NCBI GenBank assembly: GCA_947488605.1
Contig: CANKZJ010000003.1
Span: forward strand, 372,001-436,000
Reading direction: 5' to 3'
Length of the DNA: 64,000 nt
DNA from: an uncultured Paracoccaceae bacterium
Lineage (GTDB): Bacteria; Pseudomonadota; Alphaproteobacteria; Rhodobacterales; Rhodobacteraceae
Every line of letters begins with the position of its first letter. Position 1 is the first letter of the stretch. The notes below the pieces were generated by a model that saw only the letters and a list, made by a program, of their open reading frames with translations, ran no database searches and was not told where the DNA came from. This document shows positions 1-64,000 of the stretch, in pieces. Position numbers and translations under genes: made by a program.

Positions 1-917
1 TGACGATGGGAGGTGGCCCCCGGGCTACGACTGTGGAACTTGCAATATATCAGGCGCTGCGTTTTGATTTTGATCTTGGGCGTGCCGCACTGCTGGCCTG
101 CGTACAATTTGCGTTATGTGTCGGCGCTGCTTTCTTGGCGTGGCGGGCGACGGCAAATGATCCGATGGGGACGGGGCTAGACCGCGTCGTTCAGCGTTAT
201 GACACGGCGCGTGCGCCAGTAGACTATGCGCTTATTCTAGCGGCAGCCTTATTCTTGTTGGTCCCTCTCGCTATGATCATATTGCGCGGATTACCCGGCA
301 TTATGGACCTTCCAGAAACGATCTGGGCGGCAGCATTGCGATCTGTGCTGGTGGCTACGGGGTCCGCGTTGTTCTGTGTGAGCATGTCGCTCGCGCTCGC
401 ACTTCGCGGCGGTGCTTTGGTCGCGGTGATTGGCGTTCTACCTTTGGCCGCATCGGGTCTGGTTGTGGGAACGGGCGCATTCTTGTTGTTGTTCCCATTT
501 GTCCGGCCTGCGGACATGGCATTGGTGGTCACCATGTTGGTCAATGCGACGCTTGCTTTGCCATTTGCCTTGCGTTCGATTGCGCCGACGGTGGCACAGG
601 TGAACGCGGATTATGGCAGGCTGGCAGCATCGCTCGGCGTTGAAGGGTGGACATGGGTTCGGTTGATCGTATTGCCGCGTGTGCGACGCCCGCTTGGCTT
701 TGCTACCGGGTTGGCTGCGGCCCTGTCGATGGGTGATTTGGGCGTAATTGCCCTCTTTGCCGGTGAGGCTGAGGAAACGTTGCCGCTAGCGATGTACCGT
801 TTGATGGGTGCATACCGGATGGAGGCTGCGGCGAGTGCCGCCTTGCTGCTTCTTGCGCTAAGTTTATTGATGTTCTGGATTTGCGACCGCGGAGGGCGTG
901 CTGATGCTGACCTGTGA
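1..917 (+). CDS. thiP: Thiamine ABC transporter permease ThiP, C-terminal part
   Basis: Inner-membrane permease of the ThiBPQ thiamine/thiamine-pyrophosphate importer. The reading frame is open to the left edge, so the 5' part lies outside the window; about 300 residues are visible against the roughly 520 usual for the family. The visible part has several hydrophobic membrane segments. It ends in the permease signature with the EAA-type cytoplasmic loop (around YGRLAASLGVEGWTW), the site that contacts the ATPase. The ThiP hallmark GGGPRATTVE is near the start. The 3' end overlaps thiQ by 20 nt, which indicates translational coupling. Identification is firm from this motif and the thiQ neighbour. 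Confidence 0.93.
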   Translation, partial: TMGGGPRATTVELAIYQALRFDFDLGRAALLACVQFALCVGAAFLAWRATANDPMGTGLDRVVQRYDTARAPVDYALILAAALFLLVPLAMIILRGLPGIMDLPETIWAAALRSVLVATGSALFCVSMSLALALRGGALVAVIGVLPLAASGLVVGTGAFLLLFPFVRPADMALVVTMLVNATLALPFALRSIAPTVAQVNADYGRLAASLGVEGWTWVRLIVLPRVRRPLGFATGLAAALSMGDLGVIALFAGEAEETLPLAMYRLMGAYRMEAAASAALLLLALSLLMFWICDRGGRADADL

Positions 918-1596
918 AGGCTTGGCCTTGCGCCAAGGTGATTTTGCGCTTGATGCGGACGTGGCATTTCCGCGTGGGAAAATCACGGCACTTCTTGGGC
1001 CATCAGGTGCGGGAAAGTCGACGTTATTGGCGGCAATTGCGGGGTTTTTGCAGCCTGTGCAAGGCAAGATAACATGGCAAGATCAAGACTTGACCAAAGC
1101 TGCGCCGGGTGCGCGCCCTGTCAGTATGCTGTTCCAAGACAATAACCTGTTTCCGCATCTTACTGCGGCGCAGAACGTCGGTTTAGGCCTGCGTCCGAAT
1201 TTAAAACTGTCTGCCGCAGAAGAAGAGGCAGTGCATGCCGCGCTGTCTGATGTTGGTTTGGATGGGTTTGGAACACGTAAACCAAGTGCATTGTCCGGCG
1301 GTCAACAAAGCCGCGTTGCATTGGCGCGGCTTCTTGTCTCGGATCGTGCCGTCGTTTTGTTGGACGAGCCATTCGCGGCCCTGGGTCCTGCGCTTAAGGA
1401 TGAAATGTTGGATTTGGTGCAGGGGAAGCTCAGCGCTGCGGGGAAGACTGTTTTGATGGTCACGCATGACCCAGCGGATGCACGAAGGATCGCTGATATG
1501 GCAGTTTTGGTCGCCGATGGTGTCGTGACCCAGCCGATCCCCACAGATGTTCTGTTGGATGATCCGCCGCCAGCACTAGCGGCATACTTGGGGTAA
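898..1596 (+). CDS. thiQ: Thiamine ABC transporter ATP-binding protein ThiQ
   Basis: ATPase subunit of the thiamine importer, acting at the cytoplasmic face with ThiP. Walker A is GPSGAGKST, the signature is LSGGQQSRVALAR, Walker B is VVLLDEP, and the switch His lies in VTHDPADA. At 232 residues it has the short length typical of ThiQ. The start taken is GTG 898, overlapping thiP; an in-frame ATG at 904 is an alternative two codons in. It is followed by a strong terminator at 1628. The substrate assignment rests on thiP rather than on the ATPase itself. Confidence 0.93.
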   Translation: MLMLTCEGLALRQGDFALDADVAFPRGKITALLGPSGAGKSTLLAAIAGFLQPVQGKITWQDQDLTKAAPGARPVSMLFQDNNLFPHLTAAQNVGLGLRPNLKLSAAEEEAVHAALSDVGLDGFGTRKPSALSGGQQSRVALARLLVSDRAVVLLDEPFAALGPALKDEMLDLVQGKLSAAGKTVLMVTHDPADARRIADMAVLVADGVVTQPIPTDVLLDDPPPALAAYLG

Positions 1597-1627
1597 GGTG
1601 AATCTGATCCAGGCTGCATACGAAAAA

Positions 1628-1654
1628 GGCCCGCCTGATTGGCGGGCCTTTTTT
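1628..1654. terminator. Bidirectional rho-independent terminator between thiQ and petC
   Basis: An 8-bp perfect GC-rich stem (GGCCCGCC / GGCGGGCC) with a 5-nt loop is followed by six T on the plus strand and preceded by five A. It can therefore stop both thiQ (+) and petC (-), which converge here. Confidence 0.9.
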
Positions 1655-1675
1655 GTCATCAATTCAATGTCCGAA

Positions 1676-2533
1676 CTAGTCTTTGTGCTTATGTGGTGCC
1701 CAAATACGTTTGTTGGTCAGATAAAGCAGTACAGACAGAACTGTTAGGAACAGAACGCCGGTTAGGCCAGCTTGCTTGCGTGCGCCCATCTTTGGTTCTG
1801 CTGTCCACATCAGGAATGCAGCAACATCCTTTGAAACAGATTCCAAATCGTTGGCGTGACCGTCTGCGAAATCTACGTCATCGCCCCAAAGTGGCTGCGA
1901 CATCGCAATCCAAGAACCAGGCACCTTGTGCTTGCCATGGTCGTCTATGCAGCTTTCGGGGAAACCACCGGCAGCGAACGCTACGTTATAAAAGCCGTCC
2001 ATCGGTTCGCCTTCCAGAGCGCACTCTGGCTCTTCGTGGTAGCCTGTCATCAAGGATGCAATGTATTCTGGTCCGCCAATACCGTTGATGAACTGGCTGA
2101 TGCCGGTGCCATATGGTCCGCTAAAGCCAGCGCGCGCCTTTGCCATCAGGCTTAGGTCAGGAGCGTTCGAGACGTTTGAGCCAGGAAATTTGTCTGCCGG
2201 TGTGGCGACACGAAAGTCGCCTTCGCCATCAAACAAGGCTTGATCAAAGATTTCATAGAACTCTGCGTAGGCACGCATCTGATCTTCGGGCAGGCCGGGA
2301 CCGCCTTCGTCAGACAGGTTGCGGAACGCGACAAGCTCTAGTCCATGACATGCCGCGCAGATTTCGGTGTAAACCTGAAGGCCACGCTGAAGCTGCATCT
2401 GGTCATAGCTGCCAAAAGCCCCTTCAAAAGAGAAGTCGTAGTCGGTGACTTCAATTTCAGCACCGGCAGCGGCGGCTTGCCCTGAACTTAGGGCAAGGGC
2501 CATAGCGGCTGTGAGAGTTAGTTTACGGAACAT
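1676..2533 (-). CDS. petC: Cytochrome c1 of the bc1 complex
   Basis: Haem-c subunit of ubiquinol:cytochrome c oxidoreductase, exposed in the periplasm. The start chosen is ATG 2533 (MFRKLTLT...), which has a ribosome site AAGGA upstream and begins a clear cleavable signal peptide ending AAAA; a longer reading to 2581 would run into petB. The haem-binding motif is CAACHG (following EI), and a single C-terminal anchor helix is followed by the basic tail [12 protein letters not shown]. At 285 residues it has the usual length. Last gene of petABC, 16 nt after petB. Confidence 0.95.
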
Positions 2534-2549
2534 TACTTTTGGTCCTTTC

Positions 2550-3899
2550 TCACTCGGCCGGGCTGGCGACAGGCTTGGCACTGTCGCTTTTCGGCGCGTA
2601 GTGCGCGTTGAAGTCGTCTTCGATTGTTGCTGGTGGTGTGTTCGGCTTTTCGATCACGCCAAGCAGCGGCAAGATGACCAAGAAGTAAGCAAACCAGTAC
2701 GTCGACCCGATCAGAGCGATGTAAGGGTAGATACCCTCGGCTGGCCGTGCGCCAACCCACATCAACAACATGAAGTTCACAGCGAACAACCAGAACCACC
2801 ACTTAAACATCGGGCGGTACCGACCAGAGCGGACCGAAGATGTATCAAGCCACGGCGCCAGCGCCATCACAACGATCGCACCGAACATCGCGACCACACC
2901 AAAGAACTTGGCGTCAACGATGCCGAACGTGATCCAATCGACTGCGATCACCAACCAGACTTCTTGGTCGAATGCCCGCAGCACAGCGTAGAATGGCAGG
3001 AAATACCATTCGGGCACAATGTGTGTTGGCGTCGCCAGCGGGTTCGCCGGGATGTAGTTGTCTGGGTGACCCAGATAGTTTGGCATAAAGCCAACAACTG
3101 CGACAAACACGGCCAAGATCACGGCAAGCGCGAACAGGTCCTTGATCACGAAGTATGGCCAGAATGGCAGCGTATCTTTGGCCGCGTCTTCTTTTGACGT
3201 CCGACGTACCTCAACACCCGTTGGGTTGTTGTTGCCCGTCGTGTGGAACGCCCAGACGTGCACGATTGTCAGGCCCAATAGGATAAAGGGCAGCAGATAG
3301 TGCAGCGAGAAGAAGCGGTTCAGCGCAGGCTGTGCAATCGCACCGTTCGGTGTACCCAACAGCCAGATCTGTACGCTTTCACCGACGAACGGGATCGCAC
3401 CAAACAGACCAGTGATAACAGCCGTACCGTGGAATGACATCTGACCCCATGGCAGCACGTAACCCATAAAGGCTGTGCCCATCATCAGGACGTACATCAG
3501 CATACCAACGATCCACGTCACCTCACGCGGTGACTTGTACGAACCGTAGTAAAGCGAACGGAAGATATGTGCATAAACAGCCACAAAGAACAGCGATGCA
3601 CCGTTCTGGTGGAAGTAGCGGATCATATGGCCGCCATTTACGTCGCGCATGATATGCTCGACCGAGGCAAACGCCATATCAACGTGCGGTACATAGTGCA
3701 TGACCAGCACAACGCCGGTGATGATTTGCAGCACGAGTGTGAAAACAAGAACGATACCCCAGATCCACATCCAGTTCAGGTTCTTGGGTGTAGGAAGCAT
3801 GAGCGTGTCGTACATCAAACCGACGATGGGCAAGCGCGAGTGCAGCCACTTTTCGCCTTTTGAATTTGGTTCGTAATGGTCGTGGGGGATACCAGCCAT
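2550..3899 (-). CDS. petB: Cytochrome b of the bc1 complex
   Basis: Integral-membrane dihaem subunit carrying the Qo and Qi quinone sites. The 449 residues have the usual run of about eight helices. The Qo-site PEWY motif is present ([13 protein letters not shown]), as are conserved histidines in the second and fourth helices (for example VLVMHYVPH and [10 protein letters not shown]). The start is ATG 3899 behind a perfect AGGAGA ribosome site. It is the middle gene of petABC, 12 nt after petA. Nothing looks unusual. Confidence 0.96.
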
Positions 3900-3911
3900 A
3901 GCGTTCTCTCC

Positions 3912-4469
3912 TTAACCGAGTTGAATTGTTGTTTCGTCCACGAAGGACGCGAGAGGCACGGGCAGGTTGCGCGGCGCTGGGCCACGGCGAATCCGACCGG
4001 ATGTATCGTAGTGCGAACCGTGGCACGGGCAGAACCAGCCACCAAAGTCGCCTGCATCGCCCAAAGGCACGCAGCCAAGGTGCGTACAAACACCCATCTG
4101 AACCAGCCAAACACCATCTTCTGTCAAAGCGCGGTTTTCGTCAGTTGCGGGTGCGGCGCCTGTGTTGGCGTTGTTGGCGTCAGCATCTGGCAAATCGCCA
4201 AGATCGACGGCGCGCGCTTCTGCGATCTCTTCTTCGGAACGGGCCCGAATGAAGACTGGCTTGCCTTGCCAAAGCACCGTGATTTGTGTGCCAGGATCAA
4301 CTGCGCTGACATCAACGCGGATCGAGGCGAGCGCCAAAACGTCGGCGGAAGGGTTCATCTGGTTTACCAGCGGCCAGACTGCGGCACCTGTTACCACAAC
4401 ACCCGCACTTGCGGTTGCATAGTAAAGAAAGTCGCGGCGTGTGCCCTGTTGGTCATCTGCATGTGACAC
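3912..4469 (-). CDS. petA: Rieske iron-sulfur subunit of the bc1 complex
   Basis: 2Fe-2S subunit that accepts electrons from quinol and passes them to cytochrome c1. The cluster-binding boxes CTHLGC and CPCHGSHYD are intact. The N-terminus has a twin-arginine signal ([11 protein letters not shown]) that is kept as a membrane anchor. I prefer a GTG start at 4469 (MSHADDQQ...), because GGAG is spaced 9 nt before it and roseobacter homologues start this way. An ATG at 4478 is in frame but lies only 1 nt from the same GGAG. First gene of petABC. Confidence 0.94.
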
Positions 4470-4895
4470 GGGATGCATCTCCGATTCTTTTGAAGGGCTT
4501 AGTTGCCCGCACGATGAAATAGACCGAAGCTTCTGACGGTCAATTTGAGCGATGTTTATCTACCTAACCCTGCAAGGTCCAGCGGACAATCGGGCGCAGG
4601 GATGAATGTCAAAGTTGTTAGACGCTAACATAGAACACTTCGTTAATTGAAAATTTGGAATCAGAGCGAAGAGTTGGCCACCGGAGTTGGTTCCATGACC
4701 CTTAGAATCCCCAAAATGCTCAATAAACCGCCGATAGCCGCCTCAGGTAGGCGATTTTTTTCCTTAAATGACGGATAGTTGTGACAGTGCCGCCACATTC
4801 GACCTGTATGCTTAAAAGTAACTAAAGGTTTTATTGTCAGCTTGGGGAAGTAGGACTACCTCAGAACTTAATTGCTCATATTCGGTATTTTTGAA
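4470..4895. other. Divergent intergenic region upstream of petA and the barrel gene
   Basis: No credible coding region in about 425 bp. It must hold the pet promoter (minus) and the promoter of the outer-membrane barrel gene (plus). A small hairpin CGCCT/AGGCG (4739-4753) followed by seven T (4755-4761) could act as a plus-strand terminator or leader attenuator for the barrel gene; the 5-bp stem makes this weak. No other motif is recognised. Confidence 0.5.
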
Positions 4896-5540
4896 ATGAA
4901 TCGCGCTCTTGCTCTATGCATCGGCCTCTTGGTCGCTCCGGCTCTGGCTTCGGCAGAAGTCCAGCTGAGCTTCTATGGTGGTGCGCAATCAGCACCTGAT
5001 TCAGATATTTCGATTCGTGATCCTTTGATTGGCGACGACGATTTCTCTCAGGCATGGGAGGGACGACCATTTGACGCCCCGCCGTACTACGGTATTCGGG
5101 CGACGCAGTGGCGGTCACCATCATTTGGCATCGGTGTCGATTTCACGCACAACAAGGTTTATCCGGCAGACGATTCATTGCCTGCCGGCTATGAAGTGCT
5201 TGAGTTTACTGATGGTCTGAACACGCTGACAGTGAATGCATATCGTCGTTGGACTGACGCGATTGGTAACTTCACACCGTATGTTGGTGGCGGGATCGGG
5301 GTTTCGTTGCCGCATGTCGAACTGACAAATGGCGCGTCCGAAACCTTTGGCTACCAGTTGACTGGTCCTGCTGCGACATGGATCGCGGGTGCGTCGATGC
5401 CTCTCAATGAAAATTGGTCTGTCTTTGGCGAGTACAAAGGCACGTTTTCATCCAACACCGCCGATCTTGAAAGTGGCGGCACGTTAGAGACCGACATTTT
5501 CACCAACGCACTTAATGTGGGCGTAAGCTTCGATTTCTGA
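4896..5540 (+). CDS. Outer-membrane beta-barrel protein (lipid A oxidase-like family)
   Basis: A 214-residue secreted protein. It begins MNRALALCIG..., a typical signal peptide ending ASA, followed by alternating strands and a final aromatic strand (NALNVGVSFDF) typical of small 8-stranded outer-membrane barrels. Size and layout resemble the family often annotated as lipid A oxidase or OmpA-like barrel in Rhodobacterales; the enzymatic role is not shown by the sequence. The start is ATG 4896; the upstream in-frame TTG 4872 would spoil the signal peptide. It converges with the GST gene at 5547. Confidence 0.7.
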   Translation: MNRALALCIGLLVAPALASAEVQLSFYGGAQSAPDSDISIRDPLIGDDDFSQAWEGRPFDAPPYYGIRATQWRSPSFGIGVDFTHNKVYPADDSLPAGYEVLEFTDGLNTLTVNAYRRWTDAIGNFTPYVGGGIGVSLPHVELTNGASETFGYQLTGPAATWIAGASMPLNENWSVFGEYKGTFSSNTADLESGGTLETDIFTNALNVGVSFDF

Positions 5541-5546
5541 AGATGA

Positions 5547-6149
5547 CTAATCTGGTCGCGTCGCCACCATGCTGTCGCGTGTCGAAAACTCTGCGTGCCA
5601 TTGCGCCAAGGCTTCGTTCCCGTTCCGCCAACCGCGCGCATCATGCCTAAGATCGATATACGACAACGCGCAAGCAACCCCGATTTGGCCGATATTCACA
5701 GGCCCTGTAAGATGGCTCATCCAACGGTTGTTGACGGCGGCAATACCGCGTGCGGCCTTGCCCCATTGCGCTTCGACCCAATCGGCTGATTGCTGCGCTT
5801 GCGGCCTTAGCCGCGTTTCATACGTCATCGAAACAGTTGCATCCATAATGGCATCAGCCGTCGCCTCGAGCGTCAAAATCTCCCAAATGCGGGTTTGAGG
5901 GTAAAGGTTGGCGCCCGCAAAATCATTAAGGAACCGCGTTATCACCCTGCTGTCATAGATGCCGGGCCCGTCATCACGGATCAACGCAGGTATCTTGCCC
6001 ATTGGATTGGCTGCAACAACTTCTGGGGCAGAGTTCAATGGCGTTGTCGAAACGTTCACTTCCTCCACGGTGTCCATCAAGTCGATTTCGCGCAACAGAA
6101 CGCGGGTTTTCCGCACATAGGGAGAAGAGGGTGAAATCAACAGCTGCAT
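5547..6149 (-). CDS. Glutathione S-transferase family protein
   Basis: 200 residues with a thioredoxin-fold N-terminal domain (LLISPSSPYVRKTRVLL, then NPMGKIPAL and the E/DSR glutathione-contact motif YDSRVITRFL) and an all-helical C-terminal domain. The start is ATG 6149 (MQLLIS...), where the fold begins; the longer reading adds an unrelated leader. The active-site region reads SSPYVRK, with serine where the cysteine-type enzymes have C. Probable last gene of a dapF-mtaB-GST-GST run, 22 nt after the previous GST. Substrate unknown. Confidence 0.85.
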   Translation of the reverse strand: MQLLISPSSPYVRKTRVLLREIDLMDTVEEVNVSTTPLNSAPEVVAANPMGKIPALIRDDGPGIYDSRVITRFLNDFAGANLYPQTRIWEILTLEATADAIMDATVSMTYETRLRPQAQQSADWVEAQWGKAARGIAAVNNRWMSHLTGPVNIGQIGVACALSYIDLRHDARGWRNGNEALAQWHAEFSTRDSMVATRPD

Positions 6150-6171
6150 GATGGACGTCCTTCGTTGGTAA

Positions 6172-6804
6172 TTAGGGAAACAAGACCTCATCCTGCCCGG
6201 CTTGCCAAGGCGGATATTTCGTCATGATGACCCGAAAGCGGTCCGACTGAAGGAAAGCGTCAAGCCATCTGATGACGTATCTGATGTCTTGGGCATCAAA
6301 CCAGGCCCGGTCGGTGTTCGCGAATTGTCGCACGAAAGGGAGGATGGCCATATCAGCCATCGTGCGCCGATCCCCGAAAAGGAACGGAGTAGCGGCGAGG
6401 CGCGTGTCCAGATCCCTTAAGAACAGCATTGCTTTGGCCCGCTCTGACGCCTCGTCTTTTTCGGGAAACCGCACAGCATATTTCGTGTGATCCAAGGCTT
6501 GTTTGAATGGTCCGTCACAAGTGTCGATCAGAGCATACCCCTCCGGTGGCATATCCAGCCATCCTTCGGGGTCGTTGCGGTTCAGCGCCCAAAGCATAAC
6601 ATCGCGGCTTTCTTCAATAACTGTGTCGCCATCCACAACAACCGGTACAGTCCCCTTTGGCGAGGCTGCGAGGAATGAAGCGGGTTTGTCCTTGAGCAAG
6701 ATTTCTTGCAGCGCGACCTGTTGCCCGCTCGATTGGATCGCAAGCCGCGCGCGCATCGCATAAGGGCAACGCCTGAATGTCCAAAGAATGGGAAGATGCG
6801 CCAT
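6172..6804 (-). CDS. Glutathione S-transferase family protein, CPYA active-site type
   Basis: 210 residues. The N-terminal thioredoxin fold carries RRCPYAMRAR, a glutaredoxin-like cysteine of the omega/Grx-type GSTs and SspA-like proteins, followed by SPKGTVPVVV and the EESRDVM glutathione motif. A helical C-terminal domain follows. It is likely a thiol transferase or dehydroascorbate-type enzyme rather than a classic conjugating GST. It lies 27 nt after mtaB on the same strand. The neighbouring GST differs at the active site, so the two are not recent duplicates. Confidence 0.87.
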   Translation of the reverse strand: MAHLPILWTFRRCPYAMRARLAIQSSGQQVALQEILLKDKPASFLAASPKGTVPVVVDGDTVIEESRDVMLWALNRNDPEGWLDMPPEGYALIDTCDGPFKQALDHTKYAVRFPEKDEASERAKAMLFLRDLDTRLAATPFLFGDRRTMADMAILPFVRQFANTDRAWFDAQDIRYVIRWLDAFLQSDRFRVIMTKYPPWQAGQDEVLFP

Positions 6805-6831
6805 GTAAGACTCCGACAGAATACTTGCGAC

Positions 6832-8091
6832 TTAAGCCGTCAGTTGGTGCCCGGCGAAACCTGTGATTTGTGCGGTCACGATCTGGCTTTCGGGTTGGTC
6901 GGCGTCAAAAACAACCTCGGTGAACTGCTCTGTCCGGCCAAGACGGTTGTTTTCCATCAAGATGTGATGGGTTTTACCCGACTGAGATTCGAGGTGACGT
7001 TCCACTTGGCTTTTCCCAGATGCGCGCAGCCGCGCCGCGCGTTCTTTGATGAACTTGCCATTCACTGGCGGCATTTTGGCGGCAGGCGTGCCGGGACGCG
7101 GTGAATAAGGAAAGACATGTAGCCACGTCAGATCGCATTCGGCGACCAAGGCCAGCGAGTTGGCGAACATCGCCTCGGTCTCTGTCGGGAAACCGGCAAT
7201 GATGTCGGCACCAAAAGTCATATCAGGGCGCAATTTGCGGGCATCTTGGCAAAACTGGATTGCATCATCGCGCAAGTGCCTGCGCTTCATTCGTTTTAGA
7301 ATCAGATCATCACCGTGCTGCAATGAAAGGTGAAGGTGCGGCATCAGGCGCGGCTCTGTCGCGATCGCTTGCATAAGGTTTTCATCAACCTCGATGCTGT
7401 CGATTGAACTGATCCGCAAACGCGGCAGATCTGGGACAAGTTTCAGGATCCGCATTACCAGATCGCCCAACTTAGGCGTTGCTGGCAAATCAGCGCCCCA
7501 ACTCGTCAGATCGACGCCAGTCAGGACGACTTCGTTGTATCCGGCGTCTACTAAACGTTTGATCTGGTCGACAACAACACCTGCGGGCACTGAACGGGAG
7601 TTTCCACGGCCATATGGAATGATGCAGAAAGTGCAGCGATGATCGCATCCATTCTGGACCTGCACGTAAGCCCTGCTGCGCGTCCCAAACCCATCGATCA
7701 AATGACCGGCAGTTTCCGTAACGGACATGATGTCATCAACCTGCACCGGTTCGGTCTGCCCGATCAGATCGGGCGCAAGGCCTGCCCAAGTCGCAGGGTT
7801 CATTTTTTCTGTATTGCCTAGAACAACGTCAACTTCAGCCATCGCGGCAAACGTGTCAGGCTCGGTTTGCGCCGCGCACCCGGTCACGATCAAGCGCGCG
7901 CCGGGGTTGTCACGCCGCAGCTTGCGAATGTCTTGGCGTGCTTTGCGCACGGCCTCGGATGTGACAGCACAGGTGTTGACGACGATTGCGTTGTCGACAC
8001 CCGCCTGTGCTGCAAGGTCTTTCATAGCTTCGGTTTCATAGGCGTTCAGCCTGCAACCGTGGTTGGAAAAGATCGGTGCTATCTTGGCCAT
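6832..8091 (-). CDS. mtaB: tRNA t6A37 methylthiotransferase MtaB
   Basis: Radical-SAM enzyme that converts t6A37 of ANN-decoding tRNAs to ms2t6A. It has an N-terminal MTTase domain with conserved cysteines (NHGCRLN, NTCAVTSEA, GCAAQ), a radical-SAM core with the CxxxCxxC motif (CDHRCTFC), and a C-terminal TRAM-like region. ATG 8091 overlaps the TGA of dapF (TGATG), indicating coupled translation; an in-frame GTG at 8094 is less likely. The NHGCRLN start places it in the MtaB rather than the MiaB branch. Confidence 0.92.
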   Translation of the reverse strand: MAKIAPIFSNHGCRLNAYETEAMKDLAAQAGVDNAIVVNTCAVTSEAVRKARQDIRKLRRDNPGARLIVTGCAAQTEPDTFAAMAEVDVVLGNTEKMNPATWAGLAPDLIGQTEPVQVDDIMSVTETAGHLIDGFGTRSRAYVQVQNGCDHRCTFCIIPYGRGNSRSVPAGVVVDQIKRLVDAGYNEVVLTGVDLTSWGADLPATPKLGDLVMRILKLVPDLPRLRISSIDSIEVDENLMQAIATEPRLMPHLHLSLQHGDDLILKRMKRRHLRDDAIQFCQDARKLRPDMTFGADIIAGFPTETEAMFANSLALVAECDLTWLHVFPYSPRPGTPAAKMPPVNGKFIKERAARLRASGKSQVERHLESQSGKTHHILMENNRLGRTEQFTEVVFDADQPESQIVTAQITGFAGHQLTA

Positions 8092-8906
8092 CACAAACGC
8101 CAGACGCCATCAAAGACATGCGCTGTCGGACCTGTCATCCAAACACCATCATCGCGCCAGCTGACGTGCAGCGTGCCACCATCAAGGTCGATCTGGACAT
8201 CGCGCCCGGTTATGCCACGGCGCGCAGCCGCAACCGCTGTCGCACAAGACGAAGATCCTGACGCCAAAGTAATACCGACCCCGCGTTCCCAGACCCGCAT
8301 CCGCAGATGGTTCTCTGCCACAAGGCTCGCAAATTGAACGTTGGTGCGCTGGGGGAAAAGGGGGTGATGCTCAAGCGCAGCACCCTGCTGTGCAAGATCA
8401 ATGGCACCTGCGTCATCAACAAAGAAGGTGCAGTGCGGATTTCCCATACCTGTTGCTGTCGGCGTCCCGTCGATTGGCAGGGCGAGCGTGTCGACGTCAC
8501 GCGCAAGCGGTATATCCTGCCATGCCAAAACCGGTTGCCCCATATTGACGGAAGTTAATCCATCACCTGCATCAAGCGCTTGCAAGACACCACGCTCTGT
8601 TTCCAGCGACAGTGAGGTCGCACCGCTTTCATCCATCAAGTGCCGCGCGATGCATCGTGTGGCGTTGCCGCATGCCCCAGCTTGCGACCCGTCACTATTC
8701 CAGAATGTAAGATGAACATCGGCGTCTGGTGTTTTTGACATGACGGCAAGCTGGTCAAATCCAACACCACGATGCCTATCCGCAAGTGCAATCGCGACTG
8801 CGGCATCCACACGCGGTGTGATTCCCCGCTCGTCCACGACAACAAAGTCGTTTCCCAGCCCATGCATCTTCATGAAGGGCAGATTTGATGAGTCGTTCAT
8901 GGTCAT
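8091..8906 (-). CDS. dapF: Diaminopimelate epimerase
   Basis: Interconverts LL- and meso-diaminopimelate for lysine and peptidoglycan synthesis. Both catalytic cysteines are present ([10 protein letters not shown] and [11 protein letters not shown]), as is the N-terminal substrate motif [10 protein letters not shown]. The start is ATG 8906 (MTMNDSSN...), with a second ATG two codons later. At about 271 residues it has the family length. First gene of the minus-strand run, with mtaB overlapping its stop codon. Confidence 0.95.
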
Positions 8907-9001
8907 TCCGGCGATATAATCAAAGCAAAGAGACTTATCCAGCACAGAGCCGCATTTGGGGGTTGACCAGAGCGCATGTGGTTTCTAGACAGCGCGCTAG
9001 T

Positions 9002-9077
9002 GGGCCGTTAGCTCAGTTGGTAGAGCAACTGACTTTTAATCAGTAGGTCGATGGTTCGAACCCATCACGGCTCACCA
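9002..9077 (+). tRNA. tRNA-Lys (anticodon UUU)
   Basis: A complete cloverleaf: acceptor GGGCCGT/ACGGCTC (one G-T pair), D-arm GCTCAGTTGGTAGAGC, anticodon loop CTTTTAA with anticodon TTT, T-loop GGTTCGAACCC, and encoded CCA at 9075-9077. The transposon target duplication begins 5 nt after the CCA, so the gene itself is intact. A possible promoter is TTGACC at 8963 with a weak TCTAGA at 8984. Confidence 0.97.
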
Positions 9078-9082
9078 CTTTA

Positions 9083-9087
9083 TAGAT
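9083..9087. repeat. Target-site duplication TAGAT, left copy
   Basis: Five bases directly before the left terminus of the element. The same five follow the right terminus at 47123-47127. A 5-bp duplication is the hallmark of Tn7/Tn5053-type transposition. Confidence 0.92.
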
Positions 9088-9113
9088 TGTCGAACGACAG
9101 TCAGTTGTGAACT
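9088..9113 (+). repeat. Left terminal inverted repeat
   Basis: 26 nt identical to the reverse complement of 47097-47122. It begins TGT as Tn7-family ends do, and its first 12 nt TGTCGAACGACA are themselves a near palindrome. The distal part, CAGTTGTGAACT, is the start of the repeated site found again at 9137. Confidence 0.93.
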
Positions 9114-9157
9114 TTCGACACAGTTTTTGCACTTATCGACATTCAGTTGTGAACTTT
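9095..9157 (+). repeat. Repeated transposase-binding sites in the left end
   Basis: Two 21-nt copies, 9095-9115 and 9137-9157, differ at one position (CGACAGTCAG... versus CGACATTCAG..., both continuing TTGTGAACTTT), spaced 42 nt apart. Between them, 9117-9141 matches the reverse complement of 47024-47048 at 20 of 25 positions. By analogy with Tn7 these are TnsB-binding sites. A weaker third copy may lie near 9347 (GCATTCAGCTGT). Confidence 0.8.
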
Positions 9158-9449
9158 AGTAGTTTTCAGCTCGTTCGGGTCTGGAAGTGAGTTCTGCACG
9201 GACCAGTCAAAAGCGCCGTTCTCTTGACGATGTACGTCAGCAGCGAAATGCACCAAGGGCGGCCTCGGTCATTCGCTACAAGTGAAAACCTTGAACAGTA
9301 GGGTACCAAAGCGGACCCTCGTAAGCTGTCAAGATTCAACACTTGTGGCATTCAGCTGTCCGCAAACCTATGGACCTTACAGCTGATATCTTGTGTAGTA
9401 TCTCAATCAATGCGTGCAGACGCGACGACAATAATTTGAGGTGACAGTT
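9158..9449. other. Left-end non-coding segment of the transposon
   Basis: About 290 bp with no supportable gene. It separates the transposon end from the vWA gene and must hold that operon's promoter. A GAGG ribosome site (9438-9441) sits 8 nt before ATG 9450. Nothing else is recognised. Confidence 0.5.
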
Positions 9450-10127
9450 ATGGACGAATTTGAACAAGAACCATTTATAGACGCAGTGTTACAGGAAAAC
9501 CCTGAACCAAGATGTCCGGTGTTATTACTATTGGATACCTCTTACTCAATGAATGGCGCACCGATCTCGGAACTTAATGAAGGATTGGCAACGCTTCGCG
9601 AAGAGTTGTTATCAGACTCACTGGCGGCAAAACGTGTTGAATTGGCGATGGTGACTTTTGGGCCAGTTGAGACCCGCAATGAGTTCGCAACAGTTGATAA
9701 CTTCTACCCAGAAACTTTGGAAGTTGGCGGCGCTACCCCGATGGGTGAAGCAATCTTATCCGGCTTGGAAATGCTTCGTGCGAGAAAAGATCACATCCGC
9801 TCGAACGGCCTTAAGATATTCCGACCTTGGGTCTTTCTGATTACTGACGGCGCGCCAACCGACAGTTGGGACGAAGCAAAACGCCGCGTTCACGAAGGCG
9901 AAGAACGCAAAGAATTCATGTTCTACGCAGTAGGTGTGGAACAAGCGGATATGGGTGTACTTGGGCAGATTGCTACTCGACAACCCCTCAAACTCAAAGG
10001 ACTAGCCTTCAAGGAACTGTTCCAGTGGCTGTCCAGTTCGCTAAGTGCTGTTTCGCAGTCAAACCCCGGTGATACCGTTCCACTTGCAAACCCCACGGCC
10101 CCCGATGGTTGGGCTGTAGCGGAATAG
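9450..10127 (+). CDS. TerY-like vWA-domain protein of a TerY-P triad
   Basis: 225 residues, almost entirely one von Willebrand A domain. The metal-ion-dependent adhesion site is complete: DTSYS at residues 29-33, the threonine in GGATPMGE, and the aspartate in [10 protein letters not shown]. It is cytosolic, with no signal peptide. ATG 9450 is chosen for its GAGG site; a GTG at 9441 is in frame. It is followed 4 nt later by a PP2C phosphatase and then a kinase. This is the order of the TerY-P triad, a predicted phospho-signalling module of tellurite/stress and conflict systems. The binding partner is unknown. Confidence 0.88.
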
Positions 10128-10131
10128 CGTC

Positions 10132-10878
10132 GTGGCGTGGCGGTGGGCGGCTGCGTCCGAGATTGGCACGTCTCACATACGGAATGGCGATCGGTTGCAA
10201 GATGCTTATGCCGTTTCGGTTATGCGGGACGATTGTATTTTTGCCATTGTTTCAGATGGCGCGGGAAGTGCTGAATTCGGCGCTTACGGCGCATGGCTTG
10301 TTTGCCGCACGTTAACAGTCCTTTTCCGCTGTTGGTTTCGTGACAATTCAAATTTGCCAAGCAACGAAGTGCTTTCTGATTGGATTGACGAAATTCGCGA
10401 CCGTGTTGCTGCGATTTCCGAAAAAAAAGAAAGCACACCCCGCCAATTTGCTTCGACACTGGCGCTTGTAGTTTCAACACCTGACGAAACGCTGGCCATG
10501 CATGTCGGTGATAGCGCAGTCGTCGGACGTTGCGGCGAAGAATGGGAAGTCCTCTGTTGGCCCGAAAATGGCGAATACGCGTCGACGACATACTTTGTGA
10601 CGGATGATCCTGAACCCCGTCTCAATATCGCACGGTACCCGAGCAAGCATGACGCTTTCGCGTTGTTCTCGGACGGCGTTGGCGATTTGGCACTATCTCA
10701 TTCAGAGCAGACGGCATCCCCTCAGTTCTTCAACCCAATGCTACGGCCTGTAGACAACGCGCCGAACGCGGGACGATTGCCAGAGTTATCGGCGAAGCTG
10801 CGGACCTATCTTGCCGGTCCTGCGATTTGTGAACGAACCGATGATGACAAGACGCTCATCCTTATTTCCGGGGGCTGA
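10132..10878 (+). CDS. PP2C-family protein phosphatase of the TerY-P triad
   Basis: 248 residues with the metal-binding aspartate motifs of PP2C enzymes in order: GDRLQDAYAV, SDGAGSAEFG, HVGDSAVVGR, SDGVGDLAL, and a terminal TDDDKTLI. It is cytosolic and predicted to remove phosphates placed by the kinase encoded 2 nt downstream. The start is GTG 10132, 4 nt after the vWA stop. The compact operon with matching vWA and kinase genes is what supports the triad role. Confidence 0.87.
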   Translation: MAWRWAAASEIGTSHIRNGDRLQDAYAVSVMRDDCIFAIVSDGAGSAEFGAYGAWLVCRTLTVLFRCWFRDNSNLPSNEVLSDWIDEIRDRVAAISEKKESTPRQFASTLALVVSTPDETLAMHVGDSAVVGRCGEEWEVLCWPENGEYASTTYFVTDDPEPRLNIARYPSKHDAFALFSDGVGDLALSHSEQTASPQFFNPMLRPVDNAPNAGRLPELSAKLRTYLAGPAICERTDDDKTLILISGG

Positions 10879-10880
10879 AC

Positions 10881-13031
10881 GTGCAAGACATCGTCATCGG
10901 GAAGGAACATGTTTCCGTTGCTGAACTGATTGATAAGGGCGGCGAAGGCGAAGTCTATGCAATCAAGGGACGGTCCGCCCAAGTAGTTAAGCTATATTAC
11001 GCCAAACTTCGCTTAAAACGGGAAGACAAAGTCCGGGCGATGGTGGGCGAAGGCCTTGCCGTCAAGACTGAACTGATCGCCTATCCTGGTGAAATTGTCA
11101 CGGACCGCAGCGGGAACTTTCTTGGCTTTGCCATGCGACGTGTGTCCGGCTGTAGGCCATTGCATGAGCTATACAGCCCCAAGTCGCGGATGCGCCATTT
11201 TCCCAAGGCGGACTATCGTTTCTTGATCCATGCCGCTGTGAACGTCGCGCGTGCCGTTGGAAAGGTGCACCAGACGGGATGTGTAATCGGTGATTTGAAC
11301 CATTCCGGAATTCTTGTTGCACCGGATGCAACCGTTGCCTTGATTGATGCTGATAGCTTTCAGTTCCGCTTAAACGGTACGTCCTACCCCTGCGTTGTTG
11401 GCGTGCCGGATTTCACGCCGCCAGAGCTTCACGGTAAGAACTTAGCAACTGTAGAGCGCACGATTGCTCATGACAGTTTCGGCCTAGCTGTCGCGGTCTT
11501 TCATTTGCTCTTCATGGGCAAGCACCCATACGCCGGAATCCGCAAAGGTCCCGAAACCTCAATGGGCGAAGATATTGCCCAAAACCTGTTCGCTTATTCC
11601 TTGCAGCGAAGTGCGCAAACACAATCCAAACCACCACCCGGCGCACTGACACTAGATCTGTTTCCAGAAGTTATGTCCAAGACGTTCGAAGCGGCTTTCG
11701 GACTAACACCGGGCGCGCGTCCAAGCGCGCTTGATTGGATACATGCCTTGTCGAAGCTGGAAAGCTCGCTAAGCCACTGTACAAAAGTTAAGACGCACTA
11801 CTACCCAAGTGCCGCCAAGGGCTGCGTCTGGTGCAAGCTGACGGCTAAGAGCGGTCTGGATATGTTCCCGGACCTGTCGGCGGTAATACCCAACATTCCG
11901 ACCGATGCGCGAGGCACAGAACAGGCCATTCGTGAGATAATGGCTTTCCGCTTCCCAGTAGCTGGTGATTTGCTTCCAACGGTTACGGTTCGCGGTGCCA
12001 GTTCTGCGCTGAACGAAGCCAAGAGCGGCAAGCATGGGCAAACGTTTTTGGGCTTGCTCATGATGGGCGGCGCGGTCGCCGGATTCATTTTCGCCGCGCC
12101 GGTGTTCTACATCTGGATTGGACTCGCAATCTGGGGGTGGTCCACATTCTCAGACCGAGAAGTCTCGCCCGGCCCATTTTTGCAGGCCTTTCGAGATTCC
12201 GATGAACGGGTACAGCGCGAGTTAAATACGTTTGTGCAGCGTAATGGCCTGACTGAGGCGGTTAGGGTTCGCGGCGATCTAGATGCCACCATTGCCGCCT
12301 ACAAAGGCCATAACGACGCGCTTGCCCGTGAGGTGATGATACTCAAATCTAACAGGGAGTCGCGTCAGCGACAGGCCTATCTTGATCGGTTCTCTGTACG
12401 GCGCGCGAACATTTCTGGTATCGGTCAAGCCAAGACCGCGACGTTGATTTCATTCGGGATCGAAACCGCAGGTGATGTGAGCCGTTCTGCTGTGAAGCAG
12501 GTCCCCGGATTTGGCGAAGTGATGACCGGAAAGTTGGTCGCATGGCGGCGTTGGCACGAGTCCCAGTTCAAATATGATAGGAATCCCAACGCCCAAGACG
12601 TTGCCCACGAAAGAGCGTTGCGGGGCCGTTTTGCCGCTGAGAAGGCTAAACTGGAATCCACGATCCGCAACGGATTGGGCACTCTTCGCAATGCGCGCGC
12701 GAAACTCGATTCCTTACCCACCCGCGCGAAAAACGATAGGGCGCTTTCCGATGCCCTAGCGACACGTGCACAAGCTGAACGGGACTTGAAGGAATTAGGT
12801 GCATCGGTTCCGGCCTCTACCGTTGCCTTGACCGTAGCGCTGCCACCACGACCTGCACGACAACCGCCCCGAGCGCCGCGCATCGCGAAACCAACTCCGA
12901 CGCGAAGAGCAGGAGCGACTGGTACACCAAGCTGCCCAAGATGTGGGTCCACCATGCGACGGCGTTCTGGGCGTTATGGACAGTTCTGGGGGTGTTCGAG
13001 GTATCCAAAATGCCGAGGGACTCGGAACTAA
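10881..13031 (+). CDS. Ser/Thr kinase with membrane, helix-hairpin-helix and zinc-ribbon regions (TerY-P triad)
   Basis: 716 residues. The kinase domain is N-terminal: glycine loop GGEGEVY near residue 20, candidate lysine in VVKLYY near 37, catalytic GDLNHSGI near 137 and metal-binding DAD near 156. The catalytic loop has GDLN instead of HRD, as in other divergent triad kinases. A hydrophobic stretch at about 385-425 suggests membrane attachment. Then come a coiled region, a helix-hairpin-helix near 515-560 (ISGIGQAKTATL and VPGFG), and a C-terminal topoisomerase-type C4 zinc ribbon (CPRCG...CSRYPKC). GTG start 10881. Confidence 0.87.
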   Translation: MQDIVIGKEHVSVAELIDKGGEGEVYAIKGRSAQVVKLYYAKLRLKREDKVRAMVGEGLAVKTELIAYPGEIVTDRSGNFLGFAMRRVSGCRPLHELYSPKSRMRHFPKADYRFLIHAAVNVARAVGKVHQTGCVIGDLNHSGILVAPDATVALIDADSFQFRLNGTSYPCVVGVPDFTPPELHGKNLATVERTIAHDSFGLAVAVFHLLFMGKHPYAGIRKGPETSMGEDIAQNLFAYSLQRSAQTQSKPPPGALTLDLFPEVMSKTFEAAFGLTPGARPSALDWIHALSKLESSLSHCTKVKTHYYPSAAKGCVWCKLTAKSGLDMFPDLSAVIPNIPTDARGTEQAIREIMAFRFPVAGDLLPTVTVRGASSALNEAKSGKHGQTFLGLLMMGGAVAGFIFAAPVFYIWIGLAIWGWSTFSDREVSPGPFLQAFRDSDERVQRELNTFVQRNGLTEAVRVRGDLDATIAAYKGHNDALAREVMILKSNRESRQRQAYLDRFSVRRANISGIGQAKTATLISFGIETAGDVSRSAVKQVPGFGEVMTGKLVAWRRWHESQFKYDRNPNAQDVAHERALRGRFAAEKAKLESTIRNGLGTLRNARAKLDSLPTRAKNDRALSDALATRAQAERDLKELGASVPASTVALTVALPPRPARQPPRAPRIAKPTPTRRAGATGTPSCPRCGSTMRRRSGRYGQFWGCSRYPKCRGTRN

Positions 13032-13168
13032 CAAATAGAGACTCGAATTACTTTTGCTGTTGCTATGGAAGAACACATGCGCGCGTACTGCACGTTTTTT
13101 TGGGTGTTTGTGTGATTGCTGAGATAAGGACGAGCAACGATCGTTAGATCTGCTCTAGTCGGCTGATG

Positions 13169-13561
13169 TTATCCATAATGCCACTCGATAATCGAGTCGT
13201 GCAGCATCCAAGGAGACGGTGCGCCAAGTTCATGCTCTGCCTTTCCAGTCAACGTTAAAGTACACCATTCTTCTTCGTCTGCATGCCAAGTCCCCAAAAC
13301 CTCCCCGTCTACTGTTAGCACGTCACCTTCGCAGTCGTTTGTGAAATACTGAGTCAGGATTATGCCGCCGCGGACAATGCCGCCAGCATCAATGTAAGCG
13401 GCGATTGATTTGAAATTCTCTTGTACGGCTGCGAGGGTGTTGCCTGAAAACCTGCCTTGCTCATAACCTTTGTACTTCAAAGTCCCATGGTACAGATTTG
13501 ACGCATCATCGGTGTCTATGTCGCAGGTTAAATCACCATGGGTTTCGGTGGTCAAAAGCAT
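13169..13561 (-). CDS. Small protein of unknown family, copy A
   Basis: 130 residues, soluble, acidic, with no signal peptide. It is about 62% identical by eye over its whole length to the protein at 18817. Shared blocks are YKGYEQGRFSG, YIDAGGIVR and PSPWMLHD. I do not recognise the family. It is the third gene of a minus-strand operon, 18 nt after the nuclease-like gene, with a GAGGG ribosome site. Conserved tryptophans and the recurrence beside a second effector-like gene suggest a binding or immunity/adaptor role; that is inference. Confidence 0.7.
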   Translation of the reverse strand: MLLTTETHGDLTCDIDTDDASNLYHGTLKYKGYEQGRFSGNTLAAVQENFKSIAAYIDAGGIVRGGIILTQYFTNDCEGDVLTVDGEVLGTWHADEEEWCTLTLTGKAEHELGAPSPWMLHDSIIEWHYG

Positions 13562-13579
13562 TCAGTCACCCTCTCTAAT

Positions 13580-14743
13580 TTAGGCTGGGTATAACCCCCA
13601 TGAATAGATGCTGTGAGCGCCATCATCCATTATTTTGTCGAGCGACACGCCGTGCGCCGTTGAATAGCGCACCAGCGCTGTAAGCCCAGCAGGCAAGGCA
13701 TACTTAAGACCAAGTTGCGGACCTAAATCGCAAACGCCACCATCGTAGTATGAGGGCGTAAAATCGGGGCAGCGTTCCAGAAACTTAGCTTTGTCAGTCT
13801 CATCCATATCAATGTAACCAACGATTTTGGGGTGACTTTCCACCCGGATCTTCACGGTTAGGCCACCTGAGACCACTCTTGGTCCGTTTATGGCGAGCGG
13901 GATCAGCCTTCGTATGGTGTCCGCCGTTTCGGGCCAACAATCATGGGAAAACCAGGGGGACCGAACAACTTTATCAACCAGCAGGAGTTTTGCAGCAATT
14001 TCAGCGCGCCGTACTTTAGGTTGGTATACCTCCAACACCTTGCGAAGTTCGGATCGTTGGGTCCGGTCTTTAGGATTCAACGTACCAGTGGCTTCGATTG
14101 CTGCGATCATCGCCGTGGTTCGCCGTTCTTCCAAGCGATCTATCTGGAGGATGGCATTTGGATCATTTTTCAGCCCCCAACTTGCTTCGGAACAAAACAA
14201 TGACAATTCTTGGTCACTGAGGGTAATGTTCAGATCATTATCGAGCGGCAAGCGAAAAATCGTCGGCTTCGGCAGGGCTCGTTGCTCAAGTGACATGAAA
14301 AACTCAGGATAGTGTTTGTGTACAACCCACTGATGGTCGACAAGCATGCGCAGTAGATCATCCCACCCGTGGTAAAAAACTTCGAATTGACCGGTCGCTT
14401 TATGTTGTTCGGTGATTTTCTGGGCATGGCTTACAAGTTTTGCATCATGCGGCGCTGTGGTGATTACCACCAACTCATTCAACGCCGGCGTAAAATTCTT
14501 TGCGCGTTCAACCTCCGTATCAATGATTTTTGCGTCACATTGCTTGACTGCCTTGCATTGGACTCCGATCACACGATCTTTGTCCCGAATAACGACATCC
14601 ACGCCGTGCTGGGCTTGCCCTTTGCGGCCATAAAGAGTTGCTGATCCATCGGTGTGCCGGCTACCCCATAAATCCAACCCAAATATCTCAAACTGCTTAT
14701 CATCCGAGAACTCTGGGAGTGTTTTGCCTTTGTAGCTGCTCAT
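13580..14743 (-). CDS. Mrr/PD-(D/E)xK-type restriction endonuclease-like protein
   Basis: 387 residues. The N-terminal domain (about 15-150) carries the signature G-x-GQAQHGVDV followed by GVQCK, i.e. the D...QxK form of the PD-(D/E)xK nuclease core seen in Mrr-like and STAND-associated defence nucleases. The C-terminal half is unrecognised and may be a sensor or specificity part. It sits in an operon behind a membrane protein (22-nt gap) and before small protein A (18-nt gap). Likely a DNA-degrading effector of a defence operon. Confidence 0.75.
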   Translation of the reverse strand: MSSYKGKTLPEFSDDKQFEIFGLDLWGSRHTDGSATLYGRKGQAQHGVDVVIRDKDRVIGVQCKAVKQCDAKIIDTEVERAKNFTPALNELVVITTAPHDAKLVSHAQKITEQHKATGQFEVFYHGWDDLLRMLVDHQWVVHKHYPEFFMSLEQRALPKPTIFRLPLDNDLNITLSDQELSLFCSEASWGLKNDPNAILQIDRLEERRTTAMIAAIEATGTLNPKDRTQRSELRKVLEVYQPKVRRAEIAAKLLLVDKVVRSPWFSHDCWPETADTIRRLIPLAINGPRVVSGGLTVKIRVESHPKIVGYIDMDETDKAKFLERCPDFTPSYYDGGVCDLGPQLGLKYALPAGLTALVRYSTAHGVSLDKIMDDGAHSIYSWGLYPA

Positions 14744-14765
14744 CTAAACGCCTTCCTAGTCAACA

Positions 14766-15362
14766 TTACTCGCGACATTCGATACCACCTTCCCAAGGAA
14801 CATCCTGGCGCGGAAAGCGGCTTGGTCTTCGGACTGGGCTGTAGGTAATCAATCTGGGAATCTCGACCATTAGTTCCCGAGCCAAAACGAGTAGTTCTTC
14901 CCTGCTTCCGTTGCTGATGTACAAAAATGTCTGTTGAAAGAATTTTGATGAAGTGTTCCGGTTGAAGCGAGGCGGCCGAATGAACGAAATCTTCATCCAA
15001 TATAGTACCAAAACCGCAATGATTGCCGCTATGACGAAATTCACTGTGTTTGGGTTGATGAAAGAGGGGAATTTGACGCTGTACATCACGAATGCTTCTA
15101 CGGTGAAAGTCACGATTGCAGAACCGACGAGTGTTACAAAGAACAGCCGACGAAACGGGAGAACAGCGGTGGCCTGCCGAAATTGATATTTGGGCGCTGA
15201 CCGCGTGAAGACGGCGACCGAAAAAGCAATAATCCCAAGGAATCCGCTGGTATCGAGCACCGGCAAATACTCATCTCTGGGAACTGAATGGAGACCCTCG
15301 ATCCACCATTCGCCCAAGGCTGACCACCAACCTCTTAACTCATTGAAAATTGATTCCTGCAA
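14766..15362 (-). CDS. Membrane protein of unknown function, first gene of the nuclease operon
   Basis: 198 residues with about three membrane helices in the first two-thirds (around LGIIAFSVAVF, LFFVTLVGSAIVTF and FVIAAIIAVLVLYW) and a basic cytosolic tail rich in arginine. No known family recognised. It starts a tight minus-strand operon with the Mrr-like nuclease and small protein A, so it may anchor the system at the membrane or act as a second effector. Divergent from the DUF4236 gene. Confidence 0.6.
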   Translation of the reverse strand: MQESIFNELRGWWSALGEWWIEGLHSVPRDEYLPVLDTSGFLGIIAFSVAVFTRSAPKYQFRQATAVLPFRRLFFVTLVGSAIVTFTVEAFVMYSVKFPSFINPNTVNFVIAAIIAVLVLYWMKISFIRPPRFNRNTSSKFFQQTFLYISNGSREELLVLARELMVEIPRLITYSPVRRPSRFPRQDVPWEGGIECRE

Positions 15363-15577
15363 ATACCGACCTTAACAATATCTCATATGTCCCCAGCAGC
15401 TTAGCGATTTTTGAGTTTGGTTTCCATGTAGGAAGTTAGGCCTCGTATCGTACCAGCCCTACCGTAAGTACCTGAGGATCGAAATACTCCAGCGTGTAAG
15501 GACCTACGACAACTCGCTTGAACTATAATGTTGACGCGTTAGCCTGTATCCAGATGCAAAAAGTCAATGGTGAGTCA

Positions 15578-16894
15578 ATGGTTCTTAGATTTCGACGTAG
15601 TGTGAAGATTGCTCCTGGCGTCCGATTGAATATGTCCAAGTCAGGCCCTTCACTATCTGTGGGTGGTCGAGGAGCTACAGCAAATTTTTCGAAACGTGGG
15701 ACACGAACCACTGTTGGCATACCGGGAACCGGTTTGTCGTACACCAGCAGTTCCCGCTCTTCTAACCGTACCAGTCAGCGCCAATTGGAACGTGAGGAAA
15801 AGCAGCGCCGGCGCATTGATGCAATGGCCCGTGTCAAAGTTAGCATCGATGATAGTGGCGTACTGACTTGCCTGGATGGCGACGGTCTACCACTCAAAGG
15901 TCGAGAACTCTCAATGATGTGGGAACAGCAAGGCGAAGCGATCCGCACTCTGCTCATCAACGCCGCGGATCAAATCAACGGCGATGTAGATTTGCTTGGC
16001 AACATCCACCTCGACGCTCCACATCCCTCCCAAACGCGCTTGCTGGCCACAGAAGCGTTTCCGGAGACCGAGCCCACGAGGCCCAGTCCGGCGAAAAAAC
16101 CACCAGAACCCACCGTTCGTTTGCCCGATCAACCAGGTTTTATCTCCCGGTTGTTCGGAGGCAGTGGCCGTCACGAACGCAAAGTTTCCCAACTTAAGAA
16201 CAAGCATGCACTTGCTGTCGATTCTTGGCGGGCCCGATGCGCTACAATCGACGCGGAGAGCGCGCGATCTATAGCATCCTGGAAAGCTGCGCATGCGGAG
16301 TGGATCGAACAACGGGATGCATTTGCTCACCGAAGTGAAATCGCCGATACCGAGCATCGGGGGAAACTCGCGGTAGATGCGGACTATTCAGCAGACATAT
16401 TAACAGAGGCCGTTCAATCACTCGAATGGCCAAGGGAAACGCTGATCTCGTTTCAACTTGATCTATCTGGAAAAAATGTCTGGTTAGATGTCGATTTGCC
16501 AGAAATTGAGGACCTGCCGCAGCGCGTCGCTACCATGGCCGCCTCTGGCAAAAAACTGAACGTGAAAGCCAAGCCGCAGAAAACGCTACGGATGGAGTAT
16601 GCTCGTCATGTTCATGGTATCGCGCTACGGATCGCAGCTACGGCTGCTGCCGTTCTGCCCTGGGCTGAAACGATCCAACTGTCGGGTTTTTCCCAGAGGC
16701 TCGATAAGGCGACTGGGGTAATCAATGATGACTACCTATTTTCGGTGGTGTTTACCCGAGCTGGCCTAGAAAAGATCAACTTTGAGGCACTCGATGCCGT
16801 CGATCCTATCGAAGCAGTTACGGCGTTTGAACATCGGCGCAAATTGTCAGCCACTTGTGTATTCAAAGCCATCCAACCTTTTTCCCCAGATTAG
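15578..16894 (+). CDS. DUF4236 domain-containing protein
   Basis: 438 residues. The N-terminal 55 or so form a DUF4236 domain (RFRRSVKIAPGVRLNMSKSG..., then TTVGIPGTGLSYTS), usually found at the start of phage- or conflict-associated proteins. A long C-terminal region follows, with an alternating charged, probably coiled middle and an unrecognised final domain. The start is ATG 15578 (MVLRFRR), because the domain begins there. It is alone on the plus strand amid minus-strand genes; 16895-17158 after it holds no gene I can support. Function unknown. Confidence 0.7.
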   Translation: MVLRFRRSVKIAPGVRLNMSKSGPSLSVGGRGATANFSKRGTRTTVGIPGTGLSYTSSSRSSNRTSQRQLEREEKQRRRIDAMARVKVSIDDSGVLTCLDGDGLPLKGRELSMMWEQQGEAIRTLLINAADQINGDVDLLGNIHLDAPHPSQTRLLATEAFPETEPTRPSPAKKPPEPTVRLPDQPGFISRLFGGSGRHERKVSQLKNKHALAVDSWRARCATIDAESARSIASWKAAHAEWIEQRDAFAHRSEIADTEHRGKLAVDADYSADILTEAVQSLEWPRETLISFQLDLSGKNVWLDVDLPEIEDLPQRVATMAASGKKLNVKAKPQKTLRMEYARHVHGIALRIAATAAAVLPWAETIQLSGFSQRLDKATGVINDDYLFSVVFTRAGLEKINFEALDAVDPIEAVTAFEHRRKLSATCVFKAIQPFSPD

Positions 16895-17158
16895 AATACT
16901 GCTGATCCATTGCACGAATTTCGAATGGTCGATATGCGTAGGAGTATCACATTGAGTAGACGCCGCAGGGAGATCAGTGTCCAATGTGGACCGAAGTAGA
17001 GAATTCGGTTTTGTCCCTCAAGGCGCTAGGTCCCCTAACAACAGGCTTTGCAACTGTTGTGAATGTCGGCAATCGCAGGCTGTAACGGCAGCACTTATAA
17101 GGTGCGCTTAAGGTCGGTTTGGGCCAAGTAAAATTTAAAGAATCGATGCGAAAGAGCG

Positions 17159-17560
17159 TTAGGTTTGTGCCGTCCTCAATACTTCTTCGATTTGGCGAAC
17201 CGTAAGATCAATTTGCTTTGGCATGACCCTACAGGTACCTTCCCAGCGATCTAATTCTGCCACCACGCGAGCGTTTGCGCCTTTCTTACCCAGCAGATCG
17301 CGGTTCGTTGCCACCATCTCGCTTATTTGTTCATTCTGCTCTGCCATTTCGACAAGTGGACCGACGGCTTGATCTGGCGACACACCCACTTCTTCTGCAA
17401 GCTTGGCGAGGCGTTGGATTTCATAATTCAGCTGGACACCAGCCTCCAAACAAATGCTTTCGACGTTTGCCAAGTGAGAGGATGCACTCGCATAACGATC
17501 GGATGACCTGTGACTCTGCGATTGCCCCATGCCAATAAGTGCCAACAGTGTATCAATCAT
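17159..17560 (-). CDS. Hypothetical protein, helical
   Basis: 133 residues, soluble and largely helical (LEAGVQLNYEIQRLAKLAEEVG and a long charged stretch), with no recognised domain. It begins MIDTLLALIGMG. It lies 285 nt downstream of the protease gene on the same strand, so it may or may not be cotranscribed. The spacer 17561-17845 holds no supported gene. Confidence 0.5.
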   Translation of the reverse strand: MIDTLLALIGMGQSQSHRSSDRYASASSHLANVESICLEAGVQLNYEIQRLAKLAEEVGVSPDQAVGPLVEMAEQNEQISEMVATNRDLLGKKGANARVVAELDRWEGTCRVMPKQIDLTVRQIEEVLRTAQT

Positions 17561-17845
17561 GCTATTGCTAACCCTCGCGTGTTCTCAGAGGCTAATTTGA
17601 AGCACTATACAAGTATTTCGGCAATGTCTGCTTTGTTGTTCTGCTGCGCAGCTAAAGCAGAGGCTCCTGAACGGCCGCAATGGGCCGATCTCTTCATGCA
17701 ACCTTGTCCTGCGACGCCGCTTGTCGCATTTGCTGCCGATGGCAGAAGTGACGCCATAGTAAAAATCTCTGCGCTGCATCGAATAACCACTCTTTGGGTT
17801 GTACTAGTCTAAAGCCGGAACTTCACATTCGGCGCAGTGTGCGCC

Positions 17846-18748
17846 TTAACTCAAAAAAGTGCGCAAAGCGTTCTGTAAGTCTGGCAACCTGCCAAGCCAG
17901 CTTGCTAAGCCCAATCCAGCAAATCCGCTGCTGGCTTCTATCGACCTACTGACGATACCGATTACCTTACCATTTTCATTGATGACTGGACCACCACTCA
18001 TGCCGCTCGGCCAATGCGCTTCAACTTCAAAAGCTGGCGTTGTGTTGGTTCTGTCACGTCCGTCCGGATATAGATTTACAATACGACCGTATGATGCATA
18101 CAAACCTTCCACGAGCGTCACATTTAATCTCGATCTAGGCGATGAAAGAGCTGAAATCTCTGGAAACCCAAGAGCTACAACACGGTCTCCCACCTTCGGC
18201 GGTTCATCCAGTCCGGCGGGTAATGTGTGAAGCTCATTTTTTAATGGTTGTGTCTTTAAAACGCACACATCCGCAAAGTCCACATCCAGCTCACCCCTAA
18301 GTTCTTTCATTGGATCACCACCATCACGTGTTGGCGTTTTACTTTCAGTGATCATAGGCAAGTCTTCGTCAGGAATATTGTGGGTTCCGAAAACGGCACC
18401 CATACCCAAAAACGCCTGAAGGCCAAATTCTGCTGGTACTTCGTAGTCCGCAGATGGACCAACAGCTGACATCAGGACAGCCTGATCTCGAAGATGAGAA
18501 ATCACATGATCGGCAGTGTAAAGGATACCTCTATCGTCAACACCGAAAGCTGTGCCCAGCCCATTCACAATGCTTCGCTCGTTAGTATACAACAACGGCA
18601 CCACCGCCTTGCGGATGTTGAATGGATCATCAACTAAGAAGAATTGCCGGTCAGGATCGCCGTTATCACGCGACCTAATGGTCCAGTCTGTTCTAAAATC
18701 AGATTTCGCTTGGTGCGTCCGAACAATGATCCAAGGATTTTTGCGCAA
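17846..18748 (-). CDS. Trypsin-like serine protease
   Basis: 300 residues with a chymotrypsin-fold protease core. The triad is readable as H81 in LYTADHV, D160 in DFADVCVLK and S251 in GMSGGPVINENGKVIGIVS. There is no signal peptide, so it is probably cytosolic, unlike the periplasmic Deg proteases, and there is no PDZ domain. Cytosolic trypsin-like proteases occur as effectors in bacterial conflict systems. The small-protein copy B lies 68 nt upstream on the same strand, suggesting an operon. Confidence 0.85.
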   Translation of the reverse strand: MRKNPWIIVRTHQAKSDFRTDWTIRSRDNGDPDRQFFLVDDPFNIRKAVVPLLYTNERSIVNGLGTAFGVDDRGILYTADHVISHLRDQAVLMSAVGPSADYEVPAEFGLQAFLGMGAVFGTHNIPDEDLPMITESKTPTRDGGDPMKELRGELDVDFADVCVLKTQPLKNELHTLPAGLDEPPKVGDRVVALGFPEISALSSPRSRLNVTLVEGLYASYGRIVNLYPDGRDRTNTTPAFEVEAHWPSGMSGGPVINENGKVIGIVSRSIEASSGFAGLGLASWLGRLPDLQNALRTFLS

Positions 18749-18816
18749 CTCTATGACCCTATCAAGTCGGTAAACGATTAGCTTTTTATGATGCTTTGCT
18801 AATCAGGCTCAATTGT

Positions 18817-19212
18817 TCAGTGCTCTTCATACCATTCAACGATGTAGTCGTGCAGCATCCATGGTGACGGCGCTTCAAGTTCATGATCTGTTTGTCCTGT
18901 GAGAATGAAGAACGATGTCTCCATCTCGTCCATATGCCAACTGCCAAGCGCCTCACCGTCGATGGTCATCACATCGCCATTGTAAGGTTCATGAAAGTAT
19001 CCGGTAAGGAGGATACCGCTACGGACAATGCCTCCGGCATCTATATAGCCACAGATTGCCTTGAAGTTCTCTTGCAAGGCTGAAATGGACTTGCCCGAAA
19101 AACGGCCTTGTTCATAGCCTTTGTATTTCAAAGTTGCATGATACGAGTTCGGATTGCCACTGGCTTCCATATCGCAGGTCAAGTTGCCGTGTGTTTCGGT
19201 GATTACATGCAT
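18817..19212 (-). CDS. Small protein of unknown family, copy B
   Basis: 131 residues, paralogous to the protein at 13169 across its whole length (about 62% identity by eye). It has the same conserved blocks: ETHGNLTCD, YKGYEQGRFSG, YIDAGGIVR, PSPWMLHD. It is first in a probable operon with the trypsin-like protease. The same family next to a nuclease operon and a protease gene suggests a shared accessory role. No known function. Confidence 0.7.
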   Translation of the reverse strand: MHVITETHGNLTCDMEASGNPNSYHATLKYKGYEQGRFSGKSISALQENFKAICGYIDAGGIVRSGILLTGYFHEPYNGDVMTIDGEALGSWHMDEMETSFFILTGQTDHELEAPSPWMLHDYIVEWYEEH

Positions 19213-19306
19213 TCGAATACCTTGTTTAAATAAGTTATATGAGCGTCCAAATGATCAGTTGTCAAAGTTTCCTCTTACCCGATTTGACTGGCCGCACTGC
19301 AGCATG

Positions 19307-19327
19307 GCTGCCGGTACGTCCGGCAGC
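19307..19327. terminator. Perfect hairpin downstream of the PLD gene
   Basis: An 8-bp stem GCTGCCGG/CCGGCAGC with loop TACGT, located in the 170-bp spacer after the stop codon of the minus-strand PLD-family gene. It has no T-tract on either strand, so it is either a weak terminator or another structured element. Confidence 0.4.
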
Positions 19328-19382
19328 GTGTTTCGGAAGGGTCAACTTTAGCGATTTTGCCTGCTCATTTCCCGTTATTGTT

Positions 19383-20936
19383 CTACAACAACCATTCGAT
19401 TGGTAAGATTCCAACAACGGCGTAAGCAATTTGTTGGAACCATGATGCGTCGGGCTCTTCTTGGTAGATGATTACTTCGCCATTTGCACGGTCCTCCTGC
19501 CAGATCATTTTTCCTTCCGGAGTGAGTTTTGGCTGATAGCTGACCGCTGATATCTGATCGTCGAAGCTTACGGCTACGCGCGAAGCCATGGTTGGACTAT
19601 CAATCAGGAAGCCCATTTCGCAGTTTAGGATCGCCGAACGTGGATCGAAATTGAATGACCCAATGAATAGACGTTCACCATCGATTGCGAAGGTTTTCGC
19701 GTGCAGGCTGGCACCCGACAGACCAAGTGGCAAGAGCTGCAAGTCGTCCGATTGTTGGTCTCCACGCAGCTTCATTTCGAAAAGCTCTACACCGCCTTCC
19801 AGAAGTTCGCGGCGGTACCGGCTGTAGCCTGCATGAACCAGAAAGACGTCCGTCGTGTTGAGCGCATTGGTCAAGATCCGGACGCGCTTGCCGTCCGCGA
19901 CCAAAGTGTTGAAGAAATCTGTTCCTGCCTGACCGGGTACAAAGTAGGCGGACGCGAGATCAAGGGTTTCTCGGACGCCTCCCAAGATTTCGCCCAGGCG
20001 GGTAATCATAAGTTGATCACCCGTCGCCACACCTTCACCCTTGATTGGGTCATCTGCGATAACCTGAACGTCTGTCCATTCCAATGCGACATCACCAGCC
20101 ATGAAGCGTTCAGTACCGCTCGTCGTACTTTCGACGATCTGCTGTGCTTCGGGCGTGCCACTGATCGAGCTGACCCGATCCGTGAATGCATCGGCGTCTC
20201 CTGCTCCACTGACGATTTGGCCAATGTCAAAGACAGAATTGCTGTTCCAATAATCGTCAAAGATTGCTGCGGTTTCTCCCACGACGCTGCCAGTCGCGAT
20301 GGCATCCATGTCGAGATAAAAAACATCCTCGCCAACCTGAAAATACTCATCACCAATGTTTCTGCCGCCAATGATTGCGACTGCACCATCAGCAATAAGC
20401 GATTTGTTATGCATGCGACGGTTCATTCGGAAAAAATCGAAGGCATAACCAAGCATCTTCGGGTTGCGCACAGTCGATGGATTAAACAGCCGAACTTCAA
20501 AACCCTGCTGGGCATGTAAGACGGTCAAATAGTCATCCATTCCCGGAACACCATTGTCATCGACAAGCAGGCGGACACGCACCCCGCGCTCCGCCGCGCG
20601 GCGTAACGCATCAAGCAATAAGATGCCCGAGATATCATCGTGCCAGATGTAATATTGCAGATCGAGAGACACCTCCGCGGCGTCGATCAAAGCCAAGCGG
20701 CTACCGAGAGCGTCTTCCCCAGATGCAAGCGGAAGAACTCCGGACTGTCCTTCTGGATGCGCAGCCATGCTGCTTGCCATCAGCGCACCCATTCTGGTGT
20801 CAGTAGTCGCCGAAATAGCGGCACTGCGAACCCGGTCAGAAATATCTGGCAAAGGAAAAATAAAGCGTAGCGCAACGACTGCTACAATGCAGCAGGCTGA
20901 TATCCAGAAGACCGCTTTGATAAGTTTTCGTACCAT
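19383..20936 (-). CDS. Phospholipase D / cardiolipin synthase-family protein
   Basis: 517 residues. An N-terminal membrane helix (VFWISACCIVAVVALRF) precedes two PLD domains, each with an intact HKD motif: HNKSLIAD...GGRN and HAKTFAID...GSFN. Two HKD motifs form one active site, as in cardiolipin synthases of the ClsC type and other PLD-family phosphatidyltransferases. It is inside the transposon and not the only plausible housekeeping copy. No partner gene is obvious; the upstream DUF1772/MarR genes are on the same strand with an 86-nt gap. Confidence 0.85.
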   Translation of the reverse strand: MVRKLIKAVFWISACCIVAVVALRFIFPLPDISDRVRSAAISATTDTRMGALMASSMAAHPEGQSGVLPLASGEDALGSRLALIDAAEVSLDLQYYIWHDDISGILLLDALRRAAERGVRVRLLVDDNGVPGMDDYLTVLHAQQGFEVRLFNPSTVRNPKMLGYAFDFFRMNRRMHNKSLIADGAVAIIGGRNIGDEYFQVGEDVFYLDMDAIATGSVVGETAAIFDDYWNSNSVFDIGQIVSGAGDADAFTDRVSSISGTPEAQQIVESTTSGTERFMAGDVALEWTDVQVIADDPIKGEGVATGDQLMITRLGEILGGVRETLDLASAYFVPGQAGTDFFNTLVADGKRVRILTNALNTTDVFLVHAGYSRYRRELLEGGVELFEMKLRGDQQSDDLQLLPLGLSGASLHAKTFAIDGERLFIGSFNFDPRSAILNCEMGFLIDSPTMASRVAVSFDDQISAVSYQPKLTPEGKMIWQEDRANGEVIIYQEEPDASWFQQIAYAVVGILPIEWLL

Positions 20937-21022
20937 GCGCTTAAGTCTCCTAGGCTTGGTTTAGACGTGTTGACGTTGATAATAGAGACGGCTCGCCTTC
21001 CCTAATTCTTTGGAGAGCCCGT

Positions 21023-21517
21023 CTAGGTCAACGCTTCCGGTTCCGTTCGCAACGCAAGTGCAACAAACGTTAGAGAGACACCGCTTGAAAGAACGCGAAG
21101 CCAGTTCCACTTTTGCCAATCAATGGAATAAGCATCCCAAAGATCACTCAGCATTTCCTGATCCGGTGAAATCACCAACCCATCTAGGACATTGTTAAGA
21201 GGGACGTTGAGCGTCAGTGTGACACCCAACATAACGATCCAACCCAGTAGTCCGAGGAAAAGCCAATTGCGTTGCATGGCAGATTTCCAATGCAAGGTTG
21301 CGGCGATCAGGATCGCAATTGGTGTGCCCATCAATGCGACGAAGAACAAAGACTGTTTGTTGGCGCGACCAATGTCTTGATTGGCTGTGATCGCGGCATA
21401 GGGTTCGGTCAGATCCAAGCCTGGCATGATCGACACCGACATCGTGAAATAGAAGCCGAACAGCACTCCCGTGCCAAGAATCGCGGCGATCAGAGTCGCC
21501 AGTTTCAAGCTTTTCAT
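21023..21517 (-). CDS. DUF1772-family membrane protein
   Basis: 164 residues with four membrane helices and the DUF1772 layout (MSVSIMPGL near the first helix, then NVPLNN). Members are small membrane proteins linked to anthrone-oxygenase-like or redox functions; activity here is not proven. The start is ATG 21517 (MKSLKLA). It lies 10 nt after the MarR gene, so it is probably cotranscribed and self-regulated with it. A related helical protein is at 23921. Confidence 0.72.
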   Translation of the reverse strand: MKSLKLATLIAAILGTGVLFGFYFTMSVSIMPGLDLTEPYAAITANQDIGRANKQSLFFVALMGTPIAILIAATLHWKSAMQRNWLFLGLLGWIVMLGVTLTLNVPLNNVLDGLVISPDQEMLSDLWDAYSIDWQKWNWLRVLSSGVSLTFVALALRTEPEALT

Positions 21518-21527
21518 TGTCGTTACC

Positions 21528-21974
21528 TCAAGTTGAGGCAACACCTGCGACTTTCTGCAAAAGAGCCATGACGGTTGAGCGGTCTTTATTATCCAAATCT
21601 CTCAAAACATCATCGTTTACGTCTTTGACGATGGCCGGAAGTTCACCTGCCTTGTCGCGACCTTGGTCCGTTAGGAAAACCAAAAACGAACGACGACTAT
21701 TGGGGTCAGGCCGACGTTCAGCGAGGCCTGCTTCGACCAGCGCATCTACATTGCGGCTCGTGAAATATTCAGGAAAATTAAGCCTTTGCCCAATTTCACG
21801 CTGATTGATGCCGTCCTGCTGGCCGAGCATCATCAAATTGGCGAAGATCTTGATATCTACACCAATTTTCTCAAGCTCAACCTTCATCTTACCGTCAAGC
21901 GTCCGCGCGATCGTTTGGATCAGATAACCGAAGCTCTCTTCTCGTCGATGATCTTTCAGTTCGATTTGTGTCAT
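21528..21974 (-). CDS. MarR-family transcriptional regulator
   Basis: 148 residues with a winged-helix DNA-binding core (GINQREIGQRLNFPEYFTSRNVDALVEAGLAERR.. and the wing DPNSRRSFLVFLT). The start is ATG 21974, with a G-rich ribosome site upstream; the longer frame adds a cysteine-rich leader that overlaps the operator region. Divergent from the EF-hand/flavocytochrome operon, with inverted and direct repeats between them, so it likely represses both directions. No ligand can be inferred. Confidence 0.87.
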   Translation of the reverse strand: MTQIELKDHRREESFGYLIQTIARTLDGKMKVELEKIGVDIKIFANLMMLGQQDGINQREIGQRLNFPEYFTSRNVDALVEAGLAERRPDPNSRRSFLVFLTDQGRDKAGELPAIVKDVNDDVLRDLDNKDRSTVMALLQKVAGVAST

Positions 21975-22041
21975 CAGGAAACATCCCCTGATCATCGGCA
22001 TAGCTCCAATGCTTGCAGTAAACAAGTGTTGCGTTTGTTTT

Positions 22042-22085
22042 TTGCATTTACAAGCCTTACAAATGCAAGTATCGCATATGCAAGT
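22042..22085. promoter_or_regulatory. Candidate MarR operator
   Basis: Perfect inverted repeat TTGCATTT (22042-22049) / AAATGCAA (22061-22068), overlapped by a direct repeat ATGCAAGT at 22063-22070 and 22078-22085. It lies in the 153-bp spacer between the divergent MarR and EF-hand genes. Confidence 0.6.
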
Positions 22086-22127
22086 CAAGACTCTGAAATC
22101 AAATACCACTTCATAGGGAGCTTCAAA

Positions 22128-22628
22128 ATGCGTTCAGCAACCCAAACCATTATCAGTTCAATGCTTGTCACGGGTCTCTTGGCGGCACCTCTTTTTGCTC
22201 AGGAAAAGAGCGAAGGTCGTCTTATCGCCGAGGCTGCCTTTGCAAACCTTGCCGGGTCAGAGCGTGGCTGGATCGACCAAGGCGGTTTCACCAATTTTGG
22301 TGGCGATGCGTTTGCGGCCATGGACTATGACGAAGATCTGAAGCTGTCTCTCAGCGAGTTCCTTGTCTTCGACACAGGTATGCGTGCGGTTGCTGAAGAG
22401 GCAGGCCGCTTGGACAACCATGACACCGCCATGCGGATTGTATTCGCCTTCTGGGATCGCGATGGTGACGGGTTTGTCTCCAAATCCGAACACACCCGTT
22501 CGCTCAGCTATGATTTTCAGCGTGCTGACATCAACGATGATGCCCGCCTTGATCTCGAAGAATTCACAACTGGTTTCACGCTGATGGTGGCACTTCGTGC
22601 AGCCATCAACCCGGCACCGGTGGAATAA
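22128..22628 (+). CDS. Secreted EF-hand calcium-binding protein
   Basis: 166 residues. The signal peptide (MRSATQTIISSMLVTGLLAAPLFAQ) is followed by EF-hand loops: DYDEDLKLSLSEF, DRDGDGFVSKSEH and DINDDARLDLEEF. The second is the most canonical. The start is ATG 22128 with AGGGAG ahead. First gene of the plus-strand operon containing the flavocytochrome at 22655. A periplasmic calcium-sensing partner for that reductase is possible, by analogy with eukaryotic NOX5-type oxidases where EF-hands and the oxidase are fused. Confidence 0.82.
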   Translation: MRSATQTIISSMLVTGLLAAPLFAQEKSEGRLIAEAAFANLAGSERGWIDQGGFTNFGGDAFAAMDYDEDLKLSLSEFLVFDTGMRAVAEEAGRLDNHDTAMRIVFAFWDRDGDGFVSKSEHTRSLSYDFQRADINDDARLDLEEFTTGFTLMVALRAAINPAPVE

Positions 22629-22654
22629 GCCAGCCAAAAAGGGAGGGGCCAGCT

Positions 22655-23914
22655 ATGCTTCAGAAAAAGGGTATCTTTGCCATTGTCGGACTGGTTCTGG
22701 TCTTTGCAGTGGTTCATCTTGCATTTCCACCAGAACAACATGATCCGCGCACAACCGGCACTGTAATGCTTGGTGGCATCGCGTTTCTGCTTATGACCAG
22801 TTCTATCTTCCTATCGACCAGGCTTGAGGTGTTTGAAGACTGGTTTGGCGGTCTTGACCGGATGTATCAGGTTCACCGCGTTGCAGGCGTCTTTGCCGCG
22901 CTGACGGCCCTTGTTCATTTCTTCGGTGTTCCCAAGGAATTGCCGGAAGGGGTGGACCCCGTAGCGAATGCGATCTTCCCGTCCGGTCCATTGGGTATGT
23001 TGGGTCTGATTTTTCTTGTGATCGGGCTGTTCATCGCCTTGAACCGGAAAATCCGGTATTCTCGCTGGCGTCCCACACACAAGGTCATGGGTCTCGTGTA
23101 CTTCCTGATCATTGGTCACTTTATGACCGCACCGGGGATCTTCTTCGAACGGTTCAGCGCATCGGGGATCATCCTGATTATCGCTGCCGCTGTTGGTGTC
23201 GTCGCGTTGCTCTACTCGGTCTTCGGGATGAACAAGCGCACAGCGCTCCCCTTTGAGATTGAAGCGGTCAACGCACTGGAACGCGCGACAGAAGTTGTGC
23301 TAAAACCAGTCGATAAGATGCTCAATTTCAAACCCGGCCAATTCGCCTTCATCGAAGTTGAAGGCAAAGGCTGGAATGAGCCGCACCCATTTACGATTTC
23401 AAGTGCGCCGGGCGAAGACCGGCTTCGGATCACCATGAAGGTTCTCGGCGATTGGACGCGCAAAGTGCGTGAAGAGCTTAAGCCCGGCGGCAAGGTTCAA
23501 GTGCGCGGGCCATATGGCCGGTTTGACACGACCACGGCGGGCAAAAAGCAAATCTGGCTGGCTGGTGGTATCGGCCTAACCCCTTTTCTTTCGAAAATCC
23601 GTGACATGAAGGAAGGCGATGATCGTCAAGTCCACCTCGTTTATGCTGCCCGCGAAGAACAGGACGCAATTTTCCTTGATGAACTAAAAGACCGTGCTGC
23701 CGCGCTCAGCAATGTGACGTTGGTTCCGCTGTTCTCTGCCGAAGGAAACTTCGCCCGTGTCGATATGATGAAGCAAAAGCTGCCTGATCCGCTCGACACC
23801 TACGAGTACTTCATGTGCGGCCCGACACCGATGGTGAGCGGCATCATGGCAGACCTCAAGAAAGAGGGCGTGAAGCGGGCCAACATCCACACCGAAGCCT
23901 TTGAGTTCCGGTGA
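22655..23914 (+). CDS. Ferric reductase-like transmembrane flavocytochrome
   Basis: 419 residues. The N-terminal half has about six membrane helices with haem-ligand histidines (VHRVAGVFAALTALVHFFG, then HKVMGLVYFLIIGHF). The C-terminal half is a ferredoxin-reductase module: FAD-binding HPFTISSAP, nucleotide-binding GGIGLTPFLS and MCGPTPMV. It is predicted to carry electrons from cytosolic NAD(P)H across the membrane to an outer acceptor (iron, oxygen or a quinone); which one is unknown. Lies 26 nt after the EF-hand gene. Confidence 0.88.
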   Translation: MLQKKGIFAIVGLVLVFAVVHLAFPPEQHDPRTTGTVMLGGIAFLLMTSSIFLSTRLEVFEDWFGGLDRMYQVHRVAGVFAALTALVHFFGVPKELPEGVDPVANAIFPSGPLGMLGLIFLVIGLFIALNRKIRYSRWRPTHKVMGLVYFLIIGHFMTAPGIFFERFSASGIILIIAAAVGVVALLYSVFGMNKRTALPFEIEAVNALERATEVVLKPVDKMLNFKPGQFAFIEVEGKGWNEPHPFTISSAPGEDRLRITMKVLGDWTRKVREELKPGGKVQVRGPYGRFDTTTAGKKQIWLAGGIGLTPFLSKIRDMKEGDDRQVHLVYAAREEQDAIFLDELKDRAAALSNVTLVPLFSAEGNFARVDMMKQKLPDPLDTYEYFMCGPTPMVSGIMADLKKEGVKRANIHTEAFEFR

Positions 23915-23920
23915 AGCACA

Positions 23921-24382
23921 ATGAAAAAGTTTGAACCCTCCCTGCAACTGATCGCCCTGCTTGGCGGGGCGGTCACTTTTGGGACCGCTTACTATCTTCT
24001 GTTTCTAGCGCATCCGGCTTGGTCCGCTGCACCGTTCGAGGCATTCCTGCCGGTGTTCCAAGGTGTCATCCTGAAAATCGGCATGAGCCAGATCATCGTG
24101 TCCAACGTAGCACTTGTGGCTTGTGTCGTCCTGTTCTTCATCTCGAAGGATTGGTCTTGGCTCTTTGCCGTCGCAATGCTGCTGGTGAGCCTTCCGGTGA
24201 CGATTTACCTGCTCATGCCCCTCAACTTCGCCTTCATCGACGCAGTAGACCCGGACCTCGCTACCAAAGGGCCGGACATGCTCAAGAGCTGGGGCCTTTA
24301 TCAAATCATCCGCACAATCGCTGACGGTCTCGCCTTCGTGGCGATGTGCAAGCCGGTCATCTGGCCAAAACAACGGGCCTGA
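23921..24382 (+). CDS. Four-helix membrane protein (DUF1772-like)
   Basis: 153 residues with four hydrophobic helices and a conserved-looking loop MPLNFAFIDAVDPDL, similar in layout to the DUF1772 protein at 21023 (helix, MxxP/xxN loop, helix). It starts 6 nt after the flavocytochrome, so it is in the same operon. Probably a membrane partner; function not known. Confidence 0.65.
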   Translation: MKKFEPSLQLIALLGGAVTFGTAYYLLFLAHPAWSAAPFEAFLPVFQGVILKIGMSQIIVSNVALVACVVLFFISKDWSWLFAVAMLLVSLPVTIYLLMPLNFAFIDAVDPDLATKGPDMLKSWGLYQIIRTIADGLAFVAMCKPVIWPKQRA

Positions 24383-24403
24383 TCGGCCTTCAGGGAGAAA
24401 ACT

Positions 24404-24805
24404 ATGAAAGACGCACCATTCAATATCACGACGGTTCTGTTGGCGGTTCTTGGGGTCGGCCTTGTGGCAGGCGGCATCTGGGGAGCAATCCTCAGCGCCA
24501 TGGGCCTAACTGGCTTCTGGGGGATATTCCTCGCCGGTTGGCTGCCCGTCCCGCTGGCATCGCTGATCCGTCAGGGCGTTGCCAGCAGCGCGGCCAGTAT
24601 GGAAGGCGCTGGGGGTAGCTCGCCTATGGCGTTTTCCTTGCCGGTGCGCCTCGGTGTCGGGGCAGTGATCGCAGCGGGTATCGCCTACCTCTTCAGCCTA
24701 AGCGAATTCTACAGCTTCGGGTTCCTGATGGGCGCTGTCGCGAGCCTTTTGGTTCAGACCTTGCTCATTCTGATTTTCTACATCGCTGTTTCCATGCGCA
24801 AGTAA
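24404..24805 (+). CDS. Small membrane protein
   Basis: 133 residues with about four membrane helices and a glycine/serine-rich loop (SSAASMEGAGGSSP). No recognised family. Preceded by an AGGGAG ribosome site and 21 nt after the previous gene, so a member of the flavocytochrome operon. Confidence 0.6.
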   Translation: MKDAPFNITTVLLAVLGVGLVAGGIWGAILSAMGLTGFWGIFLAGWLPVPLASLIRQGVASSAASMEGAGGSSPMAFSLPVRLGVGAVIAAGIAYLFSLSEFYSFGFLMGAVASLLVQTLLILIFYIAVSMRK

Positions 24806-24819
24806 AAGGAGCTCCCACC

Positions 24820-25008
24820 ATGAACATTTGGCTGTTTGTTGTGATCCAAGCGATCACTTCTGTGATGATCACCTTCGCATTGTTCATCGTCATCCTGACG
24901 AATGACATGGCGACGGGCATGAATTTCCTGTGGGCATTCCTGATCGGTCAAGCGTTATCATTTCCAGCCGCGTGGCTCATCTACAAACGCATAAACATTA
25001 ATAAATGA
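24820..25008 (+). CDS. Two-helix membrane protein, DUF2798-like
   Basis: 62 residues with two membrane helices and a short tail KRININK. Size and pattern (FVVIQAITSVMITFALF... LSFPAAWLIYKR) resemble DUF2798 proteins. Strong AAAGGAG site before ATG 24820. Operon member; function unknown. Confidence 0.6.
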   Translation: MNIWLFVVIQAITSVMITFALFIVILTNDMATGMNFLWAFLIGQALSFPAAWLIYKRININK

Positions 25009-25055
25009 CGTTGGACATGCCGTTCATCCTTCCGCAGCAGAAGTGACCTTGTGCT

Positions 25056-25541
25056 ATGAAAAAACTGACCTCTTTCACCCACGAACTAGGCACCATCATG
25101 TATGTGGGCGGTATCCTTTCGCATATCGTAATCGGGATCATCTTTAGCCATAGCGATCCCGAGACGACGATCACTGTCTACACCTACAAGCTACAGAGCG
25201 CTTACATCCTGATCCTGCCCGGCCTAGGGATCAAGATCATCACCGACCTCATTTTGTGGTTTGGCTACCACGAACGTGCATGGTGGATGCGCTTGAAGCT
25301 CGTATGCACCGCGTTCCTGACGGTCAACGCTTTCGTTTTCCTCGTACCGATGATGCCGCAACTGCTGGCACTCGCGGAGGCGTCCATTCCGGCAGGCACA
25401 CTCAGCCAGGCATTCCTCGATCTGGAAGGTCGCGAAGCGCTTATCGGCATGTCCAACGTCATCCCCTTGATAACTGAAATGGTGATGGGTGCGTTCCGCC
25501 CAGCCCTGAGCCGCCAAGAGCGGTTGCAACGGACTGCATAG
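25056..25541 (+). CDS. Four-helix membrane protein (DUF2269-like)
   Basis: 161 residues with four membrane helices. It begins with a histidine-containing stretch (THELGTIMYVGGILSHIVIGI) that could bind haem, as in related DUF2269/CopD-like proteins, but this is not proven. Forty-seven nt after the previous gene; it ends 2 nt before the next. Operon member. Confidence 0.6.
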   Translation: MKKLTSFTHELGTIMYVGGILSHIVIGIIFSHSDPETTITVYTYKLQSAYILILPGLGIKIITDLILWFGYHERAWWMRLKLVCTAFLTVNAFVFLVPMMPQLLALAEASIPAGTLSQAFLDLEGREALIGMSNVIPLITEMVMGAFRPALSRQERLQRTA

Positions 25542-25543
25542 CA

Positions 25544-25747
25544 ATGGCCAGGGTCCCTATTTCAGCCGACACGATTGTCGATGATCTGCTGAGGGACAAA
25601 CCAGAATGTGCCCGACCCTTTCTTGACCACAAAATGCTCTGCGTTGGCTGCCCCGTCGCAAGGTTTCACGACCTCGCCTACGCCTGCGACAAGCATGACG
25701 TAGACCTGGCAACTTTCATCAATCAGCTAGAAGAAATTACAAAATGA
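25544..25747 (+). CDS. DUF1858 (redox disulfide) domain protein
   Basis: 67 residues matching the DUF1858 fold: a short helical domain with the CVGCP dithiol motif, found alone or fused to hybrid-cluster and ScdA-type iron-sulfur repair proteins. Cytosolic. It starts 2 nt after the previous stop and its own stop overlaps the next gene by 4 nt. The dithiol supports a redox role for this operon. Confidence 0.8.
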   Translation: MARVPISADTIVDDLLRDKPECARPFLDHKMLCVGCPVARFHDLAYACDKHDVDLATFINQLEEITK

Positions 25748-26025
25748 CATCCCAAAACTCCGTTCCCGCTCTTGAACTTCGAAATATTCTGGTGCCATGG
25801 AGGCTACTCCCAACAATCCTGAGCATCGAAGATAATCAGGCGGTTGCCGCACAGTCTATGGTATGTCTCGCTCTGCTTGCTGCCCTCTTTTTGGATCTGA
25901 CACTGATTGCAAGCTTCACCAGCATTGCCATGCTTTGGCTCTCGGCAGTCGCCGCAGCGGCCTACTGTGCCACCCTTCTCACACTCAGCTTTGTTATTCT
26001 CAATGCCCTTTCGATGCGGCGCTGA
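25744..26025 (+). CDS. Small membrane protein, last gene of the redox operon
   Basis: 93 residues with two membrane helices near the C-terminus (LALLAALFLDLTLIASF and LSAVAAAAYCATLLTLSFVILNAL). Unrecognised. ATGA overlap with the DUF1858 gene shows coupling. It ends the plus-strand run and faces the minus-strand DJ-1 gene. Confidence 0.5.
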   Translation: MTSQNSVPALELRNILVPWRLLPTILSIEDNQAVAAQSMVCLALLAALFLDLTLIASFTSIAMLWLSAVAAAAYCATLLTLSFVILNALSMRR

Positions 26026-26092
26026 TTTCGCTTTTAGGAAACTCAAATGAACCGTGGCCCGTTGCTGTTTCTTCCATCCATCGCTTCGGGCA

Positions 26093-26848
26093 TTATTGCA
26101 TCTGGATCTGCTCGCTGTTTCTGCCAAGCCTAATGCGTCCGACTGCTGCCATGGTTTCCGCATCTATCTCTTTTGTCATTGCGGAAAACGCCGCTACGAG
26201 CGCTGGATCGGCGCGTTCTGGCGTTCCACAATCGAAAGGTGGAGCGGGGTCGTATTCCATGCCGAGCTGCGTCATCTTCGCAACCATCTCGCCGCGTAAG
26301 GTAGCAAGAAGCGTCAGGCCGAAATCTAGTCCAGCTGTGACCCCACCACCCGTCATTCGATTCCGATCAATAACGACTCGCTCACGGGACGCCTCAACCC
26401 CCATCGCAGCCAGTGCATCATGGGCGCGCCAATGCGTTGCACCGCGATAGCCGTCAAGCAGCCCGGCGGCCGCCAGTATCAACGCGCCGGAACAGACAGA
26501 GGTGACATATTTGGCCTCCGCGGCTTTGTTGGTCAGGAACGTCAGGACCGCTTCATCTTCCATCCACTGCGCCGTCTGAAAACCGCCTGGAACGAAGAGA
26601 ACGTCAAGATCATCCGGACAATCCTCGAAGGTATGGGTTGGCATCACCGTGACACCGCTATCGGTCAGAATTGGTTCTTGGTTTTTCCACGCGAGGTAGG
26701 TTTCGCCATGCATGCCGAGCGCAGATTGAGGTCCTGCCATATCGAGCAGTGTCATACCTGGATAGATGAGCATAGCGATCCGCAATTGTTCGGGAATGTG
26801 CTTTTCACGCGCTTGTTCCCCAAGACTGGAGGTGGTTGGATTCGACAT
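26093..26848 (-). CDS. DJ-1/PfpI-family protein (isonitrile hydratase-like)
   Basis: 251 residues of a class I glutamine-amidotransferase-like fold. The nucleophile-elbow cysteine is in TSVCSGALIL and an acidic residue in LLDMAGPQSALG, the pattern of isonitrile hydratase and of GlxA N-terminal domains; no AraC DNA-binding domain follows, so it is an enzyme, not a GlxA regulator. The start is ATG 26848 (MSNPTTSS...) with CGGAG ahead. Probably last in the minus-strand operon led by the ArsR-like gene. Confidence 0.8.
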   Translation of the reverse strand: MSNPTTSSLGEQAREKHIPEQLRIAMLIYPGMTLLDMAGPQSALGMHGETYLAWKNQEPILTDSGVTVMPTHTFEDCPDDLDVLFVPGGFQTAQWMEDEAVLTFLTNKAAEAKYVTSVCSGALILAAAGLLDGYRGATHWRAHDALAAMGVEASRERVVIDRNRMTGGGVTAGLDFGLTLLATLRGEMVAKMTQLGMEYDPAPPFDCGTPERADPALVAAFSAMTKEIDAETMAAVGRIRLGRNSEQIQMQ

Positions 26849-26904
26849 GGTAAGTCTCCGTTCGTGTTTGAATTGAGCGCGCTGTGCCAAGCCCATTGGC
26901 AATT

Positions 26905-27303
26905 TTAGACAGCCTTGGTTGTGACCAACAGAACGACCACAGCTGTCAGCAAGAGGCCGATTGGCAAAATCCGTTGCATGATCTGATCGGGTTCTGGGTT
27001 CCTTTGGGAAATGCGCTTTCGGAGCCGCCCCGTGATCATGCCGTGAAGGCCAGATAACCCGATCACAAGCATGAGCTTCGCCCACAACCAACCGGACCCA
27101 AACCATGCCCCTTGCACGCCCAAAAGGATACCAAAGCCCCATGTCAGCAGCATCGCTGGCGTGGTTACACTGCGGTCGAACGACTTGATCATAGGGAGCG
27201 CGTCATTGCCGGACTGGCGCAATGACATCGCGGCAACGGTCATCCCTGATATCCAAACAATCACAGAAAGAATATGAGCCGCCTTAGCGATTTCGTAGAG
27301 CAT
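26905..27303 (-). CDS. CopD/HemJ-like membrane protein
   Basis: 132 residues, four membrane helices. The first helix has the histidine and tryptophan pattern KAAHILSVIVWISGM typical of CopD, HemJ and related haem-binding membrane proteins. The start is ATG 27303, overlapping the previous gene's stop codon. The partner of this family in the cluster is not clear. Confidence 0.7.
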   Translation of the reverse strand: MLYEIAKAAHILSVIVWISGMTVAAMSLRQSGNDALPMIKSFDRSVTTPAMLLTWGFGILLGVQGAWFGSGWLWAKLMLVIGLSGLHGMITGRLRKRISQRNPEPDQIMQRILPIGLLLTAVVVLLVTTKAV

Positions 27304-27602
27304 CAACTGGCCTCCCCCGCCGTTTGGCGTCGCAACCATCTTTCGTTCACAAAACCGCCAAACGGGATCATCGCACCAACGAACAAGCGTGTAGCACCTA
27401 TCCCGTCGATCAGACCTTCGGCCCAAGACCGCACCAGCACCCAAAGGAACAGTAGAAAAATCGCCCCATGGACCGGACCCATAACGGAAACCAGTTGAGG
27501 CATACCCGCCAGATGTTTGAGCGGCACCGCAATGCAGATCAGCACGACAAGTGTCACCGCTTCAGCGATAGCTGCATAGCGGAGTTCTTGCGCGCTTGTC
27601 AT
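27303..27602 (-). CDS. DUF3817 membrane protein
   Basis: 99 residues, three membrane helices, with the DUF3817 pattern (RYAAIAEAVTLVVLI...PLKHL...GPVHGAIFLLFL...PFGGFVNERWLRR). It overlaps both neighbours by a few bases, so it is part of a tightly coupled operon. Function of the family unknown. Confidence 0.8.
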   Translation of the reverse strand: MTSAQELRYAAIAEAVTLVVLICIAVPLKHLAGMPQLVSVMGPVHGAIFLLFLWVLVRSWAEGLIDGIGATRLFVGAMIPFGGFVNERWLRRQTAGEAS

Positions 27603-27832
27603 TCGACTTCGCGCAACATCGCTTCGAGATGTGCCACGCGCTTTTCCAGAGCACGCGACTTCTCATCCAACGCCGCCAGCTTAACATCGGTGTCCGTGGA
27701 CTTTGCCGCCTCTGCGCGATCCCGGATAAACTGAGCGCCATACTTCATGGCAAACACCAACAGTATCAGGGCTAAGATCAGAAGCGTTATCGTAAAAGGC
27801 ATGGTGCTATTTTCAGGCATCGGGGTCTCCAT
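27599..27832 (-). CDS. Small membrane protein with coiled tail
   Basis: About 77 residues: one membrane helix (MPFTITLLILALILLVFAM) followed by a charged coiled-coil tail (LDEKSRALEKRVAHLEAML), a PspB-like layout but without clear family match. The start at ATG 27832 overlaps the end of the ArsR-like gene; ATG 27820 is also possible. Operon member. Confidence 0.55.
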   Translation of the reverse strand: METPMPENSTMPFTITLLILALILLVFAMKYGAQFIRDRAEAAKSTDTDVKLAALDEKSRALEKRVAHLEAMLREVE

Positions 27833-28148
27833 CTTTGCGGTTTGCGAGCGACGTTGGGATTGGACGTGCTTCGGCAATCAATTCTGGGGTCAAGGGAAGA
27901 TCGAACGGAGCGATCTGGAAGAAATTGGCAGCCTTGCCGTTCTCTGCAGTGCCAATCTCGCTCGAAACGAGCTTGGCATCTTCAAGCTTACGAAGATGCA
28001 TCTTCAATAGAGGTCGGCTGATACCGGCTTTACGTGCCAGCTCGCTTACATATTGCGCCCCATTGCGATGCAATTCGGCGAGGATCCAAAGCCGGACTGG
28101 ATTGGCGAGCGCTTGCAGTTGCGAAAGGATTTGATCAGCGGCAGTCAT
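27813..28148 (-). CDS. ArsR-like winged-helix regulator
   Basis: 111 residues with a winged-helix domain (LANPVRLWILAELHRNG...VSELARKAGISRPLLKMHLRKLEDAKLV) of the ArsR/MarR-like type, and no conserved metal-binding cysteines, so probably not a metal sensor. It heads the operon with the DUF3817, CopD-like and DJ-1 genes, and a palindromic region lies just upstream, consistent with autoregulation. Confidence 0.82.
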   Translation of the reverse strand: MTAADQILSQLQALANPVRLWILAELHRNGAQYVSELARKAGISRPLLKMHLRKLEDAKLVSSEIGTAENGKAANFFQIAPFDLPLTPELIAEARPIPTSLANRKDGDPDA

Positions 28149-28161
28149 GGTTACTCAACAG

Positions 28162-28210
28162 TTGCGTTATAATTTTCTTACATGAAAGAAAAAAATTACG
28201 CAATACGTAA
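28162..28210. promoter_or_regulatory. Candidate operator of the ArsR-like regulator
   Basis: Inverted pair TTGCGT (28162-28167) / ACGCAA (28198-28203), the second overlapping another palindrome TTACG-CAATA-CGTAA (28196-28210). Located 14-62 nt upstream of the regulator's start, where its promoter should be. Confidence 0.5.
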
Positions 28211-28264
28211 GGCCTCGTAAGCACTACATAGCGCCCGAAACTGGAAATACCTATTGTCAGGCAG

Positions 28265-29212
28265 TCAGTGAACGGTCTCTGATGGTGATCTCGTGGCGAT
28301 TGCTTCGCTACTTTGAGGTTTCGTCGCCAAAATTGACCCAGCTAAAGCCTCAACATCTTTCATCGGCGGCAATCCAAATTGTCTGCGATACTCGCGGCTG
28401 AACTGTGATGGGCTTTCATACCCCACAGCGAACGCAGCTTGTGCGGCTGTTTGATCCTCGAAAAGCATAAGCCTACGTGCTTCTTGGAGGCGCAAACGCT
28501 TGTGATATTGAAGAGGCGACATGAGTGTCACGGCCTTGAAGTGCTGGTGCAAGGCTGACGGTTGCAGATGGGCTTCTTCGGCAAGCTGGGCCATTTCAAA
28601 CGGCTCCCGGTAGTTTTGTTTGATCGAGGCGATGACACGGGCGATCTGCTTCCCCTGCCCGGGTCCGTATACGCTGCGCAACACAGCCTGACCGCCCGGC
28701 GCGCGGATGATCCGGTAGAGCAATTCACGCTCATACAGCTTAGCAAGTGCTGGAATGTCATCGGGCGCTTCGATCAGTTTGACCAGCCTCGTAGCGGCAT
28801 TGAGGATATCCGGAGTCGTTTCGCCCAGAAACAATCCCGGCCCCTTTGACGGTGCTTCATCATCCCATGGCATATCAACGGCCAGATCAGACAGGACTCC
28901 GGCGTCAATGCCAATGCGGATGCAAAGATATGGCTTCGCCGCGCTAGCGGATGTGATCTGTCCGATAATGGGCAAGTCGAAAGAGACTACGAGGTAGTTT
29001 GCGGGGTCATAGTCATAGATCTGATCAGCAAGCATGACACGCTTTGCGCCTTGAATGACAAGGCACAGCGCAGGCTCGTGAACAGTGTGCAGATCTTGGG
29101 TTAGCCGCGTGCTGCGGATAAGATCCAACCGCGGGACCGGTGTTGTGTGAACGCCATCGGAATGCACAAATCGGGCAACCATCGTCGCAAGGTCATCAAC
29201 CGTTTCTGCCAT
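28265..29212 (-). CDS. AraC-family regulator (AraC_N cupin type)
   Basis: 315 residues. The N-terminal AraC_N cupin-like domain (VHEPALCLVIQGAKRVML...YLVVSFDLPI) is followed by a C-terminal double helix-turn-helix (MAQLAEEAHLQPSALHQHFKAVTLMSPLQYHKRLRLQEAR..., AAFAVGYESPSQFSREYRRQFG). This is the YqhC-like group, which often controls aldehyde or oxidoreductase genes. The start is ATG 29212; the longer frame runs into the promoter. Divergent from the SDR gene at 29412, its likely target. Confidence 0.88.
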   Translation of the reverse strand: MAETVDDLATMVARFVHSDGVHTTPVPRLDLIRSTRLTQDLHTVHEPALCLVIQGAKRVMLADQIYDYDPANYLVVSFDLPIIGQITSASAAKPYLCIRIGIDAGVLSDLAVDMPWDDEAPSKGPGLFLGETTPDILNAATRLVKLIEAPDDIPALAKLYERELLYRIIRAPGGQAVLRSVYGPGQGKQIARVIASIKQNYREPFEMAQLAEEAHLQPSALHQHFKAVTLMSPLQYHKRLRLQEARRLMLFEDQTAAQAAFAVGYESPSQFSREYRRQFGLPPMKDVEALAGSILATKPQSSEAIATRSPSETVH

Positions 29213-29411
29213 GACTCTTCCCTTGTCCTTTCGGCAATCTGCATTGTTGCATTGCATATCACTTAGGCCCCGATAAACACTTTTCCCATCTTCGTGGAGA
29301 ATTAGGCAATGATCGCGTGGGATCGTGCTACCGCCTGAAGTACTGGCATCCACATATCTGCTGCATAAGGGACGGCCCCAATCAGGGGCCGTCAATAGAC
29401 AGGAGATCGAT

Positions 29412-30266
29412 ATGACGGATGACAAAAAAGTATGGTTCATAACCGGGGCTTCACGGGGTCTTGGTCTTCAGATCGCAAAAGCGGCTTTGGACGCAGGTGA
29501 CCGCGTTGTGGCAACCGGGCGAGACGCCGATGCGGTTACAAAAGCACTGCCGAAGACAGACGACGCTTTGGCTTTGCAGCTGGATGTTACTGACGCCACC
29601 CAAGCCAACGCTGCCGTAGCCAAGGCTGGTGACCATTTCGGACGCATCGATGTCATCGTGAACAATGCAGGCTATGGGCAGCTTGGCGTGTTCGAGGAGA
29701 TTGAGCACGAGAAGATTGTCCGCCAGTTCGACACCAACGTGCATGGCACGATGCACGTCACCCGCGCTGTGTTGCCGACCATGCGATCGCAAAAATCAGG
29801 TCACATCTTCAACATCTCGTCCATTGGTGGTGCGCTCGGCTTCGACATTGCGTCGATCTACTGCGCCACAAAATTTGCGGTCGAAGGGTTCTCGGAATGT
29901 CTGGCCCTTGAGGTGAAACCGTTCAATATCGGTGTCACTATCGTTGAGCCGGGATTTTTCCGCACTGACTTCCTTGACGACAGTTCGATCCGGTACGCCG
30001 ATCAGCCCATCAGTGACTATGCCGAATATGCCAAGGCGACCCAGGGTTTCTATCAATCACAAAACCATGTGCAAGCCGGAGACCCCGCAAAGCTTGGCGC
30101 TGCGTTGGTACGTCTCTCACGCGAAGATGATGCACCCCTGCGCTACGCCGCTGGCTCAGATGCATTTGAATATCTCAGCGGTGCCTATGATGCCCGAAAG
30201 GGTGAGCTGGCCAAGTGGCAAGACCTGTCCAAATCGACAGACGGCGAAACCGCGTCTGCGGCTTGA
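29412..30266 (+). CDS. Short-chain dehydrogenase/reductase
   Basis: 284 residues. NAD(P)-binding TGASRGLGLQ, the NNAGYG motif, catalytic Ser in ISSIGG and YxxxK as YCATK. A classical SDR of the group often annotated as 3-oxoacyl or aldehyde-type reductase. The start is ATG 29412 behind AGGAG; the frame extends upstream but without ribosome site. Opposite the AraC regulator, and followed by a CMD-family gene and an Atu4866-like gene in the same orientation. Confidence 0.9.
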   Translation: MTDDKKVWFITGASRGLGLQIAKAALDAGDRVVATGRDADAVTKALPKTDDALALQLDVTDATQANAAVAKAGDHFGRIDVIVNNAGYGQLGVFEEIEHEKIVRQFDTNVHGTMHVTRAVLPTMRSQKSGHIFNISSIGGALGFDIASIYCATKFAVEGFSECLALEVKPFNIGVTIVEPGFFRTDFLDDSSIRYADQPISDYAEYAKATQGFYQSQNHVQAGDPAKLGAALVRLSREDDAPLRYAAGSDAFEYLSGAYDARKGELAKWQDLSKSTDGETASAA

Positions 30267-30339
30267 TCATAAGCTGAATTAGACCTGAAGGCATGTGATT
30301 TCGGATGCCTTTTGAAGATCAACATAGAGCTAAAGGACC

Positions 30340-30831
30340 ATGACCATGCACAAGATTACCCTTTCAGTTATCGCGTTTGCGATCAGTCTCTCGATGTCCC
30401 CCGTGAACGCTCAAAATGATGAAGGAAGCACGATGCCCGACACCACCGCAGAACGGCTTCAGCTTGGTGCTGATGTCATTCTCAAGCTGAACAACGGCGT
30501 TCCTCAAACCACGCTGGAAAACATGCGTGAAGAATTTCCGTTCTTGGCTGACGCGACCCAGGCCTATGCCTTGGGCGACGTCTGGACACGTCCTGGTCTC
30601 GACGACCGCACGCGGCAGCTTGCAGCCGTCGCGGCCTTTGCTGCAATGGGCGAACGTGGATTGATGAAGATCCACGCAGGCTATGCGCTTAATGTCGGTG
30701 TAACTGAGGATGAATTGAAAGAGATCGTCTACATGACAACAGTACCGGCTGGCTTTCCAAAGGCCATTCTCGCCTCGCAAACCATGTTGGAACTGTTTGA
30801 AGAACGGCGCAGTGCCGGGACAGACCAGTGA
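30340..30831 (+). CDS. Secreted carboxymuconolactone decarboxylase-family protein
   Basis: 163 residues with a signal peptide (ITLSVIAFAISLSMSPVNAQ), then a CMD domain: DDRTRQLAAVAAFAAMGERGLMKIH...GVTEDELKEIVYMT. There is no CxxC, so it resembles the PcaC branch rather than redox AhpD enzymes. Periplasmic location is unusual for a PcaC-type fold. The stop overlaps the GTG of the next gene. Confidence 0.82.
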   Translation: MTMHKITLSVIAFAISLSMSPVNAQNDEGSTMPDTTAERLQLGADVILKLNNGVPQTTLENMREEFPFLADATQAYALGDVWTRPGLDDRTRQLAAVAAFAAMGERGLMKIHAGYALNVGVTEDELKEIVYMTTVPAGFPKAILASQTMLELFEERRSAGTDQ

Positions 30832-31205
30832 GGGGGAATAGACATGGATTGCCTGCCAGAATTTTTGCTGTCGGATTGGGGGTCATCATGAGTGGTACGA
30901 TCGCAGGGGCGCAGCTCGTCACCACCGACTTTCCACGCTCCCCACTTCCCGAGGCTCTGACTGAGCCGCAAACGCATGAGTTTGTCGGTATGTGGGTGAC
31001 AGAGGATGGCCATATCCGCCACGATCTGCTGCCAAACGGGCGCTATGATGAAGCACGTGGTAACCGGGAAAGTGCCTATCAAGGCCGCTATCACGTCACC
31101 GGCGACATCATCCAATATTGGGACGACACCGGATTCTATGCCGATGGTCAGTTCCGCGACGGCGTCCTTTATCACGGTGGATACATCTTCTACCGCGAAA
31201 AGTAG
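30828..31205 (+). CDS. Atu4866-family secreted protein
   Basis: 125 residues. The signal peptide (ARIFAVGLGVIMSGTIAGAQ) is followed by a short beta-rich domain (EFVGMWVTEDGHIRHDLLPNGRYDEARG...YWDDTGFYADGQF...YHGGYIFY) matching the Atu4866 family often linked with CMD and SDR genes. GTG 30828 shares bases with the upstream stop, indicating coupling. Function unknown; last gene before a strong terminator. Confidence 0.78.
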   Translation: MRGNRHGLPARIFAVGLGVIMSGTIAGAQLVTTDFPRSPLPEALTEPQTHEFVGMWVTEDGHIRHDLLPNGRYDEARGNRESAYQGRYHVTGDIIQYWDDTGFYADGQFRDGVLYHGGYIFYREK

Positions 31206-31231
31206 TGTTTCCTTATAACCCAGCATGTTGA

Positions 31232-31260
31232 GGTCGGGCGAGCAATCGTCCGGCCTTTTT
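31232..31260 (+). terminator. Rho-independent terminator after the SDR operon
   Basis: A 10-bp stem with two G-U pairs (31232-31241 / 31246-31255), a GCAA tetraloop and five T. It closes the SDR-CMD-Atu4866 unit. Confidence 0.85.
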
Positions 31261-31439
31261 GCATTCGCGCCAGCAACACCGTCCGTGCCATGTCTCGCCA
31301 GTCTCCTGGCAACAAATCGCCATCTCGCAACAAATGAACATACATGAAATTGACGCCGCCATTTTATGTGCGTTATAAAGATGCATGAGATGAGCCCAGG
31401 TCTTGTCTCTATTTTCTCGAACAAAAAAGGATCCCTCCC

Positions 31440-32126
31440 ATGTATCCAAGACGAACGATCGCGGTCATCATGGCGGCCGGGCTTGCCCTTGGCCAAATAT
31501 CCACCGCTCAAGAGTCCGAACAGGAGATGCCGCATCAGCATCTGCAGCCTGATGTTGCCGCCATGATCGATCTGTTGAAAGAAGGTGGACATGTCCTTGT
31601 CATTCGCCATGAGCGCACGAATGCGTGGCTACCCGATGACGCAGACTTCGACATCGCGAACTGTGCAACGCAGCGCAATCTGTCGGTTGCGGGGGCAGCG
31701 AACGCGACCGAGAATGGCGGTGTCATCCGGTATCTCGGCATTCCGATCGGCGATGTCTTTGCCAGTCCGATGTGCCGAACACTCGAAACAGGACGTCTCA
31801 TGTTCCGCAACGTTGAAGCGGCACCCGCTCTACTTGGCTATATGCAAGAGCAAGATGAAGTCCGTGATGGCTTCACCGACCTCATCTTGGCAGGCGCGGG
31901 CCAAGCGGAAAACACCGCGCTCGTGACCCATCTTGGGACATTCTCGTTCATGTTCGGAGGACATCTGGCCGAAGGTGATGCTGCAGTATTTTCAGTCGAG
32001 AATGGTGAACCGCATCAGCTTGGCGTCATTCCGGCGAACGCCTGGAACGATGCAGTTATCGATGCCACGATCCGCGACCGTGCCAAATCAGAGCAACATA
32101 GCGGACACGAACACGATCACAATTGA
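31440..32126 (+). CDS. Secreted histidine phosphatase-family protein
   Basis: 228 residues. Signal peptide, then a phosphoglycerate-mutase-like histidine phosphatase fold: VIRHERTN (RHE in place of RHG), ASPMCRTLETG, and the second catalytic His in VTHLGTFSF. The C-terminus is histidine-rich (HSGHEHDHN) and could bind metal. No substrate is suggested. Convergent with the MarR gene at 32178. Confidence 0.8.
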   Translation: MYPRRTIAVIMAAGLALGQISTAQESEQEMPHQHLQPDVAAMIDLLKEGGHVLVIRHERTNAWLPDDADFDIANCATQRNLSVAGAANATENGGVIRYLGIPIGDVFASPMCRTLETGRLMFRNVEAAPALLGYMQEQDEVRDGFTDLILAGAGQAENTALVTHLGTFSFMFGGHLAEGDAAVFSVENGEPHQLGVIPANAWNDAVIDATIRDRAKSEQHSGHEHDHN

Positions 32127-32177
32127 CAGAAGATCGTTGACAGACGCGTATCTGGCGCTTCTGTCGTCGGTTTCAAC

Positions 32178-32630
32178 TCACGATACCTGCGTCATCCGAT
32201 CAAGGTTTTCGATGACACGCAGAACCAGTCCTTCGAATTGCTCTGCTTCGATTTCGCTCAGACCGGTCATTGCCTCGCGATTGCCCTCCATGAGAGCGTC
32301 AATCGCCGTAGGCATTCGCTCCAAGGCCATAGGTGTCAGCGATATTTTCTGACTGCGGCCGTCCCTGGGATCAGGCTTGCGGTCGATCAAACCGTCTCGC
32401 TCCATCCGGTTGAGCATCTGTGCCATCGGCGGCTGCTCAATCTTCGCAAAGCGCGCGAGGTCACGCTGCGTGTCCGCATGACCATCTCGCAAAGCCACCA
32501 GAACCGGCAGATGACCCGGCGCAAAGCCTAACGGCTTTAAGCGCGCCTCGCTGAGCCGGGCGAAGCTGCGTGCAGCCAAGCTGATCAGATGCCCCGGTGT
32601 CGAAAGCACATCATCCTTGTCGTCAGTCAT
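32178..32630 (-). CDS. MarR-family transcriptional regulator
   Basis: 150 residues with a winged-helix MarR core (TQRDLARFAKIEQPPMAQMLNRMERDGLIDRKPDPRDGR). The start is ATG 32630 with AGG 9 nt ahead; ATG 32645 is an alternative. Divergent from the SnoaL-like/dienelactone hydrolase genes, with a palindrome between them, so those are its likely targets. Differs from the MarR at 21528 in sequence and operator. Confidence 0.88.
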   Translation of the reverse strand: MTDDKDDVLSTPGHLISLAARSFARLSEARLKPLGFAPGHLPVLVALRDGHADTQRDLARFAKIEQPPMAQMLNRMERDGLIDRKPDPRDGRSQKISLTPMALERMPTAIDALMEGNREAMTGLSEIEAEQFEGLVLRVIENLDRMTQVS

Positions 32631-32651
32631 TCTTGCGAGCCTCATCAAAAT

Positions 32652-32670
32652 AATACATATGTACGTATAT
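32652..32670. promoter_or_regulatory. Candidate operator of the second MarR regulator
   Basis: The palindrome TACATATGTA (32654-32663) within AATACATATGTACGTATAT, located between the divergent MarR and SnoaL-like genes. Confidence 0.5.
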
Positions 32671-32712
32671 AGATTCGCTTTGAACCTGCCAACCACTAAC
32701 AGGCGACCGTCA

Positions 32713-33069
32713 ATGCCAAAACACAGCGACGACCTCACATCGCTATTTCACAAGCTCTTCGCGGCGTTCAACGCACGCGATGCAGACGCCATGCTGGCCC
32801 ACTTCGCCCCTGACATCGATTACCCTGATGGCGACAAACGCCTCCGATCTCATGATGCCATTCGCCACTACTGGATCGAGCAATGGAAGCACGTCGACAC
32901 GAAAGATGAAGTGACAGATGTATGGCGCCTCGCTGACGATCAGTGGGTCGTGTCTCTCAGCCAAGTTGTCCGCAACATGCACGGGTCGGTGCTGTCACGC
33001 GGTCGGTTCGAATACGTCTTTCACATGCAAAACAATCTTGTCCAACGCATGGACATTCACCCCTTTTAA
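32713..33069 (+). CDS. SnoaL-like / NTF2-fold protein
   Basis: 118 residues with the NTF2-like pattern of small cone-shaped enzymes (LFAAFNARDADAMLAHFAPDIDYPDG, then a basic sheet ending DIHPF). Starts at ATG 32713; the longer frame lacks a ribosome site. Substrate unknown; cotranscribed with the dienelactone hydrolase 23 nt downstream. Confidence 0.75.
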   Translation: MPKHSDDLTSLFHKLFAAFNARDADAMLAHFAPDIDYPDGDKRLRSHDAIRHYWIEQWKHVDTKDEVTDVWRLADDQWVVSLSQVVRNMHGSVLSRGRFEYVFHMQNNLVQRMDIHPF

Positions 33070-33092
33070 GCCACCCGAAGAAGGATTCAGAT

Positions 33093-33836
33093 ATGCCCGA
33101 AGAAAAACTCAACCTCTCAACGCAAGACGGTGAGTGCCCACTCTTTGTCTACACACCAAGCGATGGCGGCGGCGGCCCTGCCGTCATTTTCTACTTCGAC
33201 GCCGGGGGCATTCGCCCGGCTGTCGCGGACATGGCGCAGAAGCTCGCAGATGCCGGATATGTGGTTCTGCTGCCAGATCTGTTCTACCGCCACGGCCCAT
33301 ATGGACCTTTCGATCCAGTCGAAGTGCTGGCGGGAGACATGATGGCCATTCTCGGTCCCCTGCTTATGACGACGAACAACGCGAAGGCCGCAGAAGATAC
33401 TGGCAAGATCCTTGACTACATCGGGACGCGGAGCGACGTCTGTGGAGACAAAGTGGGCACAGTTGGGTTCTGCTTTGGTGGTGGCATGGCCATCACAGCC
33501 GCCGGGACCTATCCGGATCAGATTGGTGCCGCTGCCAGTTTCCACGGGAGCAATTTGGCCAGTGACGCGCCTGACAGCCCACATCTTCTTGCGTCGAAGC
33601 TGAAGGCCGAACTTTATATCGCTGCTGCCACGAATGACGAACACTACCCTGCTGAAATGGCGAAGAGCTTTGAGGCAGCGCTAGATAAGGAAGGCGTAAC
33701 CTACACGGCTGAAACCTATCCTGCTGCACATGGTTGGATGAAACCGGATTTCCCGGTCTATGACGCGACCTCAGCAGAGCGCGGATGGCGGGAGATGATT
33801 GGGTTCTTTGATCGCACTTTGAAGCCGACTGGCTAA
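33093..33836 (+). CDS. Dienelactone hydrolase-family protein
   Basis: 247 residues, alpha/beta hydrolase with cysteine nucleophile GFCFGGGM and the catalytic His in AAHGWMKPD, as in dienelactone hydrolases. Start ATG 33093 with GAAGAAGG ahead. Probably hydrolyses a lactone or ester; the substrate is not visible. Under the divergent MarR at 32178. Confidence 0.88.
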   Translation: MPEEKLNLSTQDGECPLFVYTPSDGGGGPAVIFYFDAGGIRPAVADMAQKLADAGYVVLLPDLFYRHGPYGPFDPVEVLAGDMMAILGPLLMTTNNAKAAEDTGKILDYIGTRSDVCGDKVGTVGFCFGGGMAITAAGTYPDQIGAAASFHGSNLASDAPDSPHLLASKLKAELYIAAATNDEHYPAEMAKSFEAALDKEGVTYTAETYPAAHGWMKPDFPVYDATSAERGWREMIGFFDRTLKPTG

Positions 33837-33883
33837 CGCAGATAAGAGCGATTCTCGCGTGGATTTTGTTGGCGCGACTAAAC

Positions 33884-34324
33884 CTATTCAGCGCGCTCGC
33901 AGTTTGCGGTTGGGCCGTCCCACCCTTCAGCTAACTGTGCGACTGTGATCCCATTCAGCGATGCCTCAAATTGCAATCGCGCGGCGTTCAGAGCATCGTC
34001 AGTTGCCGCGTAAGCTGCTTTAGCCAACAAACAGCTGGGGTCGTCTTCATCATTGCCGATGGCAAAGAGTTTCGGGGAGCCAAGCGCCTCATAGATTTCC
34101 AGAAGGGTCACATCGGTCAGCGGCTTGGCAAGTGCCCACCCGCCCCCATGGCCCTTGGTTGAGGTCACGATTCCGGCGTCACGCAGCCCGGACATCGTGC
34201 GGCGCACAACGGCAGAATTCGTTTGCAGCATTTGTGCGATCTGTTCGGAGGTCGCTGGTCCATCCATTCCGTCAAGATGCAGAAGGGCATGCAGCACACG
34301 GGAAAGCCGATTGTCCTGTCTCAT
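33884..34324 (-). CDS. Rrf2-family transcriptional regulator
   Basis: 146 residues with a winged-helix Rrf2 domain (SEQIAQMLQTNSAVVRRTMSGLRDAGIVTSTKGHGGGWAL) and cysteines only at two C-terminal positions (SCLLAK, NCERAE), not in the usual cluster-binding triad, so an iron-sulfur cluster is doubtful. Divergent from the MFS transporter at 34406 with inverted repeats between. Confidence 0.87.
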   Translation of the reverse strand: MRQDNRLSRVLHALLHLDGMDGPATSEQIAQMLQTNSAVVRRTMSGLRDAGIVTSTKGHGGGWALAKPLTDVTLLEIYEALGSPKLFAIGNDEDDPSCLLAKAAYAATDDALNAARLQFEASLNGITVAQLAEGWDGPTANCERAE

Positions 34325-34362
34325 TCTGTAGTTTCGCTCCCATCAAGTAACATTTGAACACA

Positions 34363-34389
34363 CAAGAGATTGACTCTCGTGATCTCTTG
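34363..34389. promoter_or_regulatory. Candidate Rrf2 operator
   Basis: Perfect inverted repeat CAAGAGAT (34363-34370) / ATCTCTTG (34382-34389) in the 81-bp spacer between the divergent Rrf2 and MFS genes. A direct repeat GATACAT follows at 34389-34407. Confidence 0.55.
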
Positions 34390-34405
34390 ATACATTTAGT
34401 GATAC

Positions 34406-35869
34406 ATGAGTATTGCATCAAACGCCAGCTTGCATCCGGAAACTGTCCATTCGAAACGATGGGTAGCTCTCGCCGTGTTGTTTCTTGCCAGCTTCATGAA
34501 CCTGATCGACGTCAGCATCGTGAACGTGGCTCTGCCGCAGATACAAGCCGATACCGGTGCCACTCCAACGCAGCTTGAATGGGTCGCGGCGATCTATGTC
34601 CTAGCCCTTGCGGTTGGCCTACTCCCCTTTGGCCGCTTTGGTGACGTCTTCGGGCGGCGGCGATTGTTCATTTGGGGGCTGATCGGGTTCACCGTGTCTT
34701 CTGCTATCTGCGGTCTTGCGCCGGATGTGGTGACACTGATTGCAGCGAGGGCGGTCAAAGGCATTGCGGCGGCGATGATGGTGCCTCAGGTTCTCGCCAT
34801 CGCGCATGTGATCTTTCCACCTGAGGAAAAGTCCCGTGTCTTCGGCCTGTTTGGAACAGTGTCGAGCCTCGCCGTCGTTGCGGGCCCGATCATCGGCGGC
34901 GCGCTGATCTCTGCAGACATTGCCGGTCTTGGATGGCGCTTGGCGTTCCTGATCAACATCCCCTTTGGCATCGCGGCGTTGATCGGCGCACGCATCTTTG
35001 TCCCCGTTCTTGATACCGACAGTGACGCTCGGCCTGACTGGATCGGGACAGCGCTCTTCACAGTGGCTGCGGTGCTCTTGGTCCTACCACTGATCGAAGG
35101 CCGCGCGCTTGGCTGGCCGTGGTGGTGCTTTGCCGCCCTCTTTGCGTCGATTCCCGCAACCCTTCTCTTTGTTGGTTTTGAGCGACGCCGCAGTGCGAAT
35201 GGCCACTCTGCCTTGATGCCACCGGGTCTTCTGTCAAACGGTCCCTACCTACGACGGCTCGGACTGGTGACACTGTTCTTTAGCGGCATCCCGGGTCTGT
35301 TCCTTGTACTTGCGATCTTCCTGCAATCGGGCTTCGGGCTGACCGCCTTGCAAAGCGGCCTTGTGACAACCCCGTTCCCGGTCGGTGTCATGCTCGCCTC
35401 GATGACAACAGAGCGGTTTGGCAACCGTTACCTCTCAGCCCGCATCGCGGGCGGGGCAGCGTTGCTGATGATTGGTATGGTGGCGCTGCAATTGGTGATC
35501 AGGTCCATTGGGGCCGACCTGAACCCCTATGCGTTCACTCTGCCACTTCTTGTTTGTGGCTTCGGCATGGGCACGGCGATCATGTCGCTGTTTCAAGTCA
35601 CCATGTCGAGCGTGGAGCCCCAGGATGCAGGCGCAGGATCAGGCGCGATGCAGGCGTTTCAACAGATCGGCGCGGCCCTTGGCATCGCGATCGCGGGTCA
35701 AATCTTCTTTGGGCTGCTCGGTGAGAACGGCATGGCAGCAGGCGCTGCCACAGCACCCCGCTTTGTTGAAGCAGCTGCCATGGCCACAACCTATTCCATC
35801 GCCGTTTTCGCGACACTGACAGTGTTGGTTGGCGTATCGGCATGGCGCACAACAAAGGACACAACATGA
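34406..35869 (+). CDS. MFS drug/proton antiporter, DHA2 family
   Basis: 487 residues with about 14 membrane helices and the DHA2 signatures (NLIDVSIVNVALPQI, then LPFGRFGDVFGRRRLF). Likely an efflux pump. Controlled by the divergent Rrf2 gene. Its stop overlaps the next ATG (ATGA), so the methyltransferase is translated with it. Confidence 0.9.
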   Translation: MSIASNASLHPETVHSKRWVALAVLFLASFMNLIDVSIVNVALPQIQADTGATPTQLEWVAAIYVLALAVGLLPFGRFGDVFGRRRLFIWGLIGFTVSSAICGLAPDVVTLIAARAVKGIAAAMMVPQVLAIAHVIFPPEEKSRVFGLFGTVSSLAVVAGPIIGGALISADIAGLGWRLAFLINIPFGIAALIGARIFVPVLDTDSDARPDWIGTALFTVAAVLLVLPLIEGRALGWPWWCFAALFASIPATLLFVGFERRRSANGHSALMPPGLLSNGPYLRRLGLVTLFFSGIPGLFLVLAIFLQSGFGLTALQSGLVTTPFPVGVMLASMTTERFGNRYLSARIAGGAALLMIGMVALQLVIRSIGADLNPYAFTLPLLVCGFGMGTAIMSLFQVTMSSVEPQDAGAGSGAMQAFQQIGAALGIAIAGQIFFGLLGENGMAAGAATAPRFVEAAAMATTYSIAVFATLTVLVGVSAWRTTKDTT

Positions 35870-36501
35870 CGATGCCACAAGCCCATGAGGACGCAGCCGC
35901 GTTTTGGGAAGGTCACTATGCAAAGCAGACGAAGCCCTCTGGTGGGCGTCCGTCAGCCATTCTGGTTCGCTTTGCTGAGGGTCTCGTTCCCGGGCGGGCC
36001 CTCGATCTGGGTTGCGCACGCGGGGACGACACGATCTGGCTTGCAAAACAGGGGTGGGAGGCCACGGGCGTTGATGTGGCGCAATCCGCAATTGATGCGG
36101 CGCAACTTGCAGCGGAACATGCTGGCGTTGCGGAACGCGTAGGCTTCGCGCGTCACGATCTGAATGTCTCTATTCCTGATGGAGCGTTCGATCTCGTCTC
36201 GGCGATGTTTCTGCATTCACCGGGCAAGTTTGATCGCGTAGCGGGGTTGCAACGCGCAGCAAGTGTGGTTGCACCGGGAGGCATGCTTCTGATCGCAGCT
36301 CACGGATCACGCGCACCTTGGTCCTGGGCTGATGCGGACACGATCTATCCCACAGCCGACGAAGAACTGGCCCATCTCAAACTCAACCAATCCGAATGGA
36401 ACGAGGTCTTCGTCGGGCCCATCGAACGGGTCGCAAGCGGCCCGGGCGGCCAAACAGCAACGGTGATCGACACGGTCATCGCTCTGGAACGACAGACTTA
36501 G
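35866..36501 (+). CDS. Class I SAM-dependent methyltransferase
   Basis: 211 residues. SAM-binding motif I ALDLGCARGDDTIWLA and the post-I acidic residue in TGVDVAQ, with the TehB/thiol-methyltransferase-like layout (N-terminal FWEGHYAK). It may methylate a toxic compound exported by the MFS pump encoded just upstream. The start is ATG 35866, overlapping the MFS stop; ATG 35872 is possible. Confidence 0.85.
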   Translation: MTMPQAHEDAAAFWEGHYAKQTKPSGGRPSAILVRFAEGLVPGRALDLGCARGDDTIWLAKQGWEATGVDVAQSAIDAAQLAAEHAGVAERVGFARHDLNVSIPDGAFDLVSAMFLHSPGKFDRVAGLQRAASVVAPGGMLLIAAHGSRAPWSWADADTIYPTADEELAHLKLNQSEWNEVFVGPIERVASGPGGQTATVIDTVIALERQT

Positions 36502-36527
36502 ACACGAACAACCGAAAGGACTTTCCC

Positions 36528-37460
36528 ATGACAACGATCCACCGGGTCGCGCTTCTGGCCGCGACCACCATAAGCCTTTTGACTGCAACACCGCTTTGGG
36601 CGCAGGAAACAGACATCACCGACCAAACCATCACCGTCGAGGATCAGACCTTTCGATATCTGGCCGCAGGCGACGACGGACCTGCCATCGTACTGCTGCA
36701 TGGATGGCCACAAAGCGCGGATGAGTTCCGTCACATCATGCCTGATCTTGCCGAGGACTACAGGGTCTTTGCCCCTGACCTCAGTGGCATCGGCGGTTCA
36801 ACCAATCCCGATCAGGATTGGACGAAACAAGCGCTTGCCGATGACATCCACGGCTTTGTCGGCGCGCTTGGTTTGGAGAACCCCCTTGTCGCAGGACACG
36901 ATATCGGCGGCATGGTGGCCTATGCCTATGGGCGGCAATACCCTAACGAGTTGGCCGGTGTGATCGTCATGGACGTGCCTCTGCCCGGCTTTGCCCCATG
37001 GGACTGGGTGGTCAGCATCCCGAACTCCTGGCACTTCGATTTCCACGATCAACCCATCGCCGAAGACCTCGTGGCGGGCCGGGAGGGCGCGTACATCCGG
37101 TACTTCATCGACCATGTTGCCAAGCACCCGGAGGCGATTTCCGACGCGGACGTCGCCATTTATGCGGAAGCCTATGGAACGCCAGAGCGGTTGCGCGCAG
37201 GTTTTGAGCTTTATCGCGCATTCGATCAAGATCAGGCTCACTTTGAAGCCATGACTGGTCCGTTCGATGTGCCGCTGCTTTTGATTGGTGCCGAAACGAC
37301 TATGGCCCCGGCGCTTGAAACCATGCGTGAGGCGCTAGAGGTGGGTGGTACCACAAACGTGGAGACGGCAGAGATTGAAGATTCCGGCCACTGGATTATT
37401 GAAGAGCAGCCAGGTGCGACTGTGAAGCTGATAGAGGCATTTGCCGAAAAGGTGTTCTGA
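36528..37460 (+). CDS. Secreted alpha/beta hydrolase, epoxide hydrolase-like
   Basis: 310 residues. Signal peptide (VALLAATTISLLTATPLWAQ), then a hydrolase fold with oxyanion HGWPQS, nucleophile aspartate in GHDIGGMVAY and catalytic His in DSGHWIIEEQP, the pattern of epoxide hydrolases and haloalkane dehalogenases. Periplasmic. Start ATG 36528 with GAAAGGA ahead. 26 nt after the methyltransferase. The following spacer 37461-37611 has no supported gene. Confidence 0.85.
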   Translation: MTTIHRVALLAATTISLLTATPLWAQETDITDQTITVEDQTFRYLAAGDDGPAIVLLHGWPQSADEFRHIMPDLAEDYRVFAPDLSGIGGSTNPDQDWTKQALADDIHGFVGALGLENPLVAGHDIGGMVAYAYGRQYPNELAGVIVMDVPLPGFAPWDWVVSIPNSWHFDFHDQPIAEDLVAGREGAYIRYFIDHVAKHPEAISDADVAIYAEAYGTPERLRAGFELYRAFDQDQAHFEAMTGPFDVPLLLIGAETTMAPALETMREALEVGGTTNVETAEIEDSGHWIIEEQPGATVKLIEAFAEKVF

Positions 37461-37611
37461 GAGAAAGAAACCGGCCGTCGGTTCGGTGCAGGCGATCCCA
37501 GGTCATCTTGTGGGTGCAGGCTATACTTGCCTTCGTGACATGACCGGAATGGTCGCAGCGGCCAATCGCCAGTCCGTCAAACTGGCCGCGATGAGCAGCC
37601 CATGAGTTGAA

Positions 37612-37809
37612 CTAATCATCACTTTCACAGTCACTAGACTTTGCAGAGAAATCAAGAAGCCCTTGCTTCTTCATCCGCCGCGCCCAGCTAACCTCTGCAA
37701 TCGCTTGATCAATCGCGTACGCATCTCCTGCGGCGTAGCTTCGCTGGATCAACTCAAGTTGTGCATCTGGATTACTTGCCAGTGCTTCATCATCAATCTT
37801 GGACGTCAT
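37612..37809 (-). CDS. Small hypothetical protein
   Basis: 65 residues, acidic, soluble (DDEALASNPDAQLELIQRSYAAGDAYAIDQAIAEVSWARRMKKQG). A GGAGG site 5 nt before ATG 37809 supports it. No family recognised. First of the orphan genes between the hydrolase unit and the transposition genes. Confidence 0.5.
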   Translation of the reverse strand: MTSKIDDEALASNPDAQLELIQRSYAAGDAYAIDQAIAEVSWARRMKKQGLLDFSAKSSDCESDD

Positions 37810-37874
37810 CGGTGCCTCCAATCATGCAAAGTCTGCCGGTCGAACCAGCCTGAAGTATGCCGACCACGAAAAGC

Positions 37875-38096
37875 CTAAGTCCAATCGGCGGCTTCCAGCG
37901 AGCTAATCATCTCCGCCACCCAGTCCGGATCTTCACTGCGTATGAGGACGGCAGCCAGAAGCTGAACCATTGGAGAGATATCCGCGTCGCTAACTTCGTT
38001 CGGCATATAGAAACTCAGTTTCCCCGTTTTATCCAGGACCAATGCTGAAGATCCAAGTGGTAGTATCGATCCATGGTCTGTAGTGATACTATGCAT
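37875..38096 (-). CDS. Small hypothetical protein downstream of the HigA-like gene
   Basis: 73 residues from ATG 38096 (MHSITTDHG...); an open frame extends to 38195 and would overlap the HigA-like gene. Unrecognised. It lies after the HigA-like gene on the same strand, where an orphan antitoxin's partner might be, but shows no RelE/HigB pattern. Confidence 0.4.
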   Translation of the reverse strand: MHSITTDHGSILPLGSSALVLDKTGKLSFYMPNEVSDADISPMVQLLAAVLIRSEDPDWVAEMISSLEAADWT

Positions 38097-38137
38097 TCGG
38101 TCGCCTACCCCCAGTCCTAGCCCAGTGACGACAGTTT

Positions 38138-38515
38138 CTATTGCGGTGCGCCGACGTGATAGGGCGTTACGAGGCAATCTGCCGGGATGCGCCAAACGGA
38201 GCTTAGCTTATGGATCATGTCCACCGTCAAAGCTCTCTTTCTGTCCAAAACCTCCAACGCGTCGGATTGAGAGCCAAACAGGTTTGCGAGATCAGCAGGT
38301 ACTTTCCCTGCGCCCTCCATGTGCTGCAGTAGCAATTCAACCGGCTCCATCGGCCGATTTGGATGGAACTGTGTTTCATAGTGCTCCACCAATGCGCAAA
38401 GAATATCGAATTCATCGCCATCGGGCGTGTTGTGTTCGGCACCCCAAAGTGCATCAATTCGAGCCAGTGTGACGGTAAGGTCATCATTGTTACGGATAGG
38501 TCGTATTTCAGGCAT
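38138..38515 (-). CDS. HigA-like antitoxin/regulator with XRE domain
   Basis: 125 residues. N-terminal region (IRPIRNNDDLTVTLARIDALWGAEHNTPDGDEFDIL) and a C-terminal helix-turn-helix (DLANLFGSQSDALEVLDRKRALTVDMIHKLSSVWRIP) of the HigA/COG5499 type. No HigB/RelE-type toxin is found within 200 bp on either side. Probably an orphan antitoxin or a stand-alone regulator. Confidence 0.75.
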   Translation of the reverse strand: MPEIRPIRNNDDLTVTLARIDALWGAEHNTPDGDEFDILCALVEHYETQFHPNRPMEPVELLLQHMEGAGKVPADLANLFGSQSDALEVLDRKRALTVDMIHKLSSVWRIPADCLVTPYHVGAPQ

Positions 38516-38656
38516 ATCTTCTCATTCCTAGAATTTAACACACTTACATTGTTCAATTCTTCTCAAAATCGGTTTTCACGGCATTTCGAGAGAACCGGGT
38601 GTTAGTGGCAGATACTGACACTTCTAAGTTTAACGGACCCGGTGGATGTCGAGCAT

Positions 38657-39064
38657 TTATATTTCAGCCAAGACCTCATAGTCTGAAATCAGCTCGACAT
38701 AATTGGCCAGATCGCCAAGCGCACGGCTCCGCAGCTTAGACTGCGGCTGCTCAATGACTTCGACGCGCAGGTAGTCATATTTTTCTTCTAACCTCACAGT
38801 TGCACCGCAGGCCTCGGCAATGCGTTCCATTGACCAGGCCCACTGATCCCAATGGTTGCGATGGGGCCAACGAAAATCACCAAACATGAATTGCTCGGGT
38901 GCTCTGAGTGGATGCTTCTCGTCATCCAGGCTGGCCAACGTGTTTCGCAGATTGTCCAACGCCCTGTCAGCACCAACATCCGTATCGGCGAGCTCTGCGT
39001 CCAAGACGCGGATAGCAGTTTTGGCTGCGCCTGCTGCTACAATTACATCACCATACAACCTCAT
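38657..39064 (-). CDS. Hypothetical protein
   Basis: 135 residues, soluble, no recognised domain; rich in tryptophan in the middle (FRWPHRNHWDQWAWSMERI). ATG 39064 has GGAGG 6 nt ahead. Orphan gene. Confidence 0.55.
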   Translation of the reverse strand: MRLYGDVIVAAGAAKTAIRVLDAELADTDVGADRALDNLRNTLASLDDEKHPLRAPEQFMFGDFRWPHRNHWDQWAWSMERIAEACGATVRLEEKYDYLRVEVIEQPQSKLRSRALGDLANYVELISDYEVLAEI

Positions 39065-39109
39065 TGCTTGCCTCCATCTTTGGTTCGTTATGTCTGATAT
39101 CGATTGTTT

Positions 39110-39433
39110 TTAGATGTTTTTGTACCAATTTGGCCCGCTCGATGCCTCCAGAAACATCATGAAGCCGCCGAACGCACTGATTGCTGCCATGAGTATCATG
39201 CCCCACATCAACGGTGTGGCCGGTGATAGTTTCAAGATCAGTACGCAGATAAAGACAGATACAATGCCCAGCACAATTGCATATGCGACGACATGGGCCT
39301 TGCTGCGCATCCCGTTGCGCGTCTTGAAACCTTTGACAGCATTACATTGTGGGCAGACGACAGCCTGCGGATCGATGTTAGACTTGCAGAATGGGCAGGT
39401 TTGTGTCGGTGCGTCATTCATGTTCGAGCTCAT
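39110..39433 (-). CDS. Zinc-ribbon membrane protein
   Basis: 107 residues: an N-terminal zinc ribbon (CPFCKSNIDPQAVVCPQC) and two or so membrane helices (VVAYAIVLGIVSVFICVLIL, MWGMILMAAISAFGGFMMF). A similar layout, with different sequence, occurs in the gene at 46292. Divergent from the XRE gene at 39501, with the operator adjoining its start codon. Confidence 0.65.
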   Translation of the reverse strand: MSSNMNDAPTQTCPFCKSNIDPQAVVCPQCNAVKGFKTRNGMRSKAHVVAYAIVLGIVSVFICVLILKLSPATPLMWGMILMAAISAFGGFMMFLEASSGPNWYKNI

Positions 39434-39468
39434 AATTATCTACTTTTTAGATAATTTAATATCTAGAT
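39434..39468. promoter_or_regulatory. Candidate XRE operator
   Basis: A perfect inverted repeat AATTATCTA (39434-39442) / TAGATAATT (39448-39456), 5-nt spacer, with a second ATCTAGAT palindrome at 39461-39468. It immediately adjoins the start codon of the zinc-ribbon gene and lies upstream of the XRE gene, so the XRE protein probably represses both. Confidence 0.6.
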
Positions 39469-39500
39469 TAGCGCTGTTGCGAAAGGGGTTTCGCAACAGC

Positions 39501-39758
39501 ATGGCCAAAACGATACGAAGTAAGGGCCATCAGGCGTTGTGTGAGGCAATTATTGCAGCACGCAACGATGCCGGACTCACACAAGCAGGACTTGCCAAAA
39601 GACTGAGGTGTCATCAGTCTTTTGTTGCCCGCGTCGAAAGTGGTGAACGCCGGGTGGACGTCATTGAGCTAATAGTGCTCGCGCGAGCGATCGGTTTATC
39701 AAGCATCAAATTCCTCGAAATTGCCGAGCAGGCTACCCCACCCGATCACAGGATATAA
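39501..39758 (+). CDS. XRE-family transcriptional regulator
   Basis: 85 residues, almost all one helix-turn-helix XRE domain (AIIAARNDAGLTQAGLAKRLRCHQSFVARVESGERRVDVIELI). ATG 39501 is the start where the domain begins; the frame is open far upstream as an unrelated run. Likely controls the divergent zinc-ribbon gene. Confidence 0.82.
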   Translation: MAKTIRSKGHQALCEAIIAARNDAGLTQAGLAKRLRCHQSFVARVESGERRVDVIELIVLARAIGLSSIKFLEIAEQATPPDHRI

Positions 39759-40168
39759 CGCAGATAAGAGACTTTGCGGTGTGCGAACCCATGAGTGAAT
39801 GAAGGTCCGGGTGATCATTCTGTCGATAGTATCAGTTGAGGGCGGCAGAGGCTGAACGTTTGTCAGCAAAAATTCGCTTATGGCGGAAGTCAATATTAAA
39901 GTATTTTGGCGAGTTTAATGCATACTCGAATAAAGAATACTTCTGCTCCTATTTCTCGTTAGTTTCTATCGCCATGGATCTTATTACCAAGTTTATTGAC
40001 GTAAGCTAAATTTGGATGGAACGCCTCGCTTGAAGAGCAGTGAAATTCTATTCGGTTATCACAGAGGCGAATATAGAAATATTCCTAGTGACCAGTAGAA
40101 TCTGCAAATGCAAAACTCCTACCAAGTGATTCGAATGTAGACTACCTATCGAAATAGGAGAGACTTCT
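39759..40168. other. AT-rich spacer before the Ner-like gene
   Basis: About 410 bp with no open frame I can support on either strand, visibly richer in A+T than the neighbouring genes. The segment nearest 40160 holds the AGGAGAG ribosome site of the next gene. Probably a decayed or regulatory stretch between cargo and transposition genes. Confidence 0.45.
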
Positions 40169-40396
40169 GTGCAGAATGATAAACGTCATGCAATGATCCG
40201 TGATAGCCTGCAAAAGAAGGGGAGCTCCCTAGCTGCGATCGCAAAAATGCTTGGCGTCAGGCCTCAATCTGTAATTATTGTCAGCCAAGGTCATCGGAAA
40301 TCCGAGAAAATTCATAGAGCGTTATCGGGTGCTTTAAATGTAGATATTCACGAACTTTTTCCCGAATTCTATCCTAAGGAGCACAGCATAAAATAA
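40169..40396 (+). CDS. Ner/Nlp-like helix-turn-helix regulator
   Basis: 75 residues. A helix-turn-helix of the Ner type (DSLQKKGSSLAAIAKMLGVRPQSVIIVSQGHRKSEKIHRALSGALNV), related to Mu Ner and Nlp. GTG 40169 follows AGGAGAG. It is 167 nt upstream of tnsA and in the same orientation, so it is a good candidate for controlling transposition genes, as Ner does in Mu; this is inference. Confidence 0.75.
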   Translation: MQNDKRHAMIRDSLQKKGSSLAAIAKMLGVRPQSVIIVSQGHRKSEKIHRALSGALNVDIHELFPEFYPKEHSIK

Positions 40397-40399
40397 AAA

Positions 40400-40427
40400 A
40401 GGCTTAGTTGGTGGAACAACTAAGCCT
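40400..40427. terminator. Strong hairpin between the Ner-like gene and tnsA
   Basis: 11-bp perfect stem AGGCTTAGTTG/CAACTAAGCCT with a 6-nt loop. An A-run precedes it (so a T-run follows on the minus strand); on the plus strand no T-tract follows. It may terminate the Ner-like transcript or minus-strand transcription, or isolate tnsA. Confidence 0.6.
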
Positions 40428-40563
40428 CTTGTGAGTGAGCATGGCCCACACATTTTCTCTACGCCTGCTTCGCTCATTCAGCATCAAATGTCAACCGTTT
40501 CGCAGCCGTCAGCGGCATTGCGGAGCAATTGGCCAACATAATCTGAATTGAACAGGAACCATC

Positions 40564-41319
40564 ATGTTTAACGAACAAGATACCTTGTGCACTGCGCAAG
40601 CCCATGACGCTATGGCCGGCGTAACCGCCAACTATGTCACCCCACCCCCGTTTTCAGTGCCGCTGAAAAGCCGTGCGACCCGAAAGTTTTCCTGGAAAAA
40701 CCGTGATCGATGCAGCGGTTCAATTGTGGTCTCGTTGAATGGCGTCATGATCACGCTGCACTTCGAAAGTAAACTTGAGCTGATGGTGATCATGTTCTTG
40801 CTTGGGCGCGGTGACGTTGTCGAAATCTGGGATCAACCGCCTCATGTTACCTATCTGAAGGCCGATGGTAGCATTGGAAAGCACACATACGACTTCCGCG
40901 TTGTTCTCGACGACAACAGCGTTATCGCCATCGCGGTCAAACCAAAGGCCAAAGCTGCAAAGGCAGCTTTCCAGGCTGATATGGCCCGTGTCGCGCAAGC
41001 CACGCCAAAATCCTTTGCCGACCACGTCGTTGTTATGTCAGAGGCAGACTTCACTCGTGCCCAAGTGATAAACGCGACGCGCTACTTTGAATTTAGCAAA
41101 GACATAGATCTTGAGGCTGATGTCGTCGTCCGAGATGTCATCAAGGACATAAATGGCGCGATCTCAATAGCCGAGGTTGTTGGTCAGACTGGGCTTGCAG
41201 GACGCGCATATCGCGCAATTGTCCGAGCAGTATTCGCGAATGAGATCTCGCCAGTCGCAGATGGAGTCATTTCCCACAAAACAATTGTTCTGCCGGCTCA
41301 TGCTGGAGGACAACACTAA
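40564..41319 (+). CDS. tnsA: TnsA-like transposase endonuclease subunit
   Basis: 251 residues. Endonuclease that cuts the non-transferred strands so the element leaves by cut-and-paste. The nuclease core is readable: E68 in HFESKLE, D110 in KHTYDFRV and K126 in AIAVKP. In Tn7 TnsA the equivalent stretch has glutamine two residues before the lysine (AIQ-x-KP); here it is A124. The C-terminal region that contacts TnsC follows. ATG 40564; stop shares one base with tnsB. Confidence 0.83.
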   Translation: MFNEQDTLCTAQAHDAMAGVTANYVTPPPFSVPLKSRATRKFSWKNRDRCSGSIVVSLNGVMITLHFESKLELMVIMFLLGRGDVVEIWDQPPHVTYLKADGSIGKHTYDFRVVLDDNSVIAIAVKPKAKAAKAAFQADMARVAQATPKSFADHVVVMSEADFTRAQVINATRYFEFSKDIDLEADVVVRDVIKDINGAISIAEVVGQTGLAGRAYRAIVRAVFANEISPVADGVISHKTIVLPAHAGGQH

Positions 41320-43433
41320 TGTTTAGTTATCACCCTTGCGACATCGTGGCGATCAACGCAAAGCGACACAATATCGTTTTCCAAACCAAGGATGCGATTG
41401 GTGTTCGACCCGAAGATGATCCGGATGCGCCGACCGAGACCTTCAGCAATACGGCCATTGAGGCACTGCGCCGCACCAACCAATGGCGCTACTTTCCGAA
41501 CCTTGAGGCTCAAAACCGACTACTGCGTCGCACACAAAAGCAAGGTTTTGCGCTTCTAAGCGCATCGAAGAAGGATCGCGAGAAAGCCATTTTCATCTTT
41601 ATGGAAATTATGGCTTTGAAGCAGCTACGAGATGAGGGCGTCATCGTCCTCACACCCGAAAGCCTGGAGGAAAACTGGCACAAATTCACCAGTATCCTAA
41701 ACGATCGCGAGATCGCACGACGGTTGTGCGGACGTGCACTTCGTGCCGGTGAAGAACTCCCACTTCGAAAACCACATCGCCCAGCGACGCTTCTTAAGAA
41801 GATGAAGCGGCTGAGCACCCACAATTATGACATCGGATGCTTGCTTCCGCAGTATGGGCAAGACAAGTCGGATGCTGGACGATTGTCGGCGGAAACTGAA
41901 CAGTTCATCTCGGACTACATTCGGGCATATGCCGACCCTGACCAACCAAAAAAGTCCCACATCGCTTGCGAATGTATCACTGCGATGAAAGAGGAAAACC
42001 AACGGCGGGTAAAAGCTGGAGAACCAGAACTAGTCGCATCTGAACGGTCAGTTGAGCGCAGGATCGAGAAACTTGATCCCTTTGAGATCACCTGCTTCCG
42101 CGAGGGTGTTGATGAGGCCAGGCGGCGATATGCATCTGCCAAAGGGGGTGTTGCCGTTCAGTTCCCGCTGGAGGGCGTCGAATTGGATGCTTGGATGGGT
42201 GATATCCGAACGATCTTCACACGGCTCGGAATCATGCAGATGTTGCCGAAAGAGATTCAAGATGCGGTGCCTCGAGGCCGGCGCTGGATCTATGCCGCCA
42301 TTGACCGCGCCACGCGCGTCGTCGTTGGTCTTCGGATTGCTGAGACCCAGAGTTCAGAAGAAGCCCGCAAAGCTCTCAACATGGTGTTTGTTGACAAGAC
42401 AGAGTTCGCACTGGCAGCGGGGGCTGAAAGCCATTGGGCATACTTCGGCGGCATGCATCAACTTGCATGTGACACAGGCAGTGACTTCATTTCTGACGAC
42501 TTCACCACAGCAGTGAATACATGTGGTTCGAGTATCTCTTTTCCGCCTGTCAAAGTACCAGAGCTCCGTGGAAGGGTTGAACGCCTGTTCGGCACAATGG
42601 CCAGGCAGCTAATGCCGCGTCTGACCGGTCGAACCTTTTCGAGCATTGAGGAGCGTGGCGATCACCCTACCGAAGACCGTGTCGTTCTTGACGATGATGA
42701 CCTTCTGCGCATTCTCGTTCTCTATGTCGTGGACTTCTATCACCATCAACGACATCGCGGTTTGGGCGGTCAAACACCCGCCAATAGATGGGCAGAGTTG
42801 GCAGAGAACTATGGGGTGTCAGAGCCACCGGACATCAATACACGCCGGGTGGCCTTTGGCATTGAGTTCAACCGTAAACCTTCAAAAATGGGTGTCGTTT
42901 GCTACGGCAATCATTATTCCTGCCCCGAGCTTGAGGTTTGCTGGCGCAAACATCCCAAACGTAGTGTTCGCTTTCGCATTGATCCGGCAAATATCGGGGC
43001 TGTGTCCGTCGAAATCGATAAGATGTGGTATCAAGCCAATGCGGTGAATGGCGAAGAATTGGAGGGGGTGACGCTCCCAGAATGGATCCAAGGGCTCCGC
43101 GATATTCGCAAAAAATACGCGAATGAAGCCTTGCTGACGCTCAAACTGCGCAACGACACCATCGCGAAGATTAAGGCTATCAATACCGCTGCGCGTAAGC
43201 GGGCACAGCTACTCCCTATAGAGTTCTCCGAAGCGCGCCTGAAAGAACTTGAGAAGCGGCTTTGTGCTGGCACGATGTTCGACCATCCACAGACTCCACC
43301 CGTCCAAAGTGACGAGGTGCCATTTGGCCGAAAGGTGCATCCGCACATCCCTGAGCTCGACAACCAAGACCCCGAGGTGACTGATCAGCGTCCGACTGAT
43401 CCAGACGAAGGTGAATGGAAAATCGAGGAGTAG
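41319..43433 (+). CDS. tnsB: TnsB/TniA-type DDE transposase
   Basis: 704 residues. Recognises the transposon ends and joins the 3' strands to target DNA. Integrase-core residues are D290 (VELDAWMGD), D385 (CDTGSDF) and E421 (GRVERLFGT), a DD(35)E spacing. An N-terminal winged-helix region and a C-terminal beta region and tail, which would contact TnsC, surround it. Full length. The repeats at both ends are its likely binding sites. Confidence 0.92.
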   Translation: MFSYHPCDIVAINAKRHNIVFQTKDAIGVRPEDDPDAPTETFSNTAIEALRRTNQWRYFPNLEAQNRLLRRTQKQGFALLSASKKDREKAIFIFMEIMALKQLRDEGVIVLTPESLEENWHKFTSILNDREIARRLCGRALRAGEELPLRKPHRPATLLKKMKRLSTHNYDIGCLLPQYGQDKSDAGRLSAETEQFISDYIRAYADPDQPKKSHIACECITAMKEENQRRVKAGEPELVASERSVERRIEKLDPFEITCFREGVDEARRRYASAKGGVAVQFPLEGVELDAWMGDIRTIFTRLGIMQMLPKEIQDAVPRGRRWIYAAIDRATRVVVGLRIAETQSSEEARKALNMVFVDKTEFALAAGAESHWAYFGGMHQLACDTGSDFISDDFTTAVNTCGSSISFPPVKVPELRGRVERLFGTMARQLMPRLTGRTFSSIEERGDHPTEDRVVLDDDDLLRILVLYVVDFYHHQRHRGLGGQTPANRWAELAENYGVSEPPDINTRRVAFGIEFNRKPSKMGVVCYGNHYSCPELEVCWRKHPKRSVRFRIDPANIGAVSVEIDKMWYQANAVNGEELEGVTLPEWIQGLRDIRKKYANEALLTLKLRNDTIAKIKAINTAARKRAQLLPIEFSEARLKELEKRLCAGTMFDHPQTPPVQSDEVPFGRKVHPHIPELDNQDPEVTDQRPTDPDEGEWKIEE

Positions 43434-43437
43434 GTGT

Positions 43438-44427
43438 ATGGATCAGGGTAATTTAGACCGCATCGCCAAAGTTATCGTTAAACTGCGCGCAAAGGTTTTG
43501 CTGACTGACAATCATAGAAAGTTGGAGGAGGCCATTGGTCTCCTCATAGCAACTCGCCGTGCTGAACTGGAAGCTGGGGCGGCACAAGAAGCCTATGGCG
43601 TTGCTGTTGTCGGCAACCCCGGCTCCGGTAAATCGACAGCCTTGGCCCATCTTTTCCGGACGCATCCAACGCTACAGCTGCTTCAGCCTGATGTTGTCCA
43701 GGCTGACGTAGCCAGCTTTCTGGTGCCTAGTCCCTCAACTTTAAAAATGGTCGGATTGTCATGCCTGACAGGGTTGGGATACCCGTTGAGGCGCGATCGG
43801 ACTGCTGGGATTATCTGGGAGCTGGTGCAGCACCATTTGAAGCAGCGACAAACGCTGCTCCTGCACCTGGATGAAGCGCAGGATTTGATGCGGACCCGCA
43901 GTGCGCGTGAAATGACCGCTGTGGTCAATACGCTGAAGTCTCTGATGCAGGGCAAAGATTGGCCTGTCGGATTGGTTCTGAGTGGTCTTCCGGACCTGAA
44001 GGAACTTCTCAACAATGACACGCAGCTTGGGCGTCGTTTTGAACCCATCGAGTTTGCACCGATCAGTTTTGAAGCCGATGGCGGCAACGTCGCCAAAATC
44101 GTCGAACGATATGGCCTCGATGCTAATTTGAGCGTCGATGAAGGTATTCTCGGACGGGACGCGGTCCAGAGGATCATTTATTCTGGGTCAAGCGAACTCG
44201 GCATTACAATTCAGCTGATCATTGAAGCGATCCGCGAAGCAATGCTGTGTGGGTCATCTCACCTGAGCAGAGAGCACTTCATTCGGGCTTTCTCCAGGCG
44301 ATCTGGCTGCGTTGATGACCTGAATCCCTTCGTAAGGGAGGATTTCACAGAAATTGATCCGAGGCTATTGTTGACCACGAATGAAGACTTGGTGACGGCC
44401 GATACCGTTTGGAGCGGCCTGAAATGA
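43438..44427 (+). CDS. tnsC: TnsC/TniB-type AAA+ ATPase
   Basis: 329 residues. ATP-dependent regulator that links the target selector to the transposase. Walker A VVGNPGSGKST near residue 57 and Walker B LLLHLDEAQDLM near 140. The start is ATG 43438 with GGAG ahead, 4 nt after tnsB; an earlier ATG at 43411 would overlap tnsB. Closer to the short TniB than to the long Tn7 TnsC by length. The stop overlaps the tniQ ATG. Confidence 0.9.
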   Translation: MDQGNLDRIAKVIVKLRAKVLLTDNHRKLEEAIGLLIATRRAELEAGAAQEAYGVAVVGNPGSGKSTALAHLFRTHPTLQLLQPDVVQADVASFLVPSPSTLKMVGLSCLTGLGYPLRRDRTAGIIWELVQHHLKQRQTLLLHLDEAQDLMRTRSAREMTAVVNTLKSLMQGKDWPVGLVLSGLPDLKELLNNDTQLGRRFEPIEFAPISFEADGGNVAKIVERYGLDANLSVDEGILGRDAVQRIIYSGSSELGITIQLIIEAIREAMLCGSSHLSREHFIRAFSRRSGCVDDLNPFVREDFTEIDPRLLLTTNEDLVTADTVWSGLK

Positions 44428-46262
44428 GCCGACTTGGGCTGACTCTGCCACATCGCCAATACGAGACACCCTATTCATATGTTTCACGTCTGGTTGCGTT
44501 GAATGGCGTAAAGTTCGCTGAAGACTTTGTGTCTGACATCGGATTGTCATGGCAAGCGATCTGGGAGGGCGATGAAGCAGCCGTCCGCGACATGGCCTGT
44601 CTTGCATCGCAAGATCCCGAGGCTTTGCTTAGATGCAATATCCACCGCTTATCGGCAACGGAGCTCATAGTTGGGGGAGAGATCTTCCCTAGCACGAACT
44701 TGCAGCGGACAAGTTTGAAAGTGTGCCCTCGATGCCTACGGGAGGACCAGCAAAAGTATGGTCAATTCGGTCCATATTTCAGGGTATACTGGGCTACTTC
44801 ACACTCTCGGGTTTGTACGCACCATGGGATGCTGTTGCTTACTGTTCCGAAAGGTGTTCACCGACGGAGCGCCATGGATACATGGGGGCAACTTAGCGAC
44901 CAGTGGGCGCTTATCGAGGACGAAGCGCTGGTCCCCTATGATAGGCTCAGCGCAGGTTTTCCACAATATCAGATAAAACGCTTGGCGGGTAAGCATTCTA
45001 ACGTTTGGTTGGATCAGTTCCCTTTGGCTATAGCTAGTCAGCTTTGCGAATATTTAGGAATGGCGCTTCTGCATAGTGACAGGCGATCGACCGCTTCGTG
45101 TACTTCAGAAGAGCTAGTGATCGCGATTGAACGTGGTTTCGACGCTGCACAACATGGCCCAACTAGAATTTGGAATGCGCTAAGGGAAGTCCGACGAAGT
45201 TCGACCGCAATGGGCAGCACTTTCCTCAGCGATTTCGGGATTTTGCATAACTGGCTCAAAAAGACCAAGCAGGATGATATCGACCACCGACCCATCTTGG
45301 ATGCCTTCGCGCAATTCGGTTTTCAGGAGTATTCATTTGCACCAGGCGAACGCTTTCTAGGACTAGTTTGCCCAGAAAGAAGGAATTACTGCCCGGTGTC
45401 ACTTGCGCAGGACTATGGTCTGGACATTGTGATGGCGCGAAAAATCCTACGAGGATTGCAAGGCGACTCCAAGCCGTACAAGACTCCTATTGTCAAAGCG
45501 GATTGGGCTGGCCCCTTCGTTGAACGTTTTTGTCGGTCATTGCTGCCTCACGAAACGGAGGCGGCTCTGGGTGTTGATAGGGCGGTATTAGCGCGTCTGG
45601 TGGAGAACAAATTGCTCGCAGCGCCGATCAAAATAGCGGGCTGCAATGATCGCTATGATCCCGATGACCTTTCAAGGTTTCAACAGAAAATATTTGCGCG
45701 CAGCAAACCCGTCAACACGCAATCCGACGGTTTCGCGTTGATGAGAGAATTGCGAACAATGTTCTCTATTCGACTGGATACAATGTGCCAATGGATCTGC
45801 TCAGGCTTTGTGACAAAGGTTGAGCACTGCAAGGACGCGACTGCGTTTCAGGACATTGCTCTGAGCATTGACGAGGTGCGTAGCAAGTTGGCGCAATCGC
45901 GGCAGCCCGACTTCTCCAAGGCAGAGCTAAAATCGATCCTCTGCGTCAACGACACCACGACTGCACACCTGGTCCGCGAGAAGTTGATCTCCGGCGAAAA
46001 ACTGAAAAACAGCTTCAACAACAAGATCGAGCATCGGTTCTGGCCTAAGGATATCGATGACTTTCTCGAAGAATATGTATCGCTTGGGCTTTTCGCAAAG
46101 ACCCTGTTCTTGCAGCCATTCGCCGCCCGTCAACGGCTCGCGAGGAATGGTGTTCTGCCTTTGGAACTTCCGCCAAAGTGCAGCCGGATTTTTCTGCGTA
46201 AGGATCTGACAGAGTGCGTATTGACGGTGCCGCTCGATTGGCGGAGTCTAGTTAACTCGTAG
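44424..46262 (+). CDS. tniQ: TniQ/TnsD-type target selector
   Basis: 612 residues. The N-terminal TniQ domain has zinc-binding pairs (CPRCLRED and a VCTHHG box) and the conserved PYSYVSRL opening. The long remainder is expected to bind target DNA, as the C-terminal half of TnsD does at its chromosomal site. Its length, above that of Tn7 TnsD (about 500), fits a sequence-specific selector rather than a short CRISPR-partner TniQ. ATG 44424 overlaps the tnsC stop. The insertion beside tRNA-Lys suggests that tRNA gene is its target. Confidence 0.85.
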   Translation: MSRLGLTLPHRQYETPYSYVSRLVALNGVKFAEDFVSDIGLSWQAIWEGDEAAVRDMACLASQDPEALLRCNIHRLSATELIVGGEIFPSTNLQRTSLKVCPRCLREDQQKYGQFGPYFRVYWATSHSRVCTHHGMLLLTVPKGVHRRSAMDTWGQLSDQWALIEDEALVPYDRLSAGFPQYQIKRLAGKHSNVWLDQFPLAIASQLCEYLGMALLHSDRRSTASCTSEELVIAIERGFDAAQHGPTRIWNALREVRRSSTAMGSTFLSDFGILHNWLKKTKQDDIDHRPILDAFAQFGFQEYSFAPGERFLGLVCPERRNYCPVSLAQDYGLDIVMARKILRGLQGDSKPYKTPIVKADWAGPFVERFCRSLLPHETEAALGVDRAVLARLVENKLLAAPIKIAGCNDRYDPDDLSRFQQKIFARSKPVNTQSDGFALMRELRTMFSIRLDTMCQWICSGFVTKVEHCKDATAFQDIALSIDEVRSKLAQSRQPDFSKAELKSILCVNDTTTAHLVREKLISGEKLKNSFNNKIEHRFWPKDIDDFLEEYVSLGLFAKTLFLQPFAARQRLARNGVLPLELPPKCSRIFLRKDLTECVLTVPLDWRSLVNS

Positions 46263-46291
46263 CCCGTTTTTTGCAAAGAGGTCGAAGTCTC

Positions 46292-46912
46292 ATGCCGCAA
46301 GTTAATCAGCGCTCCAATGAAGACGAAACAGACTTTGATGAACACAGATTGCCAATTACAGATGACCGCCTCTGCGTTGAATGCAGCCAACCTTTGCCAA
46401 TACAGGCCACACGATGTAGTCATTGTGGCATTTCTCAAAAAACTTGGCTTCGGCGTGTCGTGACGCTGGGGGTAGTGCTCGGTGTACTACTTTCGGTTTT
46501 GTCGCTGGTTGCAATAGCGTTTCAGGTGAGCGACTTTGTCAAAGACACGGTGGGACGGGACGTAAATTTCGCGATTTCATCGCCGCGATGCTCGCAAAAT
46601 CAATATAGCGCTACGCTGTGGAATCTGGAAACCGATCAACCACTTAAATTGGAAAGCGTGCGGCTAGTAGCTATAAACGGAGAACCGAGTTCCGTTGATT
46701 TAGTAGGTGGCACAGGAAGTTCGCGTAGTGAGATTGATGAACTCCTCCCGGTTGGCCTCCCATGGTCAGTCGAATTTTTTAGGGGTGGTCTCAATTTAGA
46801 CTACGCAAATTTAAACTGTGCCGTCTGCAACCTGGATTTTGAAGTAACGGTCGCCCGCTTCAATGGGTCAAGGCCGACAGCGAAGACATTCTCCTGCCAA
46901 GCAGTCCGATAG
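46292..46912 (+). CDS. Zinc-ribbon membrane protein at the transposon's right end
   Basis: 206 residues: an N-terminal zinc ribbon (CVECSQPLPIQATRCSHC), one membrane helix (VVTLGVVLGVLLSVLSLVAIAF), then a beta-rich outer domain with several cysteines. ATG 46292, with GAGG ahead, is chosen over a TTG at 46271. It begins 29 nt after tniQ on the same strand, so it may be cotranscribed. Role in transposition is not evident. Confidence 0.65.
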   Translation: MPQVNQRSNEDETDFDEHRLPITDDRLCVECSQPLPIQATRCSHCGISQKTWLRRVVTLGVVLGVLLSVLSLVAIAFQVSDFVKDTVGRDVNFAISSPRCSQNQYSATLWNLETDQPLKLESVRLVAINGEPSSVDLVGGTGSSRSEIDELLPVGLPWSVEFFRGGLNLDYANLNCAVCNLDFEVTVARFNGSRPTAKTFSCQAVR

Positions 46913-47023
46913 TCACTCATCAAAGTTTAGAATAGTATTCGGCGTCTTTGACGGCTGACCCAGCACACACGGAATTTCTGGACGTCATCCGCACAGCACC
47001 GCTCTGCTGAATGACAAACTGGG

Positions 47024-47048
47024 TGTCGAAAAGTGCAATTCATGTGTC
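47024..47048 (-). repeat. Internal shared site in the right end
   Basis: Reverse complement matches 9117-9141 at 20 of 25 positions, keeping GACACA, TTGCACTT and TCGACA. Its orientation mirrors the left-end copy, as expected of TnsB-binding sites. Confidence 0.7.
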
Positions 47049-47096
47049 TATGAAATTATCTAAGTATCTGATTTGTAACATTTATGGTATTTTTTT

Positions 47097-47122
47097 AGTT
47101 CACAACTGACTGTCGTTCGACA
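47097..47122 (-). repeat. Right terminal inverted repeat
   Basis: 26 nt identical in reverse complement to 9088-9113; ends ...GTTCGACA at 47122. Directly followed by TAGAT. Confidence 0.93.
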
Positions 47123-47127
47123 TAGAT
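47123..47127. repeat. Target-site duplication TAGAT, right copy
   Basis: Matches 9083-9087. Marks the outer limit of the element. Confidence 0.92.
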
Positions 47128-47181
47128 ACTGATTGTTATATACTGGGCGCATTCACGCGGCGGCGAAAGCCGCAGGTCAAG

Positions 47182-48510
47182 TCAGTTGTCGTATGGCAGC
47201 GCAGATTTCCGTCCCATGCCGGTGTAGGCCTCAAAACCCGCCTCAAGCGCGTAATCGCACGAATACATGTTGCGCAGGTCCGCCATCCGGGGTGAGGTCA
47301 TGCGCGCTGCCATATCGCGTAAGTCCAATGCACGGAATTCGTTCCATTCCGTCAGTAAAACCACCGCGTCTGCCCCTTCAACGGCGCTGTAGGGGTCATC
47401 AAACCAAGTGACGTGCGGCAAGAGCGCCTCACCCTCTCGGAACGCCTGTGGGTCAACCACGCGGACGTTGGCGCCGAGACCCACCAAGGCGGGAACCACT
47501 GTCAGAGCAGGTGCGTCGCGCATGTCGTCAGTGTCGGGCTTAAATGTGAGGCCAAGGACGGCGATTGTCTTTTTGCGAAGGTTTTCGTCGCAAAGATCGA
47601 CGATCTTGTCGACCATCAGGCGCTTTACCTCTTCGTTTACTTTGATCACTGTTTCGACGATTTGCAGGGGGCGCGCATGATCTTGGCCGATACGGGCCAA
47701 GGCTTTGGTATCTTTTGGAAAACATGATCCGCCATAGCCTGGGCCCGCTTGCAAAAACTTTGGTCCAATCCGGCTATCAAAGCCCATCCCGTTGGCTACG
47801 TCTTTGACGTCCGCACCTGTGCGTTCGCACAGCATGGCGATTTCGTTGATGAAGGTTACTTTGGTCGCAAGAAATGCGTTCGCCGCATATTTGATCATCT
47901 CGGCCGTTTCGAGGTCAGTTGTCAGCACAGGATGATCGCGCAAGGAAAGCGGGCGGTAGACTTCACGCATGACCTCTTCGCCACGCGCCGATTGTACGCC
48001 GACGACGACCCGATCTGGATGCATGAAGTCATCAATCGCGGCGCCTTCGCGTAGAAATTCCGGGTTGGAAACAACATCGCACGCCAACTCTGGTCGGGTT
48101 TGTTGCATCAGGTCCGATACTTGTTTGTTTGTGCCGACCGGAACAGTAGATTTGATAACGATGACGGTAGGTTTTTCCAGAACCTCGGCCACCTCTTTGA
48201 CGGCGCCGAAAACAAAGCTGAGGTCGGCATGCCCGTCACCGCGTCTGCTGGGGGTACCCACCGCGATAAAGACAGCATCGGCACCATCCGTTGCATCCTT
48301 TAGGTCGTCGGTGAACGACAAACGACCGGCTGCCATATTGCGCGCCATAAGCGTATCGAGGCCCGGTTCAAAGATTGGCGTTTGCCCGTCACGCAACAGC
48401 GCAAGTTTGCCTTGGTCCTTGTCGACGCAAACAACTTCATGCCCGAAATCTGAAAAGCATACACCTGATACCAAACCCACGTAGCCTGTCCCGATCATCG
48501 CAATCTTCAT
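47182..48510 (-). CDS. ugd: UDP-glucose 6-dehydrogenase
   Basis: 442 residues. Oxidises UDP-glucose to UDP-glucuronate for envelope polysaccharides. NAD-binding GTGYVGLVSGVC, catalytic cysteine in GYGGSCFPKDT, and the UDP-binding C-terminal domain (NVRVVDPQA). Start ATG 48510 (MKIAMIG...), longer frame rejected. Follows the epimerase gene at a 70-nt distance, giving a two-step UDP-glucuronate to UDP-galacturonate path. Its stop lies 54 nt outside the transposon. Confidence 0.94.
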   Translation of the reverse strand: MKIAMIGTGYVGLVSGVCFSDFGHEVVCVDKDQGKLALLRDGQTPIFEPGLDTLMARNMAAGRLSFTDDLKDATDGADAVFIAVGTPSRRGDGHADLSFVFGAVKEVAEVLEKPTVIVIKSTVPVGTNKQVSDLMQQTRPELACDVVSNPEFLREGAAIDDFMHPDRVVVGVQSARGEEVMREVYRPLSLRDHPVLTTDLETAEMIKYAANAFLATKVTFINEIAMLCERTGADVKDVANGMGFDSRIGPKFLQAGPGYGGSCFPKDTKALARIGQDHARPLQIVETVIKVNEEVKRLMVDKIVDLCDENLRKKTIAVLGLTFKPDTDDMRDAPALTVVPALVGLGANVRVVDPQAFREGEALLPHVTWFDDPYSAVEGADAVVLLTEWNEFRALDLRDMAARMTSPRMADLRNMYSCDYALEAGFEAYTGMGRKSALPYDN

Positions 48511-48580
48511 GGTCAATTCTTTCTTATGGCGCAGCTTATTGGCAGGCCTAGTCAAACTTGCTTAACAGAGGGTTTAAACC

Positions 48581-49594
48581 CTACTTGTCGTAATAGTCCC
48601 TGTACCATGTAACGAACTGTCGAACACCCTCGGGTACATCGGTTTGCGGTGCATAGCCTGTCAGCCGCTGGAGTAAGCTATTATCGGCCAATGTCTCGTG
48701 AACATCGCCTTTTTGCATGTCCAGAAAGTTCTTTTGCAGGGTCAGCCCCAAAGCGTCCTCAATGGCAGTGATGAAGGTCATCAAGGGGACTTTGGTGCCG
48801 TTGCCGATGTTGACCACGCGAAATGGTGCAACCGGACTGAGGCTGTCGCCCTGCGCGATGTCGTCGGCGCTTGCAGGCTCCTGCGGAGGCACGTCAATCA
48901 GCATGCGGATGGCACGAACGATATCTGTCACATAGGTAAAGTCGCGCGCCATATTGCCGTGATCATAGACGTCGATAGGATCGCCATTCAGCCCCGCTTT
49001 GACGAATTTGAACAAGGCCATGTCGGGCCGCCCCCAAGGGCCGTAGACCGTAAAGAACCGGAACATTGTCGTGGGGATTTTCCAAAGGTGCGCGTAGGAA
49101 TGGGCCATATGTTCATTCGCCCGCTTGGTGGCTGCATAAAGCGTTAGAGGCGTATCCGTGCGCTGCGTCTCTTCAAACGGCATTTCGGTACTTGCGCCGT
49201 AAACGGACGACGTCGAGGCCATCAAGAGGTGTTCAACGCCGTGCATACGGGCGCATTCAGTCACGTTGAACGTGCCCATGACGTTTGATTCCATGTAGGC
49301 GCGAGGGTTCTCGAGAGAATACCGCACACCTGCCTGTCCGGCCAGATGAACAATGATGTCGGGTTTGGCTGCATCACATGCGGCTGAGAGGGCCTCAAAG
49401 TCCTCTAGATATCCTTCGGTGCAGGTGAAATGCGCGTTTTGCAGCAAGTTCTGATGCCGCCGCTGTTTCAGCGTCACATCATAGTAATCTGTCATCGCGT
49501 CGTAGCCCACGACACGAAACCCCTCGTCCAAAAGGAGTTGCGCGAGGTGATAGCCGATAAAACCCGCCGTTCCGGTGATGAAAACTGTGCGCAT
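48581..49594 (-). CDS. NAD-dependent UDP-glucuronate 4-epimerase-like protein
   Basis: 337 residues. SDR-type sugar epimerase with TGTAGFIGYHLA, a serine/tyrosine/lysine centre (STSSVYG, YAATKRANE) and the sugar-binding region typical of UDP-glucuronate 4-epimerases. Placed just before ugd, supporting conversion of UDP-GlcA to UDP-GalA. Other UDP-sugar epimerases remain possible. ATG 49594. Confidence 0.87.
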   Translation of the reverse strand: MRTVFITGTAGFIGYHLAQLLLDEGFRVVGYDAMTDYYDVTLKQRRHQNLLQNAHFTCTEGYLEDFEALSAACDAAKPDIIVHLAGQAGVRYSLENPRAYMESNVMGTFNVTECARMHGVEHLLMASTSSVYGASTEMPFEETQRTDTPLTLYAATKRANEHMAHSYAHLWKIPTTMFRFFTVYGPWGRPDMALFKFVKAGLNGDPIDVYDHGNMARDFTYVTDIVRAIRMLIDVPPQEPASADDIAQGDSLSPVAPFRVVNIGNGTKVPLMTFITAIEDALGLTLQKNFLDMQKGDVHETLADNSLLQRLTGYAPQTDVPEGVRQFVTWYRDYYDK

Positions 49595-49659
49595 GAAGGG
49601 ACCTTAGCTGAGGTAAAGCCCCTTCGTTTACTGACAAGTCCCAGGCAAGGTCAATCGTG

Positions 49660-50541
49660 CTAGAGTAGACCGTTGGGCAAAGGTTGCTCGTTCGCTGTGT
49701 TGATGCGGCGGAACCAAAGGGTCAGCATCGTCGATGTGATCACGATAAACAGTGAATAGAGCACCGGAACTGCCATGACAGATTGCGCTTCCATACCGCT
49801 GAACGTGAATGCGATGATCGCGATTGCTAACGGACCGTTCTGGATGCCAGTCTCAAGTGCGACCGTGCGAGCGTTGCGCGGATGCAACTTCAGCATCATT
49901 GAAAACCCATAGCCCAAGGCAAAACCAAAGAGCCCCAATACGATCGAGCCAAAGTACGTGGCCCATGTCGTTGTCAGCAGGAATTCCCAGTTGCGCGGAA
50001 TCCACGACACGATCAGGAACAGAATAAAGAAGATCGCAAGCATCGAGCCCATGAACTCCGTCACCGCACCGACGTTAGAGTTGAATTTACGCAGCACCAT
50101 GCCAATGGCCACCGGCACAAGCAGCAAGACAAGCGTCGCAATGATGTTTTCGCGTGGGATATCCAGATCAAGTGCGCCCGCATAAATCACCAAAACGATT
50201 GGGATCATGATCACACCAAAGACCGTAGAGGTCACGGTCATCAAGACCGACAAAGCCAGATTGCCTTTGGAAAAATAAGCGAAAATATTGGATGTTGTTC
50301 CGCCCGGCATACAAGCCATGATCAAGATACCAATCTTGATTGGGTCAGAGACGGGCAATGTTGATGCGAGGATGAAACCAATGAGGGGCATGAAGCCGTA
50401 TTGGGACACGACCCCAATCATCAATCCATAAGGACGTTTAAGCGCCAAGATGAAATCGCGCGGGGTCAGGGACGCGCCCATGCCAAGCATGATCACAAAA
50501 ATCATCAAGGCCAGAATGGCCTGTTCGAGTGGTCCAACCAT
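49660..50541 (-). CDS. Bile acid:sodium symporter (BASS) family transporter
   Basis: 293 residues, about nine membrane helices, with BASS patterns (FVIMLGMGASLTPRDF, then MACMPGGTTSNIFAYFSKGNLALSV and ETGIQNGPLAIAI). Likely sodium-coupled uptake of an organic anion; substrate unknown. It starts 3 nt after fadD, so the two are cotranscribed. Confidence 0.88.
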   Translation of the reverse strand: MVGPLEQAILALMIFVIMLGMGASLTPRDFILALKRPYGLMIGVVSQYGFMPLIGFILASTLPVSDPIKIGILIMACMPGGTTSNIFAYFSKGNLALSVLMTVTSTVFGVIMIPIVLVIYAGALDLDIPRENIIATLVLLLVPVAIGMVLRKFNSNVGAVTEFMGSMLAIFFILFLIVSWIPRNWEFLLTTTWATYFGSIVLGLFGFALGYGFSMMLKLHPRNARTVALETGIQNGPLAIAIIAFTFSGMEAQSVMAVPVLYSLFIVITSTMLTLWFRRINTANEQPLPNGLL

Positions 50542-50544
50542 CGT

Positions 50545-52260
50545 CTAGCCCTCCGCCTTTGTTTCTTCTGCACGCAAGTCTTTGCGCAGGATTTTACCGA
50601 CGTTCGACTTAGGCAACTCATCACGGAATTCGACCGCTTTGGGCACCTTATAGGCCGTCAGATGTTCTTTGCAGTATGCGCGAACGGCATCTTTGTTGAG
50701 CGTATCATCTCGCTTCACGATGAACGCCTTTACGGCCTCGCCCGACGCACCATCAGCGACGCCGATGACGGCGACTTCTTCAACACCGGGGTGGGCAGCG
50801 ATCACATCCTCGATCTCGTTGGGATAGACGTTGAAACCGGACACTAGGATCATGTCCTTCTTGCGATCCACGATGCGGAAATAGCCGTCTTCTTCCATCA
50901 GACCGATGTCACCGGTCAGAAGCCAGCCGTTCTGGATCGTCTTTGCGGTCTCTTCGGGCTTGTTCCAATAGCCTTTCATGATCTGCGGGCCTTTGGCGAT
51001 CAACTCGCCAGGTTCACCTTGCGGGACATCAGCGCCGTCTTCATCCACACATTTCACGTCTGTCGAAGGCAGCGGCACACCAATCGAATTGAGGCGGCTT
51101 TTGCCATAGGGGTTGAATGTCAGGATGGGTGACGACTCGGTCAATCCGTACCCTTCAAGCAGAGGCTTTCCTGTCAGTTCTTCCCAACGTTCGGCAACAA
51201 CGCCTTGGGTCGCCATGCCACCGGATGATGCGAACTTAAGGTGCTTTGGCGGCGTGTCCTGAAACCAAATCTCGCCATTGAGGCCGTTGAAAAGTGTATT
51301 CACGCCACTCATCCACGTGATCTTATAGTTCTCGAACGCGCGCTTGAGATTGCTCAGCGGGCGCGGGTTCGGGATGAGGATGTTGTGGGCACCTTGGGAA
51401 TAGAGGCCAAGGAAGTTCACGGTAAAGGCAAACACATGATAGAGCGGCAGTGCGGTCAGGGCGACTTCTTTGCCCTTCTCGAACTGCTCAATCAGCTCCA
51501 TCGTTTGTTCCATATTCATCAGAATATTGGTGTGGGTCAGCATCGCACCCTTGGACACACCTGTGGTCCCGCCAGTGTACTGCAAACAAGCAACATCATC
51601 GGGGTCGATTGTGGTGCGGTATCCTTCGAGCGCAGTATGCAACTCAGCGTGTTTGGCACGACCTGCATTCACCGCATCGGGCAAACGAATGTGAGCGACT
51701 TCGATCGGGTGGATCGTCTTGTCCCAATATTTCTGTACGGCACCGACGATCATCTGCGGCATTTTTGGCAGAAATTCAGCGACGCGGGTCACAATCACAT
51801 TCGGGATCGGATGACCCTTCATCGCGTCGACCAATTTATCGGCAAACATATCGACAACTACGATGGCTGACGGTTGCGCATCTTCAAACTGCTTTGCCAT
51901 CTCTTCGGCTGTATAAAGCGGGTTCACGTTCACCAGAACGCAGCCAGCCTTAAAGATCGCCATCGCAGCGATAGGGTAGCCAAGGCAGTTGGGCACTTGA
52001 ATGGCCACACGGTCACCTGCTGACAGACCTGCGATCTCGCGCAGATAAACGGCAAGCGCATCTGACATCTCGTCAGCTTGGCGGTAGGTCAGGGTGCCAT
52101 TCATGCCGTTGGGCAGGCATGTCGTAAAGGCGGGTCTATCTTGATACACATCCGCAATCGCGCTGACAAAGCCGCCGATGGTGCGGTGTTGCGGGGCATC
52201 GATAGTCTTGCGAACCGACGGGCCGTAAAAAGCCGTCCAAGGACGTTCTTGATCTAACAC
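50545..52260 (-). CDS. fadD: Long-chain fatty-acid-CoA ligase
   Basis: 571 residues. AMP-forming acyl-CoA synthetase with the P-loop-like YTGGTTGVSKGAML, the YGLTESSP motif and the late motifs GDIGLMEEDGYFRIVDRKKD and the lysine of SNVGKILRKDL. GTG start 52260 with GGGAGG upstream. Operon with the BASS transporter, which may import a substrate. Confidence 0.93.
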   Translation of the reverse strand: MLDQERPWTAFYGPSVRKTIDAPQHRTIGGFVSAIADVYQDRPAFTTCLPNGMNGTLTYRQADEMSDALAVYLREIAGLSAGDRVAIQVPNCLGYPIAAMAIFKAGCVLVNVNPLYTAEEMAKQFEDAQPSAIVVVDMFADKLVDAMKGHPIPNVIVTRVAEFLPKMPQMIVGAVQKYWDKTIHPIEVAHIRLPDAVNAGRAKHAELHTALEGYRTTIDPDDVACLQYTGGTTGVSKGAMLTHTNILMNMEQTMELIEQFEKGKEVALTALPLYHVFAFTVNFLGLYSQGAHNILIPNPRPLSNLKRAFENYKITWMSGVNTLFNGLNGEIWFQDTPPKHLKFASSGGMATQGVVAERWEELTGKPLLEGYGLTESSPILTFNPYGKSRLNSIGVPLPSTDVKCVDEDGADVPQGEPGELIAKGPQIMKGYWNKPEETAKTIQNGWLLTGDIGLMEEDGYFRIVDRKKDMILVSGFNVYPNEIEDVIAAHPGVEEVAVIGVADGASGEAVKAFIVKRDDTLNKDAVRAYCKEHLTAYKVPKAVEFRDELPKSNVGKILRKDLRAEETKAEG

Positions 52261-52375
52261 AGGGGGCTTCCTCCCAAAAGCGATTACGATAGACTAGCCA
52301 GACTGAGCGTTTTGTGAAGCCACAACCGGAGTTTTCAGCAGATATGACCTAACGTCTTGTCCGCATTGCAACGCT

Positions 52376-52753
52376 TTAGGACGAAGTTTCTCTATCAGGG
52401 TCTGCGACGTTCAGCGTCGACCACGTATCGTCTTTGGCCGGTTTTGGCGGTGTGTCGCAAGCACGGCGATGAATATTCACCTTAGCGATAAAATTCGCCG
52501 AAATTGGTGCGGTCACGAAAAGAAAGCCCATGATCAGCAATTCATGCGTCGAAGGTTCGCCAATATCGAACGAGTGAATGATGGATCCAAGCAACAACAT
52601 GCCAATGCCTATGGTGCCAACCTTGGTGGGGGCATGCAGGCGGGTCATCGGGTCATTGAATTTGAGCAAGCCAATCACGCCAACAAGGACAAACCCCGAT
52701 CCGATCACCAATGACAGGCTGACGATATATGTGCCGATAATCTGTGCGGTCAT
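52376..52753 (-). CDS. phaG: Cation/proton antiporter subunit G
   Basis: 125 residues, three membrane helices and the MnhG/PhaG pattern (GLLKFNDPMTRLHAPTKVGTIGI). Last gene of the phaAB-C-D-E-F-G operon; 4-nt overlap with phaF. The multi-subunit Mrp/Pha complex exchanges Na+ or K+ for protons. Confidence 0.9.
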   Translation of the reverse strand: MTAQIIGTYIVSLSLVIGSGFVLVGVIGLLKFNDPMTRLHAPTKVGTIGIGMLLLGSIIHSFDIGEPSTHELLIMGFLFVTAPISANFIAKVNIHRRACDTPPKPAKDDTWSTLNVADPDRETSS

Positions 52754-53037
52754 TCGATAATGTCCCCCCGCAAGATGAACCGTGCCATCGCGACGGTCGA
52801 AACAAAGCCAAGCATGGCGATCAACAGCGCCACCTCAAAGTAGATTTGCACACCTTGGTGGATACCAAGCACAATCACGAGACCAAGCGCATTGATAACC
52901 ATTGTATCCAGCGCAAGGATGCGGTCGCCTGATGTCGGCCCTAGAACCAGTCTGACCATCGACATGATTTGACCCAAAGCCAAAGCCACAAACGTGATGG
53001 CGAGGGCGACATTGAGAAATTGCGTTGCAAGTATCAT
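52750..53037 (-). CDS. phaF: Cation/proton antiporter subunit F
   Basis: 95 residues, three membrane helices (VRLVLGPTSGDRILALDTMVINALGLVIVLGI is diagnostic of MnhF/PhaF). Overlaps phaE and phaG by 4 nt each. Confidence 0.92.
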   Translation of the reverse strand: MILATQFLNVALAITFVALALGQIMSMVRLVLGPTSGDRILALDTMVINALGLVIVLGIHQGVQIYFEVALLIAMLGFVSTVAMARFILRGDIIE

Positions 53038-53534
53038 GAGAAAATCTCCAACAGGCGGGCCTCGTAGCGGGTCAGAATTTCGTCGCGCACGGCGTCAGGG
53101 TCGTTCGTGTGCAGGACGTGCACCAGCAGGCTATGCCCTTGGTCAGACAAATCTGCAGACACGGTGCCCGGTGTGAGCGTGATTGTTCCTGCCAACATCG
53201 TAATCGCTTCGGGTTCGCGCAGCTTTAGTGGCACGACAATCCAAGCAGGTTTCAACTTTGACGTTGGCACTGTCAGAACGATCCAAGCCACCTCGATATT
53301 GGCCACGATAATGTCCCAGATCACGATCATGCTGTAGCTGATCATCTTGCCCGGACGAAAACCCTTTGGCGTATCCGGCCACCAGATTGATGTGCTCCAG
53401 GGGATGATGATGCCAAGAATGAAACCGAAGACGATCATCCCAGCAGAGATTTCGTTCTGCAAGAACATCCAGACGATGGTCAGGATCAGCGTCAACAACG
53501 GGTGAGGCAGAAGCCAATTGTACGCGCGTCCCAT
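53034..53534 (-). CDS. phaE: Cation/proton antiporter subunit E
   Basis: 166 residues, with PF01899-like pattern (PHPLLTLILTIVWMFLQNEIS..., TITLTPGTVSADLSDQGHSLLVHVLH). Start ATG 53534, one base short of the phaD end; a longer frame to 53801 is just antisense to phaD's end. Overlaps phaF by 4 nt. Confidence 0.92.
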   Translation of the reverse strand: MGRAYNWLLPHPLLTLILTIVWMFLQNEISAGMIVFGFILGIIIPWSTSIWWPDTPKGFRPGKMISYSMIVIWDIIVANIEVAWIVLTVPTSKLKPAWIVVPLKLREPEAITMLAGTITLTPGTVSADLSDQGHSLLVHVLHTNDPDAVRDEILTRYEARLLEIFS

Positions 53535-53535
53535 G

Positions 53536-55080
53536 TCAATGATCCTCCGTTGATGGTTTGCTAAGCTTGCCGGGCGTGTCGACAACGGTCGAAATATAGG
53601 GCTCGGGATCGAAAAGCTGTGCTGCGACGGCGGTGGTGTAGCTGTGCACTTGACCCGCAAAAATCGTATGTGCCGCCAAAAGCGCGATAAGGCCTCCGAC
53701 TGCCACATAAGACATTGTGGCAGGCACAGGTGCTGGAATAGCGCCCTCTGGTGCGGCGACACTTTTGGCTTTCCAGAAAAGGATACTGCCTGCACGCGCA
53801 AATCCGACGATGCTGATCAGGCTTGAGACAAGCACGATCACCCAGATCCAAACCATCAGATCGGTTCCATATGCAGCATCGAGGACCAGTAACTTCCCCA
53901 GGAATCCTGACAAAGGCGGCAAGCCTGCCATCGCAATGGCGCCAGCAAAGAACAATCCTGCTGTCAAAGTCGCACCTGCAACGGGGGGCTGCGGTGTCAG
54001 GTCAAGATTGGCGCGGCTTGACCGCACAAGATCTGCAATCAGGAACAATGCCGCACCTGCCAATGTCGAATGCACGATGTAATAAAGTGCTGCCGCGATC
54101 CCGACGGGGCTAAAGAGCGCGATGGATACCAACACCATGCCCATCGATCCAATGATCGAGAAAGCCACGAGGCGATCCAGCCGTTTGGCCGCAAGCACAC
54201 CTGTCATCCCGATAGCGAGCGAGATCAGCGCCGCTGGCAGTAACCACACATCGTGCAAGCCAGAGGTCACAGCCAGATCAGGCGGAAAGATCATCGTGTA
54301 GACACGAATGATCGCATAAGCGCCCACTTTGGTCATGATCGCAAAGAGGGCCGCGACTGGTGCCGGGGCTTCGGCATAGCTGGACGGGAGCCAGAAATGT
54401 AGTGGCACAAGGGCCGCTTTGATGGCGAAGACCAAGATCAGCAGGACTGCCGCGACGCGGATACCGACGGTCTCATCAGGGGTTATCAGTTGTACCCGAT
54501 TAGCCAGATCAGCCATGTTCAGCGTGCCTGTTTCTGCATAGATCGCACCCAGTGCAAACAGAAACAGGGTCGATCCGATCAGGTTGAACAGCACATATTG
54601 CACACCTGCCCGTAGTCTTGTGGTGCCGCCGGAATGGATCATCAAACCGTAAGAGGCGATGAGCAGGACTTCGAAGAAAACAAACAGGTTGAAAAGGTCG
54701 CCGGTCAGGAACGCGCCCAGAATACCCATCAATTGGAATTGGAATAGCGCATGGAAATGCCGCCCGCGGCCATCCCAACCCGAACTGATGGCATAGATCA
54801 GCACAAAGAGGGCAAGAACGACAGTCAGCAACACCATCATCGTCGAAAGCCTGTCGCCGACCAACACGATGCCAAAGGGTGCCGCCCAATCGCCCAACTG
54901 GTACAACATGATCGTGCCGTCAGACGTATTCCATGCAAGCCCGCCAGCGATCGCGATCAGTGTCAAAACACCCGTGATCGAAAACACGCGCTGAATACCG
55001 ATGTGATACCGCGCGGCCAGAATGATGAAAGGCGCCAGCATTGCGGGTAATATGACGGGCGCTATCAGCCAATGGGTCAT
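53536..55080 (-). CDS. phaD: Cation/proton antiporter subunit D
   Basis: 514 residues, about 14 membrane helices, homologous to NuoN/NuoM antiporter-like subunits with the conserved lysine-bearing helices (KAALVPLHFWLPSSYAEAPAPVAALFAIMTKVGAYAI). Central proton-pumping subunit. Overlaps phaC by 4 nt. Confidence 0.93.
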   Translation of the reverse strand: MTHWLIAPVILPAMLAPFIILAARYHIGIQRVFSITGVLTLIAIAGGLAWNTSDGTIMLYQLGDWAAPFGIVLVGDRLSTMMVLLTVVLALFVLIYAISSGWDGRGRHFHALFQFQLMGILGAFLTGDLFNLFVFFEVLLIASYGLMIHSGGTTRLRAGVQYVLFNLIGSTLFLFALGAIYAETGTLNMADLANRVQLITPDETVGIRVAAVLLILVFAIKAALVPLHFWLPSSYAEAPAPVAALFAIMTKVGAYAIIRVYTMIFPPDLAVTSGLHDVWLLPAALISLAIGMTGVLAAKRLDRLVAFSIIGSMGMVLVSIALFSPVGIAAALYYIVHSTLAGAALFLIADLVRSSRANLDLTPQPPVAGATLTAGLFFAGAIAMAGLPPLSGFLGKLLVLDAAYGTDLMVWIWVIVLVSSLISIVGFARAGSILFWKAKSVAAPEGAIPAPVPATMSYVAVGGLIALLAAHTIFAGQVHSYTTAVAAQLFDPEPYISTVVDTPGKLSKPSTEDH

Positions 55081-55433
55081 GACGTGCCCTCCGGCGGATC
55101 TTGCGGTACGTCAGGGCAGTCATCGACATGATCATCGTCCGACCCCAGAAATGCGCCAAGTCCGATCATCACCACAACAGCCGTCATGCCGAATGAAATA
55201 ACGATTGCTGTCAGTACCAGCGCTTGTGGCAGAGGGTCGGTGTAAACCGTGATATCATCGCGCAAAACAGGCGGGGCACCCACTGCCACACGCCCGGATG
55301 TGAACAGAAAGACGTTCACGGCATACGTCAGCAAAGAAATCCCCAAGATCACCGGGAAAGTCCGCAGGCGCAAAACCAGATAGATCCCTGCAGCAGTCAT
55401 GATGCCAATGGCAGAGGCGAGAAGGAGTTCCAT
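55077..55433 (-). CDS. phaC: Cation/proton antiporter subunit C
   Basis: 118 residues, three membrane helices, NuoK-like (GIMTAAGIYLVLRLRTFPVILGISLLTYAVNVFLF, then DPLPQALVLTAIVISFG). Directly abuts phaAB. Confidence 0.92.
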   Translation of the reverse strand: MELLLASAIGIMTAAGIYLVLRLRTFPVILGISLLTYAVNVFLFTSGRVAVGAPPVLRDDITVYTDPLPQALVLTAIVISFGMTAVVVMIGLGAFLGSDDDHVDDCPDVPQDPPEGTS

Positions 55434-58295
55434 TTACACGCCCTCCTTTTCCGGCTGAACGGGGCGTGATGGGTCAATGTCCATTGGGTACATCGCGGTC
55501 CGGGACTCTTTGCGCCGCGCCAATCGCGAGAAGCTTTCAAGCGACAGCATCACGGCACCAACGACCGAAAGGAAAACGCCGACATCAAAGAGCGCCGCTG
55601 TCGCGAGTTCGAATTCCTCAAACGGCGGAATGCGCACGTAGGTAAAGTCGGACGTCAGGAACGGTTTGTTCACGAACCATGATCCTACGCCGGTAAAGCC
55701 TGCGACCAGAACACCGGCGCCAATGACGCCGTGATAAGGGTATTTCAGGCGTGAAGATGTCCAAGAAAAACCGCTGGCCATATATTGCATCACCACACCA
55801 ATCGACACGATGAGACCCGCGATAAAGCCCCCGCCAGGTTCATTGTGGCCGCTCAGGAAGATGTAGAAGCCGACCATCATCACGATGGGCATCATGCCGC
55901 GTGTCAGGACGACCATCATCATGGGGTGAATACCGCCCGCCTGCGGTTCTTTGGGCTTGCGGTTCAGCAAACGCTCGCGGACCGGACCACCCAAAAGCGC
56001 CTCGGTCAGCGCATAAATCAGCAAGGCTGCTATGCTGAGCACGATAATCTCGCCGAAGGTATCAAAGCCACGGAAATCGACCAAAATAACGTTTACGACG
56101 TTTGTGCCGCCGCCACCTTTATAGGAATTGGCGAGGTGGAATTCCGAGATGGGCGAGGCGACCGGATCACGCAGCATATAATGATAAGCAAGCGCGAAAC
56201 TGGCCAATCCGCCCGCGATGGCAACGCCAGCATCGCGCATGCGCCTCAGTACGGTACTTTCAACCGGTGTCCGGTTCGGCAGGAAGTTGAGCGCCAGCAA
56301 CAGTAGAATGATCGTTACCACCTCGACAGTGAACTGCGTCATCGCCAGATCAGGTGCGCTGAGGAACACAAACCCGATCGACACCATCAAACCCACAATC
56401 CCGATCAAGATCAGAGACAGGAAACGGTTGCGGTGCAAAAATACCATGCCAATCGTGGCCGCAACCAACATGCCCCAGCCCGAAATCAAGACTGGATCAG
56501 CGTTTTGCATTTCATGGGTCGGCGCGCCGAGCGTGCCTGTGGTCCAAGCGTAGTACCCTGCAGCCACAATCGTGATCGTCCCGACGGCGGCGTAGCGTGA
56601 AAACGCCCCATTATGCAGTGGCAGGATTAAAATCTGAGCGAGACGCGCGATGCCCTCGACGATGCCTTCAAAGATAACTTTTGCTTCTGGGCGTGGTGTG
56701 TTTTCCCAAAGACGTAAAGCGGGCCTAAAGATCGCCAGCATAAACAGACCACCCGCAACAGCGATGATCGACATATAAAGCGCAGGCACCAAACCGTGCC
56801 AGATTTTCAGATGCGCCGAAGGCATCTCTGCGGCATTGCCCAACACGGACGCGGTGACCAGCTTCACGAACGGCTCGGCCAGAAACGGTGCGACGCCAAT
56901 GACGACAACGGGGATGATCAGCAGGGCAGGTGGCAGCCAAAGTCCCGCACCCGGATCATGTGGTCTTGCGGGGTAGTCATCGCGCACCGGTCCAAAGAAC
57001 ACATGTGCAATCAACCGGAAACAATAAGCAGCTGAAAAAAGCGAACCTACGGTAGCCAAGACAGGCACCAGCCAAGGGTTATTGAAAAGAACCGTATGAT
57101 TGGCCTCTTCCAGCATCATCTCTTTGGACAAGAACCCGTTCAGCAACGGGATGCCGGCCATCGACAAAGCAGCCAATGAGACAATCATAAAGGTGACCGG
57201 CATCAGGGTGCGCAAACCACCCAACCGCCTGATGTCGCGCGTGTGCGCCTCGTGATCAATGATACCGGCGGACATGAACAAGGCCGCTTTGAAGGTCGCG
57301 TGGTTCAGAATGTGGAACACGGCTGCCATCGCGCCAAACGCGGTGCCAGTACCCAGCAACATCGTAATCAGACCCAAATGGCTGACAGTTGAAAACGCGA
57401 GCAAGGCCTTCAGGTCATGTTTGAAGAGCGCAATAACCGCGCCAAGCACCATCGTGATCAGTCCCGCTGACGTGACAATCACGAACCATTCCGTTGTCCC
57501 GGACAGAACCGGCCACATCCGCGCCATCAGGAATATGCCGGCTTTTACCATTGTGGCCGAGTGCAGGTATGCGGACACGGGCGTGGGTGCTGCCATGGCG
57601 TGTGGCAACCAAAAGTGGAACGGGAACTGCGCTGATTTGGTGAAACACCCCAGCAAGATCAGGATCAGGGCAGGCACATAAAGCGGATCAGCTTGGATCA
57701 ACTCGCGGTTCTGCAAGATGACACTCAGGTCATAACTGCCTACGATCTGACCAAGGATCAGCATGCCACCAATCATCGCCAGACCGCCCATCCCTGTGAC
57801 GGTCAATGCCATGCGTGCGCCCTGACGGCCCTCGGGCAGGTGTTTCCAATAACCGATCAGCAGAAACGACGATAGCGACGTCAGTTCCCAAAAAATCAAC
57901 AAAAGCAGGATGTTGTCGCTAAGCACGATGCCTACCATCGCGCCTTGGAACAACAGCAAATAGGTGAAAAACTCGCCCATGTTGTCTTTGTTGCTTAGAT
58001 ACTGCCGCGCATAGGCAATGATCAGCAGGCCAATCCCAAGTATCAGAAGGGCAAAGAAAAAGCCCAGACTATCCAGCATCAGCGTAAAGTTCAGGCCCAG
58101 CGCAGGCATCCAGTCGACGCGCGCCATCACGACGTCACCCGCGATGATAGCGGGTAAATTCGTCAGCAATCCGATGAATGCGGCCAAAGTTACGGTGAAG
58201 GTCACGCCAGCGCAGGCTGACCTGCCTGCGGCATTCATCAATCCCGGCAACAGCGCACCAAAGAACGGCAGAGCAACTATAAAGAAGAGGGACAC
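55434..58295 (-). CDS. phaAB: Cation/proton antiporter subunit A fused to B
   Basis: 953 residues. The N-terminal two-thirds are an NuoL-like MnhA subunit (LLLIFWELTSLSSFLLIGYW, TKSAQFPFHFWLPHAMAAPTPVSAYLHSATMVKAG). The end is an MnhB domain (GFYIFLSGHNEPGGGFIAGLIVSIGVVMQYMA). This fusion is normal for alphaproteobacterial group-2 Pha antiporters. GTG 58295 (MSLFFIVALPFFG), with AGGAG 6 nt ahead, is preferred to the upstream ATG 58331. First gene of the operon; promoter expected in 58296-58526. Confidence 0.93.
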   Translation of the reverse strand: MSLFFIVALPFFGALLPGLMNAAGRSACAGVTFTVTLAAFIGLLTNLPAIIAGDVVMARVDWMPALGLNFTLMLDSLGFFFALLILGIGLLIIAYARQYLSNKDNMGEFFTYLLLFQGAMVGIVLSDNILLLLIFWELTSLSSFLLIGYWKHLPEGRQGARMALTVTGMGGLAMIGGMLILGQIVGSYDLSVILQNRELIQADPLYVPALILILLGCFTKSAQFPFHFWLPHAMAAPTPVSAYLHSATMVKAGIFLMARMWPVLSGTTEWFVIVTSAGLITMVLGAVIALFKHDLKALLAFSTVSHLGLITMLLGTGTAFGAMAAVFHILNHATFKAALFMSAGIIDHEAHTRDIRRLGGLRTLMPVTFMIVSLAALSMAGIPLLNGFLSKEMMLEEANHTVLFNNPWLVPVLATVGSLFSAAYCFRLIAHVFFGPVRDDYPARPHDPGAGLWLPPALLIIPVVVIGVAPFLAEPFVKLVTASVLGNAAEMPSAHLKIWHGLVPALYMSIIAVAGGLFMLAIFRPALRLWENTPRPEAKVIFEGIVEGIARLAQILILPLHNGAFSRYAAVGTITIVAAGYYAWTTGTLGAPTHEMQNADPVLISGWGMLVAATIGMVFLHRNRFLSLILIGIVGLMVSIGFVFLSAPDLAMTQFTVEVVTIILLLLALNFLPNRTPVESTVLRRMRDAGVAIAGGLASFALAYHYMLRDPVASPISEFHLANSYKGGGGTNVVNVILVDFRGFDTFGEIIVLSIAALLIYALTEALLGGPVRERLLNRKPKEPQAGGIHPMMMVVLTRGMMPIVMMVGFYIFLSGHNEPGGGFIAGLIVSIGVVMQYMASGFSWTSSRLKYPYHGVIGAGVLVAGFTGVGSWFVNKPFLTSDFTYVRIPPFEEFELATAALFDVGVFLSVVGAVMLSLESFSRLARRKESRTAMYPMDIDPSRPVQPEKEGV

Positions 58296-58526
58296 GTAAA
58301 CTCCTGAGCGGTTGGCTTTCACAACTTGCACAGAACTTCACCGGATTTGCAAAAGTGAAATGCGTTTGCTGGATGCTTTTTGCGAGAAGGCGACCTGGAT
58401 CACCAATCGCTGATGCAGTTGTGATTAGTCATGTGATCCGTTCGGACACAGAGTGGTGACGAATTTTCTGACAGCAAAATCCGATTTTCTACGTCCAACA
58501 CGCCACCGCAACTGAAAGGGCCGCTC

Positions 58527-59918
58527 ATGACAATACAATTGAGGACTCCCCTGAATTCCCTAGCGGCCTTGGTCCTGACGGGCATCAGCGTCTTGATGGC
58601 CGGTCAACTGCACGCCCAAGTGGCACCTAAAGTAACGGACTATGCGATCGCGCAATTTGGGCAACCTCCAGCCGTGCCTGACGGCCCGCTTACAGACGCG
58701 CTGCAATCTGCCGTCCAAGTGGCCTTGCTTGATGCTGCAACACAGTCGCGTTGGGGATCCGATCAAATCGCAGCATTGGCGGAAATCGCCCAGTCGCAAG
58801 ACCCGCGCATTGCGTGGATCATAGCCGACTTGATGCGCTTTACCCCAAACCGCGAGATGATGGATGAACTTGGCGCAGCCGCTGCAAGCGTTCTGGGCAT
58901 TGAACCTCCGCGCCAAAACCAATGGGGTGTTGTCACCGACCATCTGATCGCTTGGGATATCCCGGCACCCCCTGATTACCTTCAGGCCAAGCGCATGATT
59001 TTTACCAGCTTGGTTGAAGGGTGGGATCAGATTTTCGTCGAAGGCGACATCGATTGGCGCCATGTGTCATGGGGCGGAGTGAGGATCGATGCGCGGCCCT
59101 ACGACACCACTAACGATCCGTGTAATTGCATTCCCGCCGCAGACAACCCAACGGTGAGCAGCGCAAATGATGCGACTTGGCTGCAAGACGACGACATCGT
59201 CTTTGGTATCGCCGTGAATGGCGCGTATCGCGCCTACCCGCGCCAGATCATGGAAGTGCGCGAAATGGTGAACGACACGTTGGGTGGGCGCGACCTTGGC
59301 ATTCCATATTGTACCTTATGCGGCGCGGCGCAGGCTTACTTCACCGATGGTCTTCCGGCTGGCATTGAAAGACCGATCTTGCGGACTTCGGGGCTGTTGA
59401 TCCGATCCAACAAAGTGATGTTCGACATCAATACTTATTCGGTCTTCGATACATTCCTTGGCAAAGCGGTGACGGGACCGCTGGCCGCACAAGATCTCCA
59501 ACTAGAACAGGCGACGGTAATCACGACAGACTGGGGTACTTGGAAAGAGACCTATCCAGACACCACTGTGCTGACAGAAAACCTCGCACTTGGTCGTGAT
59601 TTTGACTTCCGCAACGGGCGTGACGCAGGCGGTCCGATATTCCCGGTGGGTGACGTTGACCCCCGCTTGCCGGTCCATGAAGACGTGATCGGTGTTGTTA
59701 CCGCAACAGGTCAACCCGTCGCATTCCAGCGCAGCAGCGCAGTTCTTGCGCTTGAAAGGGGGCAGGAAATCAGTGTCGAAAACGTGCGACTAAGGCTGGA
59801 TGGCGGCGGCATTCGCGCAGTTGATGTCGACGGATCAGACCTCGGCAGCCACCAAGCCTTCTGGTTCGCCTGGTCGCAGTTCCACCCTGAAACCATGCTT
59901 TGGGATGGCGCGAACTAG
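58527..59918 (+). CDS. DUF3179 domain-containing secreted protein
   Basis: 463 residues. Signal peptide (LAALVLTGISVLMAGQLHAQ), then an unassigned helical part, then DUF3179 with GIPYCTLCGAAQAYF. The cysteines and histidines suggest metal binding, but function is not known. Strong AAAGGG site before ATG 58527. Divergent from the pha operon. Confidence 0.87.
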   Translation: MTIQLRTPLNSLAALVLTGISVLMAGQLHAQVAPKVTDYAIAQFGQPPAVPDGPLTDALQSAVQVALLDAATQSRWGSDQIAALAEIAQSQDPRIAWIIADLMRFTPNREMMDELGAAAASVLGIEPPRQNQWGVVTDHLIAWDIPAPPDYLQAKRMIFTSLVEGWDQIFVEGDIDWRHVSWGGVRIDARPYDTTNDPCNCIPAADNPTVSSANDATWLQDDDIVFGIAVNGAYRAYPRQIMEVREMVNDTLGGRDLGIPYCTLCGAAQAYFTDGLPAGIERPILRTSGLLIRSNKVMFDINTYSVFDTFLGKAVTGPLAAQDLQLEQATVITTDWGTWKETYPDTTVLTENLALGRDFDFRNGRDAGGPIFPVGDVDPRLPVHEDVIGVVTATGQPVAFQRSSAVLALERGQEISVENVRLRLDGGGIRAVDVDGSDLGSHQAFWFAWSQFHPETMLWDGAN

Positions 59919-59939
59919 ATTTCAGTAACCTGTTGAATG

Positions 59940-60016
59940 TGGTGACCCCGATTGGATTCGAACCAATAACCTGCCCCTTAGGAGGGGGCTGCTCTATCCA
60001 GTTGAGCCACGGGGCC
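59940..60016 (-). tRNA. tRNA-Arg (anticodon CCU)
   Basis: Read on the minus strand: acceptor GGCCCCG/CGGGGTC with one G-T pair, D-arm GCTCAACTGGATAGAGC, anticodon loop CTCCTAA with anticodon CCT, T-loop GGTTCGAATCC, and encoded CCA. Decodes AGG. No transposon end is seen beside it. Confidence 0.95.
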
Positions 60017-60126
60017 TTTCTGCGCCTTGAATGCCTGCCTTTGGGAATTTGGTCAACGCCATGTGATCTGGCTTTTGTCGCAAAGCCTCGCTAACAATAT
60101 ATGAAACGCAGAACAGGACCACTCCT

Positions 60127-61152
60127 TTGACCAATCCCCTTAAGCGCCCACTGACCCTCCGCGATGTATCAGAAGCATCTGGTGTTAGCGAAATGACCGT
60201 GAGCCGCGTGCTGCGTAACAAAGGGGATGTGAGTGCCGCGACACGGCAAAAGGTCCAAGATGCTGCCAAACAACTTGGCTATGTCCCTAATAAGATTGCG
60301 GGTGCGCTTGCATCGCAGCGCGTCAATCTGGTTGCTGTCATTATTCCGTCGCTGGGCAATATGGTGTTTCCCGAGGTACTGTCAGGCATTTCGCAGACGT
60401 TAGAGGATACGGATCTGCAACCCGTTGTTGGCGTGACGGATTATATGCCTGAAAAGGAAGAAAAGGTTCTGTTCGAAATGCTGTCTTGGCGCCCATCCGG
60501 TGTTATTATCGCAGGTCTTGAGCATTCCGAGGCGTCGCAAGCGATGCTGAAACAGGCCGGTATTCCAGTGGTCGAGATTATGGACACCGATGGGGAACCC
60601 GTTGATTATTGCGTGGGCATTTCGCATCGCCGCGCTGGGCGGAAGATGGCAGAAGAAATTATCGCGGCGGGTTACAAGCGCATCGGCTTCATGGGCACCA
60701 AGATGCCCTTGGATCACCGCGCACGCAAACGGTTCGAGGGCTTTACCCGCACATTAGCCAAGGCCGGTATCGAGATTGCGGATCAGGAATTCTATTCAGG
60801 CGGGTCGGCACTGGCCAAGGGCCGCGAGATGACCGCGAAAATGATCGCACGGACGCCTGACCTCGATTTCTTATATTACTCAAATGATATGATTGGTGCT
60901 GGCGGTCTGCTTTATTTGCTTGAGCAAGGCATCGATGTGCCGGGCCGCGTTGGTTTGGCCGCGTTCAACGGTGTCGAATTGCTCGACGGCTTGCCGCGGC
61001 AATTGGCGACGATGGATGCATGTCGTCGTGATATTGGTATCCGTGCCGCGCAGATCGTTGCAGCACTGAACCGTGGCGATGAGATCCCTGATGGACCAAT
61101 TATCACCTTGTCACCGAAGCTGTCCCACGGCGATACCTTGCGTCGCCCTTAG
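60127..61152 (+). CDS. LacI-family transcriptional regulator (GntR-type sugar group)
   Basis: 341 residues. N-terminal LacI helix-turn-helix (TLRDVSEASGVSEMTVSRVLRNKGDVSAATRQKVQDAAKQLGYVPN) and a periplasmic-binding-protein-like sensor domain. Close to the gluconate regulator group by motif (VAVIIPSLGNMVFPEVLSGI). TTG 60127 start with AGGACC ahead. No sugar-use operon is in the window, so its target lies elsewhere; convergent with the winged-helix gene. Confidence 0.88.
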   Translation: MTNPLKRPLTLRDVSEASGVSEMTVSRVLRNKGDVSAATRQKVQDAAKQLGYVPNKIAGALASQRVNLVAVIIPSLGNMVFPEVLSGISQTLEDTDLQPVVGVTDYMPEKEEKVLFEMLSWRPSGVIIAGLEHSEASQAMLKQAGIPVVEIMDTDGEPVDYCVGISHRRAGRKMAEEIIAAGYKRIGFMGTKMPLDHRARKRFEGFTRTLAKAGIEIADQEFYSGGSALAKGREMTAKMIARTPDLDFLYYSNDMIGAGGLLYLLEQGIDVPGRVGLAAFNGVELLDGLPRQLATMDACRRDIGIRAAQIVAALNRGDEIPDGPIITLSPKLSHGDTLRRP

Positions 61153-61155
61153 GCG

Positions 61156-61875
61156 CTATTCCATGCGGATCACGTCCTTGTCGATCGCGAGGACATAACC
61201 CTTTCGGGCGATATTCTTAACCAGCAATTCGCTCATCATTTGGTTGCCGAGCGTATCGCGCAAGCGTTTGATCCGTGTCGCACCCGCAGCCTCATCACAG
61301 TCAGCTGAGTTGCGACCCGAGATGACACCTTCGATTTCTGCACCTGTTAGGACTTCGTCGTCCATCCGCGCCTCGGCCAAAACCGACAGCGTCTCAATCG
61401 CGGCATCGGTCAGCTTGAACTCAAAGTCATTGAGATAGACCGCCTTTTGATCGCGATTGATCGTGAGTGAATTCACTTCGATGCCTTGGCGCTCGATCCG
61501 TCCCATACGGCGGTTCAACGCGATCAGCATGACAAGAAAAGCAACGGCTGCAACCAAAAGTGCTGTGGCAAAAATCAGCAGCACAAAGATCACGAACCTG
61601 TACGAGGCTAGTGTGTCGGAAAACGCCGTGCCAGAGCCCGCCAGAATTTCCAGCAGTTTGATTTCTGCGTTGCTGGTGAGATTGTCGTTTTCAACGAACA
61701 ACCGTTCAACCCGCATGTTGAATGCGTTGGCATCGGGAAGGTTGATAAACAACAGCACTGCTGTGATCGCCAAGATGAGGACAATCGCCGCAATCCCAGC
61801 GACGACAATCTTATTGCCGATTTCGCGTGCTTCAGTAGCGGAGGAAGAACTCACCTGCGCTGTCCTTTCTTTCAT
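61156..61875 (-). CDS. Membrane-anchored protein with C-terminal winged helix
   Basis: 239 residues. Two membrane helices (IVVAGIAAIVLILAITAVLLFI and YRFVIFVLLIFATALLVAAVAFLVMLIAL) enclose a ~60-residue periplasmic loop. The C-terminal domain is OmpR-like (LTINRDQKAVYLNDFEFKLTDAAIETLSVLAEA...GAEI..., ending NIARKGYVLA). In ToxR/CadC the DNA-binding domain is N-terminal, so this is reversed. Start ATG 61875 chosen; overlaps the upstream secreted protein by 44 nt. Confidence 0.72.
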   Translation of the reverse strand: MKERTAQVSSSSATEAREIGNKIVVAGIAAIVLILAITAVLLFINLPDANAFNMRVERLFVENDNLTSNAEIKLLEILAGSGTAFSDTLASYRFVIFVLLIFATALLVAAVAFLVMLIALNRRMGRIERQGIEVNSLTINRDQKAVYLNDFEFKLTDAAIETLSVLAEARMDDEVLTGAEIEGVISGRNSADCDEAAGATRIKRLRDTLGNQMMSELLVKNIARKGYVLAIDKDVIRME

Positions 61876-62113
61876 CAAGGCCGGCATCATCAAAGACACC
61901 CAGCACATTCAAGAGCTGCCAGCCATCACCCGATAGCCGCTGGCGCAATTGGCCCTCGGCTGATCCGACTGAACAATCGCCAGACACTTCTGCCACTCCA
62001 TAATGGAGCCGCAAGGGGTTGTCTTGCTTGGCCTTGTAGTCGGCGTAGCAGGCGGCCTGTGCGAGTGTTGCGCTCAGCATCAATGCCATGAATGAGAAAG
62101 AAATTTGTTTCAT
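61832..62113 (-). CDS. Small secreted protein paired with the winged-helix gene
   Basis: 93 residues. Signal peptide (MKQISFSFMALMLSATLAQA), then a short domain with two cysteines (ACYADYK, GDCSVGSAEG) that may form a disulfide. It overlaps the next gene by 44 nt, so both are cotranslated; a periplasmic input for the membrane-anchored regulator is a reasonable guess. No family recognised. Confidence 0.6.
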   Translation of the reverse strand: MKQISFSFMALMLSATLAQAACYADYKAKQDNPLRLHYGVAEVSGDCSVGSAEGQLRQRLSGDGWQLLNVLGVFDDAGLDERKDSAGEFFLRY

Positions 62114-62273
62114 GTGGTCCACTTGATGCAAGGCACGTCTGATATTCAATAACGCCTCATGTTATCGCGATGGCAATCGCATAACCATCCCCCGATATTG
62201 TTTGGCAAGCCCGGTCAGCTCAATTTCGGTTCATCGCCCCACGTTAGGCACCTGAACCGAAAGGAACAACAAG

Positions 62274-62768
62274 ATGTTTAAGCCATTGATTGCCGGGATC
62301 ACCGCACTTTCCCTGACACTTGCCACTGCAACACCGACATACGCCCAAGGGATGGACCGCGACGATGTTAGCAAGCTTCTGTTCGGCTTGGCGGCTGTTG
62401 CTGTCATCGGTGCCGCGATTGAACAAAACCGCGACCGTGATCGTAACCGTAGCCGCAGCACGCCTGTTCACGAAACTCCGCAATTGAACGGCATCAACCG
62501 TAATCCGGGCTGGTCTGATCTTGGGCGTCAGCACCAAACGAACACGAATGGACGTCGCGCTTTACCGCATGCGTGCCTGCGCAATGTCGAAACCCGCTTT
62601 GGCACCCAGCGCATGTTCGGCAAGCGCTGCCTTGAGAATAACTATCGCCACGCCAGCCGTCTGCCAGAACGTTGTGCCGTGCGCGTCTACACCAATGACG
62701 GCCCGCGCCGTGGCTTTGACCCCCTTTGCCTGCGCGAACAAGGCTTTCGATCAGATCGGCGCCACTAA
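62274..62768 (+). CDS. Secreted basic hypothetical protein
   Basis: 164 residues. Signal peptide (ITALSLTLATATPTYAQ), one hydrophobic helix (LLFGLAAVAVIGAAIEQ), then a basic arginine-rich region (RDRDRNRSRS) and conserved-looking cysteines (ACLRN, KRCLEN, ERCAV, PLCLREQ). Function unknown; ends before a strong terminator. Confidence 0.65.
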   Translation: MFKPLIAGITALSLTLATATPTYAQGMDRDDVSKLLFGLAAVAVIGAAIEQNRDRDRNRSRSTPVHETPQLNGINRNPGWSDLGRQHQTNTNGRRALPHACLRNVETRFGTQRMFGKRCLENNYRHASRLPERCAVRVYTNDGPRRGFDPLCLREQGFRSDRRH

Positions 62769-62874
62769 GGCGCTGAAAGGAAGCGCGGCTGCTTGCCCCA
62801 GTTGTCGCGCCACCTTGGGTGTTTGGTTTTAACGAGTACGCAGACTAGTGCGTAAGAAATCAAATACCCAGTAC

Positions 62875-62912
62875 GGGGCAGAGAGGTTGGACATGGCTCT
62901 CTGCCCCTTTTT
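62875..62912 (+). terminator. Rho-independent terminator before rnhB
   Basis: 11-bp perfect stem GGGGCAGAGAG/CTCTCTGCCCC (62875-62885 / 62897-62907) and five T. Ends the 62274 transcript. Confidence 0.9.
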
Positions 62913-62948
62913 CCTTGAAGTCATCGTTTGCATCTGGTGACTGACACT

Positions 62949-63579
62949 ATGACTAATCCTGATTTCAGTTTCGAGACGGCAGCACTTCAGCGCGGCTTTC
63001 TTCATGTCGCAGGCGTTGATGAGGTTGGGCGCGGGCCACTGGCTGGCCCTGTTGTTGCTGCCGCCGCCATTCTTGATCCTGCAAATATCCCTGATGGATT
63101 GAATGACAGTAAGAAGCTGACTGCCAAGCGGCGTGATGCGCTTTATGATGAATTGTTGGCGGTGGCGGATGTATCAATTGCGCAGGCGACAGTTACCGAG
63201 ATTGATGAACACAACATCTTACGTGCATCACACATTGCAATGGTGCGTGCGATTGCCGGTCTATCCCAAACAGCCGATCACGCCCTGATCGACGGCAATA
63301 TGATCCCACGTGGTTTAGCGATTTCGTCGGAGACAATTATCAAGGGTGACGCGCGTAGTTTGAGCATTGCCGCAGCCTCTATCATGGCCAAGGTGTGGCG
63401 CGATAGACACATGGTTGCATTGGCGCAACAGCACCCACACTACGGCTGGGAAAAGAACGCGGGATACCCAACAGCCCAGCATAAATTGGGACTTCAGCAA
63501 TTTGGCGTGACTCCGCATCATAGGCGTTCGTTCAAACCGATACACAACATGTTGTATCAAGATGAAAACCTAAGTGATT

Positions 63580-63581
<2 letters not shown>
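62949..63581 (+). CDS. rnhB: Ribonuclease HII
   Basis: 210 residues. Removes RNA from RNA-DNA hybrids and single ribonucleotides. Catalytic motif VDEVGRGPLAGPVV, second acidic site in ALIDGN and the KGDARSLSIAAASIMAKVWRD motif. Start uncertain: ATG 62949 chosen, no clear ribosome site; GTG 62937 and ATG 62928 are in frame. Followed by ccrM, an order seen in many alphaproteobacteria. Confidence 0.92.

Positions 63582-64000
<419 letters not shown>

Follow-up and report, generated by a model that had tools for sequence, protein, structure and literature searches.

Transposon Tn7 combines TnsABC with the target selector TnsD and uses the glmS site. Protein-guided, tRNA-directed Tn7 elements are also mentioned in print (extracts of PMC8649781 and PMC11406308), and CRISPR-associated transposons (CASTs) of types I-B2 (Tn7744/PmcCAST) and I-D (CyCAST) can be guided to insert 3' of a tRNA gene by a protein, a long TnsD carrying multiple helix-turn-helix (HTH) units (extract of PMC10293859). 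Our literature search found no published tRNA-Lys site for a Tn7-like element, and the Tn7 extracts obtained for Roseobacter and for tRNA genes in Alphaproteobacteria contain no description of such an element. The locus presented here, part of a 64-kb stretch of DNA analysed as a whole (the window), shares with Tn7 the TnsA, TnsB and TnsC proteins, a long selector with a TniQ domain, a 5-bp target-site duplication (TSD) and an intact target, and resembles the I-B2 and I-D systems in the features just named. It is very probably a complete TnsABC+TnsD Tn7-like transposon that homes behind tRNA-Lys(UUU) via its TniQ/TnsD-type protein.

Element boundaries and asymmetric ends

The element spans positions 9088–47122 (38,035 bp). 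A perfect 26-bp inverted repeat, TGTCGAACGACAGTCAGTTGTGAACT, forms both the tRNA-side end (9088–9113, + strand) and the far end (47097–47122, − strand), and the TSD, TAGAT, flanks the element at 9083–9087 and 47123–47127 (both +). An intact tRNA-Lys(UUU) gene (9002–9077, +; ARAGORN, Rfam RF00005), the proposed attachment (att) site, lies directly upstream: five bases (CTTTA) separate its CCA end from the duplicated TAGAT, and the element starts 10 bp past that CCA end. When the sequence following tniQ was shuffled 200 times, no shuffle gave an equally good combination of TSD and inverted-end pair. A whole-genome search with the outermost 20 bases of the end (≤3 mismatches) found exactly two copies, both at this element, which is single-copy in its genome. 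A sequence-only reading had proposed a complete Tn7-like transposon with exact ends; both repeats, the TSD and every coordinate were confirmed in the sequence, and its completeness is supported by the ends, the TSD and four open genes.

The same reading had suggested a search for empty sites in related genomes. The TSD is deduced from the element itself and its relatives rather than from an empty allele, and the predicted element-free sequence behind tRNA-Lys is CTTTATAGATACTGATTG. The search was run with the joined 25-base junction (≤3 mismatches) and gave no match in 56 genomes of the genus, the host's own included. The right flank (ugd block, 47.2–52.3 kb) has the opposite orientation and lies about 5–8 kb from tRNA-Lys in all six congeners compared, which means that the neighbourhood differs from theirs by rearrangement; this flank was rejected as a route to the empty site, the block being elsewhere or inverted in the congeners compared.

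The two ends carry unlike arrays of repeats resembling TnsB-binding sites. Three tandem 21-bp repeats (starting at 9092, 9113 and 9134; 9092–9154, +) were found on the tRNA side by motif scan and as repeat D6 of the repeat search; the motif was built from these repeats and from the copies in two congeners (G005 and G033, see below), and its scores at this end are therefore high by construction. At the far end there are two spaced repeats of the ‘left-end’ type (47098–47118 and 47011–47031; 47011–47118, −), the second about 87 bp inward. Scored with the motif made from the other end, this inner repeat reaches 15.5 bits, where the 99% point of shuffles is 11.7; it is weak alone, being equalled by 111 of 500 shuffles; the distal repeats of G077 and G012, two tRNA-Arg elements introduced below, are likewise not significant (227 and 158 of 500 shuffles as good). 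The best or second-best distal repeat falls at offset 94–96 in all four Lys-site elements with ends. Plain repetition of the first proximal site was equalled by none of 500 shuffles in the window and was not significant in six of seven elements (151 to 492 of 500 as good). The internal shared sites noted earlier hold, as three repeats on the tRNA side and one 87 bp inside the far end, and the locus combines a 5-bp duplication with inverted ends bearing TnsB-site arrays, the far-end array being weak. In Tn7, too, repeats are crowded at the target-side end and spaced at the other, and the target side is the end upstream of the tns genes (extract of PMC11406308). Here, likewise, the tns genes lie downstream of the tRNA-side end, in keeping with the Tn7 orientation rule (target beside the ‘right’ end), and by this convention the tRNA-side terminal repeat is of the ‘right-end’ type; the gap from this end to tnsA, however, is filled by cargo.

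Transposition genes and cargo

All four transposition genes, described as full-length in the sequence-only reading, are indeed open, and the catalytic residues of TnsA and TnsB and the Walker motifs of TnsC align with those of eight relatives. The 251-residue product of tnsA (40564–41319, +) is assigned as the endonuclease through E72, D110 and K126, invariant in nine aligned rows, and the same operon position; NF033179 matched weakly, below cut-off, no Pfam family matched, and a PDB search gave nothing usable (one match, E 1.4). The DDE transposase gene tnsB (41319–43433, +; 704 residues) matches TnsB of PseTnsAB (5.8e-20) and of Tn6677, with D290, D385 and E421 invariant in nine rows. The AAA+ ATPase gene tnsC (43411–44427, +; 338 residues) matches PF05621 (TniB, 8e-17) and encodes Walker A (GNPGSGKS at 68) and Walker B (LLLHLDEA at 149) motifs. 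A comparison of TnsC with plasmids gave 86 records, all below 60% identity (best 39.7% among the matches listed); a Phaeobacter inhibens plasmid is one of these records. An Xre-type HTH protein encoded upstream of tnsA (39114–39758, +; PF01381) is a possible regulator.

The tniQ/tnsD-type gene (44409–46262, +) encodes a 617-residue target selector matching PF06527 above cut-off (2.4e-17). Its structure model (residues from 44424 on, pLDDT 88.9) suggests a TniQ core followed by a C-terminal array of about five winged-helix-like units, which could read the tRNA gene. The first 11 Foldseek matches were TniQs of I-F3 systems, with low TM-scores (TMq 0.18–0.28); short C-terminal matches were to Xis/MerR winged helices and insignificant (e.g. 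4j2n, E 0.85). Between tniQ and the far end lies an open reading frame (46271–46912, +) for a 213-residue protein, with CxxC pairs and a hydrophobic stretch visible by eye, that has no family match in the Pfam and PADLOC scans and a single NCBIfam match at E 0.07.

The cargo comprises about 30 kb between the tRNA-side end and tnsA. It begins with genes for a VWA-domain protein (9441–10127, +; Pfam PF00092), a PP2C-type phosphatase (10132–10878, +; PF13672) and a protein-kinase-like protein with a C-terminal Zn ribbon (10881–13031, +; PF00069 below cut-off, PF01396); these three genes, which constitute the comparison, were not found by tblastn in the other Lys/Arg-site elements of the genus. 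A nuclease-like protein follows (13580–14743, −), with no Pfam or NCBIfam family and a weak match to the end of the ZorD model, an SWI2/SNF2 helicase with Mrr-like nuclease (PADLOC, E 5.9e-5), then a trypsin-like protease (17846–18748, −; PF13365) and a cardiolipin-synthase-like protein of the phospholipase-D family (19383–20936, −; PF13091, TIGR04265 below cut-off). According to family scans, a metabolic and regulatory block (21023–37460) holds two MarR and two anthrone-oxygenase-like proteins, ferric-reductase-like, DJ-1/PfpI, AraC, SDR, CMD, dienelactone hydrolase and Rrf2 proteins, an MFS transporter, a methyltransferase and an alpha/beta hydrolase. One further protein (38138–38515, −) matches positions 1–119 of the 402-position PD-Lambda-2_B model (PADLOC, E 6.9e-25).

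Related elements at tRNA genes in the genus

Twenty-five stretches were assembled, of which 14 were tried for ends and 11 of these, after three loci (G009, G027-C5, G075) had been dropped, were given to an end-pair shuffle control. Seven of the 11 loci, the window included, had a pair matched by at most 2 of 200 shuffles; in the remaining four, between 20 and 177 of 200 shuffles did as well as the best second end. Three more TnsABC–TniQ elements lie 3' of tRNA-Lys and are TSD-defined—G064 (5 nt, TCAAT), G027 (7 nt, TTTTT) and G018 (6 nt, TCAAT)—and a fourth Lys-assigned relative, G075, lies behind a partial tRNA-Lys copy. TSD-defined elements also stand behind tRNA-Arg(ACG), in G077 (5 nt), G012 (4 nt) and G066 (4 nt). 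Independent elements thus occupy the same site in the same orientation, as in homing to a fixed site, and the Lys and Arg(ACG) elements, these seven among them, share operon order and orientation and the tRNA site, with a 5-bp TSD where delimited. Identity of the Lys-group proteins to those of the window is 35–46% for TnsB and 25–29% for TniQ.

The five Lys-assigned elements form one side of a branch in the TnsB tree (support 99/98), the label of G075 resting on its partial tRNA copy and contig overlap; the TniQ tree supports the Lys group weakly (79/66). In neither tree do the Arg-labelled rows, of which G032_C1b_39959 and G012_C12b were so labelled on the basis of stacking, form a single clade. 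The rows G032_C1a and G032_C1b_2310 are one gene entered twice, and fragments (TnsB rows G063_C15 and G074; TniQ row G074) were dropped before tree building.

The host is a marine bacterium of the genus that includes Yoonia maritima. The exact end pattern had one match in genome contigs, in Y. maritima (G005), where the same 26-bp end lies at tRNA-Lys, and none in viral contigs; it misses G033, whose tRNA-side end at tRNA-Lys differs by one base inside the pattern. The G005 contig stops 4.8 kb into the element, and a second good copy of the end was not found in that genome; in G033, neither a far end (≤6 mismatches) nor a tns gene was found in 60 kb. Ends occurring independently of the rest, named at the outset as an observation that would count against the element, were thus encountered in part, as lone tRNA-side ends in these two genomes. 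Because they occupy the same site as the window's element, we read them as probable remnant or unresolved copies.

Proposed mechanism, alternatives and comparison with known systems

In the proposed mechanism, the C-terminal winged-helix array of the TniQ/TnsD-type protein would bind the tRNA-Lys(UUU) gene in its 3' portion, and TniQ would recruit TnsC, which would bring in TnsA and TnsB together with the two dissimilar ends that they hold. Once excised, the element would be joined to the target, with a stagger of 5 bp, about 5 bp past the CCA end, its closely spaced (‘right’) end facing the tRNA; the gene, left intact, could therefore be targeted again by other elements, which would stack behind it. 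Read directly were the ends, TSD, open genes with conserved residues, the position of relatives with respect to the tRNA, the asymmetry of the window's ends and the TniQ domain; we infer that TniQ reads the tRNA gene, that the chemistry is cut-and-paste and that the element is active at present.

A formerly mobile element, now immobile and kept as an island, is an unlikely but not negligible reading: the single copy, the lack of an empty site and the lone ends in congeners agree with it, whereas the conserved residues and open frames of all four genes, the perfect inverted ends of 26 bp and the perfect TSD speak against it. No sign of recent movement was found, and the element as a whole is probably working. 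Alternatively, the site might be chosen by another factor, a cargo-coded DNA-binding protein or the structure of the tRNA locus, with TniQ as adaptor only. Tn6022, where TniQ bridges TnsF, offers a precedent (extract of PMC10293859), and the open reading frame directly after tniQ, which has no assigned family, might encode such a factor; yet it has no match to a DNA-binding family and the modelled TniQ appears to possess its own winged-helix-like array, which leaves this explanation improbable.

Far less credible still is a genomic island inserted at tRNA-Lys by a tyrosine integrase and merely carrying the Tns genes along. Integrase-type islands do seem to use tRNA-Lys 3' ends in the genus, where partial tRNA copies lie kilobases downstream (read directly in G025, G073, G012 and G075; search matches only in G004, G003, G015 and for one copy in G073). 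At this locus, however, no integrase match was obtained among the proteins scanned, the tRNA stretch, searched against the whole genome, had no 3' copy at the far junction, where only the inverted repeat stands, and terminal inverted repeats with a 5-bp TSD are of Tn7 type. Equally remote is a CAST guided to tRNA-Lys by crRNA: the core is Tn7-like and tRNA att sites are common in CASTs (extract of PMC11406308), but no Cas family was recognised among the proteins scanned, a repeat search of 9088–47122 found no CRISPR array, and TniQ belongs to the long TnsD type rather than the short type.

The tRNA-Lys-homing transposon is one of several related elements in the genus for which tRNA genes serve as safe landing sites. 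More tentatively, and with the balance somewhat against it, these may be part of an extensive and undescribed radiation, within the genus and family, of Tn7-like transposons without CRISPR, in which MerR/Xis-type winged-helix arrays of TnsD act as swappable readers of tRNA genes (Lys-UUU, Arg-ACG and perhaps others), so that elements with unlike ends can accumulate behind the same tRNA; if so, the protein code by which tRNA genes are recognised could be read directly from closely related TniQ proteins that target different tRNAs. With its compact four-protein set, its exact ends and known site, and its relatives at another tRNA, the element is well suited to studying tRNA-gene recognition by TnsD, and offers a starting point for a tool for homing integration in marine Rhodobacterales.

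Compared with known systems, the element is a well-made new example of an already known kind, the tRNA-directed Tn7-like transposon. It is not a prototype Tn7, which has the glmS target and TnsE: its target is the tRNA-Lys gene, no TnsE was recognised among the window proteins scanned, and its tns operon is placed at the far end and reads outward, with the cargo between the target-side end and tnsA. The closest solved TnsB sequences are those of PseCAST (the PseTnsAB fusion) and Tn6677 (type I-F3), whereas no Cascade genes were found in the window. Unlike the I-B2 and I-D CASTs, the window has a single TniQ and no CRISPR-Cas that we could find, and the target is tRNA-Lys instead of tRNA-Val/Leu; CyCAST inserts 30–33 nt behind its tRNA, whereas insertion here is about 5 bp behind.

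Ends and transposition genes of the element

A perfect 26-bp inverted repeat, with copies at 9088–9113 and 47097–47122, delimits an element of 38,035 bp that is flanked on each outer side by TAGAT (9083–9087 and 47123–47127). CTTTA separates this duplication from the CCA end of tRNA-Lys(UUU) (9002–9077) at 9077. None of 200 shuffles equalled the pair of duplication and inverted end in the window, and both junctions, read in the sequence, agree to the base. A search of the host genome found the end's outer 20 bases only twice (up to 3 mismatches allowed) and gave a single TnsC match (E ≤ 0.001). G+C content is 52.8% within the element versus 54.4–55.0% outside, so base composition is uninformative here.

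The genes tnsA, tnsB, tnsC and tniQ follow one another on a single strand (40564–46262), with frames that overlap or touch. TnsB matches the sequences of solved TnsB structures, with D290, D385 and E421 showing no variation across nine aligned rows, and TnsC matches the TniB family above its cut-off and retains Walker A and B. TnsA has a weak family-model match below that model's cut-off; a Pfam search returned no match and a PDB search no usable one. Its residues E72, D110 and K126 are also invariant across nine aligned rows, and the catalytic set of Tn7 TnsA consists of E/D/K residues of this type. The exact ends, the 5-bp duplication and the four intact transposition genes described in the sequence-only reading were thus all borne out. 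Judged by its sequence, the element is a complete transposon that is Tn7-like and protein-guided (TnsD), its putative att site being tRNA-Lys; this general type is already known.

The target selector TniQ (44409–46262, + strand) is 617 aa long with an N-terminal TniQ domain. A structure model of 612 aa, starting at the ATG at 44424 and built from 22 aligned TniQs, reached a mean pLDDT of 88.9 and a pTM of 0.70. TniQs from I-F3 systems made up all of the top 11 Foldseek matches (best E 1.0e-5), with low TM-scores across the whole model (TMq 0.18–0.28). Later matches, to MerR-type and Xis winged helices, were short and statistically insignificant, among them 4j2n_C (E 0.85, rmsd 1.5 Å, 49 columns). 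Counted by eye from the secondary structure, the modelled C-terminal half would hold about five helix-turn-helix units. Section 10 of PMC10293859 attributes multiple HTH domains to the TnsD-like proteins that act in protein-guided insertion, whereas it describes the TniQs of CASTs as mostly just the core; by that account the protein is TnsD-like.

Annotation of the cargo covers part of the element's ORFs. VWA, PP2C and kinase-like genes lie at the tRNA-side end, followed inward by genes for a protein with weak ZorD/Mrr similarity, a DUF4236 protein, a protease and a PLD protein, then by a run of redox, hydrolase and regulator genes including an MFS pump (closest in NCBIfam to the EmrB subfamily, below cut-off), a protein matching positions 1–119 of PD-Lambda-2_B and, before tnsA, an Xre gene. 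The remaining PADLOC matches are generic or weak, so we claim no defence system for the cargo. A paralogous pair of 130 aa each (13169–13561 and 18817–19212; 76% DNA identity over 72 nt) flanks the first cargo section. The protein encoded between tniQ and the far end (46271–46912) shows, by eye, CxxC pairs and a hydrophobic segment; a family search gave no match to it.

Insertions at tRNA-Lys in congeners

The left flank and tRNA, used as query, matched 55 of the 56 genomes of the host's genus, probably that of Yoonia maritima (own genome included), some by short tRNA stretches only. For the 30 best loci (L027–L056, including the window's own and two that stop at a contig border) we read the flank 3' of the tRNA, and further flanks also; end-like sequences were seen by eye 10–13 nt behind CCA at several tRNA-Lys loci. 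The empty site that the earlier reading had proposed to look for in related genomes was detected in none of the 56 genus genomes (own included), with up to 3 mismatches allowed. In six congeners compared, the ugd-containing block (47182–52280) is inverted relative to tRNA-Lys and about 5–8 kb distant, and the joined flank is therefore uncheckable in those genomes.

Relatives at this site were counted as established only where Tns genes were accompanied by a pair of ends, which was the case in three congeners: G064 (20.5 kb, TCAAT, 5 nt behind tRNA-Lys), G027 (25.4 kb, TTTTT, 7 nt) and G018 (31.7 kb, TCAAT, 6 nt). A fourth genome, G075, carries the same tns operon 3' of a partial tRNA-Lys copy, preceded by an island-like stretch; a search for its far end gave no result. 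The tRNA-side end, looked for elsewhere as the earlier reading had advised, recurs in two congeners. In Y. maritima (G005) an identical 26-bp end stands at tRNA-Lys, positioned one base further along, and the contig stops after the first large cargo gene of that copy, which is Avs3a-like (L087, 701–3706; PADLOC 4.3e-105). The tRNA-side end at tRNA-Lys in G033 (L250/L253) differs from the window's by one base, and neither a far end nor a tns gene was detected within 60 kb; this lone end is probably a decayed element. Partial tRNA-Lys 3' copies were also observed downstream of tRNA-Lys in seven genomes (G073, G075, G012, G004, G003, G025 and G015), which suggests integrase islands exploiting the same tRNA.

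Phylogeny, other tRNA sites and apparent stacking

TnsB matches were found in 24 of the 56 genus genomes (E 1e-10) and in 56 of the 394 genomes of a family-wide draw, own included (E ≤ 1e-30); TniQ is present in 23 of the 56, 22 of them above cut-off. The five Lys-assigned elements fall on one side of a branch with support 99/98 in the TnsB tree (22 rows), and this group also appears, weakly supported (79/66), in the TniQ tree (25 rows). Elements at tRNA-Arg(ACG) do not form a single clade, with two changes required on the TnsB tree and four on the TniQ tree. The window element and that of G064 are sisters in the TnsB tree at 46% identity, yet their TniQs are just 25% identical, a difference that would fit a selector that evolves faster or has been exchanged.

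ARAGORN placed tRNA-Arg(ACG) upstream of the operon at seven loci (L170–L210). Ends with duplication support were found at three, in G077, G012 and G066 (2, 0 and 0 of 200 shuffles equal); at the other four (G011, G023, G064-C32 and G032), 161, 20, 164 and 177 of 200 shuffles equalled the best candidate. For further TniQ loci, the nearby tRNA-Cys, -Ser, -Gln and -Pro are candidate targets only. In G064 (L092/L132), G027 (L089/L134), G077 (C8) and G012 (C12), a far end with its duplication is followed directly by what looks, by eye, like an end of another type, and Tn7-like elements therefore seem to stack one behind another at a tRNA. As a lead, the Lys- and Arg-site relatives taken together are of more interest than the window element.

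Orientation and end architecture relative to Tn7

The tRNA-side end carries three 21-bp repeats that directly abut one another, starting at 9092, 9113 and 9134, in line with the internal shared sites noted earlier; the repeat phase is the same in G005 and G033, from whose copies the motif was partly built. At the far end, the terminal repeat is joined by one further repeat about 87 bp inward, which in the window alone is not significant (111 of 500 shuffles as good). Across four Lys-site elements with ends, the best second repeat lay at offsets 95, 96, 95 and 94 (controls 111, 2, 36 and 41 of 500); scanning G027 with the proximal seed ranked offset 74 best and 95 second. In six of seven elements tested, the first proximal site had no significant plain repeat, and the crowded proximal array therefore counts as established only for the window family (the window element, G005 and G033).

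PMC11406308 gives the convention by which the end upstream of the transposition genes is called the right end, and states that in Tn7 the att site lies outside that end, with right-end sites partially overlapping and left-end sites spaced apart. End asymmetry in the window is Tn7-like. Its tRNA-side end is the one upstream of tnsA, and the orientation therefore follows Tn7, with the target beside the end upstream of the tns genes. It differs from Tn7 in having its operon at the far end, so that tnsA and the tRNA-side end enclose nearly all of the cargo.
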